Source: Calothrix anomala FACHB-343
GTDB lineage: Bacteria; Cyanobacteriota; Cyanobacteriia; Cyanobacteriales; Nostocaceae
Assembly: GCF_014696435.1 (NCBI RefSeq)
Contig: NZ_JACJQG010000065.1
Coordinates: forward strand, 1-58,382
Reading direction: 5' to 3'
Length of the DNA: 58,382 nt
Shown here: positions 1-58,382 of the stretch, piece after piece
Layout of the letters: every line of letters starts with the position of its first letter
Numbering within the stretch: the stretch's first letter is position 1
Made by a program: the position numbers and the translations under genes
Notes under the pieces: generated by a model
The model's database searches: none
The model's input: the letters and a program-made list of their open reading frames with translations, nothing else
Told to the model about the DNA's origin: nothing

Positions 1-63
1 GTTATGTTCATTGGCTTGAGGAGATGATGTTATGTTGACTATTTTAGGCTTTTTAGAATTACT

Positions 64-1215
64 CTAACCAAATATGTAAAGTTTTGTATCGAGATTCAAC
101 ATTTCTGGTTTTGTCCATAATAAACCAGCAAAAGCTTGTCGCTGTACTTGGCGAATATCTGCTGATAAATTATTCGCAGAAATAAATTGATAAAATTCGT
201 CGGCTTCTTGCTGACGCAACTGTAATGTGGTATCAAATTCTTCAGCTAAAGGTTCTGCTAAATCTGGAATATCAGACAATCTTAGGCGAATAATTTGCGT
301 TTCTCCTGCGCCAATTTCTAATTGGTAATGGGTTGCTGCTTTTGTACCTGTTTGGCTGGGATTGACTGCTTGCTGATCGCCGTGAATAATATAGTCGTTA
401 ATTCCATCTTTGACATAGGGAGAATGATTTTTCACTCCAAATAAACGCTGGGAGTTAGTTTCATTTTCAGTAAATAAAACATTGTGGCAATTTTCAAAGT
501 AAAGCCAGCGATTGCCTAAAGAAGGGTGAGATGCATGAATAACATTAGCAGCATGGCTTAAAATTGGCTTTTGGCTGTCACTTTGCCAAGACCAAGTATT
601 ACGAAACCAGACTGTAGGTAATATATGCAGGGTTTTAGCTGACGCAGCCCGATTGACAATGCTAATTTGAATGAGAATATCTTCGGGTGAATGTTTGGCA
701 TATTCGACAAACACATCAAAGTATTCATGATGATCAAAAATGCCTGTATCGACTAATTCAAATTCGGGTTCGTCGTAGCCCCGACGCTGATTTTCTGCTA
801 CTAATTTTTGGTAGGGAAATGCTTTTTGGGGATATTTATAAAGGTATTTCATGTAGGCATGAGAGGGAGTATTGTCAAGATAAAAGTAATATTCTTTGAC
901 ATCTTCCCCATGATTACCTTCTGGCCCAGATAGCCCAAATAGCCGTTCTTTGAGAATGGGATCTGCACCATTCCAAAGTGCGATCGCAAAACACAACCGT
1001 TGATGATTATCACTAATACCCGCAATTCCATCTTCACCCCAACGATAGGCGCGAGAACGAGCCTGTTCGTGGGGAAAATAATCCCAGGCTCTACCATCTG
1101 TACTGTAATCTTCGCGCACTGTTCCCCATTGGCGATCGCTCAAATAAGGCCCCCATCTGCGCCAATAGGCTTCACGGTTGCGGTCTTGTTCCAGTCTGTT
1201 TTGTTCTGCGGTCAT
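64..1215 (-). pseudogene. 3'-truncated GH63-like (MGH1-type) glucosidase
   Basis: The 383-residue product matches the N-terminal part of the large bacterial 'glucosidase' family related to glycoside hydrolase family 63. Seen early in the protein are RWGPYLSDRQWGTVREDY, the RAYRWGEDGIAG and NHQRLCFAIALWNG blocks, and later ADIRQVQRQAFAGLLWTK. Family members are usually near 900 residues and continue after that last block into the (alpha/alpha)6 catalytic barrel. Here the reading frame switches to an unrelated tail (PEMLNLDTKLYIFG) and stops. No barrel is present in the 63 bases to the left, so the enzyme should be inactive. It sits just downstream of a glucose-dehydrogenase-like gene on the same strand (27 bp apart), suggesting an earlier operon that released and oxidised glucose. 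I infer gene decay by deletion; a sequencing or assembly break is the alternative. Confidence 0.75.
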
Positions 1216-1242
1216 GTTTTTTACTCTTTTTGCTAGTTTTAT

Positions 1243-2052
1243 TTACGCAGACCAAGCTTCTCGAAAGTCAGCGTATAGCGTTAGTCCACCATCAATAAAT
1301 AGGGTTTGTCCAGTAATATATGCAGCTTCATCGGAGGCTAAAAAAGCTACCACCGCCGCCATTTCCGCCGCAGTTCCCGCACGACCCATTGGAATATGAC
1401 TTTCCACAACAGCTTTCTTTTCGGGGTCGTTTACCCAATCTTCGTTGATGGGGGTGATAGTTGCGCCTGGTGCGATCGCATTCACGCGAATACCTCGGTT
1501 TGCATATTCCAACGCCAGAGTTTTAGTCATATTTTCCATCCCACCTTTGCTGATGGAGTAACTAATATACATCGGTCGGGGAATAATTTCGTGAACGCTG
1601 GAAATATTAATGATGATTCCCGGTTGATTTTGCGAGAGGAATTGTTTAATTGTTTCCCGCGCACAGATATAAGCACCACGCAGATTTACTCCAATGACTC
1701 GATCAAAGTCTTCAGTCTTGATTTCATGGGATGGACATTCAGTTTGAATGCCAGCATTGTTGATTAAAATATCAATACTGCCGAATTTGTCCACTACAGT
1801 GTTGACCATTTCGATAATGTCGGATTCCTGAGACACATCACCCTGTATCAATAGAGATTGAACGCCGCAATTATCGATATCGCCACAGGCTTTTTCCATA
1901 GCCATTTCCTCAGTATCTTCCGCAGCTTCGGGACTTTTGCGGTAATTAATCGCAATATTGCAACCTTCTTGCGCCAAACGAATAGCAACAGCTTGTCCAA
2001 TTCCCGAACTTGCACCTGTAATCAAGGCGTTTTTACCTTTTAATCCTTTCAT
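1243..2052 (-). CDS. SDR-family glucose 1-dehydrogenase
   Basis: A 269-residue classical short-chain dehydrogenase. It has the Rossmann motif TGASSGIG near residues 13-20, the NNAG motif near residue 98, and the catalytic YSISKGG (Tyr and Lys) near residues 162-168. The C-terminal IDGG pattern is typical of this family. The fold uses NAD(P) and oxidises a sugar or alcohol; best resemblance is to cyanobacterial and Bacillus glucose 1-dehydrogenases. The gene lies on the minus strand directly upstream of the truncated glucosidase and downstream of a PQQ-type sugar dehydrogenase, so a role in glucose oxidation fits the context. The substrate itself is inferred from resemblance, since SDR substrate specificity cannot be read reliably from motifs. 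Length is normal and the start is an ATG in MKGLKGKNALITG. Confidence 0.85.
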   Translation of the reverse strand: MKGLKGKNALITGASSGIGQAVAIRLAQEGCNIAINYRKSPEAAEDTEEMAMEKACGDIDNCGVQSLLIQGDVSQESDIIEMVNTVVDKFGSIDILINNAGIQTECPSHEIKTEDFDRVIGVNLRGAYICARETIKQFLSQNQPGIIINISSVHEIIPRPMYISYSISKGGMENMTKTLALEYANRGIRVNAIAPGATITPINEDWVNDPEKKAVVESHIPMGRAGTAAEMAAVVAFLASDEAAYITGQTLFIDGGLTLYADFREAWSA

Positions 2053-2086
2053 GGCATTTTTTCCTATATATGAATCAACTAATTTC

Positions 2087-2227
2087 TAGGACTTACGCAC
2101 CGAACATCAAAACCCTCACAAGGGTGGTCAAAAGTCAAAAGTCAATGGTCAAAATTCAGGTTTTGGACTATGGACTATTGACCATTGACAAAAAGCATGA
2201 AAAATATCTGACACTGCGTAAGTCCTA
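2087..2227. repeat. MITE-like repeat, family A (TIR TAGGACTTACGCA)
   Basis: A 141-bp non-coding segment is bounded by perfect 13-bp inverted ends, TAGGACTTACGCA at 2087-2099 and its complement at 2215-2227. The same ends bound two other short segments in this window, at 39248-39342 and 39559-39653. The interior contains simple CAAAAGTCAA/CAATGGTCAA-type repeats. This is the form of small non-autonomous elements common in Nostocales genomes. Confidence 0.8.
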
Positions 2228-2245
2228 ATTGCTATGAATCTTTTT

Positions 2246-3472
2246 TTATCTAGTAATCCGGAGAATTTTGTCTTGCTGTGCTGGACAATTCCCCCGTCCA
2301 TCACAGTTACTAGTTGTGACATATAATTCACCATCTGGCCCCATAATCGCCTCGCGCAGTCGTCCATATTGACCTTGTAAATACACCTCATGACGCTCGA
2401 CTTGTTGGGGAGATTGGGGGTTGAAGGCGACACGTTGCAAATGTTGGGAACGCAGAGTTGCAATAATTAAGCTACCCTTCCATTCCGGAATAGAATTGCC
2501 AGTATAAATTGCTGCTCCCCCAGGCGGTAAAGCTTCGCGCCACACCATCGACGGCGTTACCAACCCTTCCCCTGCTTCGCAACGATAGATAGTAGGCCAG
2601 CCAAGGTTATCACCTGCTCTTGCTAAACTGAGTTTATCGTGACCTCTTCTACCCAATTCACCGCTAGGGCCGTGGTCTGTTACCCATAGAGTTGATGTAT
2701 CACGCCAATCAAACCCCTGAGTGTTGCGAATCCCACTGATATATACAGGACTTTTCCCAAAAGGATTGTCTTGGGGTACTTGTCCGTCAGGAGTCACCCG
2801 CAGAATTTTTCCAGCCAGGCTATTAACATCTTGGGAACTTTGCGGTTCTCTCGCATCGCCAGTTCCAATGTAAAGCATTCCATCGGGGCCAAAGCGAATC
2901 CGACCACCGTTGTGAAATTGCGCTACAGGAATATTATCAACAATTACCCGATCTGCTGAAGCACTAAGTCCGTCTTGAGATAATCGCCAGCGTTCAACAC
3001 GATTCACCTGCGATCCATTTCTATCTGCGGTATAGTACAAGTAGAAAAATTTGTTTTCAGCAAAATTGGGATGAGTTGCAATTCCCAGTAACCCATCTTC
3101 ACCCGTCTCCGTGACTTTGATAGTAGCTACTGGTTTAGGAATCAGTTTTCCACCCTGCACTAGGCGAACTCTTCCCGGTCTTTCCGTAACTAACATATCT
3201 TGATTGGGTAAAAAAGCAATTCCCCAAGGAACTTCTAAACCTGTTACTACTTCTTCAGCCTTTAGCTTTACCTGTCCCTGGGAACCGAAGCCACTGTCTA
3301 CTAAAGTACAGGTTTGATTATTACTCCCAGTTTGTTGGCTGACTGGTTGGGCTGTTTGTGTTTCTTGATTATTAATATTTGTGGAATCAGTTGTAGGTAA
3401 GTTACAAGCTGAAAGTCCTAATAATACCATACTAAAAAGTAATTTTCTTGTAAGAGTATTTGTCCTTTTCAT
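2246..3472 (-). CDS. PQQ-dependent sugar (aldose) dehydrogenase, lipoprotein
   Basis: A 408-residue protein of the glucose/sorbosone dehydrogenase beta-propeller family (YliI/soluble GDH type). The N-terminus is a lipoprotein signal: basic residues, a hydrophobic stretch, then the lipobox LSAC with the cysteine near residue 23, so the mature protein should be membrane-anchored outside the cytoplasm. A low-complexity Thr/Gln linker follows. Family blocks visible are GLEVPWGIAFLPNQDMLVTERPG (first 20 or so residues of the propeller), the HNGGRIRFGPDGMLYIGTGD block with its catalytic His, and TDHGPSGE. It probably oxidises aldoses using PQQ. Same strand as the SDR dehydrogenase, separated by a MITE-like repeat, so cotranscription is uncertain. 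Cyanobacteria vary in their ability to make PQQ; cofactor supply is unknown here. Confidence 0.85.
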   Translation of the reverse strand: MKRTNTLTRKLLFSMVLLGLSACNLPTTDSTNINNQETQTAQPVSQQTGSNNQTCTLVDSGFGSQGQVKLKAEEVVTGLEVPWGIAFLPNQDMLVTERPGRVRLVQGGKLIPKPVATIKVTETGEDGLLGIATHPNFAENKFFYLYYTADRNGSQVNRVERWRLSQDGLSASADRVIVDNIPVAQFHNGGRIRFGPDGMLYIGTGDAREPQSSQDVNSLAGKILRVTPDGQVPQDNPFGKSPVYISGIRNTQGFDWRDTSTLWVTDHGPSGELGRRGHDKLSLARAGDNLGWPTIYRCEAGEGLVTPSMVWREALPPGGAAIYTGNSIPEWKGSLIIATLRSQHLQRVAFNPQSPQQVERHEVYLQGQYGRLREAIMGPDGELYVTTSNCDGRGNCPAQQDKILRITR

Positions 3473-3808
3473 AATTTATTCTCTGCCAAAAATAGCCTTT
3501 TGCATGGTTGAGGAAATTGCTCATTAATTGAGTTGGTTCTATAATGAGTTGCAAATTTAAGAATATTAATTAAATTAGCAACTTGAATTTTTCAGCACAA
3601 TGAACACCATGATAATATAGTTTGTCTGTACCCAAATTTTATTGCATCTACCCATAGACCGAATTAGAAAAATTTGCCTTGAATATTCGGGACTTCCAGA
3701 AAGTAAATTATCCAGCGATAGGATATTTTTTTTGAGAAGTCCCTTGTTCGCGACCTATTTATGATTGCTGTAGGTACATTTAACCAGAATTTATCTAGAG
3801 ATATATCC
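3473..3808. other. Intergenic, no gene seen
   Basis: About 336 bp, AT-rich, between the PQQ-type dehydrogenase and a 50-codon gene. I found no convincing reading frame, tandem repeat or strong terminator hairpin. It presumably contains the promoter of the dehydrogenase lipoprotein gene. Confidence 0.5.
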
Positions 3809-3961
3809 TTAACGCATCACGATATTTCGTTGAGAATTTGGTGTCTGTATAGTTATTTCATCTGTTACTTGACGGTATTGTAACCAAGCGAATAAAGCAG
3901 CAGTACCCAGAAAAATTAAAGTTATACTGGCTACAACTTGCAGCATGATACTGTAACGCAT
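3809..3961 (-). CDS. Small single-pass membrane protein (50 aa)
   Basis: A short reading frame running from an ATG at 3961 to a TAA at 3809. It begins MRYSIMLQVVASITLIFL, and the hydrophobic stretch, about 20 residues ending in an aromatic WLQY border, is a good transmembrane helix. A polar tail (residues 31-50) ending in NIVMR follows. The codon pattern and the clean helix-plus-tail layout look like a real gene. No Shine-Dalgarno sequence is obvious. It lies on the same strand 131 bp after the NOX/FRE-like reductase gene and could be the last gene of that SOD-reductase group. I do not recognise the family. Its function is unknown; a small subunit of the membrane reductase is only a guess. 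Confidence 0.5.
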   Translation of the reverse strand: MRYSIMLQVVASITLIFLGTAALFAWLQYRQVTDEITIQTPNSQRNIVMR

Positions 3962-4092
3962 AATCAAAATTAAGGAAATGTAGATTTTGGGTTTTGGTAA
4001 TCAATTGAAATGGGAATTTTTTCGCCAAAATTCTCCAATCAACCAACTAGGAATGTCGGCTAACGCTATAAAATAGCAACCTGTGAATTAAG

Positions 4093-5436
4093 TTAAACAA
4101 GGTTGTAATGTTCCATGTGAATATTAGTCACAGGTACATCCAACTTGTGTAAAGCTTTTTCAACTTCATTCATCATTTTTGGTGCAGCACAAATAAAGTA
4201 ATTGCGAGTCGCAGGACGTTTAGGAATATAGCGTTCTAGCAGTTGTTGATCGACATATCCATTTTCGCCTGACCAATCTTCTGGAGGTTTGCGAAGAACG
4301 TGGATAACTGTCAGGTCTAATTTGTCTTTTAAGGCGTCAATCTCTTCTCGGTAGGTTATATCATCCCAAGTTGTACTCGCATAAATTAAGAGTAGAGGGC
4401 GCTCGTCTTGACGTTCTGCTAAAGTAAAAAGCATACTGATAATTGGTGTGATCCCTATCCCTCCAGCAATCAAGACAAATCCAGCTGTATTCTCATAGAG
4501 GTCTGTAGTAAACACGCCATAGGGGCCATCGAGGAAGGCTTTAGTACCTGGTTTGACATCCTTAATTGTGTTGGTGAAATCTCCTAAAGCCTTAATCCCA
4601 AATTCAATGCGATCGCGTTTTTCGGCACTGGAAGCAAAAGAAAATGGATGTTCCCGCATTCTAAACGGCGATATTTCCAAAGTCAGCCAAGCAAATTGGC
4701 CTGGTTGGAAAGTAATTCCATCATGTCCTCTAGGACGCAAAACCAAATTCCAGACATTACCTCTTTGGGGAATAGCAGCTTCCACTAAGTAGGGTTTTTT
4801 CTGCATAAAATAAGGTTTAACCAACCTGACATAAATCAACAGCCACAACGCCGTTATTGCAATAGCAGTCCAGATTAACGCTTTCCAAAACAGCCCTAAG
4901 TAGTTACCTACACCCAATGCATGTCCTAAACCAAATGCAACGATAATCACAGCTAAAATGCCATGAGCTATACGCCAAGGTTCATAGGGAATATTCAATT
5001 TTTGCCGCCAAATTGAGGTGACAATAATTGCAATTAGCGCCAAAGTAGCTATTACTGCTGCCCTTGCTCGCCACGGTGCTTGGATAAAATTTAATAGTTG
5101 TAGTGTCTCTGGATTATGAATGAATAGAACTATGGGATGAGCCAGGATAAAAAAGAATGCAACTATGGAAGTATAGCGGTGAAACTGAAGAATTAAGTCA
5201 ACACCATAGGAGGCTTCGATGCTTTTAATCCTAGCAGTTAAGGCAAACTGCATTGCCATCATTGCTAAACCAATAAAACCCAAAGCAGCAGACAATTCTA
5301 ACCAAAAACTACGTTCATCACTGGGTGTCGGTGGGTATAAAAGTAAGATGAATAGAGGGAAGAGAATAATTAAAATATATGCTACTATCCAAGATACCCC
5401 GATAACTACAGGATTTTTCATCAATAAACTTCTCAT
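4093..5436 (-). CDS. NOX/FRE-like membrane flavocytochrome reductase
   Basis: A 447-residue protein with two parts. The first half (about residues 10-210) holds six predicted membrane helices with histidines suited to haem b binding, for example HRYTSIVAFFFILAHPIVLF, as in the ferric-reductase-like transmembrane domain. The second half is a ferredoxin-NADP reductase-type module: HPFSFASS for FAD, GPYGVF, the pyridine-nucleotide loop LIAGGIGITPIISML, and a C-terminal CAAPKMM segment. Such proteins pass electrons from NAD(P)H through FAD and haem across the membrane to ferric iron or oxygen. The gene follows a secreted Mn-SOD by 12 bp on the same strand. That pairing would suit a superoxide-generating or superoxide-exposed reductase, but which acceptor is used cannot be read from sequence. 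Confidence 0.82.
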   Translation of the reverse strand: MRSLLMKNPVVIGVSWIVAYILIILFPLFILLLYPPTPSDERSFWLELSAALGFIGLAMMAMQFALTARIKSIEASYGVDLILQFHRYTSIVAFFFILAHPIVLFIHNPETLQLLNFIQAPWRARAAVIATLALIAIIVTSIWRQKLNIPYEPWRIAHGILAVIIVAFGLGHALGVGNYLGLFWKALIWTAIAITALWLLIYVRLVKPYFMQKKPYLVEAAIPQRGNVWNLVLRPRGHDGITFQPGQFAWLTLEISPFRMREHPFSFASSAEKRDRIEFGIKALGDFTNTIKDVKPGTKAFLDGPYGVFTTDLYENTAGFVLIAGGIGITPIISMLFTLAERQDERPLLLIYASTTWDDITYREEIDALKDKLDLTVIHVLRKPPEDWSGENGYVDQQLLERYIPKRPATRNYFICAAPKMMNEVEKALHKLDVPVTNIHMEHYNLV

Positions 5437-5448
5437 CAGCCCATACCT

Positions 5449-6264
5449 CTAAACTTTTTGTTGCAATCCAGCTTGCGATCGTCTGTTAATTTCTGTCCAA
5501 TTCACCACATTCCACCAATTATTGAGATACTCAGGACGGCGATTTTGATATCTCAGGTAATATGCATGTTCCCAGACATCGTTACCCATAATTGGGTATA
5601 AACCATCCATGATTGGGCTATCTTGATTAGCTGTAGTTACTATTTGGAGTTGATTTTGGGCATTACGCACCAACCAAACCCATCCACTACCAAATCTGTC
5701 TCCACCTGCTTCATTAAATTGTTTTCTAAAAGCGTCAAAACTACCAAAAGTTTGATTTATTTGTTGGGCTATTTCTCCTGTTGGTTGTCCACCACCATTA
5801 GGACTCATAATTTGCCAAAAAATTGTATGGTTGAGATGACCACCACCATTGTTGCGCACCGTCTCCCGAATATCTTCTGGGATATTATTTAAGTCGCGCA
5901 GCATTGCTTCGACACTTCTATTTTTCAGTTCTGGATGCTTTTGTAAGGCTTCATTGAGATTATTAACGTATGTAGCATGGTGTCTGTCATGATGCAGTTT
6001 CATGGTTTCTGCATCAATAGCTTTTTCTAGTGCGTTATAAGCGTAAGGTAATTTTGGTAGCTGTGCGGGAGTAGCAGTTAATTCTCTATCAGGATATGCT
6101 ACCGGTGGAGAGTTGGTAGTTAGAGGAGTTTGTTGTGTTACAGGTGAGACAGTAGCAGTTGGTGACTCTGTAATTTGGTTTTCTTGACAAGCAAATAGTA
6201 CAGACACCAAAAAAATTCCGGCGATAAACAAAACAAATTGTTGTCGTAAAAATTTTGTCAGCAT
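5449..6264 (-). CDS. sodA: Mn-type superoxide dismutase, membrane-anchored lipoprotein
   Basis: An Fe/Mn superoxide dismutase, 271 residues from the ATG at 6264. I prefer that start to the longer frame reaching 6324 because the protein then begins with a lipoprotein signal ([16 protein letters not shown], lipobox VLFAC). A Thr/Pro linker precedes the enzyme domain. Metal ligands are visible in [22 protein letters not shown] and [18 protein letters not shown]. The Gln in NQDSP is characteristic of Mn rather than Fe enzymes. Heterocystous cyanobacteria are known to have a membrane-associated Mn-SOD (SodA) of this design. It detoxifies superoxide at the outer face of the membrane. The next gene downstream, 12 bp away, is a membrane flavocytochrome reductase. 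Confidence 0.88.
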
Positions 6265-6331
6265 AGATTTTATCCAATTAAAAGTTGATACTTCTCGTTT
6301 ATTGCATAACTCCAAATACAACAATTCCTGT

Positions 6332-6691
6332 TCAGGTAAGCGGTGCGATTAATCTTAGGAGTATAGAGTTAATAATTGCCAAGGAAATTGAGCCAAGCAA
6401 AGCACTCCAAAAACCGTATCTGAGACGAAAACCAGGTACGATCGCAGCTGATAAAGCAAAGATAATCGAATTGAGAATAAAAAAGAATAAGCCTATGGTA
6501 ATGATAATGAATGGCAAGGTGAAAAAGGTTAAAACTGGCAGTAATAGAGCATTTAAGATGCCAAAAACTGCGGCGGTAATTAATGCTTTCCCAAAATTGT
6601 CTATTTCTACGCCTATTGGTAGTCGAGAAATAATCAAAAAACTGATAGCTGTGACTACCCAAGTAATAATCAGCCCAACCATAAAATACAC
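6332..6691 (-). CDS. Phage-holin-family-4-like (YvlD-type) membrane protein
   Basis: A 119-residue, very hydrophobic protein with about four transmembrane helices, first [20 protein letters not shown], then the [21 protein letters not shown] block characteristic of the 'phage holin family' / YvlD membrane proteins that occur in many bacterial chromosomes. Despite the family name it is a normal chromosomal protein in cyanobacteria, and nothing around it looks like a prophage. It lies on the same strand just upstream of the SOD gene (67 bp from the preferred SOD start). Its function is unknown. Confidence 0.75.
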
Positions 6692-6879
6692 TTGTGAACA
6701 ATATTTTGATTATGAGCGATAAATGTGAAGAGAAAGTGACTGCTTTATCCTGCTCACTGTACCCCGTCGGGAGAAAGTGCTGCTCGATTACCAAAATGAA
6801 ATATGCTGTTATTCAAGCGAACTTGATATAGGTTGTAGATTAAATTAACAGATTTCTCAATTTCTTTGAGTGGTGATTT

Positions 6880-7761
6880 ATGTTTCAACGAGTTTTGATT
6901 TGCACAGATTTTGCGGATGGTTTGCATCGGCTCACAGGTTTTGTTTCTAGTCTGGCGCTGGCGGGGATGAAACAAATAGTATTTCTCCACGCTGTTCCCT
7001 TGTGGGAAAAAGGCATTATCCCACGAGTTGATAATGAAAAAATAGAACAAGCTCAAACTCGTTTGGCAAAAACTCTTGGTGAAAGTTCTACCGATGTAGA
7101 AGTAAAAATAGAAGTTTTATCGGGTAAGTCTGTTGATATTATTCTCAAGGTTGCCCAAAATTACCAGTCTCAATTGATTATACTGGGTTCTCAAAGCCGC
7201 AATTTACTCACTGAAAAATTAGTGGGCAGTACAATGGCTGATTTATCTCACAAAACAACAATTCCGTTGCTGGTGCTACGTCCTCAATTAATTTCTACTT
7301 ATACTGCTGAGGAATTAACACTTCGATGTCAGCACCTTTTCCGTTCTTTACTACTCCCCTATAACGGAACTCCAGCTGCGAATTATTTAGTGCAACAGGT
7401 AAAGCAATTAGCGCAACAACAATCCGCTCGCTATGTTCAAGCTTGTACGCTATGTTGGGTATTAGAAACTACTGGTAATCGCTCACTACCGCAGAAAATT
7501 TCACCGCAGCAGGCGCAACAAAGCTTATCTGAGATAAAAACTGATTTAGAAAAGCTAAATTTACAAGTAGAGACAGAAGTGCGCGAAGGATCTACGGTAA
7601 CGCAGATTTTAGAGGCGGCGACAATGGCAGATATTAGCGCGATCGCATTATCTTCAGCAACAATCGGTACAGCCCAAGAATGGCTAATTTCCAGCTTTGC
7701 TGCTGAATTATTGCGTTTTAGCTGGTATCCCGTACTCTTTTTTCCACCCCAACGTCGCTAA
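6880..7761 (+). CDS. Universal stress protein, two tandem UspA domains
   Basis: A 293-residue cytoplasmic protein made of two UspA folds. The first (residues about 1-145) starts MFQRVLICTDFADG and has the nucleotide-binding segment LGSQSRNLLTEKLVGST followed by the TTIPLLVLRP strand. The second (about 155-293) starts RSLLLPYNGTPAA and ends with FSWYPVLFF; its binding loop is degenerate. Tandem USPs of this kind bind ATP or act in stress physiology, but the role here is not known. The gene stands alone on the plus strand, facing the ASRT homologue, with a strong shared hairpin between the two. Confidence 0.85.
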   Translation: MFQRVLICTDFADGLHRLTGFVSSLALAGMKQIVFLHAVPLWEKGIIPRVDNEKIEQAQTRLAKTLGESSTDVEVKIEVLSGKSVDIILKVAQNYQSQLIILGSQSRNLLTEKLVGSTMADLSHKTTIPLLVLRPQLISTYTAEELTLRCQHLFRSLLLPYNGTPAANYLVQQVKQLAQQQSARYVQACTLCWVLETTGNRSLPQKISPQQAQQSLSEIKTDLEKLNLQVETEVREGSTVTQILEAATMADISAIALSSATIGTAQEWLISSFAAELLRFSWYPVLFFPPQRR

Positions 7762-7799
7762 ACCTGTTATCGATACCAGAAAAAAGATAAAGGCAATTT

Positions 7800-7859
7800 A
7801 GGGTAACCTTTTAGTTGGCGTAGAAGGCACATTTTGCTGCAGACAAGGTTACCCTTTTT
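7800..7859. terminator. Bidirectional terminator-like hairpin
   Basis: A perfect 11-bp inverted repeat (AGGGTAACCTT at 7800-7810 and AAGGTTACCCT at 7845-7855) is followed by a T run on the plus strand. It lies between the convergent USP and ASRT-like genes. The 34-base loop is long for a classical intrinsic terminator. Confidence 0.6.
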
Positions 7860-7861
7860 AT

Positions 7862-8239
7862 CTAATTACCAGGAAATGCCATAGTACTGAGCAAGGCATT
7901 TTCTGCTTGTCGCGAATCTAACCGAGTATGTTGCACTACAATCGGTACATCGGAGGTAATAACACTGGCAAAATCAGTATCATGCGGGATCGGTTCTGGA
8001 TCTGTCAAATTATTAAAGCGGATATGCTTTGTACGTTGTGCAGGAACAGTTACCAGGTAAGGGCCAACAGGGTCTTTATCACTGTAATAAATCGTAATTT
8101 CTACATGGGCGTCCTTGACCCCAGCATTAAGAATACACACAGTTTCATGACTGATAAACTGAGGTTCCGGCCCGTTGCTGTATGGAGGAATGTAACCTTC
8201 AGCGATCGCCCAACAAGTACGTCCAATTGACTGATTCAT
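7862..8239 (-). CDS. Anabaena sensory rhodopsin transducer (ASRT) family protein
   Basis: A 125-residue protein closely resembling the soluble transducer of Anabaena sensory rhodopsin. Shared blocks are IGRTCWAIAEGYIPPY at the N-terminus, ETVCILNAG, VEITIYYSDK, VPAQRTKHIRFN, and the C-terminal VVQHTRLDSRQAENALLST. The family forms a beta-rich tetramer that in Anabaena binds the photoreceptor and has been linked to control of light-dependent genes. No rhodopsin gene is in this window, so here the transducer homologue is an orphan and its partner is unknown. The protein appears complete, with no signal peptide or membrane segment. It is convergent with the USP gene. Confidence 0.88.
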   Translation of the reverse strand: MNQSIGRTCWAIAEGYIPPYSNGPEPQFISHETVCILNAGVKDAHVEITIYYSDKDPVGPYLVTVPAQRTKHIRFNNLTDPEPIPHDTDFASVITSDVPIVVQHTRLDSRQAENALLSTMAFPGN

Positions 8240-8669
8240 CGAAAATCTCCTGGTAAATACCGCACTTTTCTACGTGATGTCTTTCGCTGTGACATCTAAG
8301 GAAAACCTATGCTTGTCAAGATACTGAAGGTACTACCAACAGCCTCATCAGCACTGGTTTGTTCTCTAAAATTATACAAACTGCCTACATCGTATAAATC
8401 GAAACAAATTTAAAGAATTTCTGATGTGAAATCCCAAAAAAACAGGTTTGTAAAAAACCAAACAGTATTGTTTATTTTTGCTTCTATCTACAGACAGAAT
8501 TTTACTAATAAATGCCTTGTGTTCGTGATGACAGCAGATGCAAATCTAGCTAACTCAATCATTAAAAATAAATGTGATTAAAATGTGACTGCCAAAAAAA
8601 TTCTCAATATCCTAAAAACTCTATTCTGCTTCTGAGGGAATACTCAAGGGTAGCGATCGCACTTATCCG
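8240..8669. other. Intergenic, nothing recognised
   Basis: A 430-bp AT-rich stretch between the ASRT-like gene and the kinase gene. It should contain the ASRT promoter. One HIP1 octamer lies near 8655. No convincing reading frame or repeat was found. Confidence 0.5.
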
Positions 8670-10190
8670 TTACTGCGTCAAAAACTTTAGTTTGTAGATG
8701 CGTTGTCTAAATTGTTCGGCTCTTTGCTGGTTCGGGATTTCTGCTACCAAAGTTTCTATAAGTTGTTTTGATGTTATCTGGGGGTAATTATCTAAAGTAT
8801 CTTTGAGAATTACACTACCAAAAGGCCCAACAAAACTATTTAGTTCTCGCCGACAATTTTCTAAAAATTCCGGATCGCTAATCGCCGGATATATGTCCAA
8901 GAGTTCCTGGGGATTTTGAGAAGTTTGCAGTTTTTTTGGGTTAGGTTCTACAGGAAGGTTAATCCGACTGCTAAATTCTTTTGCTCGTTGAGAATCAGGA
9001 ATTGCCGCAGTTAGCACTTCAATAAATTCCTTTGGTGCTATCTGTGGATTTTCTTGCAAAGTGTGTTTCATCAAAAAACTAGCAAAAGGCCCGACAAAAC
9101 TAGCTAATTCTCTTTGACAATATTCCCAGAATTCTGAGTTGAAAGCAACAGGGGTTTGTGTTGGTAATTTGTTAGTTGCTTCAATCTCTTGTTCAAGGCT
9201 TGGTTTATGTTGATCTAATACAATCAATTCCTCTGGAGATTGATGAGAAATTGCTGTTGGTTTTTGTTGTGGTTGAGAAATATTATTTTGTGTAGTTGGT
9301 GCTGACTGATTATCATTTATGTTATCAGATAATGTAATTGAATTCTTATTCAATGTGACAATAATTTCTCTAGCTGATTGGTAGCGATCGCTTGGCACTT
9401 CTGCCACCATTTTGTCTAGGATGTTAGCGAAATAGTCACTGACTTTGGTATGATAACGCCATTGCCAGCAAAAAGTTCTATCCATCAGCATAGATGGTAT
9501 TTTTCCAGTCAAAAGCACTATTGCACAAACACCAAGTGCGTAGATATCGCTACAAGGATAGCATTTTCCCAAACGCAGTTGTTCTGGTGGCGAATAGCCA
9601 ATTTTTCCCACTATTGAATTGCCAACTGAGTAATGATAATTGGCAGAATTACCAGCGAAAATTTGAGTAATTTTTTCCTTAACTACTCCAAAGTCAATTA
9701 GCACTAGCTGAGATTGGTTCTCAGGAAGCATGATATTTTCTAGGGAAATATCGCGATGAACAATATCGCGATCGTGGATATATTCCAAAACTGGCAATAT
9801 ATTTAATAGCCATGCTTTCACTTCTGCTTCTGAAAATGCCTTTTTTGTGTGAGTGAGACGTTCATGTAAAATTTGGGCAAAATTTTTACCATCAATATAT
9901 TCCTGGACAATAAATAGCCGTTCATTTTCTGTCAACCAAGCTAAAAATTTGGGAACTTGAGGATGTTGAATTTGGTATAAAACTTTTGCTTCGCGCTCAA
10001 ATAGTTCTCTAGATTTACGAATTAGCTCTTCTTTGGAGGTTGTTGGTACAAATTCTTTGACAACGCAAGGTTCACCAAAACGTTGCGTATCAATTGCTAA
10101 ATAGGTTCGACCAAATCCTCCTTGACCAAGAAGTTTCTGAATCAAATAACGATTATTGATTAAAGTGCCTAATTTAATTTCTGGTTTCAT
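8670..10190 (-). CDS. Hanks-type Ser/Thr kinase with duplicated C-terminal domain
   Basis: A 506-residue protein. Kinase motifs: glycine loop GQGGFGRTY (residues 22-30), ATP-binding Lys45 in CVVKEF, catalytic loop HRDISLEN, DFG in DFGVV, and the GYSPPEQ activation segment. The usual HRDxK lysine is replaced by Ser, a form often seen in cyanobacterial kinases of this group. A Gln/Pro/Thr-rich linker leads to two copies of an alpha-helical domain at about 354-410 and 442-500, each with the pattern C-[QR]-R-E-L-x-S-F-V-G-P-F and ending in a QRAxxFxxRI helix. The same domain ends the caspase-like protein 4 kb away. The kinase is on the same strand as the sigma/DUF1822 pair, 389 bp downstream. I infer a signalling partner of that caspase; substrates are unknown. 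Confidence 0.85.
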   Translation of the reverse strand: MKPEIKLGTLINNRYLIQKLLGQGGFGRTYLAIDTQRFGEPCVVKEFVPTTSKEELIRKSRELFEREAKVLYQIQHPQVPKFLAWLTENERLFIVQEYIDGKNFAQILHERLTHTKKAFSEAEVKAWLLNILPVLEYIHDRDIVHRDISLENIMLPENQSQLVLIDFGVVKEKITQIFAGNSANYHYSVGNSIVGKIGYSPPEQLRLGKCYPCSDIYALGVCAIVLLTGKIPSMLMDRTFCWQWRYHTKVSDYFANILDKMVAEVPSDRYQSAREIIVTLNKNSITLSDNINDNQSAPTTQNNISQPQQKPTAISHQSPEELIVLDQHKPSLEQEIEATNKLPTQTPVAFNSEFWEYCQRELASFVGPFASFLMKHTLQENPQIAPKEFIEVLTAAIPDSQRAKEFSSRINLPVEPNPKKLQTSQNPQELLDIYPAISDPEFLENCRRELNSFVGPFGSVILKDTLDNYPQITSKQLIETLVAEIPNQQRAEQFRQRIYKLKFLTQ

Positions 10191-10579
10191 TGCTATATTC
10201 TAATTATTTTATTCATATATTTTTAGATAACTTCGTCATTAATCATACCGCAGTTCAAAAGTTTTAAGTGCTAAAGAACTGTTGGGAGATGTTTGAGATT
10301 ATCGAATTTGAGATTTCAAATTTTGGCTTGAGGAAATTTTCCGGGAAAATCCTAAATCCAAAATTGGGTTACTTTAATTTATACCGTCAAACATGAGCAA
10401 CTTATGCAGAGAACAGGCTGTTAACTGCGTTCCTACCAGAAAATTCATTGTGAGTATATAATAGTATTTGATTTTTAAAATCAGTAAGAGTCTATTTCCT
10501 TCTTGCCTGTTCCCTCCCGACACAAATAATTTCAGCAATTAAATCGGATTAATATATATCAAGTTGGAGTATAGGTATT
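10191..10579. other. Intergenic, no gene seen
   Basis: A 389-bp AT-rich stretch separating the DUF1822 gene from the downstream kinase gene. It contains an imperfect palindrome around GAGGAAATTTTCCGGGAAAA near 10331. The gap suggests the kinase has its own promoter. Confidence 0.45.
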
Positions 10580-11758
10580 TTAAAAAAGCAAGATTTCGCG
10601 TTCAAAGTTTTCTGGAGTCGGTTCTGTCTCCCAAACTAATCCTTCTTGTTCTTCACCTAAAGCAATTTCAATGTAAATACTTTCTACAGCAGTTTTAGCT
10701 TGTACTTGGTTACCATCAAAAGGCTGTAAATCTTCTGTCAAAATTCTCAATTTAAATCCGCTGGGAATCATCTGTCCCCTAGTTGCATTTCGCAGTTCAA
10801 AGCGCCATACTCGATTTTCAATGTTACTTTTAGGCTGGACGCGCAATTCGTATTGTTGTCCAGCAATGGTTATTTTGCGTACTAAAGTTGGTAATGTGAA
10901 TGCTGGCGCGGAACTCCTAGCACCAGCATAATTGATTTGTGAATCGATACTAGCCCAACCAAATTTTTGAGCAAAATCGGATACACCTGTTTGCAACCAT
11001 TGGGAAATCGACCATTGTTGTTGTTGTCCTTGGCGTTGTTCATACAATCGCTGTCTCCAACCGCCATGTTCTAAGATTGCTCCCCAGGTGGAAAAGGGTA
11101 CTGCTAAACGTGGTAAAATTAATTCTGGATTTCCTAGTCGTTGCAGTAAGTTTTGCACTTGAGCGATCGCTAATTCTGGTAACGGTGCAATTTCCTCAGG
11201 ACGGGTTGCTTCGTCTGGACAGATTTGACTCGCCATCCATAAGATATTCAGGTGAGAAATCAAATCTGCACCATCTAAACAATAGGCGCGATCGCTTGCA
11301 TCGTAACTACCCATACTTTTCAAGAGAATTTGGGTAGTGTATCCCCAAATGCGGATATAACCCTCTTCTACGTTAACTTGTACTGCTAGATAATAATCTG
11401 CTGTCCAACTGGGAATATCCACCCACTCTTGGGGAACGCGCAGTTCGCTTAAATCCATTGCTTCCGATGGAATTAAGACTAAGCGTTTACCTTCCCAAGA
11501 AATCCCTACGCCGTTGACTACTTCCCAAATGCTGGGTAAAGTAGCAAGATTTGGAAAAACAGCCGCATTGGGAGCATATTCTGTTTGTAGCCACGGTAAA
11601 AAGGTATTTAAGCTCAAGCGGTTAAGATATGCTATCCAACACCGATTATTGCTAGAAAATCCTTGACTTTGCTGCCAAATTTGGTTTTGTTCGGCTTCGG
11701 GAATTTCTAACCACAAATGTGTAGGGTTGATTAAATTGACTGTGCTGGAATCAAACAT
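10580..11758 (-). CDS. DUF1822 family protein
   Basis: A 392-residue soluble protein of the cyanobacterial DUF1822 family. The recognisable features are the NPTHLWLEIPEAEQNQIW start, the WIAYLNRLSLNTFLPWL block in which a short helix ends in LPWL, and the strand pattern ELRVPQEWVDIPSWTADYYLAVQV. Genes of this family are commonly found directly after a sigma-70-like gene, as here (20 bp after the sigma stop). The molecular function is not established. The C-terminal half contains a beta-rich region (about 285-390). No catalytic motif, signal peptide or membrane helix is visible. It is probably cotranscribed with the sigma factor and may act with the kinase and the caspase-like protein nearby. 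Confidence 0.8.
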   Translation of the reverse strand: MFDSSTVNLINPTHLWLEIPEAEQNQIWQQSQGFSSNNRCWIAYLNRLSLNTFLPWLQTEYAPNAAVFPNLATLPSIWEVVNGVGISWEGKRLVLIPSEAMDLSELRVPQEWVDIPSWTADYYLAVQVNVEEGYIRIWGYTTQILLKSMGSYDASDRAYCLDGADLISHLNILWMASQICPDEATRPEEIAPLPELAIAQVQNLLQRLGNPELILPRLAVPFSTWGAILEHGGWRQRLYEQRQGQQQQWSISQWLQTGVSDFAQKFGWASIDSQINYAGARSSAPAFTLPTLVRKITIAGQQYELRVQPKSNIENRVWRFELRNATRGQMIPSGFKLRILTEDLQPFDGNQVQAKTAVESIYIEIALGEEQEGLVWETEPTPENFEREILLF

Positions 11759-11778
11759 TTTAATTTATACTACTCCAA

Positions 11779-12975
11779 CTAAGATGAGGAAGGATGATAG
11801 TAAGCTTTTAACCATTCCTCTAAAACTGTGCTGATATAGTTAAGTAGCAGCGAGTTTAGAGAAATATGCAGTGATTCCTTGCTCCAGTTGGCAAGTTTGA
11901 GTATTAATGAGTCTTTGGCTTTGCTGAGTCTGCGAGAAATTGTATATTGTTTAATTCCCAACTGTTTGGCAATCTGTTGTTGAGTTAAATCTTGGCTGTA
12001 ATAAAGTTCGATAATCTTTTTTGCTTCCTCATCTAGCTCGTTCAAGGCGGCGATTAACACATTGCTGATGAGAGATTGCTGTGACTTTCGCTCCTGCAAT
12101 TCTTCTTGAGCAATAATTTCCGTCATTAAGGAATCTTGCTTAAGTTGTGGTAATATATCTTGATACTCGCCTGAATCGTCATCATTTCTGGACGCATTCA
12201 AAGAGGCCATGCTGGGGTAAAAATAATCTCGTACTGCTTTGGCACTAGCAACCAGCCATTTTTCCATCGTTTGCCCATCGCACTCTGGCCCTGGTGGGGA
12301 AAGTTGGGTGTGACGTTCCGAATTGTAAAGCCGGGCGATCGCCATCCATGTCGAGTCATCTGGCTTTGACAGTTGACGAGTACCTGTAGGGTGCTGTGGC
12401 GCATAGATTGCTTGGTAGCATTTCCAAGCTAATACGTAGCGTTGTATTGTTTCTGCACTCAGTCCCACATTTTGTAAAGACTCCACCAGACGCTTTTGAG
12501 TTAGTTTGCGTAACAATCGCCAGTTAGTACTAATATCAATTTCATTGCGCGATCGCAACATTTCCTTGATTTCGTTGCTGAAAATCGTACTCGCATAATT
12601 ATTCAAATTAAACCCCATGTTGGGTTTAAATCCTTTCAAAATCTTATCTACACGAGTGATGACCATTTGAAAACAGTCAGACACTGTGTATTGAGTAGCA
12701 GAAAGATTACTAATTATTTTGTCAGCAGACCAATAACAGGTTTCTTGTAAATAAGCCGAGAAATGTTCTCTCGCCAAACCTTCCGGCTGATTTTGCCACA
12801 GTTTATACCAATAACTTATCCAAAAATTCTCTGAATGTTCTGGCTGTGATAAACTTGCCTGACACTTGAGTAGATTTCGCCTTAGTTTAGCATCAACTGC
12901 CCAACCAATCACCCTGTCAGCATCTAATTGTAAAAAAGTTGTAAATAATTCAGTGATACTTTGACGAGTTCGCAT
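11779..12975 (-). CDS. Sigma-70-like factor of the DUF1822-linked type
   Basis: A 398-residue protein. The clearest part is a C-terminal sigma region 4 helix-turn-helix (about residues 305-350): LNELDEEAKKIIELYYSQDL followed by QQIAKQLGIKQYTISRRLSKAK. The N-terminal two thirds is long and diverged from group 1-3 sigma factors, with a region that may match region 2 around FNLNNYASTIFSNEIK. Cyanobacterial annotation usually calls such proteins sigma-70 family factors. It should direct transcription of a small target set, possibly including this locus. The gene is the first of the sigma-DUF1822 pair on the minus strand, and its promoter lies in the 1.1-kb gap that also precedes the divergent caspase gene. 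Whether it binds core polymerase is unproved. Confidence 0.72.
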   Translation of the reverse strand: MRTRQSITELFTTFLQLDADRVIGWAVDAKLRRNLLKCQASLSQPEHSENFWISYWYKLWQNQPEGLAREHFSAYLQETCYWSADKIISNLSATQYTVSDCFQMVITRVDKILKGFKPNMGFNLNNYASTIFSNEIKEMLRSRNEIDISTNWRLLRKLTQKRLVESLQNVGLSAETIQRYVLAWKCYQAIYAPQHPTGTRQLSKPDDSTWMAIARLYNSERHTQLSPPGPECDGQTMEKWLVASAKAVRDYFYPSMASLNASRNDDDSGEYQDILPQLKQDSLMTEIIAQEELQERKSQQSLISNVLIAALNELDEEAKKIIELYYSQDLTQQQIAKQLGIKQYTISRRLSKAKDSLILKLANWSKESLHISLNSLLLNYISTVLEEWLKAYYHPSSS

Positions 12976-14103
12976 AAAAGTTACTACTCATTTTGGCATC
13001 AGTCTTCAGTTATAAATTAGAATTTATGGTTTCGCAAAAATAATTTTATGACAAGTTACCCATAAGTAGAAATTTGCTCTATCATTGATAAACGTTAATA
13101 ATTTTAATTTAAATTAAACATTAATAAACATAAATCTCACTCATAATACCATCAATTTCCCAAATCAGAGTACAAGATATCGATTACTGTGGGATAGTGG
13201 GTGAAATTATTGTCAGCGATCGCTATTTGAACTTCAAGAATATTCATATAGCTGAAATCTAGAGCTTGCTAGGCTCAACAAATATAACTACCCTTAAATT
13301 TTCTTACTTAACCTTAACTCAGTTTGTGAACGGGAGATTTTTGGACATCAAACTCCTTAAGTTATCAACATTTCACTTTCTCTGTGCAACAGGCAAACTA
13401 GTAATAACAGCGATGGCTGTGGATTTGGTTATGGACAAATTTAGCTTTTTTGGAGTTACCTTATGTTTGGTCATGTTACCTCCCAAGGAGAGAATTGGCG
13501 AATGCTAAAGTCATATTTAAAACATATTTGCTGACAAAAATACGCAAGAAGAGCGATCGCTCAACAGGCTAGTACCGCCGTGAATTCAAAATTCAAAATT
13601 CAAAATTCAAAATGAATACAGCATAGGTGTTTCATTGATTAGGAATGGGTGGTTTATTTCCGCCGACTTGTACTAGTGCATAAACTTTGCACCTTCATCG
13701 TTATAAAGCATTAGCAGCCAAAATACAAGTAAAATGACTTAGTTACAGCAATTTAGCCAAAAAAGCAACGGCACTTGAGGATCTGATAATATTTGAGAGA
13801 ATTGAGAGTCAGAAATTTCATTTTCGCGGTAGTTGAGCGAAGCCGAAGCTGACTTAGCGCATAGGCGAAATGTCAATATCCTGGATGGTGAGATATGATG
13901 CTGAGACTGTTAGGCAGCAAAAATACAAGATTTTGCGATCGCACTATCGCCACTTGGATTTTAATACATGAATAGCAAATTTTTGCTATAAAAAGTAAAA
14001 GATAAAGTAATTTTTTACAGTAACTCCTTTTGAGAGTTTTTGACTGGATTATAACTCAAAGAAGCTAATTAAAAACAGTAATTTTAGGATAAAACTAGTA
14101 AAG
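12976..14103. other. 1.1-kb divergent intergenic region without a supported gene
   Basis: Lies between the sigma-like gene and the divergent caspase gene. An 80-codon frame at 13266-13508 has no family resemblance and no good start signal, so I do not call it. Several HIP1 octamers are present (for example near 13218 and 13554), and a heptamer tandem repeat lies at 13582-13613. The regulatory regions for both flanking operons must be here. Confidence 0.5.
13582..13613. repeat. Short tandem repeat (ATTCAAA)n
   Basis: About four and a half copies of the 7-base unit ATTCAAA. Heptameric repeats of this type are a known feature of heterocystous cyanobacterial genomes. The same unit recurs at 16350, at 22760, and in complement at 42349 and 44671. 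Confidence 0.85.
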
Positions 14104-16338
14104 ATGTCTCCAATAGCAGTTGGTTCTAGTTATTCAAATAATACATTAAAAACGGGAGAAGCCAAGCTCTGGATTTTATTAGTTGGTGTTAACGAATACC
14201 AAGATTCTGGCTTACCTTCTTTGCGTTACCCAGCTGTGGATTGCCAAGGGTTAAAAGAAGCACTAGTAAAAGCCACAAAGGGATTTCCTAATAAAGAAGT
14301 AATAATTCATCATGATTTTGCGGCACAATCCCCGACCTTGGAAACAATTCGTAGTAGCTTGCAAAGAATTGTCTCGCAAACTCAATCCCAGGACTCGATC
14401 CTGTTATATTTTTCTGGACATGGAATGTTAGATCCTCATACTCAGCAAGCTGTACTTTGTTTAGCAGATACCCGCAAAGATGACCTGCTGTCTACAGGGT
14501 TGGGTTTGCAAGAATTATTACAGATGTTAGAGGTGACAGCAGCAAATCAGCAAATAGTTTGTTTAGACACCTGTCATAGTGGAGACTTCAAGTTATTAGG
14601 AGGAAACGCCGGTAGTGCTAGAGACGGAAATATCCCCGAGAATTTATTTAATTCTGCACCAACCTTGATGAAGGTGTTACAACAACGAGCCTCAAAAAGT
14701 AAAGGATTTTGCGCCTTATTATCTTGCGATCAAGGACAACAATCTTGGGAATTTCCCGAACTAGGACATGGTTTATTTACTTACTACTTAATGCAGGGCT
14801 TATTAGGTGAAGCTGCTGACTCCCAGGGTATCATCGAAGCCGACGGTCTTTACAAATATGTTTATCGTCAGACGCTGCAATATATTGATAAATTAAATCA
14901 TCAACTGCGTCTGATTAATCAGCAAAAGCTCGATCGCGGTGACAGTAAACTTCATCCTGAATATCCTTTGCAAACACCCAAACGAATTGTGGAAGGTGTG
15001 GGAGAATTAATTTTAGGATTCAAACCTGATGCAGTTGAATCTCACAAACAGCGACGAGCGCTAGTCATCGATGGATTTGCAAACAAGAAAACTACAACAG
15101 ACTTGAGTCGCCTATTTGCTGGATCTGGTAACTTTGAGGTAGAGTTGTTTCCTCAACAAGGTCAATCTTGGTCAGAAATCAGACGAACAATCCAAGAATT
15201 TCTACATAAGGGCGATCAATCCACAACTCAATCTGTTTCCCATCTAGGAACAATCAAAAATACACCAACCTCCTTATTATACTTACGGGGACACATCGAG
15301 GAAATCGAAGACGGGGAAGCATGGTTAGTTTTAGGCGATGGAATGCGTCTGAGTCGCTCTTGGCTAAGACACGAGTTACGACGCGCTACAAAGTCTCAAC
15401 AAATAATTATTCTGGATTGTCCTGAAGCTACTACCCTGAACAATTGGATAGAAGATTTGCATAGCGGTACAGAACAAGGACAATGTATAATTGCTGGTGC
15501 TTCTATAGCCCAAGCTCCAGAACTATTTTCGCAAACCCTTCTCGAAACACTGAGCGCCGCTAACCCCCAAGCTGGGTTACCAATTGCTAAATGGATTACT
15601 CAATTACAAACCGCATTACCAGCAAAAGGTGTTAAACTTGATGTCTGTTTATCAGCTACACAAGCAGTAATTGATATTTTACCGGGTAATATTAATATAG
15701 TTTTTCAACAACTAAACGAAGTAGCATTAAACGCAGAAAAACAACAAGAAGAGCAGAAAAATTTACTTTCCCCAGACGTTAACAATTTACCAACAGTAGA
15801 ATTTCCTTATCTACCTTCATCCCAGTCATTGATAGAACAGCCTGTCTCTGTTACTGCGCCTATTACTGCTGATTATGTAACGGAAGCACCACCGCAATTA
15901 AACTTCCAGCTAGACTCACAACAGTATTCTCAAATCGAATATTTGCTGAAGCTATCAGTAGGTTCGATTGCGCCTGCAATTTTAAAAAAGACTTTAAAAA
16001 AAGCTACTAACTCTCAAGAGTTAGTAGGAAAATTAACCACGCACTTGTTACCTGAAAAGCAACAAAGTTTTCAGCAACAAGCAATAGCTATTTTAGAACA
16101 ATCGACTGTTGAATCTCAAAGCAAGTCAGATAATTCCTCAAGAATTTCTCCCGAATTTATCAGTAAATGCGAGCGCGAGTTAGCTTATGCAGTAGGGCCA
16201 ATTGCTAGGTTTGTAGTTCAAGATATTTTGAAATCTTACCCGCAAATTTCTTTACTAGAATTTGTCAAGAAATTATCAGCAGGAATTCGCGATCCACAAA
16301 AGGCTTTAGAGTTTGAAAATCGGATTCTGGGTAACTGA
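14104..16338 (+). CDS. Caspase-like (C14) protein with second degenerate caspase fold
   Basis: A 744-residue protein. The N-terminal caspase p20-like domain (about 20-290) has the catalytic pair: His106 in LYFSGHGM and Cys157 in CLDTCHSGDF. Residues about 315-475 repeat the same fold pattern in weaker form: a strand RRALVIDGF, then LLYLRGHIEE where RGH replaces SGH, then IIILDCPEA where Cys is displaced and the HSG is lost. This second unit is probably not catalytic. After a Gln/Pro-rich linker come two copies (608-666, 685-741) of the helical VGPIA/VGSIA domain that also ends the kinase at 8670-10190. Bacterial caspase homologues are proteases tied to signalling or cell death. It is divergent from the sigma/DUF1822/kinase set. 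Its target and trigger are unknown. Confidence 0.85.
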   Translation: MSPIAVGSSYSNNTLKTGEAKLWILLVGVNEYQDSGLPSLRYPAVDCQGLKEALVKATKGFPNKEVIIHHDFAAQSPTLETIRSSLQRIVSQTQSQDSILLYFSGHGMLDPHTQQAVLCLADTRKDDLLSTGLGLQELLQMLEVTAANQQIVCLDTCHSGDFKLLGGNAGSARDGNIPENLFNSAPTLMKVLQQRASKSKGFCALLSCDQGQQSWEFPELGHGLFTYYLMQGLLGEAADSQGIIEADGLYKYVYRQTLQYIDKLNHQLRLINQQKLDRGDSKLHPEYPLQTPKRIVEGVGELILGFKPDAVESHKQRRALVIDGFANKKTTTDLSRLFAGSGNFEVELFPQQGQSWSEIRRTIQEFLHKGDQSTTQSVSHLGTIKNTPTSLLYLRGHIEEIEDGEAWLVLGDGMRLSRSWLRHELRRATKSQQIIILDCPEATTLNNWIEDLHSGTEQGQCIIAGASIAQAPELFSQTLLETLSAANPQAGLPIAKWITQLQTALPAKGVKLDVCLSATQAVIDILPGNINIVFQQLNEVALNAEKQQEEQKNLLSPDVNNLPTVEFPYLPSSQSLIEQPVSVTAPITADYVTEAPPQLNFQLDSQQYSQIEYLLKLSVGSIAPAILKKTLKKATNSQELVGKLTTHLLPEKQQSFQQQAIAILEQSTVESQSKSDNSSRISPEFISKCERELAYAVGPIARFVVQDILKSYPQISLLEFVKKLSAGIRDPQKALEFENRILGN

Positions 16339-16343
16339 AAATA

Positions 16344-16445
16344 ATACCAATTCAAAATTCAAAATTCAAAATTCAAAATTAAGAATCCAGACAGAACAAG
16401 GCGTTGAGGTTGTGTATCTGTCGCATTCTTTTTTCAAATTGGTAT
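16344..16445. repeat. MITE-like repeat, family B (ends ATACCAATT), with (ATTCAAA)n
   Basis: About 100 bp bounded by ATACCAATT and its complement AATTGGTAT. The left part is a tandem ATTCAAA heptamer repeat. A second copy with the same ends and layout is at 22754-22842. Confidence 0.7.
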
Positions 16446-16493
16446 AAGTTAGTCAGGAGGATATTCTGGCTAGGCGATCGCTTGCATTAAATT

Positions 16494-17399
16494 TTATTTA
16501 ATATTGGTATTGTTGTTTAACATATCCAGAGCAATTTCTAAACTATACTTCATCCGGTTAAAAGCTTCTGCTAACATTCCGATTTCATCTTTATCTTGTT
16601 TACCAAAACTCGCTTCCATATCGCCAATGCTCACTTTTTCTGCTACATTCGCGATACTTTTGATTCGCTGTATTACTGTCTTTTTAATTAAAAAATTAAT
16701 AATTATAACGATGACTATAAAAATAATTACTAACATTCCTAATATTAAGTAAGAAGACCGTTGAGCAGTTTTAAAAATTTCCTCAGCCGGAACATAGACC
16801 ATTTGAGCAGCAACAATTTCATGTAGCTTCCACCCAAAACCATTTTCTCTTCCATAGGCTGTTATTTGACTTTTAGGAGCCGCTTCCGGCGTGCTATGAC
16901 AACGTAAACAACTTTCTTGATTGACTATAAAAGGTCGAGCAGTATAAAATATTTTCTCTCCAGATGTATTAATAAACCCAGATAACTCTTGGTCTTTTTT
17001 GTCTGGCTGCTGACGAAATTTTTTAAGAATATCGGCTTCAAAATCATCCGCTTTATCTCGGAAATTGGTTGGATTTAGCGCTGCATCTTTATAGCTAAAA
17101 GCTAGAAAATTAGGATTGTTTTTGCGGTAAATTTCTACCATTTCTCTCACAGAAAATGTTGGTATAGATTCTGGGATAAACACTTCTTGAGTTTCAACTT
17201 TTGGTAACAATAAAGGTTGTACGCGATCGTTGGTATATTGTCGCAGCGAGTTGGCAATTTGCATGATCACTACTGCTTTCGAGGACACCTCTTTTTCTGC
17301 GTTGTGTTCCAGGACTTGTGATAAAGCAGTACCGCTAATTAAAATGCCACCGATAAACACTACGATCAAAATTAAATTAACTTTTGTTCCTATCTTCAT
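16494..17399 (-). CDS. Membrane sensor with c-haem (Tll0287/DUF3365-like) and HAMP domains
   Basis: A 301-residue protein. It starts with a transmembrane helix (KVNLILIVVFIGGILISG), followed by a periplasmic domain of about 180 residues of the Tll0287-like/DUF3365 type carrying a single c-type haem motif CLRCH near residue 160. A second transmembrane helix (LILGMLVIIFIVIVIIINFL) and a HAMP linker (KRIKSIANVAEKVSIGDMEA and following) come next. The chain ends about 15 residues after the HAMP region, so there is no kinase, cyclase or methyl-accepting domain. Proteins of this layout are thought to sense redox state or gases. It may act on a separate partner through its HAMP domain. A PhnD-like binding lipoprotein is encoded divergently about 510 bp away and could share the stimulus. 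Confidence 0.82.
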   Translation of the reverse strand: MKIGTKVNLILIVVFIGGILISGTALSQVLEHNAEKEVSSKAVVIMQIANSLRQYTNDRVQPLLLPKVETQEVFIPESIPTFSVREMVEIYRKNNPNFLAFSYKDAALNPTNFRDKADDFEADILKKFRQQPDKKDQELSGFINTSGEKIFYTARPFIVNQESCLRCHSTPEAAPKSQITAYGRENGFGWKLHEIVAAQMVYVPAEEIFKTAQRSSYLILGMLVIIFIVIVIIINFLIKKTVIQRIKSIANVAEKVSIGDMEASFGKQDKDEIGMLAEAFNRMKYSLEIALDMLNNNTNIK

Positions 17400-17913
17400 G
17401 GGTGTACTTACTGTTTAATCGTCTATACTATACAGCCAAACATAACAATACATTAAAATATATTAGATTATATTAAAAATATATTTTTTATTTTGCTTAA
17501 ATGTCCGCTAATGCGTTTTTATTGTTACTGTGGTAATCTAATTTTATCCTCTATTTGGGCATTTTACATCAATTTTGGCTATTGTTAACGTATTATTTTT
17601 GACATTTAATCATCAAATTAACCGATGTATTAAGTAGGGTTTTTCTGCCTCGATATGTATATTGGTTGTCAACCATCTGCATTTTCGATTCTGGCAGTTG
17701 CTCTTTCATCTCACGTTTTCTCAGTAAATTCTATGATTAAAATTAACTATTTATACTTCAATCATGTCATGTTCCCTCTTCTGAGATTATCTGCGCCTCC
17801 CTTTGTGCAGCACCTATTAAGAATTGCTGTAGGTATTATTTTACAGGCTAAAAGAGTAAGATGATTGTTAGACAGTCAAAAGCTATCCTTATACAAAATA
17901 ATAGAATCTATTG
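17400..17913. other. Divergent AT-rich intergenic region
   Basis: About 510 bp between the haem-HAMP sensor and the PhnD-like lipoprotein gene, including a very AT-rich stretch at 17440-17500. A 69-codon frame at 17655-17864 shows no family features and is not called. Promoters for both divergent genes should lie here. Confidence 0.5.
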
Positions 17914-18771
17914 ATGAAAATTAAGAGTTCTCGGCGTTTATTTATTTTGCAGATGCTCTTTTTATTTGCTGCTTGTGAAAAACAAGATAGCTCAATTAAA
18001 TTTACAGAGTTAGTTATTGGTGTAATTAGCTATGGTAAAGAAAAACAAAAGCTAGAACAATTTAGTCGATTCCGTGAATATTTAGGTAAAAAAATCAGAG
18101 CCAGGATTCAATTAGAGCCAACTTTCAATGAAAATATGGCGATAGAACGTATCAAAAATCATAATTGGTCATTAGTTTTTGCCTCTCCTGGTTTGGTAGC
18201 AATTGCTAAAGCGAAATATCAATATTTACCTATTTTTCCGTTGATGGTAGAGGTAAATCTCCGCTCTATTTTCGTGGTTCGCAAAGACAGTCCTTTGCAA
18301 GAATTGAAAGATTTGCAAAATCAAACAGTGGCTTTAGGTCTCCCTGGTTCTGCTACTGGATATTATTTTCCACTATACAATCTTTATGGTTTAACATTAG
18401 CAGAAATTTTATTTGCTCCTACACCAAAAACAGTACTTGAATGGGTGGCGCAAAACAAAGCTGCTGCTGGTGCTATTTCACTGGAAGAATTTAATGTGCA
18501 TCGCCTAGAGCTAAGTAATGTAGAGTTTCGCATCTTATTCTCAGATCCTCAAATTGTCCCCCCTGGTGCTGTTTTGCTGAGTCCGCAACTTGACAAAAAT
18601 CATCAAGATTTGATTCGTAATTATCTTCAAGAAGCGCCTCCTACTTTAATTCAAGAAGTTGGATATGTACCAAATGTCGAAGTATCCAATTATGAATATA
18701 TGATTTCTGTGGTCAACCGGGTCACATCGATTGCTACTAACCTGCGCACTAAACCTGCGCGGATATTTTAA
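17914..18771 (+). CDS. PhnD-like phosphate/phosphonate-type substrate-binding lipoprotein
   Basis: A 285-residue protein from the ATG at 17914; a TTG one codon earlier (17911) is the alternative. The N-terminus MKIKSSRRLFILQMLFLF ends in lipobox FAAC, giving a lipid-anchored extracytoplasmic protein. The body is a periplasmic binding protein of the PhnD type: LVIGVISYGKEKQKLEQFSR, then LVFASPGLVAIAKAKYQY, KDSPLQELKDLQNQTVALG and PPGAVLLSPQLDK. No permease or ATPase gene is next to it, so transport is unlikely from this locus alone. PhnD-like proteins without transporters often work as sensory ligand binders, and the divergent neighbour is a haem-HAMP membrane sensor. I infer a sensing role with moderate confidence; the ligand is unknown. 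Confidence 0.8.
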   Translation: MKIKSSRRLFILQMLFLFAACEKQDSSIKFTELVIGVISYGKEKQKLEQFSRFREYLGKKIRARIQLEPTFNENMAIERIKNHNWSLVFASPGLVAIAKAKYQYLPIFPLMVEVNLRSIFVVRKDSPLQELKDLQNQTVALGLPGSATGYYFPLYNLYGLTLAEILFAPTPKTVLEWVAQNKAAAGAISLEEFNVHRLELSNVEFRILFSDPQIVPPGAVLLSPQLDKNHQDLIRNYLQEAPPTLIQEVGYVPNVEVSNYEYMISVVNRVTSIATNLRTKPARIF

Positions 18772-18811
18772 TTAAGTAAGTCGGCGTAATTAAATATAAC
18801 TGGTGAGGGTC

Positions 18812-18853
18812 GTCATTTGTCATTGGTCATTTGTCATTTGTCATTTGTCATTG
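18812..18853. repeat. Short tandem repeat (GTCATTT)n
   Basis: About six copies of a 7-base unit GTCATTT/GTCATTG in the gap between two convergent genes. The complement of the same repeat, (TGACAAA)n, occurs at 22961-22989 beside the VOC gene. Confidence 0.8.
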
Positions 18854-18935
18854 GTAAGGGTTTTAATTGTGTTTACGTTTCTTAACTTAGTTCGGTTTTT
18901 TTATACTGACTGACTTAGGTGACTCTGGGAGTAAT

Positions 18936-20564
18936 TTAGGCTATTTGAAATATGAATTGAACTGCTTCTCGCCGTCCGAAACTCAAGCTTAGTTCGGGTT
19001 TTAACTTATACCAAGTTCCGGGAATTAAAGGATACTTGTTGATAAAAGTTCCATTAGTACTACCCATATCTTGAATATAATATTCTTGACCATCAAAGCG
19101 AATCTGGGCGTGAATTCGGGAAACAACTGCCGAATTTGGCAAATCTCCGAGATTGATATCGGGATAAATGCGATCGCTCATTTTACCAATAGTAATTACC
19201 TCAAAATTTTCAGGAAAGAGAATTGTCTGATGAGTTTGGGGATGGAATAACTGTCCTATGGGTTGTTGGACGATTGTGGGAGATGTCAGCGGTTCAGAAA
19301 CGAATGATGGAGGCTCATTACTAGGTGGTAGTGGTAAATGTATGGTTTTAGCCGTGAAGCTGAATACTTTAGTAGTTAACAGAAAATTAAAGATTGTAAA
19401 TGAAATTAAGGCAAAAACGGCGCTAGTATAAAATACTGCTTTTATTCCCCCAAAAACTACGGCTATACTTCCCAGCACTGGGCCTAATGTTTGCCCCCAA
19501 GATAAAATTGTCATATTGATTGCCATAAATCCCGCACGAGATTCTTGAGCAGCTAATCCAGCTAACAGTGCTTGAGAACAGGGAAGAGCGACACCTTGAG
19601 CCACACCTAGTAAAAACATGGGGATAAATAGCAACCAAAAGTTAGAAACTAAAGGCAGAATGAAAAGAGCGATCGCAAATAATAAAAAAGAAAGTTTAAT
19701 CAGCTTAATTTCTGAAAGATTTCGCAACAATCGCCCTAATTGAGAAGCAGTAATGGCGAGAGAAATTGACATACTAGTCAAGATAAAGCCATTAACGGTA
19801 TCCGATGTCTGGAACTTTTCTACTGCTAAAAAGGGAATAAAAGTTAAACATAAAGTTTGCAATAAAAATAAAGCCATCACCGCAAATAATAATCCAATTA
19901 CTGGACGTTGATTAATATTGCTCCAAGTGTTTTGGACATAAGCTTTAAAATCAAACTTTTGCGTATGTTGTTGTTTTGGTACTTTCAACATTATGAGAGC
20001 AATTACTGCTAGCGGCGCAGCCAGCACTGAAGCTAAAAATGTATATCTCCAGTTAAATTCTCCTAATTTTCCCCCAATTAAAGGTAGCAGTGCGCCACTA
20101 ATACCAATCAAGCTGGCATTAAATGCCATCGCCATTCCTAAACTTCTACCACGATAAAGGTCAGCAATAATCGTAACTTGTAGCGGTTCTAAGCTAGCTG
20201 CACCAACACCTTGTAATAATCGCCATCCTAAATGACTAGTAAAATTAGATGTTAAGCCACTGAACATACCACTAAAAGCAAATAATAGCAGTGAAGGAAT
20301 TAAAATTGCTTTTCTACCTAAGCTATCAGCTAATATTCCAAATATCGGGGTGATGATGGCACTAGGTAATTGATAAAGTGCTGCTGTCCATGAAATTTGC
20401 GCCTCCGAAACTTGGAAAAAATGCTGTATAGTTGGCAGTACGGGGTTAAAAAGTGTTCCCCCAATTATTCCCATGACTGTCACTAAATTGACGATGTAAA
20501 AATTTTTATCTTGGAAAATATTGGTGGGATTTTTAGATTTGATATTTGTCATCGAAGTCTGCAT
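18936..20564 (-). CDS. MFS transporter fused to a C-terminal FHA domain
   Basis: A 542-residue protein. Residues about 20-405 form a 12-helix major facilitator: the signature LADSLGRKAILIPSLLLF between helices 2 and 3 and the NPVLPTIQHFF start match drug/proton antiporters. After a Pro/Ser-rich linker, residues about 450-542 form a forkhead-associated domain with VVSRIHAQIRF and the MGSTNGTFIN loop; these contain the Ser-Arg-x-His and Asn-Gly residues that bind phosphothreonine. A transporter bearing a cytoplasmic FHA domain suggests control or recruitment by a Ser/Thr kinase. It resembles the stand-alone MFS gene at 32973, on the other side of the biosynthetic cluster, which has no FHA domain. 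It is on the same strand as the cluster and may be its regulated exporter; the substrate is not known. Confidence 0.85.
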   Translation of the reverse strand: MQTSMTNIKSKNPTNIFQDKNFYIVNLVTVMGIIGGTLFNPVLPTIQHFFQVSEAQISWTAALYQLPSAIITPIFGILADSLGRKAILIPSLLLFAFSGMFSGLTSNFTSHLGWRLLQGVGAASLEPLQVTIIADLYRGRSLGMAMAFNASLIGISGALLPLIGGKLGEFNWRYTFLASVLAAPLAVIALIMLKVPKQQHTQKFDFKAYVQNTWSNINQRPVIGLLFAVMALFLLQTLCLTFIPFLAVEKFQTSDTVNGFILTSMSISLAITASQLGRLLRNLSEIKLIKLSFLLFAIALFILPLVSNFWLLFIPMFLLGVAQGVALPCSQALLAGLAAQESRAGFMAINMTILSWGQTLGPVLGSIAVVFGGIKAVFYTSAVFALISFTIFNFLLTTKVFSFTAKTIHLPLPPSNEPPSFVSEPLTSPTIVQQPIGQLFHPQTHQTILFPENFEVITIGKMSDRIYPDINLGDLPNSAVVSRIHAQIRFDGQEYYIQDMGSTNGTFINKYPLIPGTWYKLKPELSLSFGRREAVQFIFQIA

Positions 20565-20623
20565 GGATTTGGATTTTGTTGTTGACGGTTGATTGTTGAC
20601 AGTTGACGGTTGACGGTTGACAA

Positions 20624-20650
20624 GCGGGTTGATGATTTTAACCCGCTTTT
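20624..20650 (-). terminator. Terminator-like hairpin after first PG-binding gene
   Basis: GCGGGTT at 20624-20630 pairs with AACCCGC at 20640-20646. On the minus strand the hairpin follows the stop of the small peptidoglycan-binding gene by about 20 bases. A second copy of the same hairpin follows the second gene copy. Confidence 0.55.
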
Positions 20651-20665
20651 AGGGTAAAATTTAGG

Positions 20666-20884
20666 TTAAGCTAAAGTAGCGCCTAACTGTCTTCCGGTTT
20701 GGGGGCCGACGACTCCATCTACTGTTAAATTGTGGTCTTGTTGAAATTTCTTGACGGCATTTTCAGTGACTTCATCAAATAAACCGTTGACGGGAATTTG
20801 ATATCCTAAGCGAGATAAATCACCTTGTAAGCGTTCAACATTTTGACCAGAGATTCCGCGTTGTAAAATAGGCATTTGAGACAT
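20666..20884 (-). CDS. Small peptidoglycan-binding-domain protein, copy 1
   Basis: A 72-residue protein consisting of one PG_binding_1 domain: ILQRGISGQNVERLQGDLSR, LGYQIPVNGLFDEVTE, VKKFQQDHNLTVDGVVGPQT. I take the ATG at 20884 as the start because the identical neighbouring gene has the same start and upstream sequence; a frame extension to 20995 would add 37 residues that the second copy lacks. No signal peptide is visible, which is odd for a wall-binding domain. The copy at 21043-21261 encodes the same protein, and the DNA differs at only a few bases, so the duplication is recent. Role unknown. It lies between the MFS-FHA gene and the P450 gene on the same strand. Confidence 0.8.
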   Translation of the reverse strand: MSQMPILQRGISGQNVERLQGDLSRLGYQIPVNGLFDEVTENAVKKFQQDHNLTVDGVVGPQTGRQLGATLA

Positions 20885-21000
20885 TTTGATTTCTCCTTGT
20901 GAGTTATATCTGTTAATAGCGGTAGCAGTTTGAGAATTATGCAATCTATTAAGAGGAAAAACTGAAAATAAAGTGAGAGATTTTTCTGTTTTCATGCAAA

Positions 21001-21023
21001 GCGGGTTGATAATATCAACCCGC
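21001..21023 (-). terminator. Terminator-like hairpin after second PG-binding gene
   Basis: A near-perfect palindrome, GCGGGTTGATA followed by ATATCAACCCGC. It is the counterpart of the hairpin at 20624-20646 and is part of the duplicated unit. Confidence 0.6.
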
Positions 21024-21042
21024 TTTTAGAGGAAAATTTAGG

Positions 21043-21261
21043 TTAAGCTAAAGTAGCGCCTAACTGTCTTCCGGTTTGGGGGCCTACGACTCCATCTACT
21101 GTTAAATTGTGGTCTTGTTGAAATTTCTTGACGGCATTTTCAGTGACTTCATCAAATAAACCGTTGACGGGAATTTGATATCCTAAGCGAGATAAATCGC
21201 CTTGTAAGCGTTCAACATTTTGACCAGAGATTCCGCGTTGTAAAATAGGCATTTGAGACAT
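21043..21261 (-). CDS. Small peptidoglycan-binding-domain protein, copy 2
   Basis: Encodes the same 72-residue PG_binding_1 protein as 20666-20884, from ATG at 21261 to the stop at 21043. The duplicated DNA unit runs from the terminator hairpin through the gene to about 60 bases upstream of the start, ending at TTTGAGAATTATGCA. Only scattered differences exist between the two units, for example GACTCC preceded by CCGAC in one and CCTAC in the other. Both copies keep their reading frame and upstream region, so both may be expressed. The protein has no visible export signal, membrane helix or catalytic domain. A dosage effect or an unresolved tandem duplication are equally possible explanations. 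Confidence 0.8.
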   Translation of the reverse strand: MSQMPILQRGISGQNVERLQGDLSRLGYQIPVNGLFDEVTENAVKKFQQDHNLTVDGVVGPQTGRQLGATLA

Positions 21262-21365
21262 TTTGATTTCTCCTTGTGAGTTATATCTGTTAATAGCGGT
21301 AGCAGTTTGAGAATTATGCAGGGGATGACAAATTTGTTGACGGTTGACTGTTGACTGTTGATGGT

Positions 21366-21430
21366 TGTAGGGGCGGGTTTACAAATATCTAAGGGTTGAT
21401 AACCCGAATCTCGGTTAACCCGCCCCTACA
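21366..21430. repeat. MITE-like palindrome, family C (TGTAGGGGCGGGTT)
   Basis: TGTAGGGGCGGGTT at 21366-21379 and its complement at 21417-21430 bound a 65-bp element. The same ends occur at 39489-39552. The right end overlaps the P450 stop codon (21426-21428), so the end of that gene lies within repeat sequence. Confidence 0.8.
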
Positions 21431-22691
21431 GACTGTTGATGGTTGGTAGATCCCACTCCACATATAGGTTTGTTAAACCCCGGAATACCATTGTGGGGAT
21501 ATAGTTAAATTCTTGGTTGGGTTGGAGTCGCAGATTTGCTAGTCTTTGAGACAGGGTTTCTAAAGCGATTCGCCCTTCTCGCAGCGCTAAGTTGGAACCG
21601 ATACAGCGATGGACTCCGTAGCCAAACGCTAGATGGTTGGGTGTGGTGTGCTGGAATCGTTCAATTTCCAAGCGATCGCTTTCACTGTATTTAGCTGGAT
21701 CGCGGTTAGCAGCAGCATACATCAAAAATAACCGCGTTCCCTTTGGTAACTGCATTCCGGCTATTTCTACCTCTTGGGTAGTGGTGCGACTCATGGCGGG
21801 TACAGGCGCTTCATATCTGAGTATTTCTTCTAAAGCAACTGGTATCATTGAGGGGCGATCGCCTAAAGCTTGCCATAATTGAGGACGTTCTAACAAGTGT
21901 TTTAAAGCATTGCCAATTAAATGGGATGTTGTTTTATGTCCCGCTTGGATCAATCCCGTTAAAATTCTCACCAACTCTGGCATGGTTAAGTTAGAGGTGA
22001 TGACATGACTAATCAAATCATCCCCTGGTGTTTGGCGTCGTTCCTCAATTAATCCCGCTACAAAATACTGCATTGATACCATACTACGCGCACATTCTAC
22101 CTGTTCATCTGGTGTCAATGGCGATGAAATTAAGGCGTTCATGTCGTAGCACCACTTCTTAATCTCTGCCATCCTGTCTAAAGGTATACCGTACATGGTG
22201 AGGATGGCTTCTAAAGCCAGTGGGTAAGCAAATTGGGCAATAATATCTGCGTTACGATTATCAATAAAATCGTCTATTAATCTGTTAGCGATCGCGCGAA
22301 TGGAATCTTCCATTGCTTCCAACCTTTCGGGCGCAAACACTTTCATAAAAGGCGCACGTAAGCGTTTGTGTTCTTCGCCATCGCTATCCACTAAATCCCG
22401 CACTAAGGGGAAGCCTTGACGCAGCACTTCAAATACCTGGGGCGTAAATTCAACAATTGGACTCAGGGTATCCGCAGAAGAAAACCGATTTGGGTCTTTT
22501 AAGACGGCTATGATGTCATCATAACGAGTTAAAACATAGCCATTAAGTAAAGGGCTGAAAAATATCGGTTCCTCTTGTTGCGCACGTTGATAAAAAGCAT
22601 AGGGATTGTCTAGTTGTGGTTTAACAAAAGGTTGAAATTCCACACCCAAATGGGGACATTTTTTTGATTGTGTAGGATAATGTGCAGTCAT
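21426..22691 (-). CDS. Cytochrome P450 (first of two in the indolocarbazole-type cluster)
   Basis: A 421-residue soluble bacterial P450 from the ATG at 22691. The frame could extend to 22772, but those 27 extra residues are read from a repeat (TAATTCGTAATTTG type) and I reject them. Heme-binding loop: FGYGVHRCIGSNLAL, with the thiolate Cys. K-helix: EEILRYEAP with the ExxR. The I-helix is IQAGHKTTSH: most P450s have an acidic residue before the Thr (AGHETT or AGxDT), here Lys. This can change proton delivery and hence the chemistry. The gene is last in a minus-strand run of seven biosynthetic genes. Either P450 could couple the two indoles of a chromopyrrolate-type intermediate as StaP/RebP do. 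Which one does so cannot be settled from motifs. Confidence 0.85.
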   Translation of the reverse strand: MTAHYPTQSKKCPHLGVEFQPFVKPQLDNPYAFYQRAQQEEPIFFSPLLNGYVLTRYDDIIAVLKDPNRFSSADTLSPIVEFTPQVFEVLRQGFPLVRDLVDSDGEEHKRLRAPFMKVFAPERLEAMEDSIRAIANRLIDDFIDNRNADIIAQFAYPLALEAILTMYGIPLDRMAEIKKWCYDMNALISSPLTPDEQVECARSMVSMQYFVAGLIEERRQTPGDDLISHVITSNLTMPELVRILTGLIQAGHKTTSHLIGNALKHLLERPQLWQALGDRPSMIPVALEEILRYEAPVPAMSRTTTQEVEIAGMQLPKGTRLFLMYAAANRDPAKYSESDRLEIERFQHTTPNHLAFGYGVHRCIGSNLALREGRIALETLSQRLANLRLQPNQEFNYIPTMVFRGLTNLYVEWDLPTINSL

Positions 22692-22753
22692 ACTTTTAAT
22701 TAATTCGTAATTCGTAATTTGTAATTCGTAATTATTGGTGCAATACCACGCTA

Positions 22754-22842
22754 ATACCAATTCAAAATTCAAAATTAAGAAATTCAGACTGTATCTCGGT
22801 TTCCGGCTTTGAATGTGTTGCTAGATTTTCGAGAATTGGTAT
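22754..22842. repeat. MITE-like repeat, family B, second copy
   Basis: Bounded by ATACCAATT (22754-22762) and AATTGGTAT (22834-22842), with ATTCAAA heptamers after the left end, the same layout as 16344-16445. It lies upstream of the P450 gene and so splits it from the VOC gene. Confidence 0.7.
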
Positions 22843-22960
22843 AAATTGTCAAATTGGTTGTTTTTATCAGTTAGGGATTTAAACCCCAAATGATTCAATT
22901 AGTAACTCGGTAATTGCACCAAACTATTACGAAACCTATAAATCCACTTGAAGCCCTTAC

Positions 22961-22989
22961 CAATGACAAATGACAAATGACAAATGACA
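22961..22989. repeat. Short tandem repeat (TGACAAA)n
   Basis: About four heptamers abutting the stop codon of the VOC gene; the complement of the repeat at 18812-18853. Confidence 0.75.
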
Positions 22990-23361
22990 TTAACTTTGGC
23001 AATCAATAGTGAAGGGATTACCTTCTGGATCGGCACCTTCAGCAATTTGTAAACCTGGGGAAGGTGAACGAATTGGACTTAATTTGACACCGCGATCGCT
23101 TAGTTCTTTGTAGGCAGTTTGAATATCGTTGACGTGAAATGCTAACTTGGGTCTATCTTTACCATGTTGGGCTGCTAAATTGCCGTGTAGTACCAAAGTA
23201 CATTCGCCTGTGGCAAATTCCACCCATTGTTTATCATTGCGTCCAGCTATCGAAAGGGAGGATTTAACCTCAAGCCCTAAGCGATCGCGGTAAAATTGCA
23301 CCTGTGTGTCTATATCTTTGACATAGAGGATGGTTTTGGTTAATCCTTTGATCAAACTCAT
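22990..23361 (-). CDS. VOC (glyoxalase/dioxygenase-fold) family protein
   Basis: A 123-residue protein from the ATG at 23361, only 1 bp after the stop of the upstream P450 gene. The longer frame, to 23496, would run inside that gene and is rejected. Two betaalphabetabetabeta units are seen: MSLIKGLTKTILYVKDIDTQ with VQFYRDRLGLEV, then KLAFHVNDIQTAYKELSDRGVKL and a final DPEGNPFTIDCQS. The conserved His and Glu-type metal ligands are only partly evident. Superfamily members include glyoxalases, dioxygenases, and drug-binding resistance proteins. Tight coupling to a P450 in a biosynthetic operon favours either a tailoring enzyme or a product-binding self-protection protein; I cannot distinguish these. 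Confidence 0.78.
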   Translation of the reverse strand: MSLIKGLTKTILYVKDIDTQVQFYRDRLGLEVKSSLSIAGRNDKQWVEFATGECTLVLHGNLAAQHGKDRPKLAFHVNDIQTAYKELSDRGVKLSPIRSPSPGLQIAEGADPEGNPFTIDCQS

Positions 23362-23362
23362 C

Positions 23363-24613
23363 TCACACCCCCACAGATTTTGTAAAGGTAACAGGTAAAT
23401 GGTTCGGCCCGTGAAAGATAATGTTGTTTGCCCAATCGATGTTTTCACTGGCGAGGCGGAGTTCAGGTAAACGGTTGAGTAAAACATTAATGGCAATTTG
23501 TCCTTCGGCGCGGGCTAGGGTAGAACCAAGACAATAGTGAATTCCACCGCCAAAACCGCAATGCTTGATGTCTTCACGTTGGATATCAAAAACTTCGGGA
23601 TTCTGGAACCGGGCGGGATCGCGGTTAGCAGAACCAAGCATTATACCAACGCTGTCGCCCCGTTTAATTAATTGACCGCCGATTTCAATGTCTGCGTATG
23701 CCCAACGGGTAATCATTTGAATGGGGGTATCGTAGCGGATGATCTCTTCAATGGCGTTGGGTGCTAGTTCGGGATGCGATCGCAATAATTTATAAGCTTG
23801 TGGATTTTGCAGTAAAGCTATGACACCCTTGGCGATTAGGTTAACTGTGGTTTCATGTCCTGCGGTTAGCAGATGGGTACAAGTAGCAACAATTTCTTCG
23901 TCAGTGAGTTTATCGCTTTCATCGGCAGCTTTGACTAAGTTAGAAATCAAATCTTCTTGGAGATTGGCGCGTCTGTCGGCAATGATGGGCTTGAAGTAGT
24001 CAATAAATTCTTGGCTGGCCTTTTCTGCTTTTTCGTAAACTTCTGGGGGTGGTTTCAAACGTGAGGCGCTAGCATTTTGTAAAGCGAGTGCCCATTGACG
24101 GAATAGCGGGTGATCGTGGGGATTAGCACCCAACATTGTCGCAATCACCATAATTGGCAGGGGAAAGGCGTATTCTTCCACCAAATCCATCTCACCACGG
24201 GCGTGAACTTTATCTAACAGACTGTCTGCAATTTCATAGACTACTGGACGCAGATTTTCCACTACCTTGGGGGTGAATGCTTTGGCTACCAAGGATTTGA
24301 GCCTTGTGTGATCGGGTGGTTCCCGGAAAACTATCCACTTGCTCACCATTGTTAAGAAGGTCTGATAAGCTGTTGGTACTGGGGTAGTTTCTACGTCCTC
24401 ACGTTTAATAAATTCCCGCCCAAATCTGCGGTCTTCCATAACTTTCATCACATCTTCGTAACGGAAGACGTACCAAGCACCAGATAAGTTAGGGTTTGAG
24501 GAAACTCCCCAATGTACTGGGTCTTGCTCTCTGTAAAGACGGTAATATGTATAGGGGTCTGAGGTGACTTTAGGCAGAAATGGATTTAATCTCTCTATGG
24601 TTGAAATAGTCAT
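23363..24613 (-). CDS. Cytochrome P450 (RebP/StaP-like candidate)
   Basis: A 416-residue P450. I choose the ATG at 24613; a TTG at 24628 is the upstream alternative. Motifs are canonical: I-helix TAGHETTVN, K-helix EEIIRYDTP, heme loop FGGGIHYCLGSTLAR with the thiolate Cys. The overall pattern resembles bacterial class I P450s of secondary metabolism (LNPFLPKVTSDPYTYYRLYR start, FREPPDHTRLKSLVAKAF block). Its position after the FAD monooxygenase gene matches rebP/staP, whose products oxidatively join the two indole rings of chromopyrrolic acid. It needs ferredoxin and ferredoxin reductase, neither of which is encoded in the cluster. I assign the aryl-coupling role on context; the P450 at 21426 is the competing candidate. 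Confidence 0.87.
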   Translation of the reverse strand: MTISTIERLNPFLPKVTSDPYTYYRLYREQDPVHWGVSSNPNLSGAWYVFRYEDVMKVMEDRRFGREFIKREDVETTPVPTAYQTFLTMVSKWIVFREPPDHTRLKSLVAKAFTPKVVENLRPVVYEIADSLLDKVHARGEMDLVEEYAFPLPIMVIATMLGANPHDHPLFRQWALALQNASASRLKPPPEVYEKAEKASQEFIDYFKPIIADRRANLQEDLISNLVKAADESDKLTDEEIVATCTHLLTAGHETTVNLIAKGVIALLQNPQAYKLLRSHPELAPNAIEEIIRYDTPIQMITRWAYADIEIGGQLIKRGDSVGIMLGSANRDPARFQNPEVFDIQREDIKHCGFGGGIHYCLGSTLARAEGQIAINVLLNRLPELRLASENIDWANNIIFHGPNHLPVTFTKSVGV

Positions 24614-24651
24614 TTTTTGAATTTCCAAATAAATTTGTGGTAGTTAGAGGG

Positions 24652-24694
24652 CAGTCAACAGTCAACAGTCAACAGTCAACAGTCAACAGTCAAC
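24652..24694. repeat. Short tandem repeat (AGTCAAC)n
   Basis: About six copies of the heptamer AGTCAAC, overlapping the 3' end of the GST gene. The last residues of that protein (LTVDC) are read from this repeat. The same unit recurs between trpA and trpB (40640-40683). Confidence 0.85.
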
Positions 24695-25350
24695 ACTAGT
24701 TGCAATGGATACCGCAACTTAGATAACATTGCGGTCATTTGCTCCCGTCCAGAATTGAAAGCCTTAGCTACAGAGGGTCTGGATTCTAGACGTTTGACGT
24801 AATTTCTCAGGTTGGGCAGATGTTGGTAGCTATAGAGCATACGTAGATAGGCGAGGGTAGGAGCTGCGGCACAATCAGCTAAGGAAAACTCTTCTCCCGC
24901 GAGCCATGTACGGTTTGCTAGTCGCTGATCGAGGAGTGCGATCGCACTTTCTAATAACCGCTTGGGTTTAACTAATTCCTTACCGCCTCTTTCTTGTTCT
25001 GGACGTTGGCTATCGGCAAATAACGCCTCTCTGCCAGTGTTGATATATACATCAACTATGCGTTCTAGCATCCGCACTTCTAAACTTAATTGTGGGTCGA
25101 GGGGAATCAGACGGGGTAATTCGTGAAAGTAGTTGTCTAGGTATTCAATAATGATGCCAGATTCAAAAATGACTTCATTATCATGAACCAGCGTGGGGAT
25201 TTTACCAAAGGGGTTAATTTGCAAATAGCGATCGCGCGCTACGGGGTCAAATAAATTTACCGGAATTGGTATAAAGTCTGCACCTTTCTCATAGAGAGCA
25301 ATTAAAACTCGCTGTGAGTAGGATGAAGCAGGAGCATAGTAAAGCTGCAT
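24676..25350 (-). CDS. Glutathione S-transferase family protein
   Basis: A 224-residue GST. The N-terminal thioredoxin-like domain begins MQLYYAPASSYSQRVLIALYEKG, with Ser/Tyr candidates for glutathione activation, and contains the cis-Pro motif GKIPTLV and the glutathione-binding ESGIIIEYLDNYF. The C-terminal helical domain has the FSLADCAAAPTLAYL capping motif. I start at the ATG at 25350 because AAGG lies 12 bases before it, while the ATG at 25362 directly abuts that sequence. The final residues come from a tandem repeat. It lies 19-30 bp after the FAD monooxygenase gene, and so belongs to the operon. Indolocarbazole clusters do not normally carry a GST; it may conjugate or isomerise a reactive intermediate, or protect the producer. 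Confidence 0.83.
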   Translation of the reverse strand: MQLYYAPASSYSQRVLIALYEKGADFIPIPVNLFDPVARDRYLQINPFGKIPTLVHDNEVIFESGIIIEYLDNYFHELPRLIPLDPQLSLEVRMLERIVDVYINTGREALFADSQRPEQERGGKELVKPKRLLESAIALLDQRLANRTWLAGEEFSLADCAAAPTLAYLRMLYSYQHLPNLRNYVKRLESRPSVAKAFNSGREQMTAMLSKLRYPLQLVLTVDC

Positions 25351-25380
25351 ATTCACAAACATCCTTGTTTACTTACTCTA

Positions 25381-27015
25381 TTACTTAGCGGTAGGTAAAG
25401 CAAGTTTATGCAATTTTGCTCCGCGTACTTGATCAATTAATATTCCCGCATCTTCTGGTAAAGCTTCTCCTCTCCAAGCGACATGTCCATCAGGACGCAC
25501 TAAAACAAAGTTACGCTCGTAAAGCTTGGCAATTTCTGGGTTGTTGATTTGCTGGGTTGTCAACGGTACGTTTCTTTCTTGGCAAGCCTGTTCTAATTTT
25601 GCAACTTCTTGTGGCTGGGAGTCAAAAGACATTAGCACAAATCCATGACCAAATAAATCTAAGGTAGATAACCCCGGTTCTAACCAAGCGTGAGGTGCGC
25701 GACAACCAGGGTAAGTACTTTGCTCCCATTGAAAAGGATCGTTGCTGGGGGGTGTGCCATCGGGGATAATTATCGGGGATTCGTAGCAGAAACCAAAGTG
25801 AACCCCAGGTGCGTCAAACTCCCGTTTTACACCACTGCGTTCCATACCTTCCGCCATTTCCTGGCGAATCTGCGCCCCTGCGGGGGAGTCAGTCATAATG
25901 ACTGGGGGAATACTACGTTTTTGCGTGCGTTCTAAGTTAGCATTCGCCTGTTCTAAATTGCGGACAGCGATGGGACGGCGTTCGATTTCATAGGTGTCAA
26001 GTAAGTTAGCACCAGCCCAGCCTTTGATTGTAGCAGCCAGTTTCCAGCCTAAATCAACCGCATCAGCGATACCTGTGTTCATCCCAAAACCACCGGAAGG
26101 TGAAAGTGTATGGGCGCTGTCACCCACAAAGAAGATATTTCCGGCGCGGAAATTATCTGCAACGCGATGGGTTAAACGCCAGGGTTGATTAGAAATAATT
26201 TCAAATGGGGTATCAATTGATATCGCTGCGCGGATTGCTTCTTCCGCATCCCGCACTTGACCGTCTGCTTGTGGCTTTAAAATGAGACGATATAAAGAAC
26301 GCCCGTCTACTGCTCGTAGTGGTTCTTGGATGATGGGATTGACCAGAAAATAAACCATTGCGTGGTTTTTTCCCATCTGCGCCGCTAATTCAGGTGCTTT
26401 AAAGACGACACTCTGAAAAGTTTGGGTGGCGTGAAAGGTAGGCGCATCAACACCGCAAGCTTTACGTATAGGACTACGCGCTCCATCGCAAGCTACCATG
26501 TAACGAGCGTGGATAATCTCTGTGTCTCCTGTTTCTACGTTTTTCACTTGGGCAACGATCCCTGCGTTTGTCTGCTCAAAGCTTTCTAAGGAAGACAGGA
26601 AGCGAATTGTTCCTTGAGGCTCTTTACCTAAGAAATTCTGAAATACTGGAGCAAACCAGTCTTGGGGGCATACTTGTTCTGGCTCTGGGGTATATTCAGG
26701 GAGAGTGCGATCGCGATAGGAGGGAAAATGAACTCGGTATATTTCATGACCGCCTACAGATGTTACCCAAGCAATATCTAGAGTATGATCGGCAGGCCAG
26801 CCAGCGTTACGGATTTGCTGGGAAATGCCCCAACGGCGGCAAAATTCCATTGATCGCGGCCCGACTGTGCTGACTTTGGGGTCGGTGACAATGCCGTCTG
26901 TTTGTTCGATGAGTAGGCAATTTATACCTTGATAGCGTAGTTCTACTGCCATTGCTAGACCCACAGGGCCGCCGCCGACTATTAGCACATCAGTTTCAAT
27001 GTTGTTGTTTTTCAT
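25381..27015 (-). CDS. FAD-dependent aromatic monooxygenase (RebC/StaC-like)
   Basis: A 544-residue flavoprotein of the p-hydroxybenzoate-hydroxylase superfamily. I start at ATG 27015 (MKNNNIETDV); the extra 21 residues of the longer frame come from an intergenic repeat. Motifs: FAD dinucleotide loop VLIVGGGPVGLAMAVEL near the N-terminus, DG motif in ACDGARSPIRK, and GDSAHTLSPSGGFGMNTGI for the ribityl chain. A thioredoxin-like C-terminal domain ends with VLVRPDGHVAWRG, as in RebC, StaC and related enzymes. In indolocarbazole pathways this enzyme works with the P450 to set the oxidation state of the central pyrrole ring: StaC gives K252c, RebC gives arcyriaflavin. Third in the O-D-C-P order here. 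Which outcome applies cannot be read from motifs alone. Confidence 0.85.
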   Translation of the reverse strand: MKNNNIETDVLIVGGGPVGLAMAVELRYQGINCLLIEQTDGIVTDPKVSTVGPRSMEFCRRWGISQQIRNAGWPADHTLDIAWVTSVGGHEIYRVHFPSYRDRTLPEYTPEPEQVCPQDWFAPVFQNFLGKEPQGTIRFLSSLESFEQTNAGIVAQVKNVETGDTEIIHARYMVACDGARSPIRKACGVDAPTFHATQTFQSVVFKAPELAAQMGKNHAMVYFLVNPIIQEPLRAVDGRSLYRLILKPQADGQVRDAEEAIRAAISIDTPFEIISNQPWRLTHRVADNFRAGNIFFVGDSAHTLSPSGGFGMNTGIADAVDLGWKLAATIKGWAGANLLDTYEIERRPIAVRNLEQANANLERTQKRSIPPVIMTDSPAGAQIRQEMAEGMERSGVKREFDAPGVHFGFCYESPIIIPDGTPPSNDPFQWEQSTYPGCRAPHAWLEPGLSTLDLFGHGFVLMSFDSQPQEVAKLEQACQERNVPLTTQQINNPEIAKLYERNFVLVRPDGHVAWRGEALPEDAGILIDQVRGAKLHKLALPTAK

Positions 27016-27332
27016 GGGTTTTCTGAAGGAACGAACCGCGAAGGCGCGAAGGACACTAAGGAAGAGGTAAAGAAGCAAAATTGGAAACTTGCTTCGCTCA
27101 CGATTTCACTGGGCTTTTAATTAATACGGTTCAGTCATTACAGCAGTTTTCATGTATTTAAACCACAAGTTGGTATCTGTATTTCTTTGTTCCTTTGCGC
27201 CTTTGCGTCTTTGCGTGAGATAAGAAAATGTGCTTCATTTACACGAAGATCTGTAAGGTGATTTTTTTAAGGAACCGCAGAGGCGCAGAGGGCACAGAGA
27301 GAAGAGAGGAAGTTTAAACCTGCGTTTGTTCG
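27016..27332. other. Intergenic with 'accgcgaaggcgcgaagg' type repeats
   Basis: About 317 bp between the monooxygenase and RebD-like genes. It carries two inverted stretches of the common cyanobacterial AACCGCGAAGGCGCGAAGG / CTTTGCGTCTTTGCG type (27033-27060 and about 27190-27220) and a third near 27275. No gene is seen. Confidence 0.6.
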
Positions 27333-30300
27333 TTAATGTAGTAAAGATTGGGGGTTATTCGCCAGGTTATCAAAAAATTTGGCGTAGTAATCAAACATTT
27401 CGGATACTGTACTGTGAATAACTTCGCATTCTCTGGCTTTCTGTCCCAGGCGCTCAAATCTGCGGGAGATTGCATTCATTGCTACTTCGGGTACGGGGAT
27501 GTAAGCGGGTGTGTCAATCTCAAAAGATGGGCCTGCGGTTTTACCCCGTTTGCCAGAGGGCATACTCATTAATAATTCTCCTAAGGGACGCATCATCCCT
27601 GTCATGACATCAATTCCTGCATTCATTAATTTGGAACGCCGTAAACTACCTGTAGGCATGAAGCCAAAGTGCTGTACCATTAACTGCATCATGAGAAAAT
27701 AGCTTTCGTTAAATATTTCCATGACGGCGCGGGTTTGGGGAACGGTAACGACATTACTGTTATAATCTCGCTGATTTAGGCAAGGATTACGCAAACTTGG
27801 GTAAGAAGGATTCCAAGCTCTTTTGCGTTCAGTTTTGGTGTCATTTATCTGTTCTTGCGCGAGCGCATCTGCCAAACGGCTGAATTGTTGGTAGTGCGAT
27901 CGCTCAAATTTTGCTGATTTTTGCTCGCAGCCTTCTCCTTGTTCAACAATTAGATCTATGGCAAATAAGGCGCTGTTGAGATCGTCTACTTGTAATTGGT
28001 AGTCTGGATGGGCTTTATTAAAATCGTCACGTAAAAATAAGCGATGTTCGCCACCTACACGGCCTTTTTTGACTACAAATAAATCGGGGATATTCTCTAG
28101 TCCTTGGCGAATCTGGCGATACAGTTCGCTTAAGGAACCATAACCATGTAAGCTGTCAATTGTGCGATCGCTTGATGCTGGTTCGTTAGCCAAGTTTTCT
28201 TCTAAGAAGTCGGGCATTTCTAAGCGCAGGAAACGCTGTAGAGATGTAGGATTGAGTGGTTCTAGTGCTAGGTCTACATCAATGGGGAATCTTTGGTTAA
28301 GTTTACTAAAGTCGGGGACGGCTGGGTAAAAAGGTTCGCCAATCGCCATCAATATATTATTTACCATCAAAAAGTGAATCATTTCCTCACGGGAAATTTC
28401 GATTAATACTCCCCGCATTCCGTAATTCTTTACTTCTTTCCCATCGCCACAGGCTAAATGTAGCTGTTCTTGTGTCCACAATCCCCGGCGTACATATTCT
28501 TCGCCTGTGACGTAGTTGGGGATAGAATATCCAGCATAGATATATTGCAGCATCACAGCTACTTCTAACTCGGCTGCTTGTTTTAAAGCACTCACCAATT
28601 CTGCGCGAGTTTGAATGGTGCGTTGGCTATGCTTTGGTTCGGGAATCGCTGGGGGAACATAACCGACTCGCTGCTGATTTTGCAGAAATTTCCGTAACAG
28701 TGTGGTTTTAGCTTGGGACATATCGCGGCTGGGTGGCATATAGTAGGTTTTATATTTGTTCTTGGGATCGGACATTTGCCACATTAATCGCGCATAGGTT
28801 TCGACTTTGCACTTGTCAGCCAGACTGAAGACATCGACTTTCATAAACGAGAAACATAACTCGTAGTAAGCCAGAACATGTTTGTAGATCAAGTTAAAAT
28901 CTACAGCTTCAGTGGGAATTTCATCTAAGTGCCAATCGTTACTTAATACGCGCACGGCAAAAAAGCCAGCACCTGACCAGAAGCCAAGTTTATTGTCATT
29001 GTCATAAGCTATTTCCGCAGCATCTACGTGATTAATATCACCAGGAAACTCATCAGGTTGGGTAGATAACAGTACCTTTGCAGTTCCCGCGATCGCACCC
29101 CGTAGAGTCACCCAACCGCGTCCAGTCGCATCAGTAGAAATTACAGTTTTAGGTGCAAAATCTCCTGGTTCCGCTTGCTTACCTGGTTTGAAGTGGACAA
29201 TTGCCATTTCTGAGGGGTGGGGAAAGTGGAAAGTGGAGTCTAAATTAGTGCGATCGCGCAGTTGGGGAAATGCTCTCGGATTATAGAACTGACTGAGATA
29301 AACAGACTCAACCGCCGTCGGACAACCCCGTACAAAAGACCTTACCTCTAACTCAACTGCGTGGTCTTCACCAGTTTTTAAATTAGGATGTTCAATAAAC
29401 AAACAAGCGTCATCTATCTGAAGATTGATTTCTTGTTCTTTAACAAGAATTTGCCGTTCTCCGTTAACATCTGTACCGATGATGCACAAACCTTGCTGTT
29501 CTATCTCATCGCGCAGATTCTCAAATGGTTCCGCTAGCTGTACATCTACAATCCCACTTGTCAATTGATAGGCTGGAAGCTGATAAGCATCCTTAAATAT
29601 CCGTCCAATCAGCCGTTGACTACCAACTGTACGCACCTCCAAATCGCCCAAGTCAAGCTTGCAACCAATCGCATGGGTAGGCCCTGGCCCTGGCTTGGCA
29701 GCACGCCCCACACAAGGTACTGCCGTTATCATGTTCAAACTAATACCTTGTGAACTTACTTGCAAGGTAAGGTTAGAAAGCCCTCTTCCTTCCCCTCTGC
29801 CCTCTGCCTCCTGCCCTCTGCCTTCTTCCTCAGAAATCAACAACCGCCCATGCGGATAACTACTGAGTTCATCTTTACACCACAGTCCGATAGTTCCGTG
29901 CAGTTCCCAGAAACTGGGTGAATCCGGTTGAACTGGTGCAGACATATTGCTGATGCTAAACTGCACTACCAGTCCCAAAACATCATTGCGGTTCATCGCT
30001 TCCCGTAACATGGTTACCGTTGGTGACTGGGCGACTTCTTCACCCCATAACCAATCCTCAGCATCTTTGGGAATAGCAAACTGATAAACTGCTGCCCGTT
30101 TAAATTCCTGATTCAGGCAATGTTCTGGCAATTCGCGGATATAATCAAAGTTTTGCCACCGGGCTAACTGCATACCTGTGATGGGTGCAGAAAGCATATT
30201 TGGGACTTCGTGGGAAGCGCCTTGACGACCAAAGGTCAACTGACCTAACATAATTGTGTTAGTCCAGTTAGAAGCTGGATCGCATTCAAAGAAGCGGGCG

Positions 30301-30692
30301 CGGTTGAAAGTAGTTTTAACATAATCATTGTAATGACCCCACAAATCAACACTGCGTCCCACCACTGGATCTTGTCGATCAATTTGTCCAAACTCGCGCT
30401 GTGTGCTGACAATTTGTGCTTCTATCGAAAAATGACCGTTTCCGCCGAAATTCCAACCCATAGCGCTGCTAAACGCACCATTTTCATCTAATTGTCCTTC
30501 GGCGTTAAATCGCGTACCTAAGTTGTAGAGGTATTCGTGGTACTCAGATACAGGGCGGTTAAGGTCAACAGGTTTACCATTCATGTAAACAGTATTGCTG
30601 CTAACATCTACTTGTCCGTTTTTGTGTCCTGTAGGCGCATGGATACGGGCGAAACCTTGGAAATGAAGCCGGGGAAAATCTAGAATACTCAT
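27333..30692 (-). CDS. Chromopyrrolate-synthase-like protein (RebD/StaD/VioB family)
   Basis: An 1119-residue protein, about the length of RebD, StaD and VioB. The start MSILDFPRLHFQGFARIHAP is characteristic of the family. A long N-terminal region (to about 690) is followed by a ferritin-like domain: AELEVAVMLQYIYAGYS and ISREEMIHFLMVNNIL carry the Glu/His iron ligands. RebD and VioB join two molecules of oxidised tryptophan (indole-3-pyruvate imine); RebD releases chromopyrrolic acid. The gene is directly downstream of the tryptophan oxidase gene. No vioE-like gene is present, which favours the chromopyrrolate/indolocarbazole branch over violacein. One oddity: residues about 285-300 (EEEGRGQEAEGRGEGRG) are read from a genomic GAGGGCAGAGG-type repeat at about 29783-29832 that has entered the frame without breaking it. 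Confidence 0.9.
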   Translation of the reverse strand: MSILDFPRLHFQGFARIHAPTGHKNGQVDVSSNTVYMNGKPVDLNRPVSEYHEYLYNLGTRFNAEGQLDENGAFSSAMGWNFGGNGHFSIEAQIVSTQREFGQIDRQDPVVGRSVDLWGHYNDYVKTTFNRARFFECDPASNWTNTIMLGQLTFGRQGASHEVPNMLSAPITGMQLARWQNFDYIRELPEHCLNQEFKRAAVYQFAIPKDAEDWLWGEEVAQSPTVTMLREAMNRNDVLGLVVQFSISNMSAPVQPDSPSFWELHGTIGLWCKDELSSYPHGRLLISEEEGRGQEAEGRGEGRGLSNLTLQVSSQGISLNMITAVPCVGRAAKPGPGPTHAIGCKLDLGDLEVRTVGSQRLIGRIFKDAYQLPAYQLTSGIVDVQLAEPFENLRDEIEQQGLCIIGTDVNGERQILVKEQEINLQIDDACLFIEHPNLKTGEDHAVELEVRSFVRGCPTAVESVYLSQFYNPRAFPQLRDRTNLDSTFHFPHPSEMAIVHFKPGKQAEPGDFAPKTVISTDATGRGWVTLRGAIAGTAKVLLSTQPDEFPGDINHVDAAEIAYDNDNKLGFWSGAGFFAVRVLSNDWHLDEIPTEAVDFNLIYKHVLAYYELCFSFMKVDVFSLADKCKVETYARLMWQMSDPKNKYKTYYMPPSRDMSQAKTTLLRKFLQNQQRVGYVPPAIPEPKHSQRTIQTRAELVSALKQAAELEVAVMLQYIYAGYSIPNYVTGEEYVRRGLWTQEQLHLACGDGKEVKNYGMRGVLIEISREEMIHFLMVNNILMAIGEPFYPAVPDFSKLNQRFPIDVDLALEPLNPTSLQRFLRLEMPDFLEENLANEPASSDRTIDSLHGYGSLSELYRQIRQGLENIPDLFVVKKGRVGGEHRLFLRDDFNKAHPDYQLQVDDLNSALFAIDLIVEQGEGCEQKSAKFERSHYQQFSRLADALAQEQINDTKTERKRAWNPSYPSLRNPCLNQRDYNSNVVTVPQTRAVMEIFNESYFLMMQLMVQHFGFMPTGSLRRSKLMNAGIDVMTGMMRPLGELLMSMPSGKRGKTAGPSFEIDTPAYIPVPEVAMNAISRRFERLGQKARECEVIHSTVSEMFDYYAKFFDNLANNPQSLLH
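29783..29832. repeat. Intergenic-type repeat inserted in the RebD-like reading frame
   Basis: A run of CCTCTGCCCTCTGCCTCCTG-type sequence that is usually intergenic in these genomes (compare 38308-38342). Here it is in frame within a coding region and gives a Glu/Gly/Arg-rich insert. Confidence 0.75.
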
Positions 30693-30768
30693 TATTCAAA
30701 AACGCTTTGATGAATGACTTGAATAGAAAGTTACAAAATAAGCAAAGACTTTATAATTGCTGGCGAGT

Positions 30769-32310
30769 TTAAGCTTTAGAAGTTGTTAATTGCTGTAGAG
30801 ACTTTTCGGTTTCGTTCTTCAAGGAGTACTTTGTTGCTGTAATCAAAGCAGGTTTGGAGGAAACGATATCATAAATTGCTTCCAGTGCAGACTCAATTGA
30901 ACCTTGTAGCCAAGCGGGATATCTAGAACAATGTTCGCCAGCAAAGAAGAGGGTGTTTTGGGGTCTAGCAGCTTCTAGATAATTAATGCTGTAGTTAGCT
31001 TCGTCGGACATATCATCCTTCCAGTGTACAGTGCAACCACCATCACTCCACTTGTAATTACCCCAGGCAATAGAAGCCACATTTGTTACCATATCAGATG
31101 ATTGCAGTTCTGGATGAACTTGGCTGACAACGTTTTTAACATAGCTGTGACGTTGTTCTTCAGACATATTTCCTAAGCGATCGGCATCGTCACCGATAGT
31201 GTAGCTAGCTAACATTACACTACCACTATTGGGGTTAAAGTTTACAGAAGGATAATATGTTTGGCGCACACCGTCACCACTGAAGGAAGCACCACCATTA
31301 ATACCTTGCTGTTGCCAAAAAGCTTCCTTTGTATGAAATGCAACTTTAGTTGCTGGGCAATATATTGTATTTTGAATCGAATCTAATTTTCTGTCATCGA
31401 ATCCGCTTAACTCCATTTTCCGCAGGATAGAGAAAGGAATAGTACACAATACATAGTCACAACGGCGGGTGTATCTTTGTCCATTTTCTAACCAATCAAT
31501 TTCTGTATAATCTTCATGGACACGAATCGCAACGATTTGTTGGTTGCACTTAATTGGCGCTTTGATGGATTGAACTAAACGTTGAATTAGTTGATCCATA
31601 CCGCCTTTGAGTTGTAACAAATCGTGGCTAGTTTCCACTAAAATATCACTGAGGAACATATCAACGGCTTTGCTACAACGAGCGCGAAAACCAGGGTTGT
31701 CTTTAATAAAGGATTGCAGGTCAATATTTTCGCCGTCTTCGCTAAAATAAGGTTCTAAATCTAACCGTTCCAACTCATCCATTAAGTGTGACTGTAAGTC
31801 TTGTTCTAAGCTTTCACGCAAATTTCCCGGGGAGATAGTATCAACGATGGTTTTGAGCCAAGCAGCAAACAATCGAGTTTTCTCGCTGTAACGACTATCA
31901 GTAAAAATTCCTTGATAGCGTTCTTGGAGAATGCGGGGTGCATCTTTCATGCGGAAAATTTTTCCTTGGATATTCATGAAAGCATTTTGTTCTTCAAAGA
32001 CTGTGACAAATTTGCACAGCTTGTCACTCAATCCCAATTTATGTACATAGTGTAGTGTGTGTTGATGTGCGCTAGGTATACGCATTGCTCCGAGTTCTGC
32101 ATAGGGAGCATCAGGTTCATTACCAAAGCGATGTGTCCAAATTCTACCGCCAATCCGTGGGCTAGCTTCCATAATATCGACTTCATGACCCATGCGTTCT
32201 AATTCATAAGCTGCAACTAAACCTGCAATTCCAGCACCCAGAATGGTGATGCGCTTACCTTTTTGAAAGTTGCTCAGTTGGCTCATTTCTAGAATTGTGG
32301 TGGTGTCCAT
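30769..32310 (-). CDS. Flavin L-tryptophan oxidase (RebO/StaO/VioA family)
   Basis: A 513-residue flavin amine oxidase. The FAD-binding start is [21 protein letters not shown], followed by [15 protein letters not shown] and [23 protein letters not shown], a layout shared by RebO/VioA-type and other L-amino-acid oxidases. The C-terminal FAD segment is ENTLFF-like: [21 protein letters not shown], 20 residues of it plus ESALEA. It should oxidise L-tryptophan to the imine of indole-3-pyruvate, producing hydrogen peroxide; substrate is inferred from the adjacent RebD-like gene. The ATG at 32310 has a good ribosome site (GAGGT, 8 bases upstream). First gene of the minus-strand biosynthetic run, transcribed from the 660-bp divergent region. 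Confidence 0.87.
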
Positions 32311-32972
32311 TTTTCAATACCTCGTAAAATTTTCAGATGGGATAAGATTTAATAAGAAAGATTGTGTTTTGGTTGAAAATCTGTAAATTAAGCTTGTGAG
32401 TTGCTTTACCGCAGCATTTCAACCGCCTCTGTTATTTGATAGCGATCGCCTAATTTGATTTATGCAATCCGCCGTAAAAAATTTGAAAAAACGCCCAAAA
32501 TGCTTGTGGGGTAAGCAATCTAACTTACTAAGTTAGGTAGATTCTGTTCTGGTTGGGAAATAATGTTGACTGTTGACGGTTAACTGTTGACTGGGAAGAG
32601 AGATTGTCAAAGAGTTATACCTCGCTCCCATGCTCTGCGTGGGAGCGTAAGTCTAGGAGGCTCCGCCTCAATTCATTTCAACAGGAGGCAGCAGCCCACC
32701 AATACGCATTTCCAGGCTCAGTCTGGAAAAGAGAGTTTAAAAATAAGGACGCTAAGGCTAGGGAAAAAGCAGACTATGTTAATAAAAGTAAAGTAGCTCA
32801 AACTATCTTCTCTTCTGCTTTCTGCCTAATTTCGATAGGAAATATGCACAAAAAACTACTTATATAACGTAGAGCGATCGCTTGCTCCTGATTTTAGGAA
32901 TGCATAACTTCTCTTCTCCTGCTGGTAGTGAAGAAATAGTTCACCAATGCAACACCCAGGAGACAGCAAAAA
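32311..32972. promoter_or_regulatory. Divergent control region of the biosynthetic cluster
   Basis: About 660 bp between the tryptophan oxidase gene (leftward) and the MFS exporter gene (rightward), so both arms of the cluster probably start here. Contains HIP1 sites (32443, 32875) and a repeat with two hairpins: CGCTCCCA/TGGGAGCG (32623-32647) and GAGGCTCCGCCTC (32657-32669). Short frames in it have no supporting features. I cannot identify specific operators. Confidence 0.5.
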
Positions 32973-34196
32973 ATGGTTCCCTTATCAAAAAAATTACCAA
33001 GTAAAGCTGCTAACAAAAAAATTGATAGTAATTTATTCCTAATAGTTTGTATATCTTTAATTGCCACAAGTGGCATATTTAGCATTAATCCTGTAGTGCC
33101 AAATATAGCTACAGGGCTTAATACCTCACCTCAAGAAATCGGGCTAATCATGACAGCTTTTTTATTACCTACTACATTAGGTAGCCCGATTGGTGGCGCT
33201 TTAGCTGACCGTTTTGGTAGAAAGAAAATTCTCATTCCTTCACTCATACTATTTGGTATTGGGGGAGTTTTATGTGCTTTAGCAACTAATTTCCGCAGCT
33301 TAGTAGAATGGCGATTCCTCACAGGTATTGGTGCTGCTAGTTTAGAGTCTGTAGAACTGACTATTATTAGTGATTTATATAGCGGTAAAATGCTTACTGC
33401 GGCAATGGGATTTAATTCGGCGATGATTGGCGTTGCTGCTACAATTTATCCTTTAATTGGTGGTGCATTAGCTGCTTTCAATTGGCGATATACATTTTTA
33501 TTATCAGTATTAGCTTTGCCATTGGCATTATTAATTGGCACAAAATTGCAGCTACCAACTCAACAAAAAACTACTGAAAATTTAGATTGGAAAAGCTATC
33601 TCAAAACTACGTGGATAAATCTCAAGAATCCCCAAGTTATTGGATTACTATTTACAGTATTTTCCATGTTCATCATTGAGTTAGGTGCTTTCTATATATA
33701 TCTTCCCATCTACGCAGGTAAATTTTTAAATGCAGCTGGTGCCCAAATTGGATTACTACTTTCTACTGACTCAATTGCTTTTGCTTTAGCCGCTTCACAA
33801 CTGGGACTTTTAGTCCGTTGGTTTTCAGAAAAAACCTTAATTGTTGCTGGTTTTGTAATCGGTGCATTGTCCCTGTTGATGATTCCGGCAATTCATAACG
33901 TTTGGTTATTGCTGATTCCCTGCGTTATCGCTGGTGCATCTCAAGCCTTGGTTTTACCACCTCTGCAATCAATGTTAGCCGCGATTGCTCCCGAAGGTTA
34001 CCGAGCTGGATTTATGGCGCTGAATGTTACTGTTCAATCATTAGGAAGAGCATTAGGCCCTTTATTTGGCGGTATTACCTTCGCCGCTTGGGGAATCGCC
34101 GGAGTATTTTATGCCAATGTCGCTCTTTCTTTAATTACAGTTGTAGTGTTTAGTTTGCTCTTGAGAAAAAGCAACTCAAAACCCTCCAACGCCTAA
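32973..34196 (+). CDS. MFS exporter, DHA1-like
   Basis: A 407-residue integral membrane protein with 12 predicted helices. The signature ADRFGRKKILIPSLILFG follows helix 2, and the helix-4 region carries EWRFLTGIGAASLESVEL, as in drug/proton antiporters. It is clearly related in sequence to the MFS half of the MFS-FHA protein at 18936-20564 (for example NPVVPNIATGL against NPVLPTIQHFF) but lacks the FHA domain. It is divergent from the tryptophan oxidase gene and precedes the precursor-supply genes, so it is a good candidate for exporting the cluster product. Start: ATG at 32973 near TAAAA-rich sequence without a strong ribosome site; substrate is inferred from position. Confidence 0.85.
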   Translation: MVPLSKKLPSKAANKKIDSNLFLIVCISLIATSGIFSINPVVPNIATGLNTSPQEIGLIMTAFLLPTTLGSPIGGALADRFGRKKILIPSLILFGIGGVLCALATNFRSLVEWRFLTGIGAASLESVELTIISDLYSGKMLTAAMGFNSAMIGVAATIYPLIGGALAAFNWRYTFLLSVLALPLALLIGTKLQLPTQQKTTENLDWKSYLKTTWINLKNPQVIGLLFTVFSMFIIELGAFYIYLPIYAGKFLNAAGAQIGLLLSTDSIAFALAASQLGLLVRWFSEKTLIVAGFVIGALSLLMIPAIHNVWLLLIPCVIAGASQALVLPPLQSMLAAIAPEGYRAGFMALNVTVQSLGRALGPLFGGITFAAWGIAGVFYANVALSLITVVVFSLLLRKSNSKPSNA

Positions 34197-34231
34197 AGTT
34201 GTAAAATTGATAATTTCAGCTTCAAAGACAT

Positions 34232-34306
34232 TTTACCCCACCCCTCAATCCCCTCCCCGTTTACGGGGAGGGGACGTTTTGCGTTAGCAAAGCTGGGGTG
34301 GGGTAA
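34232..34306. repeat. Palindromic G/C-rich repeat after MFS gene
   Basis: TTACCCCACCC (34232-34242) pairs with GGGTGGGGTAA (34296-34306), with an inner CCCTCCCCGT/ACGGGGAGGG hairpin. The inner part recurs downstream of trpEG near 38208-38245. It may also end MFS transcripts. Confidence 0.65.
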
Positions 34307-34400
34307 GGCGGATCGTGATGGTAAGTGAGAGAATTTGCTCATCTCTGTTCCTTGGCGTTCTTTGCGTTCTTGGCGGTTCGTTTATTAATATTAAGATTTT

Positions 34401-34467
34401 TTGTAGTGATGGCTCTCTAGCCCGCTTTCTTGATATTAGGGAGCAAGATGCTCCCACTACAAATTTA
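34401..34467. repeat. MITE-like repeat, family D, copy 1
   Basis: Starts TTGTAGTGATGGCTCTCTAG and ends with GCTCCCACTACAA. An almost identical copy lies at 39403-39470. Both are in the trp gene block. Confidence 0.75.
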
Positions 34468-34608
34468 TTTGGAGCAAAATTGAGATTCTCCCATTTCACT
34501 GCATAAACTATCGCTACCTACTTCTATATAAATTTATCAAGCGAAAAACTATTCCAAAGCGTACAAAGACATTAACCACAACCACAAATATTTCCGGAGA
34601 ACAAGAAA

Positions 34609-35706
34609 ATGATAGTTGTAATGAAAACCCACACCCCAGCCGCAGAAATTGAAAGCCTAATTCAAGAATTCCGCAGTTGGAATCTCACACCAGAAACCAT
34701 TGAAAGCAACAACAAAGTAGTGATTGGTTTGGTAGGAGATACTGCTAGTTTAAATATCGAACAAGTTCAACAACTCAGTCCTTTTGTTGAGCAGGTTTTA
34801 CGAGTCAAGCATCCCTTTAAACGCGCCAGTTTAGAATTCCGTCATGGAGAATATAGCGAAGTAGCTGTACCAACTCCCAATGGAGTCGTAACTTTTGGAC
34901 AAAATCATCCTTTAGTAATTGTCGCTGGCCCCTGTTCTGTAGAAAATGAAGACATGATTGTGGAAATAGCACAGGTAGTTAAAGCTACAGGTGCGCAATT
35001 CCTTAGAGGTGGAGCCTATAAACCGCGTACCTCTCCTTATGCTTTCCAAGGACATGGAGAAAGCGCCCTATCCCTGTTAGCAAAAGCCCGTGAAGTTACA
35101 GGTTTAGGAATTATTACCGAAGTTATGGATACAGCGGATTTGGAGAAAGTCGCAGAAGTTGCAGATGTAGTGCAAATTGGTGCGCGCAATATGCAGAATT
35201 TCTCTCTATTAAAGAAAGCTGGTGCTACAGGTAAACCTATTTTGCTCAAGCGGGGCTTGTCTGCAACCATTGAAGAATGGTTAATGGCAGCAGAATATAT
35301 TTTAGCTAGTGGTAATCCTAATGTAATTTTGTGCGAACGTGGTATTCGCAGTTTTGACCAAAAATATACCAGAAATACTCTAGATTTATCTGTAATCCCT
35401 GTATTGCGCAAATTAACACATTTGCCAATCATGATTGACCCCAGCCATGCTACTGGCTACTCAGAATATGTTCCCACAATGGTCAAAGCTGCGATCGCAG
35501 CCGGCACAGATTCTTTAATGATTGAAACTCACCCCAACCCCAAAAAAGCATTGTCTGATGGGCCTCAATCTCTCACTCCTGCGGAATTTGCGGAACTAAT
35601 CGCAGAAATTACTCCCTTGCTACAATTCTTTGGCCGTGGTCATCAATCAGACTTGACAACAACATTTACTGCTAAAGTTCCTTCTACTGCTCTAATAACT
35701 GCATAA
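34609..35706 (+). CDS. aroF: 3-deoxy-7-phosphoheptulonate (DAHP) synthase, type I-beta
   Basis: A 365-residue protein. It catalyses the first step of the shikimate pathway, condensing phosphoenolpyruvate and erythrose 4-phosphate. An N-terminal ferredoxin-like domain (residues about 1-70, MIVVMKTHTPAAEIESLIQ) precedes the barrel; in type I-beta enzymes this domain mediates feedback control by aromatic amino acids. Barrel motifs: VIVAGPCSVE, FLRGGAYKPRTSPYAFQG, KPILLKRGLSAT, ICERG-like LCERGIRSF and the metal-binding IDPSHATGYS. It is the first of five aromatic-pathway genes reading away from the biosynthetic cluster. A housekeeping copy is expected elsewhere in the genome, so this one probably serves the cluster. 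Confidence 0.92.
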   Translation: MIVVMKTHTPAAEIESLIQEFRSWNLTPETIESNNKVVIGLVGDTASLNIEQVQQLSPFVEQVLRVKHPFKRASLEFRHGEYSEVAVPTPNGVVTFGQNHPLVIVAGPCSVENEDMIVEIAQVVKATGAQFLRGGAYKPRTSPYAFQGHGESALSLLAKAREVTGLGIITEVMDTADLEKVAEVADVVQIGARNMQNFSLLKKAGATGKPILLKRGLSATIEEWLMAAEYILASGNPNVILCERGIRSFDQKYTRNTLDLSVIPVLRKLTHLPIMIDPSHATGYSEYVPTMVKAAIAAGTDSLMIETHPNPKKALSDGPQSLTPAEFAELIAEITPLLQFFGRGHQSDLTTTFTAKVPSTALITA

Positions 35707-35918
35707 ATTCAATTGTATCTCTTGAATTTAAGGTAGTAGTGATTAACTTGACGAAGGTAACTGTGGATGGGATTAGAGCAAGCGATGTCTACGACAAGCC
35801 GCTGACACGTCTACGCATGGAGCAAATCTTGGAGACAAACACAAAATTTAGCTTCGGGCGATCGCACTATTCCCATCATTATTATTTTGTAAATAAAACT
35901 CGTCAGAGGTAAGCATTT

Positions 35919-38117
35919 ATGTATTTTGAAACAGGTTCCTATACAACTCAAGGCGGTATATTTATCTCCCGTTCCGTCACTAATACTTCCATCCACACGG
36001 CAATTGAAGAAGTTTTGATGCGTCTCGATTCTCAGAGGGGCGGATTACTTACAAGTAGCTATGAATACCCAGGTCGTTATAAACGCTGGGCTATGGGTTT
36101 TGTCAATCCACCCTTAGAAATTGCGACACGCGATCGCAGTTTTACAATTACCGCCCACAATGAGCGAGGCAAGGTACTGTTAGATTATTTAGCAGAACTA
36201 TTGCGCGATCGGCCATATCTTGAAACTGTCACTCAAGAAAATAATTGTATCATCGGCTCTGTTCAACCAACCCAAAGCTTATTTTCCGAAGAAGAACGCA
36301 GTAGACAACCATCTGTTTTCAGTGTGATTCGCGAGATATTATCAGCCTTCGACAGTCAGGAAGATGAACACTTAGGACTTTATGGTGCATTTGGCTATGA
36401 CTTAGTTTTTCAATTTGAGCAAATGCAAAAGCGTCTGGAACGTTCCTCAGACCAAAGAGATTTGGTACTATATCTACCTGATGAATTATTTGTAGTTGAC
36501 TACCATCTACAACAAGCATTTCGTTTGCAGTATGATTTCGTCACTAAAAATAGTAGCACCAGAGATTTACCCCGCAAAGGTGAAGTTATAGATTACCGAG
36601 GTCAGCGTTTGAGTGTAACTCAAAACTCCGACCATGCACCAGGTGAATATGAGCAACAGGTAACAAAAGCACTTGATTACTTCCGTCGCGGCGATTTATT
36701 TGAAGTTGTACCCAGTCAAAACTTTTTTCAAGCCTGTGAAAAATCTCCCACCGAACTTTTCCGCACCCTCAAAGAAATTAATCCCAGTCCCTACGGATTT
36801 ATCTTTAATTTAGGCGGAGAGTATATCATCGGCGCTTCTCCAGAAATGTTTGTTCGCGTAGATGGCAGACGTGTAGAAACTTGCCCCATCAGTGGTACAA
36901 TACGCCGAGGAAAAGATGCAATTGATGATGCGGCACAAATCCAAAAGCTGCTAAACTCGCGCAAAGATGAATCTGAACTAACCATGTGTACCGATGTAGA
37001 CCGCAACGATAAATCGCGGATTTGTGAACCGGGTTCAGTGCAAGTCATTGGTCGTCGTCAAATCGAATTGTACAGTCATCTAATCCATACAGTAGATCAT
37101 GTAGAAGGTTTACTCAGACCAGAATTTGATGCTTTAGATGCATTTTTGACTCATTTGTGGGCAGTTACAGTCACAGGCGCGCCAAAACGTTCCGCCATGC
37201 AGTTTTTAGAACAAAACGAACACAGTCCTAGACGTTGGTATGGTGGAGCAGTAGGATATTTAAGTTTCAAAGGCAATTTAAATACTGGCTTAATTCTCAG
37301 AACAATCAGACTCAAAGACTCAGTTGCCCAAGTGCGAGTTGGTGCAACAGTTCTTTATGATTCAGAACCAGAAGCAGAAGCCCAAGAAACCTTGACAAAG
37401 GCCGCTGCACTTTTCCAAACACTTTTCCGAGTCAACTCCCAGAATACAGATTTAGCCAAAACATCAAAACTGGAGGCGCAACCAGCAAATACAGCAGCAG
37501 GTAAGCGTGTCTTGCTAATTGATTATGAAGACTCATTTGTTCATACCCTAGCCAACTACATCCGTCAAACTGGCGCTACAGTCACAACACTACGACATGG
37601 TTTTGCAGAATCAGTCTTTGATACCGAAAAACCAGACTTAGTTGTCTTATCTCCCGGCCCTGGTAAACCCAGTGATTTTGGCATTGCAGATACCATTCAA
37701 GCCTGCAAAAAGCGACACATTCCTTTATTTGGCGTATGTTTGGGATTGCAAGGAATTGTCGAAGCCCACGGCGGAAAATTAGGAATTCTCGATTATCCTC
37801 AACATGGTAAAGTATCTCGTGTTTCGGTTGTAGATCGAGATTCTCTAACTTTTAAAAAGTTACCCGAATCCTTTGCAGTTGGTCGATATCACTCCTTATA
37901 TGCATTACCCCAGTACCTACCTTCAGAACTAAAAATTACAGCCATGTCCGAAGATGGCGTAATTATGGGCATTGAGCATAAATCCCTACCAATTGCTGCT
38001 GTGCAATTTCATCCAGAATCCATCATGACTTTAGCAGGAGGCGTTGGTTTAGAAATGATTAAAAATGTAGTTTTTGCATTCACAAATTTACCTGCTTTCT
38101 CAGTTCTAGCAAATTGA
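35919..38117 (+). CDS. trpE(G): Fused anthranilate synthase TrpE-TrpG
   Basis: A 732-residue fusion. Residues about 1-510 are the TrpE component (chorismate-utilising domain): GASPEMFVRVDGRRVETCPISG, RKDESELTMCTDVDRNDKSR and TVTGAPKRSAM are visible. Residues about 525-725 are the TrpG glutamine amidotransferase, with Cys nucleophile in FGVCLGLQG and the His-Glu pair in FHPESI. It converts chorismate and glutamine to anthranilate. The N-terminal SSYEYPGRY is in the position of the tryptophan feedback site; Ser/Glu changes there can desensitise the enzyme, but I cannot judge that here. Such fusions occur in rhizobia and as specialised second copies in cyanobacteria, for example in scytonemin loci. 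It lies between aroF and trpC. Confidence 0.93.
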   Translation: MYFETGSYTTQGGIFISRSVTNTSIHTAIEEVLMRLDSQRGGLLTSSYEYPGRYKRWAMGFVNPPLEIATRDRSFTITAHNERGKVLLDYLAELLRDRPYLETVTQENNCIIGSVQPTQSLFSEEERSRQPSVFSVIREILSAFDSQEDEHLGLYGAFGYDLVFQFEQMQKRLERSSDQRDLVLYLPDELFVVDYHLQQAFRLQYDFVTKNSSTRDLPRKGEVIDYRGQRLSVTQNSDHAPGEYEQQVTKALDYFRRGDLFEVVPSQNFFQACEKSPTELFRTLKEINPSPYGFIFNLGGEYIIGASPEMFVRVDGRRVETCPISGTIRRGKDAIDDAAQIQKLLNSRKDESELTMCTDVDRNDKSRICEPGSVQVIGRRQIELYSHLIHTVDHVEGLLRPEFDALDAFLTHLWAVTVTGAPKRSAMQFLEQNEHSPRRWYGGAVGYLSFKGNLNTGLILRTIRLKDSVAQVRVGATVLYDSEPEAEAQETLTKAAALFQTLFRVNSQNTDLAKTSKLEAQPANTAAGKRVLLIDYEDSFVHTLANYIRQTGATVTTLRHGFAESVFDTEKPDLVVLSPGPGKPSDFGIADTIQACKKRHIPLFGVCLGLQGIVEAHGGKLGILDYPQHGKVSRVSVVDRDSLTFKKLPESFAVGRYHSLYALPQYLPSELKITAMSEDGVIMGIEHKSLPIAAVQFHPESIMTLAGGVGLEMIKNVVFAFTNLPAFSVLAN

Positions 38118-38307
38118 ACCAAAAGCCTTCAGGCTCAAGTCTGAGGCTACACAAACAAAGCCTAAATATGCAGGCTCAAAACCTATCTTTTGTGAGTCCG
38201 CTGATTCCCCTCCTCGTTTGCGGGGAGGAGTTGGGGGTGGGGTATGATCAGAACGGTGCAAATAAACCTAAGTATTTAACGGAAAGTCAAGTTCACTAAA
38301 AACCTCT

Positions 38308-38342
38308 TCCCCTTCTGCCGTCTGCCCTCTGCCGTCTGCCTT
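38308..38342. repeat. CCTTCTGCCGTCTGCCCTCTG-type repeat
   Basis: Three to four tandem CTGCCGT/CTGCCCT heptamers between trpEG and trpC; the same kind of sequence has invaded the RebD-like gene. Confidence 0.75.
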
Positions 38343-38391
38343 TTCTTAACAATAAATATTCACGCCGACCTACATAAATCCTCCAAGCAAA

Positions 38392-39246
38392 ATGCTAAAT
38401 TATCATTCTCAACTCACACAAACAAATACAAAATCTAGCAACTCGCGTCATATTCTCGATGAAATTGTTGAGTATAAACAACAAGAAGTTGCTCAAATAA
38501 AGGAAAAATTACCTTTAGCAGATTTAAAACTTCAGCTAAATTTAGCACCGCATCCGCGAAATTTCCGCAACGCCCTGAGAGAGAATTCTCGTAAACCTAG
38601 CATCATTGCAGAAGTCAAGAAAGCCTCACCTAGTAAAGGAGTGATTCGTGCTGACTTTGAGCCTGTAAAAATAGCCCAAGCATATGAACAAGGTGGTGCG
38701 AGTTGTATCTCTGTTTTGACCGATGAAAAGTTTTTCCAGGGCAGTTTTGAAAACTTACGGATTATTAGAAATCATGTAGCACTGCCACTGCTTTGCAAAG
38801 AGTTTATTATAGACCCTTATCAAATTTATTTAGCAAGAGTTAATGGAGCAGATGCTATATTACTAATTGCGGCTATTCTATCTAATGAAACTCTGAAATA
38901 TTTTATGCAAATTGCTCGCGATTTGGGCATGGTTGCCTTAATAGAAGTACATACTTTAGCAGAACTTGACCAAGTATTAGAGTTAGAGAATGTGCAATTA
39001 ATCGGGATTAATAACCGCAATTTACAAGATTTCAGCCTAGATTTAAAAACAACTCAACATCTGTTAAGAGAACGGCGACAGCAGTTAAGCAGCTTAGATA
39101 TTACGGTTGTTAGTGAATCAGGTTTATACACATCTGCTGATTTAGCTTTTGTTGCCCAAGCAGGTGCAGAAGCTGTATTGATTGGTGAATCTTTAGTTAA
39201 GCAAGCTGATTTAGTCCAAGCTGTTAAGCAACTCTTGATAAATTAA
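38392..39246 (+). CDS. trpC: Indole-3-glycerol-phosphate synthase
   Basis: A 284-residue (betaalpha)8-barrel enzyme that makes indole-3-glycerol phosphate, the tryptophan-pathway step before tryptophan synthase. Catalytic lysine and phosphate-binding motifs are visible: [65 protein letters not shown] and [10 protein letters not shown]. The N-terminal 30 residues are more variable. It lacks a fused TrpF domain. The next trp gene is trpA, 550 bp downstream, with three small repeats between. trpD and trpF, which supply its substrate, are not in the window and must be encoded elsewhere. Confidence 0.93.
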
Positions 39247-39247
39247 C

Positions 39248-39342
39248 ATAAGACTTACGCAAATTCATGAAAAAACGAACCACGAAGTACGCAAAGAACA
39301 CGAAGTAAAGAGAGTGAGGGAGATTTATCGCGTAAGTCCTAT
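39248..39342. repeat. MITE-like repeat, family A, copy 2
   Basis: Inverted ends ATAAGACTTACGCA and CGCGTAAGTCCTAT around a CGAACCACGAAGTACGCAAAG interior; same ends as 2087-2227, with small mismatches. Confidence 0.75.
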
Positions 39343-39402
39343 AACAATATAAGCAAGGTAGAGGGCATAATTAGGAGCATCCCAAATGTGTAAATTTATT
39401 TT

Positions 39403-39470
39403 TTGTAGTGATGGCTCTCTAGGGCGCTGATTTGACATTAGGGAGCAAGATGCTCCCACTACAAATTTAT
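39403..39470. repeat. MITE-like repeat, family D, copy 2
   Basis: Nearly identical to 34401-34467, from TTGTAGTGATGG to CCCACTACAAATTTAT; the centre differs slightly. Confidence 0.75.
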
Positions 39471-39488
39471 CGCGCTCTTGCTATCAGT

Positions 39489-39552
39489 TGTAGGGGCGGG
39501 TTTACAGATATTCTCCTTAATTAAGGATGATCTAAATAAACCCGCCCCTACA
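39489..39552. repeat. MITE-like palindrome, family C, copy 2
   Basis: Perfect 16-bp inverted ends, TGTAGGGGCGGGTTTA (39489-39504) and its complement (39537-39552). Same family as 21366-21430. Confidence 0.85.
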
Positions 39553-39558
39553 TATAAA

Positions 39559-39653
39559 ACAGAACTTACGCAAAAATTGCCAAAAAGCTTAATTTATTGA
39601 ACCGCCAAGACGCCAAGAACGCCAAGAATTCGTAGAGTGTGCGTAAGTCCTAT
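39559..39653. repeat. MITE-like repeat, family A, copy 3
   Basis: Ends CAGAACTTACGCA and TGCGTAAGTCCTAT flank a GCCAAGACGCCAAGAACGCC interior. Only a few bases separate it from the family C element to the left, so this gap is a repeat cluster. Confidence 0.75.
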
Positions 39654-39798
39654 AAAACTCCACCCATCAAGGGAAGGAGTTTTTTATTTACTTCTGCCTC
39701 CCGCCATCTTCCAACTGCCTTCTTCCCAAATTGTGCATTTTTTATTCTTCCTTTCCCCTATATAAAAATAGTTAACCTTTACTTACTAGTTACTTACT

Positions 39799-40602
39799 AT
39801 GACATCTATTTCTCAACGATTTGAAGTTTTACGTGCAAAAAATCAATGTGCTTTGATTCCTTTTTTAACAGCTGGCGATCCGGATTTAGAAAATACAGCT
39901 GAAGCCCTAAGAGTTTTAGATGCAAGCGGTGCAGATTTTATTGAATTAGGAGTTCCTTATTCCGATCCGTTGGCTGATGGGCCGATTATTCAAGCAGCTG
40001 CTACCCGCGCCCTAAAACAAGGAACTCGTTTGATTCATGTTTTAGAAATGGTACAGTCGGTGACTCGGAGTTTGCGATCGCCTATTATCCTCTTTACTTA
40101 CTACAACCCTATTTTAAATATGGGTGTGCAACGATTCCTTGAGCGGGTTGCAATCTCCGGGGTTAAGGGGTTAGTTGTACCCGATCTACCTCTAGAAGAG
40201 GCAGGTAAACTATTACAGATTGCCGATTCTGTGGGGGTTGAAGTCACATTGTTAGTCACTCCTAATAGTTCGCCAGAACGCATTCAAGCGATCGCGCAGC
40301 AATCCCAAGGCTTTATTTACCTAGTGAGTGTCACAGGTGTTACAGGTATACGTCAAGAGGTACAAACTCGTGTTAAAGATGTACTCGCCCAAATCCGTAA
40401 TGTCACAGATAAGCCAATTGGTGTAGGATTTGGTATTTCTAGCCCAGAACAAGCCCTGCAACTGAGGGAATGGGGTGCAGATGCAGTCATAGTTGGTAGT
40501 GCCTTTGTACAAAGGTTGTCAGATAATACACCTTACCGAGGTTTACGCGCTATTCGCGATTTCTGTAGCGATTTGAAAGTATCCATAGGGGCTAGAGGCT
40601 AG
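39799..40602 (+). CDS. trpA: Tryptophan synthase alpha chain
   Basis: A 267-residue TIM-barrel subunit that cleaves indole-3-glycerol phosphate to indole and glyceraldehyde 3-phosphate. Catalytic Glu and Asp lie in [19 protein letters not shown]; phosphate-binding and active-site segments [13 protein letters not shown] and [11 protein letters not shown] are present. Length is normal. It precedes trpB by about 98 bp, with a heptamer tandem repeat between them. Cyanobacterial housekeeping trp genes are usually scattered, so this trpC-trpA-trpB block points to a dedicated set. Confidence 0.94.
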
Positions 40603-40639
40603 GGATTAGGAAAACAAAAATCTATTACCCAACCTTTTA

Positions 40640-40683
40640 ACAGTCAACAGTCAACAGTCAACAGTCAACCGTCAACCGTCAAC
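40640..40683. repeat. Short tandem repeat (AGTCAAC)n between trpA and trpB
   Basis: About six heptamers, the last two with AACCGTC variants; same unit as 24652-24694. Confidence 0.85.
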
Positions 40684-40700
40684 AATTAACGAGATTAATC

Positions 40701-41945
40701 ATGTTAACCAACACACAAAACACTAATATTTCTACTTCACAATTCAACCAGCAACCTGATGCTTTAGGTCGCTTTGGTCAATTTGGTGGTAAATACGTTC
40801 CAGAAACCTTAATGCCTGCATTAAGCGAGTTAGAATCAGCGTTTTACAAGTATCGTGACGATGTTAATTTCCAAGCTGAACTGCAAAATCTCCTCCGTGA
40901 TTATGTAGGACGCGCAACCCCTCTTTACTTTGCTGAACGCTTAACTCAGCACTACGCCCGTCCAGATAGCACCCCGCAAATTTACTTAAAACGTGAGGAT
41001 TTAAATCACACAGGCGCTCACAAAATAAATAATGCTTTGGCGCAGGTTTTACTTGCAAAGCGCATGGGTAAAAAAAGAATTATTGCGGAAACAGGAGCCG
41101 GTCAACATGGTGTAGCAACGGCAACAGTCTGCGCTCGTTTTGGACTGGAATGCGTAATTTATATGGGCATCCACGACATGGAACGACAAGCTTTAAATGT
41201 GTTTCGGATGCGCTTGATGGGTGCAGAAGTCCGTCCTGTGGTAGCGGGAACAGGAACTCTCAAAGACGCTACCTCGGAAGCAATTCGGGATTGGGTAACA
41301 AATGTGGAAACAACCCACTATATTCTCGGTTCAGTGGCTGGCCCCCATCCCTATCCGATGATGGTGCGAGAGTTTCAAGCCATAATTGGTAAGGAAACTC
41401 GCGTTCAAGCACAGGAAAAATGGGGCGGATTACCAGATATTCTCCTGGCTTGTGTCGGTGGAGGTTCTAATGCGATCGGGCTTTTCCATGAGTTTATCGA
41501 TGAATCTTCTGTGCGCCTAATTGGTATTGAGGCGGCGGGTGAAGGTATTGATACCCAAAAACATGCCGCGACTCTCACAAAAGGACGAGTTGGGGTTTTG
41601 CATGGTGCAATGAGTTACGTGCTGCAAGATGAGGATGGACAGATTATTGAAGCGCACTCAATCAGTGCGGGATTAGATTATCCCGGTGTCGGCCCAGAAC
41701 ATAGTTATTTGAAGGAAATTGGACGTGCTGAATACTACAGCATCAGCGATGCAGAGGCGCTGGCGGGATTTCAACGTCTATCCCAACTCGAAGGAATTAT
41801 TCCGGCCCTGGAAACATCTCATGCGATCGCTTTTTTAGATCGGCTTTGTCCCCAACTCACCGGTAGTCCCCGCATTATTATCAACTGTTCCGGACGGGGT
41901 GACAAAGATGTGCAAACGGTTGCCAAATTTTTCCCCCCTGCATAA
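40701..41945 (+). CDS. trpB: Tryptophan synthase beta chain
   Basis: A 414-residue PLP enzyme that joins indole and serine to give L-tryptophan, the substrate of the oxidase encoded 9 kb away. The PLP lysine lies in [13 protein letters not shown]; the [13 protein letters not shown] loop, [13 protein letters not shown] phosphate-binding loop and the [11 protein letters not shown] segment are all intact. The first 20 residues are variable, as usual. It is the last gene of the aromatic-supply block and is followed by a 650-bp gap and a porin gene. Confidence 0.95.
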
Positions 41946-42598
41946 ATCAATAATCATCTCCGCTAAATAGTCAATATAGGCGTTGCATCAATGCGGGATG
42001 AATTAACGGTTAAACCATGATTGAGCAACGCCTCAATATCAATTACTTAGGAACCTATCACAATGATTACCAAGCGATCGCGCTACTGTTACCTACCGCA
42101 AATGGCTTAAACATTTGAATGTAAATTTTGGCACCATCGCAGCATGATATTCAAGAAATTACACCAAATTATTTCTAAGTAAAAATGAAATCTGTTCTTT
42201 TATTGGAAAAAGTTAGGTTTAAAACCTCGCCCCTAGTGGGCGAAAAAATCCTTGTTTCGCGCTTGTTGGTAGAAACCCCAACGCCAGTTCTCTCAAGTCG
42301 GGACACCCGCCCACGAGACTGGCTCCCCCTTGTGGGTGACTGTCTTTAATTTTGAATTTTGAATTTTGAATTTTGAATTGATTCATGTTTTAATTTCTGT
42401 CTATCTCGTGTTAGCTAATTCGTGGTAAGATTTTCACCTAAGTTTGATTGCATAAAAATGTCGCCTAAATGGAGACAATCAGCTACTGGTTTAACTATGT
42501 TTACCTGAGAGTTTTGCATTTAAAAAGCTTGATCAACTAAATTAAAAAAATATCCAAGTCTAATTTTTAACGCTAAAAATAGCCAGGTGTGAGGGAAA
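41946..42598. other. 650-bp intergenic region with repeats
   Basis: Between trpB and the porin gene. It holds a GCCCCTAGTGGGC small hairpin near 42230 and a CCCGCCCACGAGACTGGCTCC-type repeat near 42306. A tandem repeat of TTTGAAT heptamers lies at 42349-42379. No gene is seen. The porin promoter should be in the last 200 bp. Confidence 0.55.
42349..42379. repeat. Short tandem repeat (TTTGAAT)n
   Basis: About four heptamers, complement of the ATTCAAA unit; another copy is at 44671-44694. Confidence 0.8.
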
Positions 42599-44254
42599 AT
42601 GCTGAAGAAAGTTGTTAATATCAATACTGACCAAAAATTGCCGGGTAATATTGTCAAAAGTGTAAGTTCTTTAAGCTTATTACTGCTATTAACTTATCCA
42701 GCAAGGGCACAAAATGCACCAGAGTCTTTCCCAGAATTAGAAATAGCAGAAAGTACATCTGGAATGAGCCAAGTAACAAGTGTCAGTCAGCTGAGTGATA
42801 TTTTACCTACCGATTGGGCATTCACAGCGTTGCAATCCCTAGTAGAACGCTATGGTTGCATAGCTGGATATCCTAATTCTACCTTTCGCGGGAATCGGGC
42901 TATGACCCGTTATGAGTTTGCAGCCGGACTCAATGCTTGCTTACAACGGGTGAATGAACTGATTGCAACAGCAACTACAGATTTGGTCAAAAAAGAAGAC
43001 TTGGCGACTTTGCAAAAGCTACAGGAAGATTTTGGCGCTGAATTAGCAACTTTGCGCGGTCGGGTTGATACTCTAGAAGTACGTACAGCTGAATTAGAAG
43101 CCCATCAATTCTCCACAACTACCAAACTTGGTGGTCAGGTCATTATTTCTGTAAATACTGGGGGGTTTAGTGGCGATCGCATTATTGACCCTAATGGTCG
43201 AGTACTTGCTACCTCTAACCCCAATCCTACAGTATTGTATCGAGCCGGAATTGATTTAAACACCAGTTTCCACGGAACCGACTTACTAAAAATTCGTCTG
43301 GAAGGTGCAACTGGTGTGATAGACAATGGTCGTCCCGATGGTGGTAGAGACAATGCAGCCGGAGTCCTAGAACCGTTTTTTGGTAGTGTTACCGACTACT
43401 CAGTCAAGCCGCCTACAGTGGGGACATTCGATATCGGCAGACTAGTTTACACTTTTAGACCCATTTCCGACCTTGCAGTTTCTATCGGCCCGGATATTCG
43501 CACCACAGATTATGTTGACCGTAACAGTTACGCTAATCTGAGCTTTTTGGACTTTAGCACACAGGCATTTGCAAATAATTATATTCTCTTTCCGGTTGAC
43601 GGCCCTGCGGCTGGGGCTGCAATTGACTGGAAGCCAGGAAACGGAGCATTTGCTGTGCGGGCGTTGTATGCTGCTGGAGACCCCGCTAATCCTGGTAGAA
43701 GCGGAGTAAATATCAGCACTGCAAGATTTACTCCCTTACTGTATCCCAGCGATTTTGCCCCCACTGCTCAGAGCGATCGCGGTTTATTTGGCGATACCTA
43801 TCAAGGTACAGTCGAATTAGAATACTCACCCTCTAGGAATTTTGCCCTGCGCCTGCAATACAGTGGTGGTGAAGTATTTGCTAAACGCTTTGATGTCATT
43901 GGGGCAAATGTGGAACTCACACTCAGCCAAAGATTTGGTATTTTTGGACGCTACGGTTACGGTAGCTATAATGACACCGCCTTTGGCGACATTAAACCCA
44001 ATTATTGGATGGCTGGGATTGCCATGAGAGATTTGTTTACACGGGGTGCTTTAGCTGGAATTGCCGTTGGACAGCCATTTATTGTCAATCAAATTGGTGA
44101 TTCTACTCAGACTAATTACGAGGCGTTTTATAATTACCCATTTAGCCGGAATATCCAAATTACACCCACAATTCAAGTGATTGATAATGCTGGAAATCAA
44201 GGAAGCAACGGCACAATTTTTACAGGCACACTCCGTACTGTCTTTTCTTTTTAG
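42599..44254 (+). CDS. Outer-membrane iron-uptake-type porin (SLH + OprB-like barrel)
   Basis: A 551-residue exported protein. The N-terminal signal peptide ends near ARAQNAPE. An S-layer homology region follows (about 60-125: LPTDWAFTALQSLVERYGC, IAGYPNSTFRGNRAMTRYEF), which anchors cyanobacterial porins to the cell wall. A short coiled coil (about 130-165, LATLQKLQEDFGAELATLRG) leads to a C-terminal beta-barrel of the OprB/iron-uptake-porin type ending in Phe (LRTVFSF). It probably passes small solutes or iron through the outer membrane. It stands alone, convergent with xisF. A dedicated outer-membrane exit for the cluster product is possible but speculative. Confidence 0.87.
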   Translation: MLKKVVNINTDQKLPGNIVKSVSSLSLLLLLTYPARAQNAPESFPELEIAESTSGMSQVTSVSQLSDILPTDWAFTALQSLVERYGCIAGYPNSTFRGNRAMTRYEFAAGLNACLQRVNELIATATTDLVKKEDLATLQKLQEDFGAELATLRGRVDTLEVRTAELEAHQFSTTTKLGGQVIISVNTGGFSGDRIIDPNGRVLATSNPNPTVLYRAGIDLNTSFHGTDLLKIRLEGATGVIDNGRPDGGRDNAAGVLEPFFGSVTDYSVKPPTVGTFDIGRLVYTFRPISDLAVSIGPDIRTTDYVDRNSYANLSFLDFSTQAFANNYILFPVDGPAAGAAIDWKPGNGAFAVRALYAAGDPANPGRSGVNISTARFTPLLYPSDFAPTAQSDRGLFGDTYQGTVELEYSPSRNFALRLQYSGGEVFAKRFDVIGANVELTLSQRFGIFGRYGYGSYNDTAFGDIKPNYWMAGIAMRDLFTRGALAGIAVGQPFIVNQIGDSTQTNYEAFYNYPFSRNIQITPTIQVIDNAGNQGSNGTIFTGTLRTVFSF

Positions 44255-44401
44255 CAGTAAATGTAACAAGCACACATTTAGGGAATTCCAAATGAAAAAA
44301 TATTCCCATCATTAAAAACTTACCAAACACGCCCTACTTTGGCTATTAGCCTGAGAATTTATTCTCAGGCGGGTGACAAAGCTAAGACAGAGGCAATTTT
44401 T

Positions 44402-44542
44402 AACTTACAGCAGTTTTCACCTATTTGAACCACATCTGTCGTAGTAGGGGCACGGCATCAAAAATCTTTTGGTACATACAATAATTTTACTGGTGCCGTG
44501 CCCCTACAGCGTGGTCTATTTACCTGAAAATAGCTGTAAGTT
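44402..44542. repeat. Nested palindromic repeat
   Basis: AACTTACAGC near 44402 pairs with GCTGTAAGTT at 44533-44542. Within it GTAGGGGCACGGCA (44444-44457) pairs with TGCCGTGCCCCTAC-type sequence (44494-44507). This is an insertion-like small element lying between the convergent porin and xisF genes. Confidence 0.7.
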
Positions 44543-44670
44543 GACACGTATGGATAACCCCGCCCCTACAATTGGCATGATTTATCGTACATAAAATGCT
44601 TTAAGACCCCTACGTCTATACGTAGTATCATTTTCAGTCGGGGTTTAAATTCCCGTCTGAAAATGTCTTT

Positions 44671-44694
44671 AATTTTGAATTTTGAATTTTGAAT
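44671..44694. repeat. Short tandem repeat (TTTGAAT)n near xisF
   Basis: Three heptamers shortly downstream of xisF; same unit as 42349-42379. Confidence 0.75.
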
Positions 44695-44761
44695 TGTTAT
44701 TTTTTGGAGTTCCCTGAAGCTACAAGCTATACAGAAGGGTTAGCCACTCGATCAATCATAA

Positions 44762-46306
44762 TTAGTAACGATAATCAATTGCTGTCACGAAGTTACCATC
44801 TACGCAGATTTTTTTTACGCAGCCATTAAGTATTGCTCGTTTATCTTGAGGATTCAGTCCTTGCCAGTAATTTTTATTAGCAAAAGCCTTAATAATACGT
44901 TCTTTAGCAATTAATGATTCTCTAGATATATTATTAATTGTTCCCAGTGCGATCGCTATTTGTTCTTTGATGTCATTTTTAATTTGTTCTATTGCCGAAC
45001 TTGGTGGTAAGATTTCTAGATTATTCAGCGATGCGCGCAGAGTTTTTACTTCTGGCGGTTCTTCTATTATCGGTGGTTTGTCTGCTTCTACTAAGTTAGC
45101 TAACCGTTCGGCTTCTTGTGATAATAAATCTGCTACTTGAATATCTAATTTTTTTGAAGAAATCATATCTTTATGATTACAATTACCAGCTTTATACAAG
45201 CGACACTGATAATAGTAAATAGCTTGCCCCTGCTTATCTACTCGTTTTGCATGGCGCGTCATGGAACCTCCGCAATGAGCGCATTTAATTAAATTAGAAA
45301 ATGGGTTAACTTCATTATCTTCTCTAGAAGCCCATCGATTATGACGATTACCGCGAATAATTTGTTTAATTTGTTCGTGTTCGGCGCAGGTAATAATGGC
45401 TTCATCATCGTGGGTTCCCCATTTTACCTTCCATTCATCAAAATGTTTGCGCTTTCCCTTAGATTTCACATAAGTATCAAAAGGTAAACCTCCTGCATAA
45501 ACAGGATTAACTAATAAGGCTTTTAAACCAGGAATTGACCATCTTAAACCAGACCAAGGATAACGCAAAGGGTGATTAGCTTTAGCTGGTGTAAAGACAA
45601 TTTTATCTAAGTCTTCATCACTAATAATTCGTGAATATTTTTCTACTTTATTCCAATCAAAAGCTTTTGTTTCTATGCCAAAATCTGAATGCAATTTACG
45701 CACGGTAGCCGCAACGGAACCGCATTCAAAAAAAGTATTAAAAATATATCTAGCTACATCTGATACAGTTAATTCTCTTCGCCCTGCTAACAAGCAAACG
45801 CATGGAGAATTATCCCGTACATATTTATCATTGTGAATGCGGTATCCTAATGGTGCAACTCGGTGGCTTTTCCCCTGGGTAACGCGATGACGGCGTTCGC
45901 TTTTTAATCTCTCCGTTACCATTCTCACTTCAAATTTAGCAGCAGCCAGCAACATATCAATGGTTAATTCTCCGCCCAGACTGTCGGGATCAACTCCTTG
46001 ATCTAAAGCGATGAGTTTAATTCCTTTAGAGCGTAATACCTCTAACAGTGAATAAAATAAACGGGATGATGAACCAATGCGATCGATGCGGGTAAATTGC
46101 AGAGATATTACCTTACCTTTTGCAGATGTCTTCAAATCATTAATTAATTGTTGTAACCCTTCCCTAACTTCCGTTGTCCGTGACTGAATATCCCAGTAAA
46201 CTTTGGAACAACCAGCATTTTGCAAGCGTTCTATTTGTTTACGCAATGCACCTTTATCTGTTTGCTGCTCCTCACCGCTAACCCTTGCATAACCCCAACT
46301 TTCCAT
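44762..46306 (-). CDS. xisF: Large serine recombinase of the fdxN element (XisF)
   Basis: A 514-residue protein from the ATG at 46306; the longer frame starts at a TTG (46324) and adds six residues. The N-terminal resolvase domain begins MESWGYARVSGEEQQTDKG with the catalytic Ser in YARVS and conserved Arg in FTRIDRIGSSSR. A recombinase domain follows (about 180-300), then a zinc ribbon (IKCAHCGGSMTRH ... YYQCRLYKAGNC) and a helical C-terminus. In Anabaena PCC 7120, XisF excises the fdxN element during heterocyst development and its gene lies beside nifS, reading away from it, exactly as here. The start lies 48 bp from the attachment core, so its upstream sequence changes when the element circularises. 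xisH and xisI, its known helpers, are not found next to it. Confidence 0.92.
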   Translation of the reverse strand: MESWGYARVSGEEQQTDKGALRKQIERLQNAGCSKVYWDIQSRTTEVREGLQQLINDLKTSAKGKVISLQFTRIDRIGSSSRLFYSLLEVLRSKGIKLIALDQGVDPDSLGGELTIDMLLAAAKFEVRMVTERLKSERRHRVTQGKSHRVAPLGYRIHNDKYVRDNSPCVCLLAGRRELTVSDVARYIFNTFFECGSVAATVRKLHSDFGIETKAFDWNKVEKYSRIISDEDLDKIVFTPAKANHPLRYPWSGLRWSIPGLKALLVNPVYAGGLPFDTYVKSKGKRKHFDEWKVKWGTHDDEAIITCAEHEQIKQIIRGNRHNRWASREDNEVNPFSNLIKCAHCGGSMTRHAKRVDKQGQAIYYYQCRLYKAGNCNHKDMISSKKLDIQVADLLSQEAERLANLVEADKPPIIEEPPEVKTLRASLNNLEILPPSSAIEQIKNDIKEQIAIALGTINNISRESLIAKERIIKAFANKNYWQGLNPQDKRAILNGCVKKICVDGNFVTAIDYRY

Positions 46307-46353
46307 AACAGCGCATAGACACAACCTTTATTATATTTGATAGTGAATACTGC

Positions 46354-46358
46354 TATTC
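46354..46358. mobile_element. fdxN-element attachment core (TATTC), right border
   Basis: The pentamer TATTC lies exactly where a frame matching the C-terminus of FdxN begins. TATTC is the known recombination core of the PCC 7120 fdxN element. All sequence to the left, at least to base 1, would then be element DNA. The left border, the 5' part of fdxN and nifB lie outside the window. Confidence 0.75.
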
Positions 46359-46416
46359 TCAGAAATTCTCTGAGCAGTTACAAAAGCGTCAACCCCAGGT
46401 GAACTATGAGGGATAA
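46354..46416 (+). pseudogene. fdxN: 3' fragment of fdxN (interrupted, restored by excision)
   Basis: From the TATTC core the frame reads YSQKFSEQLQKRQPQVNYEG and stops at TAA (46414-46416). This resembles the polar, Lys/Gln-rich tail of heterocyst FdxN, a bacterial-type ferredoxin encoded between nifB and nifS. The fragment has no start codon or Fe-S cysteine cluster of its own; those are in the 5' part beyond the element. Excision by XisF should rejoin the halves in heterocysts. The position, 147 bp before nifS, fits. My match to FdxN rests on memory of the family tail and on synteny. Confidence 0.72.
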
Positions 46417-46563
46417 AATATAAGGGATGAAGTATTGAATCTAGAATTCCACGGAAAAATAAGGCAGAGATGCTCAAACTGCCTGTGAAAGACTAGCTTG
46501 ATACTTCACCTTTCTCCCTTCATCTTTCATCTTTGATAATTCATAATTCCTAAATTAAAGCCA

Positions 46564-47778
46564 ATGCAAAGCAACTGCATTTATCTCGATAATAATGCCA
46601 CCACAAAGGTAGATCCAGAAGTTGTAGAGCTGATATTGCCCTACTTAACGGAATATTACGGCAATCCCTCTAGTATGCATACCTTTGGCGGACAACTTGC
46701 CAAAGCCGTGAAAACAGCAAGAGAACAACTTGCAGCCCTTCTGGGAGCAGATGAGTCAGAAATTGTCTACACTAGTTGCGGTACTGAAGGTGATAATGCA
46801 GCAATTCGCGCTGCACTGTTGGCACAACCAGACAAACGCCACATTATTACAACTCAAGTTGAACACCCAGCAGTACTGAATGTCTGCAAACAATTAGAAA
46901 CCCAAGGTTACAGTGTTACCTATCTTTCAGTAAATCGTCAGGGACAATTGGATCTCAATGAGCTAGAAGCTTCCTTGACAGGTAACACAGCTTTGGTAAC
47001 CACGATGTATGCCAATAACGAAACTGGCGTGGTTTTCCCCATCGAGCAAATTGGCTTACGTGCCAAAGAATATGGCGCTTTATTTCACGTTGATGCGGTG
47101 CAAGCAGTGGGTAAAATCCCCCTGAATATGAAGAATAGCACCGTAGATATGCTGACACTATCAGGTCATAAAATACACGCACCTAAAGGTATTGGTGCTT
47201 TGTATGTGCGACGCGGTGTGAGATTCCGTCCCTTCTTAATTGGTGGACATCAAGAACGCGGGCGGCGTGCCGGAACAGAGAACGTTCCAGGGATTGTTGC
47301 TCTCGGTAAAGCTGCCGAACTGGAAATGTTACATTTAGAAGAAGCGACTAAGAGAGAAAGAAGGCTGCGCGATCGCCTAGAACAAACCTTACTCGCTCAA
47401 ATCCCTGACTGTGAAGTTAACGGCGATACAACACAGAGATTGCCCAACACCACTAACATCGGCTTCAAATACATTGAAGGCGAAGCCATTCTGCTACTAC
47501 TAAACAAATACGGTATCTGTGCCTCATCCGGTTCAGCTTGTACATCTGGCTCTTTGGAACCTTCCCACGTATTGCGGGCAATGGGCTTACCCTACACCAC
47601 TTTACATGGTTCCATCCGCTTTAGCCTCTGTCGCTACACCACAGAAGCCGAAATCGATCAAGTAATTGCGGTTATGCCAGAAATTGTCGAACGTTTGCGT
47701 GCCCTTTCACCCTTCAAAAATGATGAAGCTGGCTGGCTGCAAGCGCAAGAACAAACATTGCTAGGGACTAGGGGCTAG
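46564..47778 (+). CDS. nifS: Nitrogenase-associated cysteine desulfurase NifS
   Basis: A 404-residue PLP enzyme that takes sulfur from cysteine for nitrogenase Fe-S clusters, working with NifU. The start is IYLDNNATTKVDPEVVE; PLP contacts include TEGDNAA and HVDAVQAVGK; the PLP lysine is in LSGHKIHAPKGIG; the active-site Cys is in ASSGSACTSGSLEPSH. Length is normal. It follows the fdxN remnant and precedes nifU by 166 bp, with a heptamer repeat between. In heterocysts it should be read from the nifB promoter after fdxN is restored. Confidence 0.96.
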   Translation: MQSNCIYLDNNATTKVDPEVVELILPYLTEYYGNPSSMHTFGGQLAKAVKTAREQLAALLGADESEIVYTSCGTEGDNAAIRAALLAQPDKRHIITTQVEHPAVLNVCKQLETQGYSVTYLSVNRQGQLDLNELEASLTGNTALVTTMYANNETGVVFPIEQIGLRAKEYGALFHVDAVQAVGKIPLNMKNSTVDMLTLSGHKIHAPKGIGALYVRRGVRFRPFLIGGHQERGRRAGTENVPGIVALGKAAELEMLHLEEATKRERRLRDRLEQTLLAQIPDCEVNGDTTQRLPNTTNIGFKYIEGEAILLLLNKYGICASSGSACTSGSLEPSHVLRAMGLPYTTLHGSIRFSLCRYTTEAEIDQVIAVMPEIVERLRALSPFKNDEAGWLQAQEQTLLGTRG

Positions 47779-47837
47779 GAGCTAGGGATTAGGGACTAGA
47801 GGTTAGGAGCTAGAGTATGAAGAATTTTCCTAATTCC

Positions 47838-47911
47838 CAATGCTCAATGCCCCATGCCCCATGCCCCATGCCCCATGCCCCATGCCCAATGCCCAATGCC
47901 CAATGCCCAAT
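47838..47911. repeat. Short tandem repeat (ATGCCCC/ATGCCCA)n between nifS and nifU
   Basis: About ten heptamers in series, first CCCCATG then CCCAATG versions. It forms most of the nifS-nifU gap. Confidence 0.9.
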
Positions 47912-47944
47912 CTAAAATCCAAACTCTAAAATCCTAAATCGGCT

Positions 47945-48862
47945 ATGTGGGACTACACAGATAAAGTATTAGAATTGTTTTACAATCCCAAAAATCAGGG
48001 AGTCATCGAAGAAGCTGAAGAAACTGGGGTGAAGGTAGCGACTGGGGAAGTAGGAAGCATTGCTTGTGGTGATGCTTTAAGACTACACCTGAAAGTTGAA
48101 GTCGCTAGCGATAAGATTCTTGATGCCCGCTTTCAAACCTTTGGCTGCACAAGTGCGATCGCATCTTCCAGCGCTTTAACCGAAATGATTAAGGGTTTAA
48201 CTCTAGATGAAGCCCTCAATGTATCGAATAAAGACATTGCAGAATATCTGGGCGGATTGCCAGAAGCAAAAATGCACTGCTCTGTCATGGGACAAGAAGC
48301 CCTAGAAGCAGCTATATATAATTATCGTGGCATTCCCTTGGCGGCTCATGATGACGATGATGAAGGCGCATTAATTTGTAGCTGCTTTGGTATCAGCGAA
48401 TCCAGAATTCGGCGCGTGATTTTGGAAAATAACCTCACTGATGCGGAACAGGTAACAAATTATGTGAAAGCTGGTGGCGGATGCGGTTCCTGTTTAGCGA
48501 ATATTGATGATATTATTAAAGAAGTTCAGCAAGAAGCCGCAACACCTGCAATCAACAACTACGGCGTGAAAGTTGCAACCGATATTGCTACTGGTAAACA
48601 ATCACAACTCGGACTCACGAATGTGCAAAAGATTGCACTGATTCAAAAGGTCTTAGATGAAGAAGTCAGACCCGTTCTGATTGCTGATGGTGGAGATGTT
48701 GAACTTTACGATGTTGACGGCGATCGCGTCAAGGTTCTGCTTCAAGGAGCATGTGGTTCTTGTTCTAGCAGCACAGCAACTCTCAAGATTGCCATAGAAG
48801 CCAGATTGCAGGATCGTGTCAGCAAGAACCTGATAGTTGAAGCCGTCGAGCCACTGCTATAA
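47945..48862 (+). CDS. nifU: Fe-S cluster scaffold protein NifU
   Basis: A 305-residue three-domain scaffold. The N-terminal IscU-like domain (1-130) has cluster cysteines in SIACGDALR, FGCTSAIASS and MHCSVMGQEA. A central ferredoxin-like domain (about 140-190) has CSCFG and GGCGSC for a permanent [2Fe-2S]. The C-terminal Nfu domain (about 225-305) has ACGSCSSST. It assembles and hands clusters to NifH and others. All cysteines expected for full-length NifU are present. It lies between nifS and glbN, same strand. Confidence 0.96.
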   Translation: MWDYTDKVLELFYNPKNQGVIEEAEETGVKVATGEVGSIACGDALRLHLKVEVASDKILDARFQTFGCTSAIASSSALTEMIKGLTLDEALNVSNKDIAEYLGGLPEAKMHCSVMGQEALEAAIYNYRGIPLAAHDDDDEGALICSCFGISESRIRRVILENNLTDAEQVTNYVKAGGGCGSCLANIDDIIKEVQQEAATPAINNYGVKVATDIATGKQSQLGLTNVQKIALIQKVLDEEVRPVLIADGGDVELYDVDGDRVKVLLQGACGSCSSSTATLKIAIEARLQDRVSKNLIVEAVEPLL

Positions 48863-49053
48863 AGCTTTACGCACCACACAAATACACCTAATGTGCAAGA
48901 CTCTAAGAAACAGAAAGTAGGATTTGACCGAGACAATTCACTTCGCATCAATGAATTAAATCCTACCCACAACAGACAGCTTAAGCACATAGGCAAGTAT
49001 TCAACGCCTAATTGCGATTTCCATAATCCAACTCGCTTCAAAGGAATGAGGAT

Positions 49054-49410
49054 ATGAGCGCACTGTACGAAAAAATTGGCGGACAAGCAACTCTCGATAA
49101 AGTAGTTGCAGATTTACACAAACGCATCCAAGCAGACAGCAGCGTGAATACTTTCTTCGCTAAGACAGATATGGCGAAGCAACGCGGTCACTTTGTTGCA
49201 TTCGTAGCTCAGTTACTCGAAGGGCCCAAGCAATATGCAGGTCGCCCAATGGACAAAACCCATACTGGTATGAACATCCAGCCCCAACACTTTGATACCA
49301 TTGCTAAACACCTCAGCGATGCAATGGCAGCCAATGGAGTATCTGCTGATGATATCAGCGCTGCAATGGCTCGCGTTTCCAATGTCAAAGGCGCTATTTT
49401 GAACAAGTAA
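49054..49410 (+). CDS. glbN: Cyanoglobin (group I truncated haemoglobin)
   Basis: A 118-residue truncated haemoglobin. It begins MSALYEKIGGQATLDKVVADL, contains MAKQRGHFVAFVAQLLEGP, and has the proximal haem-binding His in DKTHTGMNI. The ending KGAILNK matches Nostoc GlbN. In Nostoc commune glbN lies between nifU and nifH, and the protein binds oxygen tightly under nitrogen-fixing, low-oxygen conditions; the same position is seen here. Not all heterocystous strains carry it. Spacing is about 190 bp after nifU and about 320 bp before nifH. Confidence 0.92.
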   Translation: MSALYEKIGGQATLDKVVADLHKRIQADSSVNTFFAKTDMAKQRGHFVAFVAQLLEGPKQYAGRPMDKTHTGMNIQPQHFDTIAKHLSDAMAANGVSADDISAAMARVSNVKGAILNK

Positions 49411-49505
49411 TTGGACTTGATGATTGATTGTTGACGAAGAGATTCAGTCAAGTTCTACCAGGTGTTTCTATCTGAATCATAAGTATTTGTAAAGTGCGTA
49501 ATTAC

Positions 49506-49540
49506 CTTTGTTAATAGTCATTTCATGGCTATTAACAAAG
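49506..49540 (+). promoter_or_regulatory. Perfect 12-bp stem-loop in the nifH leader
   Basis: CTTTGTTAATAG (49506-49517) pairs perfectly with CTATTAACAAAG (49529-49540) around an 11-base loop. It lies about 190 bp before the nifH start. Stem-loops at the 5' ends of processed nifH transcripts are known in Anabaena and are thought to stabilise the mRNA. It could instead end glbN transcripts, although no T-run follows. Confidence 0.65.
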
Positions 49541-49566
49541 AATAAAAGAAAAAAAATTTAATTTGA

Positions 49567-50619
<1,053 letters not shown>

Positions 50620-50693
50620 GCTCAGTAAGCAAAGTTTTAGGAAAAGGGAATACCTACATCACTTCCCTTTTACCTTTGATCTAATTTCTATCC

Positions 50694-50746
50694 CCCACGG
50701 GGACGAAGAGTCCCCAACCCCATAGGGGAAATCCCCTACCCTGACT
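50694..50746. repeat. G/C-rich hairpins between nifH and nifD
   Basis: CCCACGGGGACGAAGAGTCCC and CCCCATAGGGG-type palindromes in the nifH-nifD gap. They may act as attenuator or mRNA-stability structures, consistent with more nifH than nifDK message in many diazotrophs. Confidence 0.5.
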
Positions 50747-50779
50747 ATCCCGGTTCCTTAGGAGCAAGAGAGACTAGAA

Positions 50780-52177
50780 ATGACTCCTCCAGAAAACAAG
50801 AATATCGTTGACGAAAGAAAAGAACTAATTAAAGAAGTTCTCCAAGCCTATCCCGAAAAAGCAGCTAAAAAACGGGAAAAGCACTTAAATGTATACGAAG
50901 AAGGTAAGTCTGACTGCGGCGTTAAGTCTAACATCAAATCTTTACCTGGTGTAATGACCGCTCGTGGTTGTGCTTATGCAGGTTCTAAAGGTGTGGTTTG
51001 GGGCCCTATTAAGGACATGATCCACATCAGCCACGGGCCTGTAGGTTGCGGTTACTGGTCTTGGTCTGGTCGTCGTAACTACTACATTGGTACAACTGGT
51101 GTTGATACCTTTGGTACCATGCACTTCACCTCTGACTTCCAAGAAAGAGACATCGTTTTCGGTGGTGACAAAAAACTCTTAAAGCTGATTCAAGAACTCG
51201 AAGTACTATTCCCCCTCAGCCGTGGTGTTTCTATTCAATCTGAATGTCCCATCGGTTTGATTGGGGATGACATCGAAGCCGTAGCTAAGAAAGCAGCTAA
51301 AGAAATCAACAAGCCTGTTATTCCTGTACGTTGCGAAGGCTTCCGTGGTGTGTCTCAGTCCTTGGGTCACCACATTGCTAACGACCAAATTCGTGACTGG
51401 GTATTCCCCAGAGCCGACCAAGCTAAGAAAGACGGTACACTGCCTTTCGACTCTACTCCTTATGACGTAGCTATTATTGGTGACTACAACATCGGTGGTG
51501 ATGCTTGGGCTAGCCGGATTCTGTTAGAAGAATTAGGCTTACGTGTAGTTGCTCAGTGGTCTGGTGATGGCACCATCAACGAAATGATGCTGACACCAAA
51601 CGTAAAAATTAACCTCATCCACTGCTACCGGTCGATGAACTACATCAGCCGTCACATGGAAGAGAAGTATGGTATTCCCTGGTTAGAATACAACTTCTTT
51701 GGGCCTACTAAGATTGCTGAATCCCTCCGGGAAATCGCTTCTAAGTTTGACTCTAAGATCCAAGAAAACGCTGAGAAGATCATTGCTAAGTACCAGCCCA
51801 CAATGGATGCGATTATTAAGAAATATCGCCCCCGTTTGGAAGGTAAGACCGTCGCTATGATGGTTGGTGGTCTACGTCCTCGCCACGTTGTACCCGCTTT
51901 CCAAGATTTGGGTATGAGAATGGTTGGTACTGGTTATGAGTTCGCTCATAACGACGACTACAAACGTACCACTCACTACATCGAAAACGGCACCATCGTT
52001 TACGACGACGTTACCGCTTACGAATTTGAAGAGTTTGTTAAAGCACTCAAGCCAGATTTGATTGCTTCTGGTGTGAAAGAGAAGTACGTATTCCAAAAGA
52101 TGGGTCTTCCTTTCCGTCAAATGCACTCTTGGGATTACTCCGAACCTAGCAATTGTTCTGAGAACTGGCGACTCTAG
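50780..52177 (+). CDS. nifD: nifD 5' part (nitrogenase MoFe alpha chain), interrupted by the nifD element
   Basis: Encodes the first 454 or so residues of NifD, up to RQMHSWDYS, then 11 residues read from element DNA ([11 protein letters not shown]) and a stop. P-cluster cysteine regions ([42 protein letters not shown]) and the His ligand of FeMo-co in MHSWDYS are present. The final 40-50 residues, starting after SWDYSG in uninterrupted genes, are missing. The 11-bp core GGATTACTCCG sits at the break. Without excision no complete MoFe alpha chain can be made; in heterocysts XisA-type excision should rejoin the gene. The rest of nifD, nifK and the recombinase gene lie to the right of the window. 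Confidence 0.96.
52132..52142. mobile_element. nifD-element attachment core GGATTACTCCG, left border
   Basis: Exact match to the 11-bp direct repeat at which XisA excises the nifD element in Anabaena PCC 7120. The nifD frame departs from the conserved protein right after it. The window runs 6.2 kb into the element without reaching the other copy. Confidence 0.93.
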
Positions 52178-52180
52178 CAG

Positions 52181-52376
52181 GTTTTTTGGCGGTGGGAGAA
52201 AAAAGTGTCTATTTCTAGCCTAAATTTAATTTATAGCGTTATCTACTAACAACCTTTTTTGATACTTGAGACAATATAACCCTGATTCTGTCTGGTTTTG
52301 AGATTTGGCTGGCATGAGTCTTAAATTAAAACTGTTAAGTTAAAAACTAATTTAAATGACATTTTTTAGATTAAAT
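52181..52376. repeat. Long direct repeat, copy 1 (nifD-element edge)
   Basis: About 196 bp starting 38 bp after the nifD core. It matches 53198-53394 with roughly 14 differences by eye and the same orientation. The two copies flank the toxin-antitoxin pair. Not coding. Confidence 0.92.
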
Positions 52377-52451
52377 AGTATAGTATCGGATTATTTTTAT
52401 AATATATGATAAATCAGTAAGGCATTTTAGTAAGATTAAGGAGTAATACTT

Positions 52452-52691
52452 TTGGCTAAGAAAGTTACTATCACTATTGATGATGACATTCTTGCTTTTA
52501 TTGACCGCAAGGCTGCCTCAGTTGGAGATACGCCTAACCGCAGTAGCTATATAAACTCTGTTTTAGCAAAACACCGTCGTACTGTTTTGGAAGCAGAAAT
52601 GATCGCAGCGCTCAAAGAAGATGCCAAAAATCCTGAATATCAAGCAGAGATAGCAGCTTGGGATTCTGTTGCTGGAGATGGTATTGAATAA
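52452..52691 (+). CDS. Ribbon-helix-helix antitoxin (MazF partner)
   Basis: A 79-residue protein. The start is a TTG at 52452, preceded by a strong ribosome site AAGGAG at 52438-52443. The N-terminus KKVTITIDDDILAFIDRKAA is a ribbon-helix-helix DNA-binding motif (beta strand then helix), followed by NRSSYINSVLAKHRR. The acidic C-terminus (EDAKNPEYQAEIAAWDSVAG) is the likely toxin-binding part. It should repress its own promoter and neutralise the MazF-like toxin. Its stop codon overlaps the toxin start (TAATG), so the pair is translationally coupled. Confidence 0.87.
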   Translation: MAKKVTITIDDDILAFIDRKAASVGDTPNRSSYINSVLAKHRRTVLEAEMIAALKEDAKNPEYQAEIAAWDSVAGDGIE

Positions 52692-53047
52692 TGCCAAATG
52701 GTATTTTAGCTTATCGACGCGGGGAAATTCGCTGGGTAAAACTTGATCCAACAGTGGGTGCAGAAGCCCAAAAAACACGTTCTTGTCTAATAGTTCAAAA
52801 TGATGTGATGAATCAATATGGTTCTTTAACTATTGTGATGCCATTTCGACCGGGAACGAAAAATGCTCCTTATGTAGTAAACGTTAAAGCTACAACCAAC
52901 AATGGTTTAGACCAAGACCGTTATATTGATGTTGCACAAATTCGCAGTGTTGATAATAGTCGGATATTGGGGTTGATCGGAATTTTGGAAAATGAATATT
53001 GGGAAACAATTCGTGCTGCGTTAGATATAGTCTTGAATTTTGAATGA
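52691..53047 (+). CDS. MazF/PemK-family endoribonuclease toxin
   Basis: A 118-residue protein with the MazF start RRGEIRWVKLDPTVGAEAQKTRSCLIVQND; the Arg in TRSC and the later Thr/Ser correspond to catalytic-site positions. Other family blocks are VMPFRPGTKNAPYVVNV and GLDQDRYIDVAQIRSVD. Such toxins cut single-stranded mRNA at short sequences. It overlaps the antitoxin stop by one base. The pair lies at the very edge of the nifD element and could act as an addiction module holding it, though in heterocysts the element is lost from the chromosome. Confidence 0.9.
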   Translation: MPNGILAYRRGEIRWVKLDPTVGAEAQKTRSCLIVQNDVMNQYGSLTIVMPFRPGTKNAPYVVNVKATTNNGLDQDRYIDVAQIRSVDNSRILGLIGILENEYWETIRAALDIVLNFE

Positions 53048-53121
53048 AACGTGTTTGCTTTCGCTAATAATGTTGAAGATATCATTAGACCTCTTGCAAA
53101 AAGAGTTTTGAAAAAGGTCGT

Positions 53122-53173
53122 CATATTTCAGGCATTATGAGAAATGCGATCGCTAAATAAATTTAGCGATCGC
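53122..53173. repeat. 37-bp repeat with HIP1 palindrome, copy 1
   Basis: CATATTTCAGGCATTATGAG through GCGATCGCTAAAT (53122-53158), then an inverted continuation ATTTAGCGATCGC (53161-53173) making a long hairpin. The 37-bp part recurs exactly at 54133-54169. Confidence 0.85.
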
Positions 53174-53197
53174 TCTTAGAACTTGCAATCCTACCAT

Positions 53198-53394
53198 GTT
53201 TTTTAGCGGCGGGAGAAAAAAGCATCTATTTTCTAGCCTAAATTTAATTTACAGCGTTATCTACTAACAACCTTTTTTGATGATTGAGACAATATAACCC
53301 TGATTTTGTATGGTTTTGAGATTTTGCTGGCATGAGTTTTAAATTAAAACTGTTAAGTTAAAAACTAATTTCAATAACATTTTTTAGATTAAAT
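53198..53394. repeat. Long direct repeat, copy 2
   Basis: Second copy of the 196-bp repeat at 52181-52376, after the toxin gene. Spacing between copies is about 1.0 kb. The copy is followed by HIP1-rich sequence, not by an attachment site. Confidence 0.92.
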
Positions 53395-53454
53395 GGCGCG
53401 ATCGCCCAGCTAGTTTTCTAGTGAAGGCGATCGCGTGATGGAGAATGCCATCCT

Positions 53455-54036
53455 TTAACTAGGTGGTAAAGGAAGTTTAGATGGATGAGGTTTTAGTGTG
53501 TTATCTAGATTGCCTCCTGAAAATAAAACTGTACGTCTTTGAAAATTCTCATAATTTGCGATACAAGTATTCAAGCGATCTAGAATTCCTTCACGGACTT
53601 CACGCTCTATCGAATACTTCCTTTCTCGATGTTTAAAAACAGAAATATGATCCAGAAATAGGGTTATTGCTTGATAGATAAGTCTCAAATTATGAAGAGA
53701 ACTAGCTGCTGTTAATTGGACAGCCAAAAAACGGAACTGGCTACTAATCTTGCTGGCTTGCTCCTTAGTTAGTCCATGATCTGAATAGTGATAACCGATG
53801 ACTTCTGCCATATACTGAGCGTGTTTAGCTGCGTCATGAATTTGAAACTGGGCTTTCTCAATAGGAGCCAGGATTTTATCCATTAATAGTTCGGCTGCAA
53901 ATTGATCTCGAATATTCGAGTCAGCAATAATCGAAAGCTCCTGCAATTTTTGCTCATGTTTTCTACGATCTTCTTCTTGAAGTTGATCTAGAATCTTTTC
54001 AACAAGATTTACTCCTAAAAACATTTGGTCTAACAT
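53455..54036 (-). CDS. Hypothetical helical protein
   Basis: A 193-residue protein that I do not recognise. It starts MLDQMFLGVNLVEKILDQLQ, is rich in predicted helix and Gln/Lys/Glu, and has a charged segment EEDRRKHEQKLQE near residues 20-35. A middle region with His residues (HDAAKHAQYMAEVIGYHYSDH) and a Pro-rich C-terminus (PHPSKLPLPPS) follow. No signal peptide or transmembrane helix is evident. It lies on the minus strand within the nifD element, convergent with the toxin gene. It is called on length, ATG start and amino-acid composition only. Confidence 0.6.
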   Translation of the reverse strand: MLDQMFLGVNLVEKILDQLQEEDRRKHEQKLQELSIIADSNIRDQFAAELLMDKILAPIEKAQFQIHDAAKHAQYMAEVIGYHYSDHGLTKEQASKISSQFRFLAVQLTAASSLHNLRLIYQAITLFLDHISVFKHRERKYSIEREVREGILDRLNTCIANYENFQRRTVLFSGGNLDNTLKPHPSKLPLPPS

Positions 54037-54132
54037 AATTTTTGTATTTTCTAGCAGAACTGATTTACTTTTAATATAAAGGGTAAGTTTGGTTGATTAT
54101 AATTATTATATAGTTATATGTTGGTGCATTTG

Positions 54133-54169
54133 CATATTTCAGGCATTATGAGAAATGCGATCGCTAAAT
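54133..54169. repeat. 37-bp repeat with HIP1, copy 2
   Basis: Exact repeat of 53122-53158. The two copies bracket the hypothetical gene at 53455-54036 together with the second long direct repeat. Confidence 0.85.
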
Positions 54170-54206
54170 TTCAGGCTGGTGTTATTTAAGTTACGAATCC
54201 CTAATC

Positions 54207-54791
54207 TTAGCGGCTTAAGGGATTTTTATTCTGCGCTAGTGAAATTATGGTTTGCTGAATTCTCTTTAACCTTGTTTCTGGACGTTTAGCGCTCTCAATC
54301 CACGAAAGAATATTTTTCTTGGATGATTTATTCAACGCTTCAAAATACTGATTGGCTGTTTCATTAGCTGTTAATGCTAGTTTTAAATCTGCGGGAATTG
54401 TTAATGCTTCAATCGCATCTAAGCTGCTCCATGAACCATTTCCTTTTGCAGCTTCAATCTTTTTTAGCCCTGCTTCAGTCATCAAATTTTGGGTGATGAG
54501 TTCTTCGATATATTGCTTGTTTAATTTTGACCAAACACTTTTTGGTTTGCGGGGTGTAAATATTTGCATATAACGTTCTGTGTCTATAGTTTTGACCTTA
54601 CTATCAATCCAGCCAAAACATAAGGCTTCTTTTACGGCTTCGCTATATTTAACGCTTGGTTTGCCACTTTTGACTTTGTAGTATATTAGCCACACACCTA
54701 TAGAACTATGATGATTTCTCTGTAACCATTCTCGCCATTCTTGACGGTCTTTGGCATAAACGCTTTCTAGTTGATTATCAAATGTTGCCAT
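54207..54791 (-). CDS. YdeI/OmpD-associated family protein
   Basis: A 194-residue protein of the YdeI family. It has WREWLQRNHHSSIGVWLIYYK near the N-terminus, then YSEAVKEALCFGWIDSKVKT and RPKSVWSKLNKQYIEELI, and the C-terminal SWIESAKRPETRLKRI block, all typical. The family occurs widely; a link to resistance against antimicrobial peptides has been reported in enterobacteria, but the biochemical activity is not known. It is cytoplasmic by sequence. The gene stands alone on the minus strand. Confidence 0.85.
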   Translation of the reverse strand: MATFDNQLESVYAKDRQEWREWLQRNHHSSIGVWLIYYKVKSGKPSVKYSEAVKEALCFGWIDSKVKTIDTERYMQIFTPRKPKSVWSKLNKQYIEELITQNLMTEAGLKKIEAAKGNGSWSSLDAIEALTIPADLKLALTANETANQYFEALNKSSKKNILSWIESAKRPETRLKRIQQTIISLAQNKNPLSR

Positions 54792-54899
54792 AGCGGAAAA
54801 TTTTAAAAATTATATATGTATTATATGATTATCCAGAATTTGGCGATCGCACTCAAAAAATCATTGAATTGCCTTGCTGGAGAATGCGATCGTAATCAG

Positions 54900-55622
54900 C
54901 TAAATTTGGCTTGTACGTAACAGTTCGGCATAGGCTATCGCTGTATCTTTCATATATTGGTATTCTTCTTTAATTTTTTTGTACTGTTTATCAATAGCCC
55001 AGCCATTATCGGGAAGTAAATGTGGATCGTAGCCAGCAATTTGTCTACCAATCAACATTTCTCTAATAAATCCTATGTACACTTGTTGTAATTCTTCAGC
55101 TTTATCCAGCAAACTTTCAATTTGAGATAATGCCCTTTGATACATTCCCTGTTGACTTGCATAAAAATCTGAAGTTTCTACTAAATCAAGCAATTCGTTG
55201 GTTTTAATCCACTGCTTTTTTAAATTTAAAATTTCTGGCTCAACAAAGTTAAGATGTTCTTTGATTAAGAAGGCTATTTCTTGCGCTGCTTTGAGGTTAA
55301 CTCTACCTTGAGCATCTATTTTTTCTAAAATTGGCATACGGATAGATGCAAGATTATGCCAAGAGTAAATGTACTCAATGCCATCTGATGTCAGTTTTGG
55401 AAAAACAACTCTAATTCTCCGCTTTTCATTTACATCAAAAAAAATACCTAATTTACCTAAAGGTAAGTTGGGATAACGAGCATTTGCGCCATCAACTTCT
55501 ACAACTAAATTACTTTGAATTTGGGCTATCTTTTTCTGGGAATAGAAGAAAATCCCATATCTTACTACTAAAAGCAATATAATAAAAATTATAATAAATT
55601 CCACGTTTGTAACCACTATCAA
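54900..55622 (-). CDS. Membrane-anchored hypothetical protein
   Basis: A 240-residue protein I do not recognise. It has an N-terminal transmembrane helix (FIIIFIILLLVVRYGIFFY), then a cytosolic or periplasmic region with beta-like (ARYPNLPLGKLGIFFDVNE) and helical parts (VETSDFYASQQGMYQRALSQIE). The start is uncertain: TTG at 55622 or GTG at 55616; no ATG precedes the membrane helix. There is no clear ribosome site. It lies in the nifD element between the YdeI-like gene and a divergent sensor kinase gene. Confidence 0.6.
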   Translation of the reverse strand: MIVVTNVEFIIIFIILLLVVRYGIFFYSQKKIAQIQSNLVVEVDGANARYPNLPLGKLGIFFDVNEKRRIRVVFPKLTSDGIEYIYSWHNLASIRMPILEKIDAQGRVNLKAAQEIAFLIKEHLNFVEPEILNLKKQWIKTNELLDLVETSDFYASQQGMYQRALSQIESLLDKAEELQQVYIGFIREMLIGRQIAGYDPHLLPDNGWAIDKQYKKIKEEYQYMKDTAIAYAELLRTSQI

Positions 55623-56004
55623 CAGTTTTACTTAAAGTCTAGCATTTTACATTGCTTAGACTGAGTAGCTGGAAAAAATATGTATAATATCGATGATTGA
55701 CTAATCAGCTTGAGGAATTGCACATCCATAAGCGGGTACTTCTGGATTAGGTCTAGATGAAGATTAACTCGTGAAACTCAGGGGTAGCAGGTTTCTCTCA
55801 TCTGACAAAGATGCTCAAATTGCCTGGATAAGAAATGCGATCGCATCAATATTTATCAATATGCATCAATATAGAGTGTGATAATAAACTTTTTATGAAC
55901 CTTCGTTAATTTGTTCCTAATTGTTAAGATTTATAAGTTCTAAATGGGAAGACTGAAACTTAATAGCAACTCCTATAACACTATTCGAGATTCAACTTTC
56001 CATC
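55623..56004. other. Divergent intergenic region
   Basis: About 380 bp upstream of the histidine kinase gene and the leftward hypothetical gene. A HIP1 site lies near 55838. No gene or clear regulatory site was identified. Confidence 0.45.
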
Positions 56005-57408
56005 ATGCAGAATCCGCATTCAACAGAACTAGCAATTCAACCACTCCACCAAGAGAATATTAACCTGAAACTGATTGTAGAAGGGATTGCATCTCAGGTT
56101 GGGGAAGCTTTTTTCCAAGCTTGTGCCCATTACTTAGCTGAGGTGTTGCAAATTCAGTATGCATTGATTGCAGAGTTTGTTGATGAGACTCAGCCACGCG
56201 CTAAAGTTTTGGCATTTTGGACAGGAGAAAACTTTGGCCCCAATTTTGAATACGATTTGGCGGGAACTCCTTGTGGTGTTCTTTATGAACAAGGTTTGCA
56301 GATTTACCCTCAATGCATCCAACAAGCATTTCCAGAAGATGCAGATTTAGTTATGTTGAACGCAGAAAGCTATTTAGGCGTTCCGATTTTCAATCCTGAA
56401 GGAAAGCCTCTCGGACATATTGCAGGTTTGCATACTAAACCATTAGAACGCAGTTATGAAGAACAAGAATCGATTTTAAAAATCTTTGCGGCGCGTTCCG
56501 CAGCAGAAATTGAGCGACAGCTAGCAGAAAACGCACTGAAACAACAAAATATTTACTTGCAACAAACGCTCAAAGAATTGAAAAAAACCCAAGCACAACT
56601 AATTCAAGCAGAAAGAATGTCTAGTTTGGGACATTTGGTTGCAGGTATTGCTCATGAAATCAATAATCCTATTGGTTTTATTTATAGCAATATTGTCCAT
56701 ACTAAAGACTCTATCAATATTCTTTTAGATCTAATTGAAGCATATCAATCAGAATATCCTCATCCCTCCAGCACAATGCAAGCAAAAATTGAAGAGGCGG
56801 AAATAGACTATTTAAAGAAAGATGTTTCCAAAATGCTAAATTCTATGCAAGCAGGAAGCGATCGCATTAGGAATATTGTCCTGAGTTTACGCAATTTTTC
56901 TAGATTGGATGAATCTAGCAAGAAAGCGATAGACATAGATGAAGGCATAGAAAGTACTTTATTAATTTTGCAACATCGATTACAAGCTAATCATAATTTT
57001 CCGCCAATTCAGGTGATTAAAGAATATCAACTACTTCCCAAAGTTAACTGCTATGCAAGTCAACTTAATCAAGTGTTGATGAATATTTTGAATAATGCTA
57101 TTGATGCTTTACGTTCTGATTTTCACCCTATTTCCCAGCCAATGATTCATATTAAAACAGAGTTGGTTGTTGAAAACAATGCTGTGAGAATTTCGATTAT
57201 TGATAATGGTATGGGTATGGATGAAGCAACATTAGCTCACATTTTCGATCCATTTTTTACCACAAAACCCGTAGGTTCTGGTACTGGTTTAGGACTTTCT
57301 ATCAGCTATCAAATTATAGTTGAGCAGCATGGGGGAAAATTAAACTGTATTTCTACACCGGGAGCAGGTGCTAAATTTCAGATTGAAATACCGATGCAAT
57401 TGTCTTAA
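56005..57408 (+). CDS. GAF-domain sensor histidine kinase
   Basis: A 467-residue soluble kinase. Residues about 20-170 form a GAF-type sensor (LGVPIFNPEGKPLGHIAGLH). A coiled-coil linker (about 175-200, LKELKKTQAQLIQAERMSSL) leads to the phosphoacceptor His in GHLVAGIAHEINNPIGF. The ATPase domain has the N box (LNNAIDALRSDF), G1 (IIDNGMGMDE), F box (FDPFFTTKPVG) and G2 (GSGTGLGLSISYQI). No response regulator gene is adjacent, so the partner is elsewhere. The GAF ligand is unknown; conserved bilin-attachment Cys motifs were not evident. Confidence 0.9.
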   Translation: MQNPHSTELAIQPLHQENINLKLIVEGIASQVGEAFFQACAHYLAEVLQIQYALIAEFVDETQPRAKVLAFWTGENFGPNFEYDLAGTPCGVLYEQGLQIYPQCIQQAFPEDADLVMLNAESYLGVPIFNPEGKPLGHIAGLHTKPLERSYEEQESILKIFAARSAAEIERQLAENALKQQNIYLQQTLKELKKTQAQLIQAERMSSLGHLVAGIAHEINNPIGFIYSNIVHTKDSINILLDLIEAYQSEYPHPSSTMQAKIEEAEIDYLKKDVSKMLNSMQAGSDRIRNIVLSLRNFSRLDESSKKAIDIDEGIESTLLILQHRLQANHNFPPIQVIKEYQLLPKVNCYASQLNQVLMNILNNAIDALRSDFHPISQPMIHIKTELVVENNAVRISIIDNGMGMDEATLAHIFDPFFTTKPVGSGTGLGLSISYQIIVEQHGGKLNCISTPGAGAKFQIEIPMQLS

Positions 57409-57616
57409 GCATTTACCTATACCTTTGTTGCTTGTTGCATTCACAAATATTAGGGGCATACATTTATACATTTATATGCCCCTATCAAGCTATCTATCAC
57501 AAATATGTTACTTTTTTCGGTAGCACTTCAGCCTAAATAGAGAGGGATTGCCAAATCATTGTCAATATAATTTTGCAGACATTGAAATTATGTAGGCAAT
57601 CTTTTGCAGATACTTT

Positions 57617-58267
57617 GTGATTAAACTGACAGCTTTCAATATTAAAGTCTTGGCAGCAGTATTCATGCTCATGGATCATGTATACTCTGTGCTAATGCCA
57701 AATTTAGTCATCTTGCACTATGTTGGGCGCTTGAGTTTTCCTCTGTTTGCATGGCTTTTGGCTGAAGGCGAAAAACACACCCGAAATATATACCGCTATG
57801 GTAGTAGGTTGTTGATTGCAGCTATCATCTCTCAACCAATCTATATTATTGTTTTTAGAAAGTCATTCCTCAATATTCTCTTTACGCTGCTGATTGGATT
57901 AATAATGTTGCGTCTAGTCAGGCGTTATCCGCGATTATTGCAGCAAATTCCTATGGTAGGATTATGTGCATTGATCGCGGAAATTTTCCGTTGTGAATAT
58001 GGAGCATACGGAATTGGCGTCATTTTCTTAATGTCTCTCACCGATAAACTCAAGCCCGCAATATGGGCGCTTTCCTGGTGTATTCTGCATTTTGTTGCAT
58101 TCGTCGCTTCTGGAAATTCTCTGGCGCAAAATTTGGCAATTTTTGCAGGTATTATTGTCTTTCAATTCAATAGTAAACAAGGGCCAAGGGCTAGATGGTT
58201 TTATGCATTCTACCCAGGACATTTATTGATATTAGGTTTAATTAGACATTTTATATTTTCTACATAG
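57617..58267 (+). CDS. TraX-family membrane protein
   Basis: A 216-residue polytopic membrane protein. The start is GTG at 57617. Typical TraX pattern: FNIKVLAAVFMLMDHVYSVL at the N-terminus, then GRLSFPLFAWLLAEG, and FILGxx-like helices to the end. About six or seven helices. TraX acetylates pilin in F plasmid, but most chromosomal members are unassociated with conjugation and their substrate is unknown. No other transfer genes are nearby. Complete in the window. Confidence 0.85.
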   Translation: MIKLTAFNIKVLAAVFMLMDHVYSVLMPNLVILHYVGRLSFPLFAWLLAEGEKHTRNIYRYGSRLLIAAIISQPIYIIVFRKSFLNILFTLLIGLIMLRLVRRYPRLLQQIPMVGLCALIAEIFRCEYGAYGIGVIFLMSLTDKLKPAIWALSWCILHFVAFVASGNSLAQNLAIFAGIIVFQFNSKQGPRARWFYAFYPGHLLILGLIRHFIFST

Positions 58268-58308
58268 AAATAATCCTATAGGATTCATATTTGATTTTTG
58301 AACAAATA

Positions 58309-58382
58309 CGTAGGGTGTGTTGTCGCGCAGCGCAACGCACCAAATCCCATAATACGGTGCGTTACACTTCGTGATAACGCAC
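58309..58382. repeat. Genomic repeat (CGTAGGGTGTGTTGTCGCGC type), cut by window end
   Basis: Contains AACGCACC (58334-58341) and the opposing GGTGCGTT (about 58357-58364), giving a palindromic structure. This is a common interspersed repeat in cyanobacterial genomes. It runs off the right end. Confidence 0.6.

Follow-up and report, generated by a model that had tools for sequence, protein, structure and literature searches.

A predicted indolocarbazole gene cluster in a probable fdxN-type excision element of Calothrix anomala FACHB-343

The biosynthetic gene cluster of contig NZ_JACJQG010000065.1 (C107), whose full 58,382 nucleotides form the window analysed here, very probably sits in an excision element of the fdxN type, at least 63.2 kb long, that XisF would excise in heterocysts. 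The same explanation holds that the element has taken up an insert of roughly 45 kb, which includes the cluster and genes for shikimate and tryptophan supply. Heterocysts are known to excise DNA from nitrogen-fixation genes in a programmed way. The cargo of excision elements is described as variable and mostly unexplained (PMC4874684). The first-pass annotation of this DNA had regarded a cluster confined to a heterocyst-excised element as undescribed, and in line with this no published description of such a specialised-metabolite cluster was found in the open-access literature.

Borders of the element and the contig break

The window contains the right 46 kb of the element. At its right end, the TATTC core is followed by the tail of fdxN, in frame (QKFSEQLQKRQPQVNYE), and then by nifS, and xisF is found near this end in the opposite orientation. 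The left end is located on a second contig, C108, where nifB (C108:39539-40849) is followed downstream by the 5' part of fdxN and the left TATTC core (C108:41271). The fdxN gene is split between nifB on C108 and nifS on C107, and both ends carry short direct repeats with a TATTC core. Joining of the halves at TATTC yields a single open fdxN frame that resembles an intact paralogue on contig C90. A chance 5-mer would give no open joined frame, and the restored frame therefore indicates that the TATTC motif is not such a coincidence. The 5' part of fdxN has no nonsynonymous difference from that of a same-genus relative, G012. The left border lies beyond the window, with another 16,876 bp of the element on C108, and the interval 1..46358 is entirely within the element. 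A left border inside the window was ruled out, as nifB and 5' fdxN have no match in positions 1-46353. The absence of both genes had been noted in the first-pass annotation, which placed the right border at 46354-46358 from the fdxN tail, TATTC and xisF. The in-frame tail, nifS and the NF041201 score bear out this border, and the leftward search recovered nifB, 5' fdxN and the second TATTC, all three on C108.

The assignment of xisF is decided by its border context, because NF041201 accepts nifK-type recombinases too; all four of those tested pass, and the model was dropped as proof of an fdxN recombinase. The gene is 97% identical to that of G012, with dN/dS values of 0.056 against G012 and 0.063 against another relative, G019. 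A phage origin of XisF was discarded, with no match in the phage collection.

The fdxN element of Nostoc/Anabaena sp. PCC 7120 splits fdxN, has a TATTC core, carries xisF near its right end in the opposite orientation and spans tens of kb. The Calothrix element shares with it the interruption of fdxN between nifB and nifS, the TATTC core, the placement and orientation of xisF and a size of tens of kb, but differs in its length of at least 63 kb, in its specialised-metabolite cluster and trp genes, and in having no XisH gene on its contigs. Genes of the XisH family are absent from C107 and C108, and eight are found on other contigs of the genome. In PCC 7120, xisH and xisI lie inside the fdxN element and are required (PMC4874684). 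Neither gene was noticed on reading the open reading frames of the G012 element, and their presence inside the element is, as far as seen, not common to every fdxN element.

One and the same insertion sequence seems to terminate both C107 and C108, within a single broken gene. The first 107-110 bp of the window recur in nine further genomic copies at 99-100% identity (five of the nine at base 1 of a contig), and the end of C108 in seven (three at base 1). The broken gene, named MGH (glucosidase-like) by reading and without a Pfam match, continues at the right end of C108 (C-terminal part, L005:19559-19906). Its N- and C-terminal parts match a homologue on contig C140 of genome G016 at 86% and 85%, respectively, and are colinear with it, with 1.2 kb missing between them. 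A search of the genome for this missing middle gave just a 75% paralogue on contig C72; the preferred reading is therefore a deletion next to the insertion sequence, not a further contig between C108 and C107. The adjacency of C108 and C107 is in this way suggested by the gene that they share at the break, and also by the inverted ends of the repeated insertion sequence there. The initial proposal that the cluster is inside the fdxN element is supported by this shared gene and from both sides: on the right, one contig runs from the cluster to xisF and 3' fdxN, and on the left, C108 carries nifB, 5' fdxN and TATTC. The insertion sequence between the two contigs is unassembled in this draft of 144 contigs.

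Predicted product and gene content of the insert

The product of the cluster is predicted to be an indolocarbazole, because the genes resemble those of StaP, RebC, RebD and an amino-acid oxidase (Table 1). Homologues of the oxidase, RebD/StaD, RebP/StaP and RebC/StaC are found together, the oxidase being matched only at the L-amino-acid-oxidase level; its probable RebO/StaO role is suggested by the neighbouring genes. By VioB (943 of 1250 bits) and VioA (52.8 of 600 bits), which both score under the family cut-off, the genes do not qualify as a violacein cluster. The rebeccamycin and staurosporine clusters likewise contain an amino acid oxidase, a RebD/StaD-type synthase, a StaP-like P450 and a RebC-like monooxygenase, whereas the window adds an extra P450, the GST, the glyoxalase and the trp genes, and neither a glycosyltransferase nor a halogenase was noticed on reading its open reading frames. 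The synthase is 41-48% identical to actinobacterial copies and 68% identical to that of Chlorogloeopsis fritschii. A plasmid origin of the cluster was dismissed, as the 18 plasmid records matched are all actinobacterial and below 60% identity. Indolocarbazoles are known or predicted from cyanobacteria: the tjipanazoles of Symphyonema bifilamentata and a cluster predicted in Chlorogloeopsis sp. ULAP02 (PMC8065813, PMC11392904). The tjipanazoles are halogenated, and the likeness to them is drawn at the level of the indolocarbazole class.

Table 1. Features of the window, in order of position
Feature	Position	Strand	Evidence or remark
Insertion sequence end at contig break	1..107		terminus GAAATGTTGAAT, inverted relative to C108 end
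MGH (glucosidase-like), N-terminal part	64..1215	-	broken by insertion sequence
SDR, sorbosone-dehydrogenase-like, ferric reductase-like, Fe/Mn SOD, universal stress protein	1243..8239		Pfam (last by reading); left part of insert
Ser/Thr kinase, DUF1822, sigma-factor-like, caspase-domain, Tll0287/HAMP, phosphonate-binding-like, MFS-FHA	8670..20564		Pfam (kinase and sigma-factor-like by reading); signalling and transport
Cytochrome P450 (second)	21426..22694	-	Pfam PF00067; NCBIfam matches all below cut-off
Glyoxalase-fold protein	22990..23367	-	Pfam PF00903
Cytochrome P450, StaP-like	23363..24616	-	top PDB sequence match 2z3t (presumably StaP), E 9.2e-113
Glutathione S-transferase-like (GST)	24676..25362	-	Pfam
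FAD monooxygenase, RebC-like	25381..27015	-	top PDB sequence match RebC 2r0c, E 1.1e-193
RebD/StaD/VioB-type dimer synthase	27333..30692	-	TIGR04492 VioB 943 bits (cut-off 1250); Ferritin-like domain; single genomic copy
L-amino-acid oxidase	30769..32310	-	PF01593; top PDB matches L-amino acid oxidases
MFS transporter	32973..34196	+	ORF, by reading; 66% homologue, same place in G022
aroG (DAHP synthase), trpE-G fusion, trpC, trpA, trpB	34609..41945	+	trpE, aroG by NCBIfam; trpC, trpA, trpB by reading
OprB-like porin	42599..44254	+	Pfam OprB and SLH; 68% homologue adjoining trp genes in G022
xisF, excision recombinase (resolvase, recombinase, zinc-ribbon domains)	44762..46324	-	NF041201 519.7 bits (cut-off 375); Pfam
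fdxN 3' part	46351..46410	+	5' part on C108 (L005:2837-3133)
TATTC right core, fdxN element	46354..46358	+	same border in G012, G013, G014
nifS and nifU, chromosomal side of right border	46564..48862	+	sequence matches, ORFs (nifS at 46564)

The aroG and trp genes, with a role in precursor supply, are found as an identical set in identical order in genome G022, and a further trpB (86%) is located at C1:152055. On the other side of the cluster, MGH and the sorbosone dehydrogenase, ferric reductase and SOD genes match G016:C140 at 86-92% with their order kept, and the SDR gene is unmatched there. The signalling and transport genes have the same neighbours where they occur at chromosomal loci in other genomes.

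Related elements and the distribution of the synthase

Elements of the fdxN type that lack the insert are present in the same genus, with sizes of 14.5 kb (G012), 38.4 kb (G013) and about 27 kb (G014). The 16.9 kb of the element on C108 are colinear with these over approximately 9.7, 10.4 and 13.1 kb, respectively, nearly all at 88-95%. The xisF end matches the three at 89-95%, and the three elements have the same borders and xisF genes of 93-97% identity. The cluster, the trp genes and the genes to the left of the cluster have no match in the three elements; the comparison of related strains proposed at the outset thus found the fdxN element without the cluster insert. The left border is conserved in four relatives and the right border in three. 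In G019, the left border and xisF (92%) are approximately 13 kb apart and the fdxN tail is missing after xisF; this genome was dropped as a fourth clean relative, and fdxN-type elements seem able to lose a border.

A homologous cluster with trp genes occurs in G072 on a single contig, between two halves of nifK and beside an XisF-type recombinase. NifK residues 1-430 are encoded at local positions 16355-17641 and residues 425-512 at 53819-54082, with the recombinase (52241-53773) adjoining the 3' half. The cluster comprises the synthase, the RebC-like gene, the GST, the oxidase and both P450s, besides the trp genes. A second fdxN case, as read from coordinates, was dropped, since fdxN is intact and nifK is the split gene. 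A 9-bp match (AGGTTAATT) at the nifK ends was rejected as the core, because the nifK coding match stops before it in the 5' half and starts after it in the 3' half. Two further genomes, G186 and G189, have 3' nifK and a recombinase, and near this nifK-type right border the synthase, the RebC-like gene and the GST are the sole matches; they were therefore not retained as full clusters. Oxidase and P450 are unmatched in both sets, and 5' nifK is missing from the G186 contig, which spans 48 kb, and from 80 kb of G189; no left border was seen in either. All three nifK cases resemble the window in the placement of an XisF-type recombinase next to homologues of the synthase, the RebC-like gene and the GST, but they differ in the target gene, in the recombinase (approximately 51-52% identical) and in their synthases, which belong to other branches of the tree.

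The synthase tree contains at least three separate placements near XisF-type recombinases, in two target genes. They involve at least 4 of the 39 genomes with a synthase, a lower bound because at most six recombinase candidates per genome were scored and tyrosine recombinases were outside the scan. With the same scoring, the other 35 showed no gene of XisF type up to 60 kb from the synthase. Many of these 35 loci end near the synthase gene, so that gene counts there are no measure of cluster completeness, and the 39 include some incomplete or fragmented copies (G024, G033, G069, G192). Synthase and nifB are more than 0.4 Mb apart in the nine genomes that have both on one large contig.

These observations bear on the idea, compatible with excision but unlikely in our view, that the location was selected and that heterocysts gain by losing the cluster, for example if it drains tryptophan, relies on oxygen-dependent P450 reactions or inhibits kinases. 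The separate placements argue for it, with P about 0.015 for three or more under a rough expectation that uses published element sizes and assumes random placement, without a matched control. It is countered by the reduced gene sets of G186 and G189, by the 35 genomes with no such recombinase seen nearby, by the nine genomes with a distant nifB and by the highly variable cargo that elements carry in any case (PMC4874684). It is similarly doubtful that one alkaloid cluster type repeatedly makes its home in heterocyst excision elements, a reading weakened by G186 and G189, where only part of the cluster is present.

Proposed excision and its consequences

In vegetative cells, the element would lie within fdxN, and the chromosome would include the cluster. 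As a heterocyst differentiates, recombination between the two TATTC cores by XisF would set free a circle with the cluster on it and leave nifB-fdxN-nifS-nifU restored. By inference from the sequence, excision would take place in this strain and in every heterocyst, and expression of the cluster may be lost there. Excised circles may persist in heterocysts for some time and be expressed, and excision therefore need not silence the cluster genes.

A second nif cluster, complete and uninterrupted, is located on contig C90 and includes an intact fdxN and nifB. An intact pair elsewhere in the genome had been set beforehand as a refutation of the element. The pair on C90 does not refute it, because the genome has the split copy as well and the intact pair is part of the second nif cluster. 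The C90 cluster could make excision at fdxN dispensable. We consider it improbable that the split fdxN is never restored, that the C90 nif cluster does nitrogen fixation and that the biosynthetic cluster stays in all cells: the completeness of the C90 cluster, the lack of an XisH gene on the element contigs and the apparent loss of the G019 right border are in favour of this, whereas the open frames of both fdxN halves, the low dN/dS of xisF, the borders kept among the relatives and the excision of nifD and fdxN elements confirmed by RNA-seq in Nostoc sp. N6 (PMC5987646) argue against it. A chimeric assembly, with a cluster located elsewhere and misjoined to xisF, would be allowed by the draft state and the repeated insertion sequence at both contig ends, but is very improbable given the independent ties of the cluster to the element on both sides (on the right, an unbroken contig as far as xisF; on the left, the split gene that continues on C108), the missing MGH middle, found on no other contig save as the 75% paralogue, and the same kind of layout in nifK on the single contig of G072.

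If the doubtful reading of excision elements as a recurring home of this cluster type were right, a pathway that consumes tryptophan and uses oxygen would lose its chromosomal copy in the nitrogen-fixing cell, and the genetic division of labour would extend beyond nitrogen fixation to specialised metabolism. The two homologous clusters, one in an fdxN element together with genes for its precursors and one in a nifK element, would allow a direct test between neutral cargo and metabolism divided between cell types. For genome mining, they suggest that named clusters are possibly cut out in some cells of the filament.

Borders of the fdxN element and joining of the contigs

The biosynthetic cluster lies inside the fdxN element, as the first-pass annotation had proposed for window 1-46358 from the right border alone; both borders now support this location. 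The recombinase gene at the right border scores 519.7 against a cut-off of 375 in the search with the xisF family model NF041201. The left side, which the annotation expected beyond the contig end, was found on C108, another contig of the same assembly (9.24 Mb in 144 contigs), where the 5' part of fdxN comes after nifB and is cut at a second TATTC core (C108:41271). Joined at the core, the fdxN halves give one FdxN reading that resembles the intact FdxN of contig C90. A genome-wide search revealed two full copies of nifB, one on C108 and one on C90, where the nif cluster runs without interruption (nifB-fdxN-nifS-nifU-nifH-nifD-nifK-nifE/N, gene names by reading). An intact nifB and fdxN elsewhere, which the annotation had named as evidence against the element, do therefore occur, but the C90 copy represents a paralogous nif cluster and does not refute the location.

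Features of the window at and around the element
Feature	Position in window	Strand	Remarks
Right TATTC core	46354-46358		the final FdxN residues follow in frame, and after them nifS (46564) and nifU
xisF	44762-46324	-	just inside the right border; resolvase, recombinase and zinc-ribbon domains
Dispersed repeat	~2087-2230		~145 bp
Duplicated 279 bp stretch	20622-20900 and 20999-21277		97% identity; beside the cluster
Cut nifD region	50780-58382		nifD cut after SWDYS
GGATTACTCCG	52132-52142		presumably the nifD-element repeat

The terminal 105-112 bp of C108 have seven further copies in the genome, of which three start at base 1 of a contig. The initial 107-110 bp of C107, the contig of 58,382 bp that makes up the entire window, have nine, five of them so placed. 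Both contig ends begin with GAAATGTTGAAT in inverted orientation, the pattern expected of the two ends of one insertion sequence. Beyond the repeat ends a single glucosidase-like gene is split, with its C-terminal piece on C108 and its N-terminal piece on C107. This gene is whole in G016, one of the genomes compared, to which the two pieces align colinearly with 85-86% identity and ~1.2 kb between them absent; a search of the C. anomala genome for the missing middle returned only a 75% paralogue on contig C72. The shared split gene and the inverted repeated ends therefore indicate that C108 and C107 adjoin, and we concluded that they would flank a single insertion sequence, with a small deletion. 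Given this join, the element measures 16,876 + 46,353 = 63,229 bp, to which the length of the insertion sequence, absent from the assembly, has to be added. We consider it highly probable that the window holds the right 46 kb of an fdxN element of at least 63.2 kb, which carries an indolocarbazole-type insert and is predicted to be excised by XisF in heterocysts.

The right end of the window, with its interrupted nifD, is probably inside a second excision element. On contig C132 of the same genome (28163-31243; loci L008 and L157), an XisF-type recombinase stands beside the 3' part of nifK, so that C. anomala has a nifK element as well, and nifE is interrupted there by another serine recombinase (by reading). 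One nif cluster of this genome apparently holds four elements, and the C90 cluster none.

The element in the genus and the origin of the insert

The comparison set comprised the four of eight same-genus genomes that carry nifB and xisF together on a long contig (G012, G013, G014 and G019). The left border is present in all four and the right border in the first three, whose elements measure 14,492 bp and 38,441 bp from core to core (G012, G013) and ~27 kb (G014). G019 is not a clean case because no TATTC, fdxN tail or nifS was found past xisF within the 2 kb fetched; its left border (5' fdxN with TATTC) lies ~13 kb from xisF, and the stretch (L150) is possibly a rearranged or decayed fdxN element. 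Colinear matches to the 16.9 kb C108 part amount to ~9.7 kb in G012, 10.4 kb in G013 and 13.1 kb in G014, nearly all at 88-95% identity except for two short pieces (73% and 80%); in G019 just 0.8 kb is matched (87%). The xisF end matches at 88-95% in all four. From ~C108:57222 to window position 44760, no match longer than 150 bp was found in the four stretches; the comparison with related strains that the annotation had suggested leaves the cluster region unmatched in these same-genus stretches.

The dN/dS value of xisF is 0.056 against G012 and 0.063 against G019, and in the 5' part of fdxN nonsynonymous differences number zero against G012 and one against G013; these values fit a working excision system. 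The genome has eight XisH-family genes, none of them on C107 or C108, in contrast to the fdxN element of PCC 7120, where xisH and xisI lie inside the element and are required, according to PMC4874684. The conserved core of the genus's fdxN element (L005:11648-18004, in the C108 stretch) encodes a 2118-residue hybrid kinase, an adjoining response regulator (by reading) and a sigma factor, with 91-94% DNA identity in G012, G013 and G014: a large sensor system kept in an excised element.

On sequence comparison the insert is composite, because window 8.6-44.25 kb and 0.1-6.3 kb resemble different loci and neither match is complete. Much of the former recurs with identical gene neighbourhoods at chromosomal loci in five family genomes (G022, G082, G085, G086 and G147; 40 kb fetched from each), mostly at 55-87% protein identity. 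Among these loci the RebC-like gene has a match in G147 only, and none in the other four; the oxidase has no match in G085, nor the second P450 in G085 and G086, and the trp gene order of the window is found only in G022. The latter region resembles a G016 locus without the SDR (86-92%). The dispersed repeat within it has at least 27 other places in this genome and at least 15 in G012 (80-98%), and is probably a MITE.

Cluster genes and predicted product

Among solved structures, the FAD monooxygenase is matched best by RebC (E 1.1e-193) and one P450 by 2z3t (E 9.2e-113), which we take to be StaP. The large synthase is assigned to the VioB/RebD family, with 943 bits for the VioB model against a cut-off of 1250, and shares 41-48% identity with actinobacterial copies; the oxidase matches L-amino-acid oxidases. 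The best prediction for the product is an indolocarbazole core. RebC-like, StaP-like and RebD-type genes are common to rebeccamycin/staurosporine-type clusters and the window cluster; no glycosyltransferase or halogenase was noticed on reading the window ORFs. The genes aroG, trpE-G, trpC, trpA and trpB adjoin the cluster, and a second trpB (86%) is located on contig C1, so that excision would leave one trpB.

The RebC-like gene stands between the GST and synthase genes in the window, G147, G072, G186 and G189, and has no match in the loci of G022, G082, G085 and G086 (L181-L184, L187-L190); the product may differ between the two groups. Some relatives likewise carry two copies of the small ORF that lies in the duplicated stretch (window 20622-21277).

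Recurrence in excision elements

A search of 218 family genomes returned synthase matches at E 1e-20 or better in 45, with 39 at ≥68% identity, a few in pieces; the eight other genomes of the genus have none. xisF at ≥81% identity occurs in 23 of the 218, among which a synthase at ≥68% is found in C. anomala alone; in G096, also one of the 23, a different contig bears a distant homologue that is split.

In G072, nifK is split into a 5' part (residues 1-430) and a 3' part (residues 425-512), and the interval between them holds the oxidase, synthase, RebC-like gene, GST, two P450s, an MFS transporter, trpD, trpB, trpA, trpC and trpE; an XisF-type recombinase adjoins the 3' part. This element of ~36 kb is contained in a single 524 kb contig, and fdxN is intact. 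The synthase, RebC-like gene and GST also share a contig with an XisF-type recombinase and 3' nifK in G186 and G189, taken to be Plectonema cf. radiosum LEGE 06105 and a Richelia MAG. These are partial sets, because neither the 48 kb contig of G186 nor 80 kb of G189 yielded a match for an oxidase, P450, trp gene or 5' nifK, and it is the right border alone, 10-20 kb away, that places them. In both, nifE is itself broken by another serine recombinase right next to the nifK border (G186:C316:39419-40855; G189:C270:84789-86225).

On a synthase tree of 43 rows, three changes are required to account for the four element-linked copies, and three are enforced by branches with strong support. The C. 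anomala synthase has an unresolved position in a group of 30 rows that also contains Scytonema, Brasilonema and Calothrix copies, being nearest by identity to those of Scytonema and Brasilonema (80-81%); those of G186 and G189 form a pair within a group that includes Rivularia and Calothrix parasitica, and that of G072 falls elsewhere, weakly with Chlorogloeopsis. The tree suggests at least three separate placements near XisF-type recombinases, or fewer gains and several losses; separate gains are favoured because the target genes differ (fdxN, nifK).

Elements of this kind and clusters of this kind are each already known. The survey in PMC4874684 covers 101 elements, of which three lie in fdxN, and describes their content as highly variable; the string 'secondary metabol' is absent from its main text. 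As far as the available parts of the sources extend, elements of up to 80 kb, one with a prophage remnant, are described in Anabaena sp. 90 (PMC3542288), nifD and fdxN excision was confirmed by RNA-seq in Nostoc sp. N6 (PMC5987646), PMC4907049 contains nothing on nif-gene elements, and cyanobacterial indolocarbazoles are the subject of PMC8065813 and PMC11392904, with no elements there. No further relevant report on the combination of element, heterocyst and cluster was found in the open-access literature, judged by title and start of abstract and with supplementary tables outside the scope; within that range the annotation's claim of no earlier description holds. What is new is the cluster in an fdxN element, together with its homologue inside a nifK element.

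Such recurrence could reflect a selected location, the cluster being kept in excised elements because heterocysts gain from its loss. A chance estimate based on 101 elements with a mean length of 41.5 kb across 38 genomes (PMC4874684), an assumed genome of 8.5 Mb and 39 loci gives 0.51 expected element-borne loci, with P 0.015 for at least three, which would favour selection, and 0.0018 for at least four; these values are rough, as loci are related, element load varies and there is no control cluster. However, in 35 of the 39 synthase genomes the matches listed include no XisF-type gene on the synthase contig at a distance of up to 60 kb, and the synthase lies >0.4 Mb from nifB on one large contig in nine genomes (G022, G028, G061, G066, G086, G185, G187, G193 and G194). 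Within up to 10 kb on each side of 42 synthase loci, an XisF-like piece was found only in L032, the G186 locus. We regard a selected location as improbable, and the weaker evidence from G186, G189 and G019 lowered our confidence in it, as it did, very slightly, in the preferred reading of an XisF-excised fdxN element with an indolocarbazole-type insert.

The G072 nifK element also contains genes that, on reading, resemble those of a conjugation system (L143:1052-9788), with a Pfam match, to TrbI, for one of four proteins tested, a hint that excision elements may have originated from integrative or conjugative ones.
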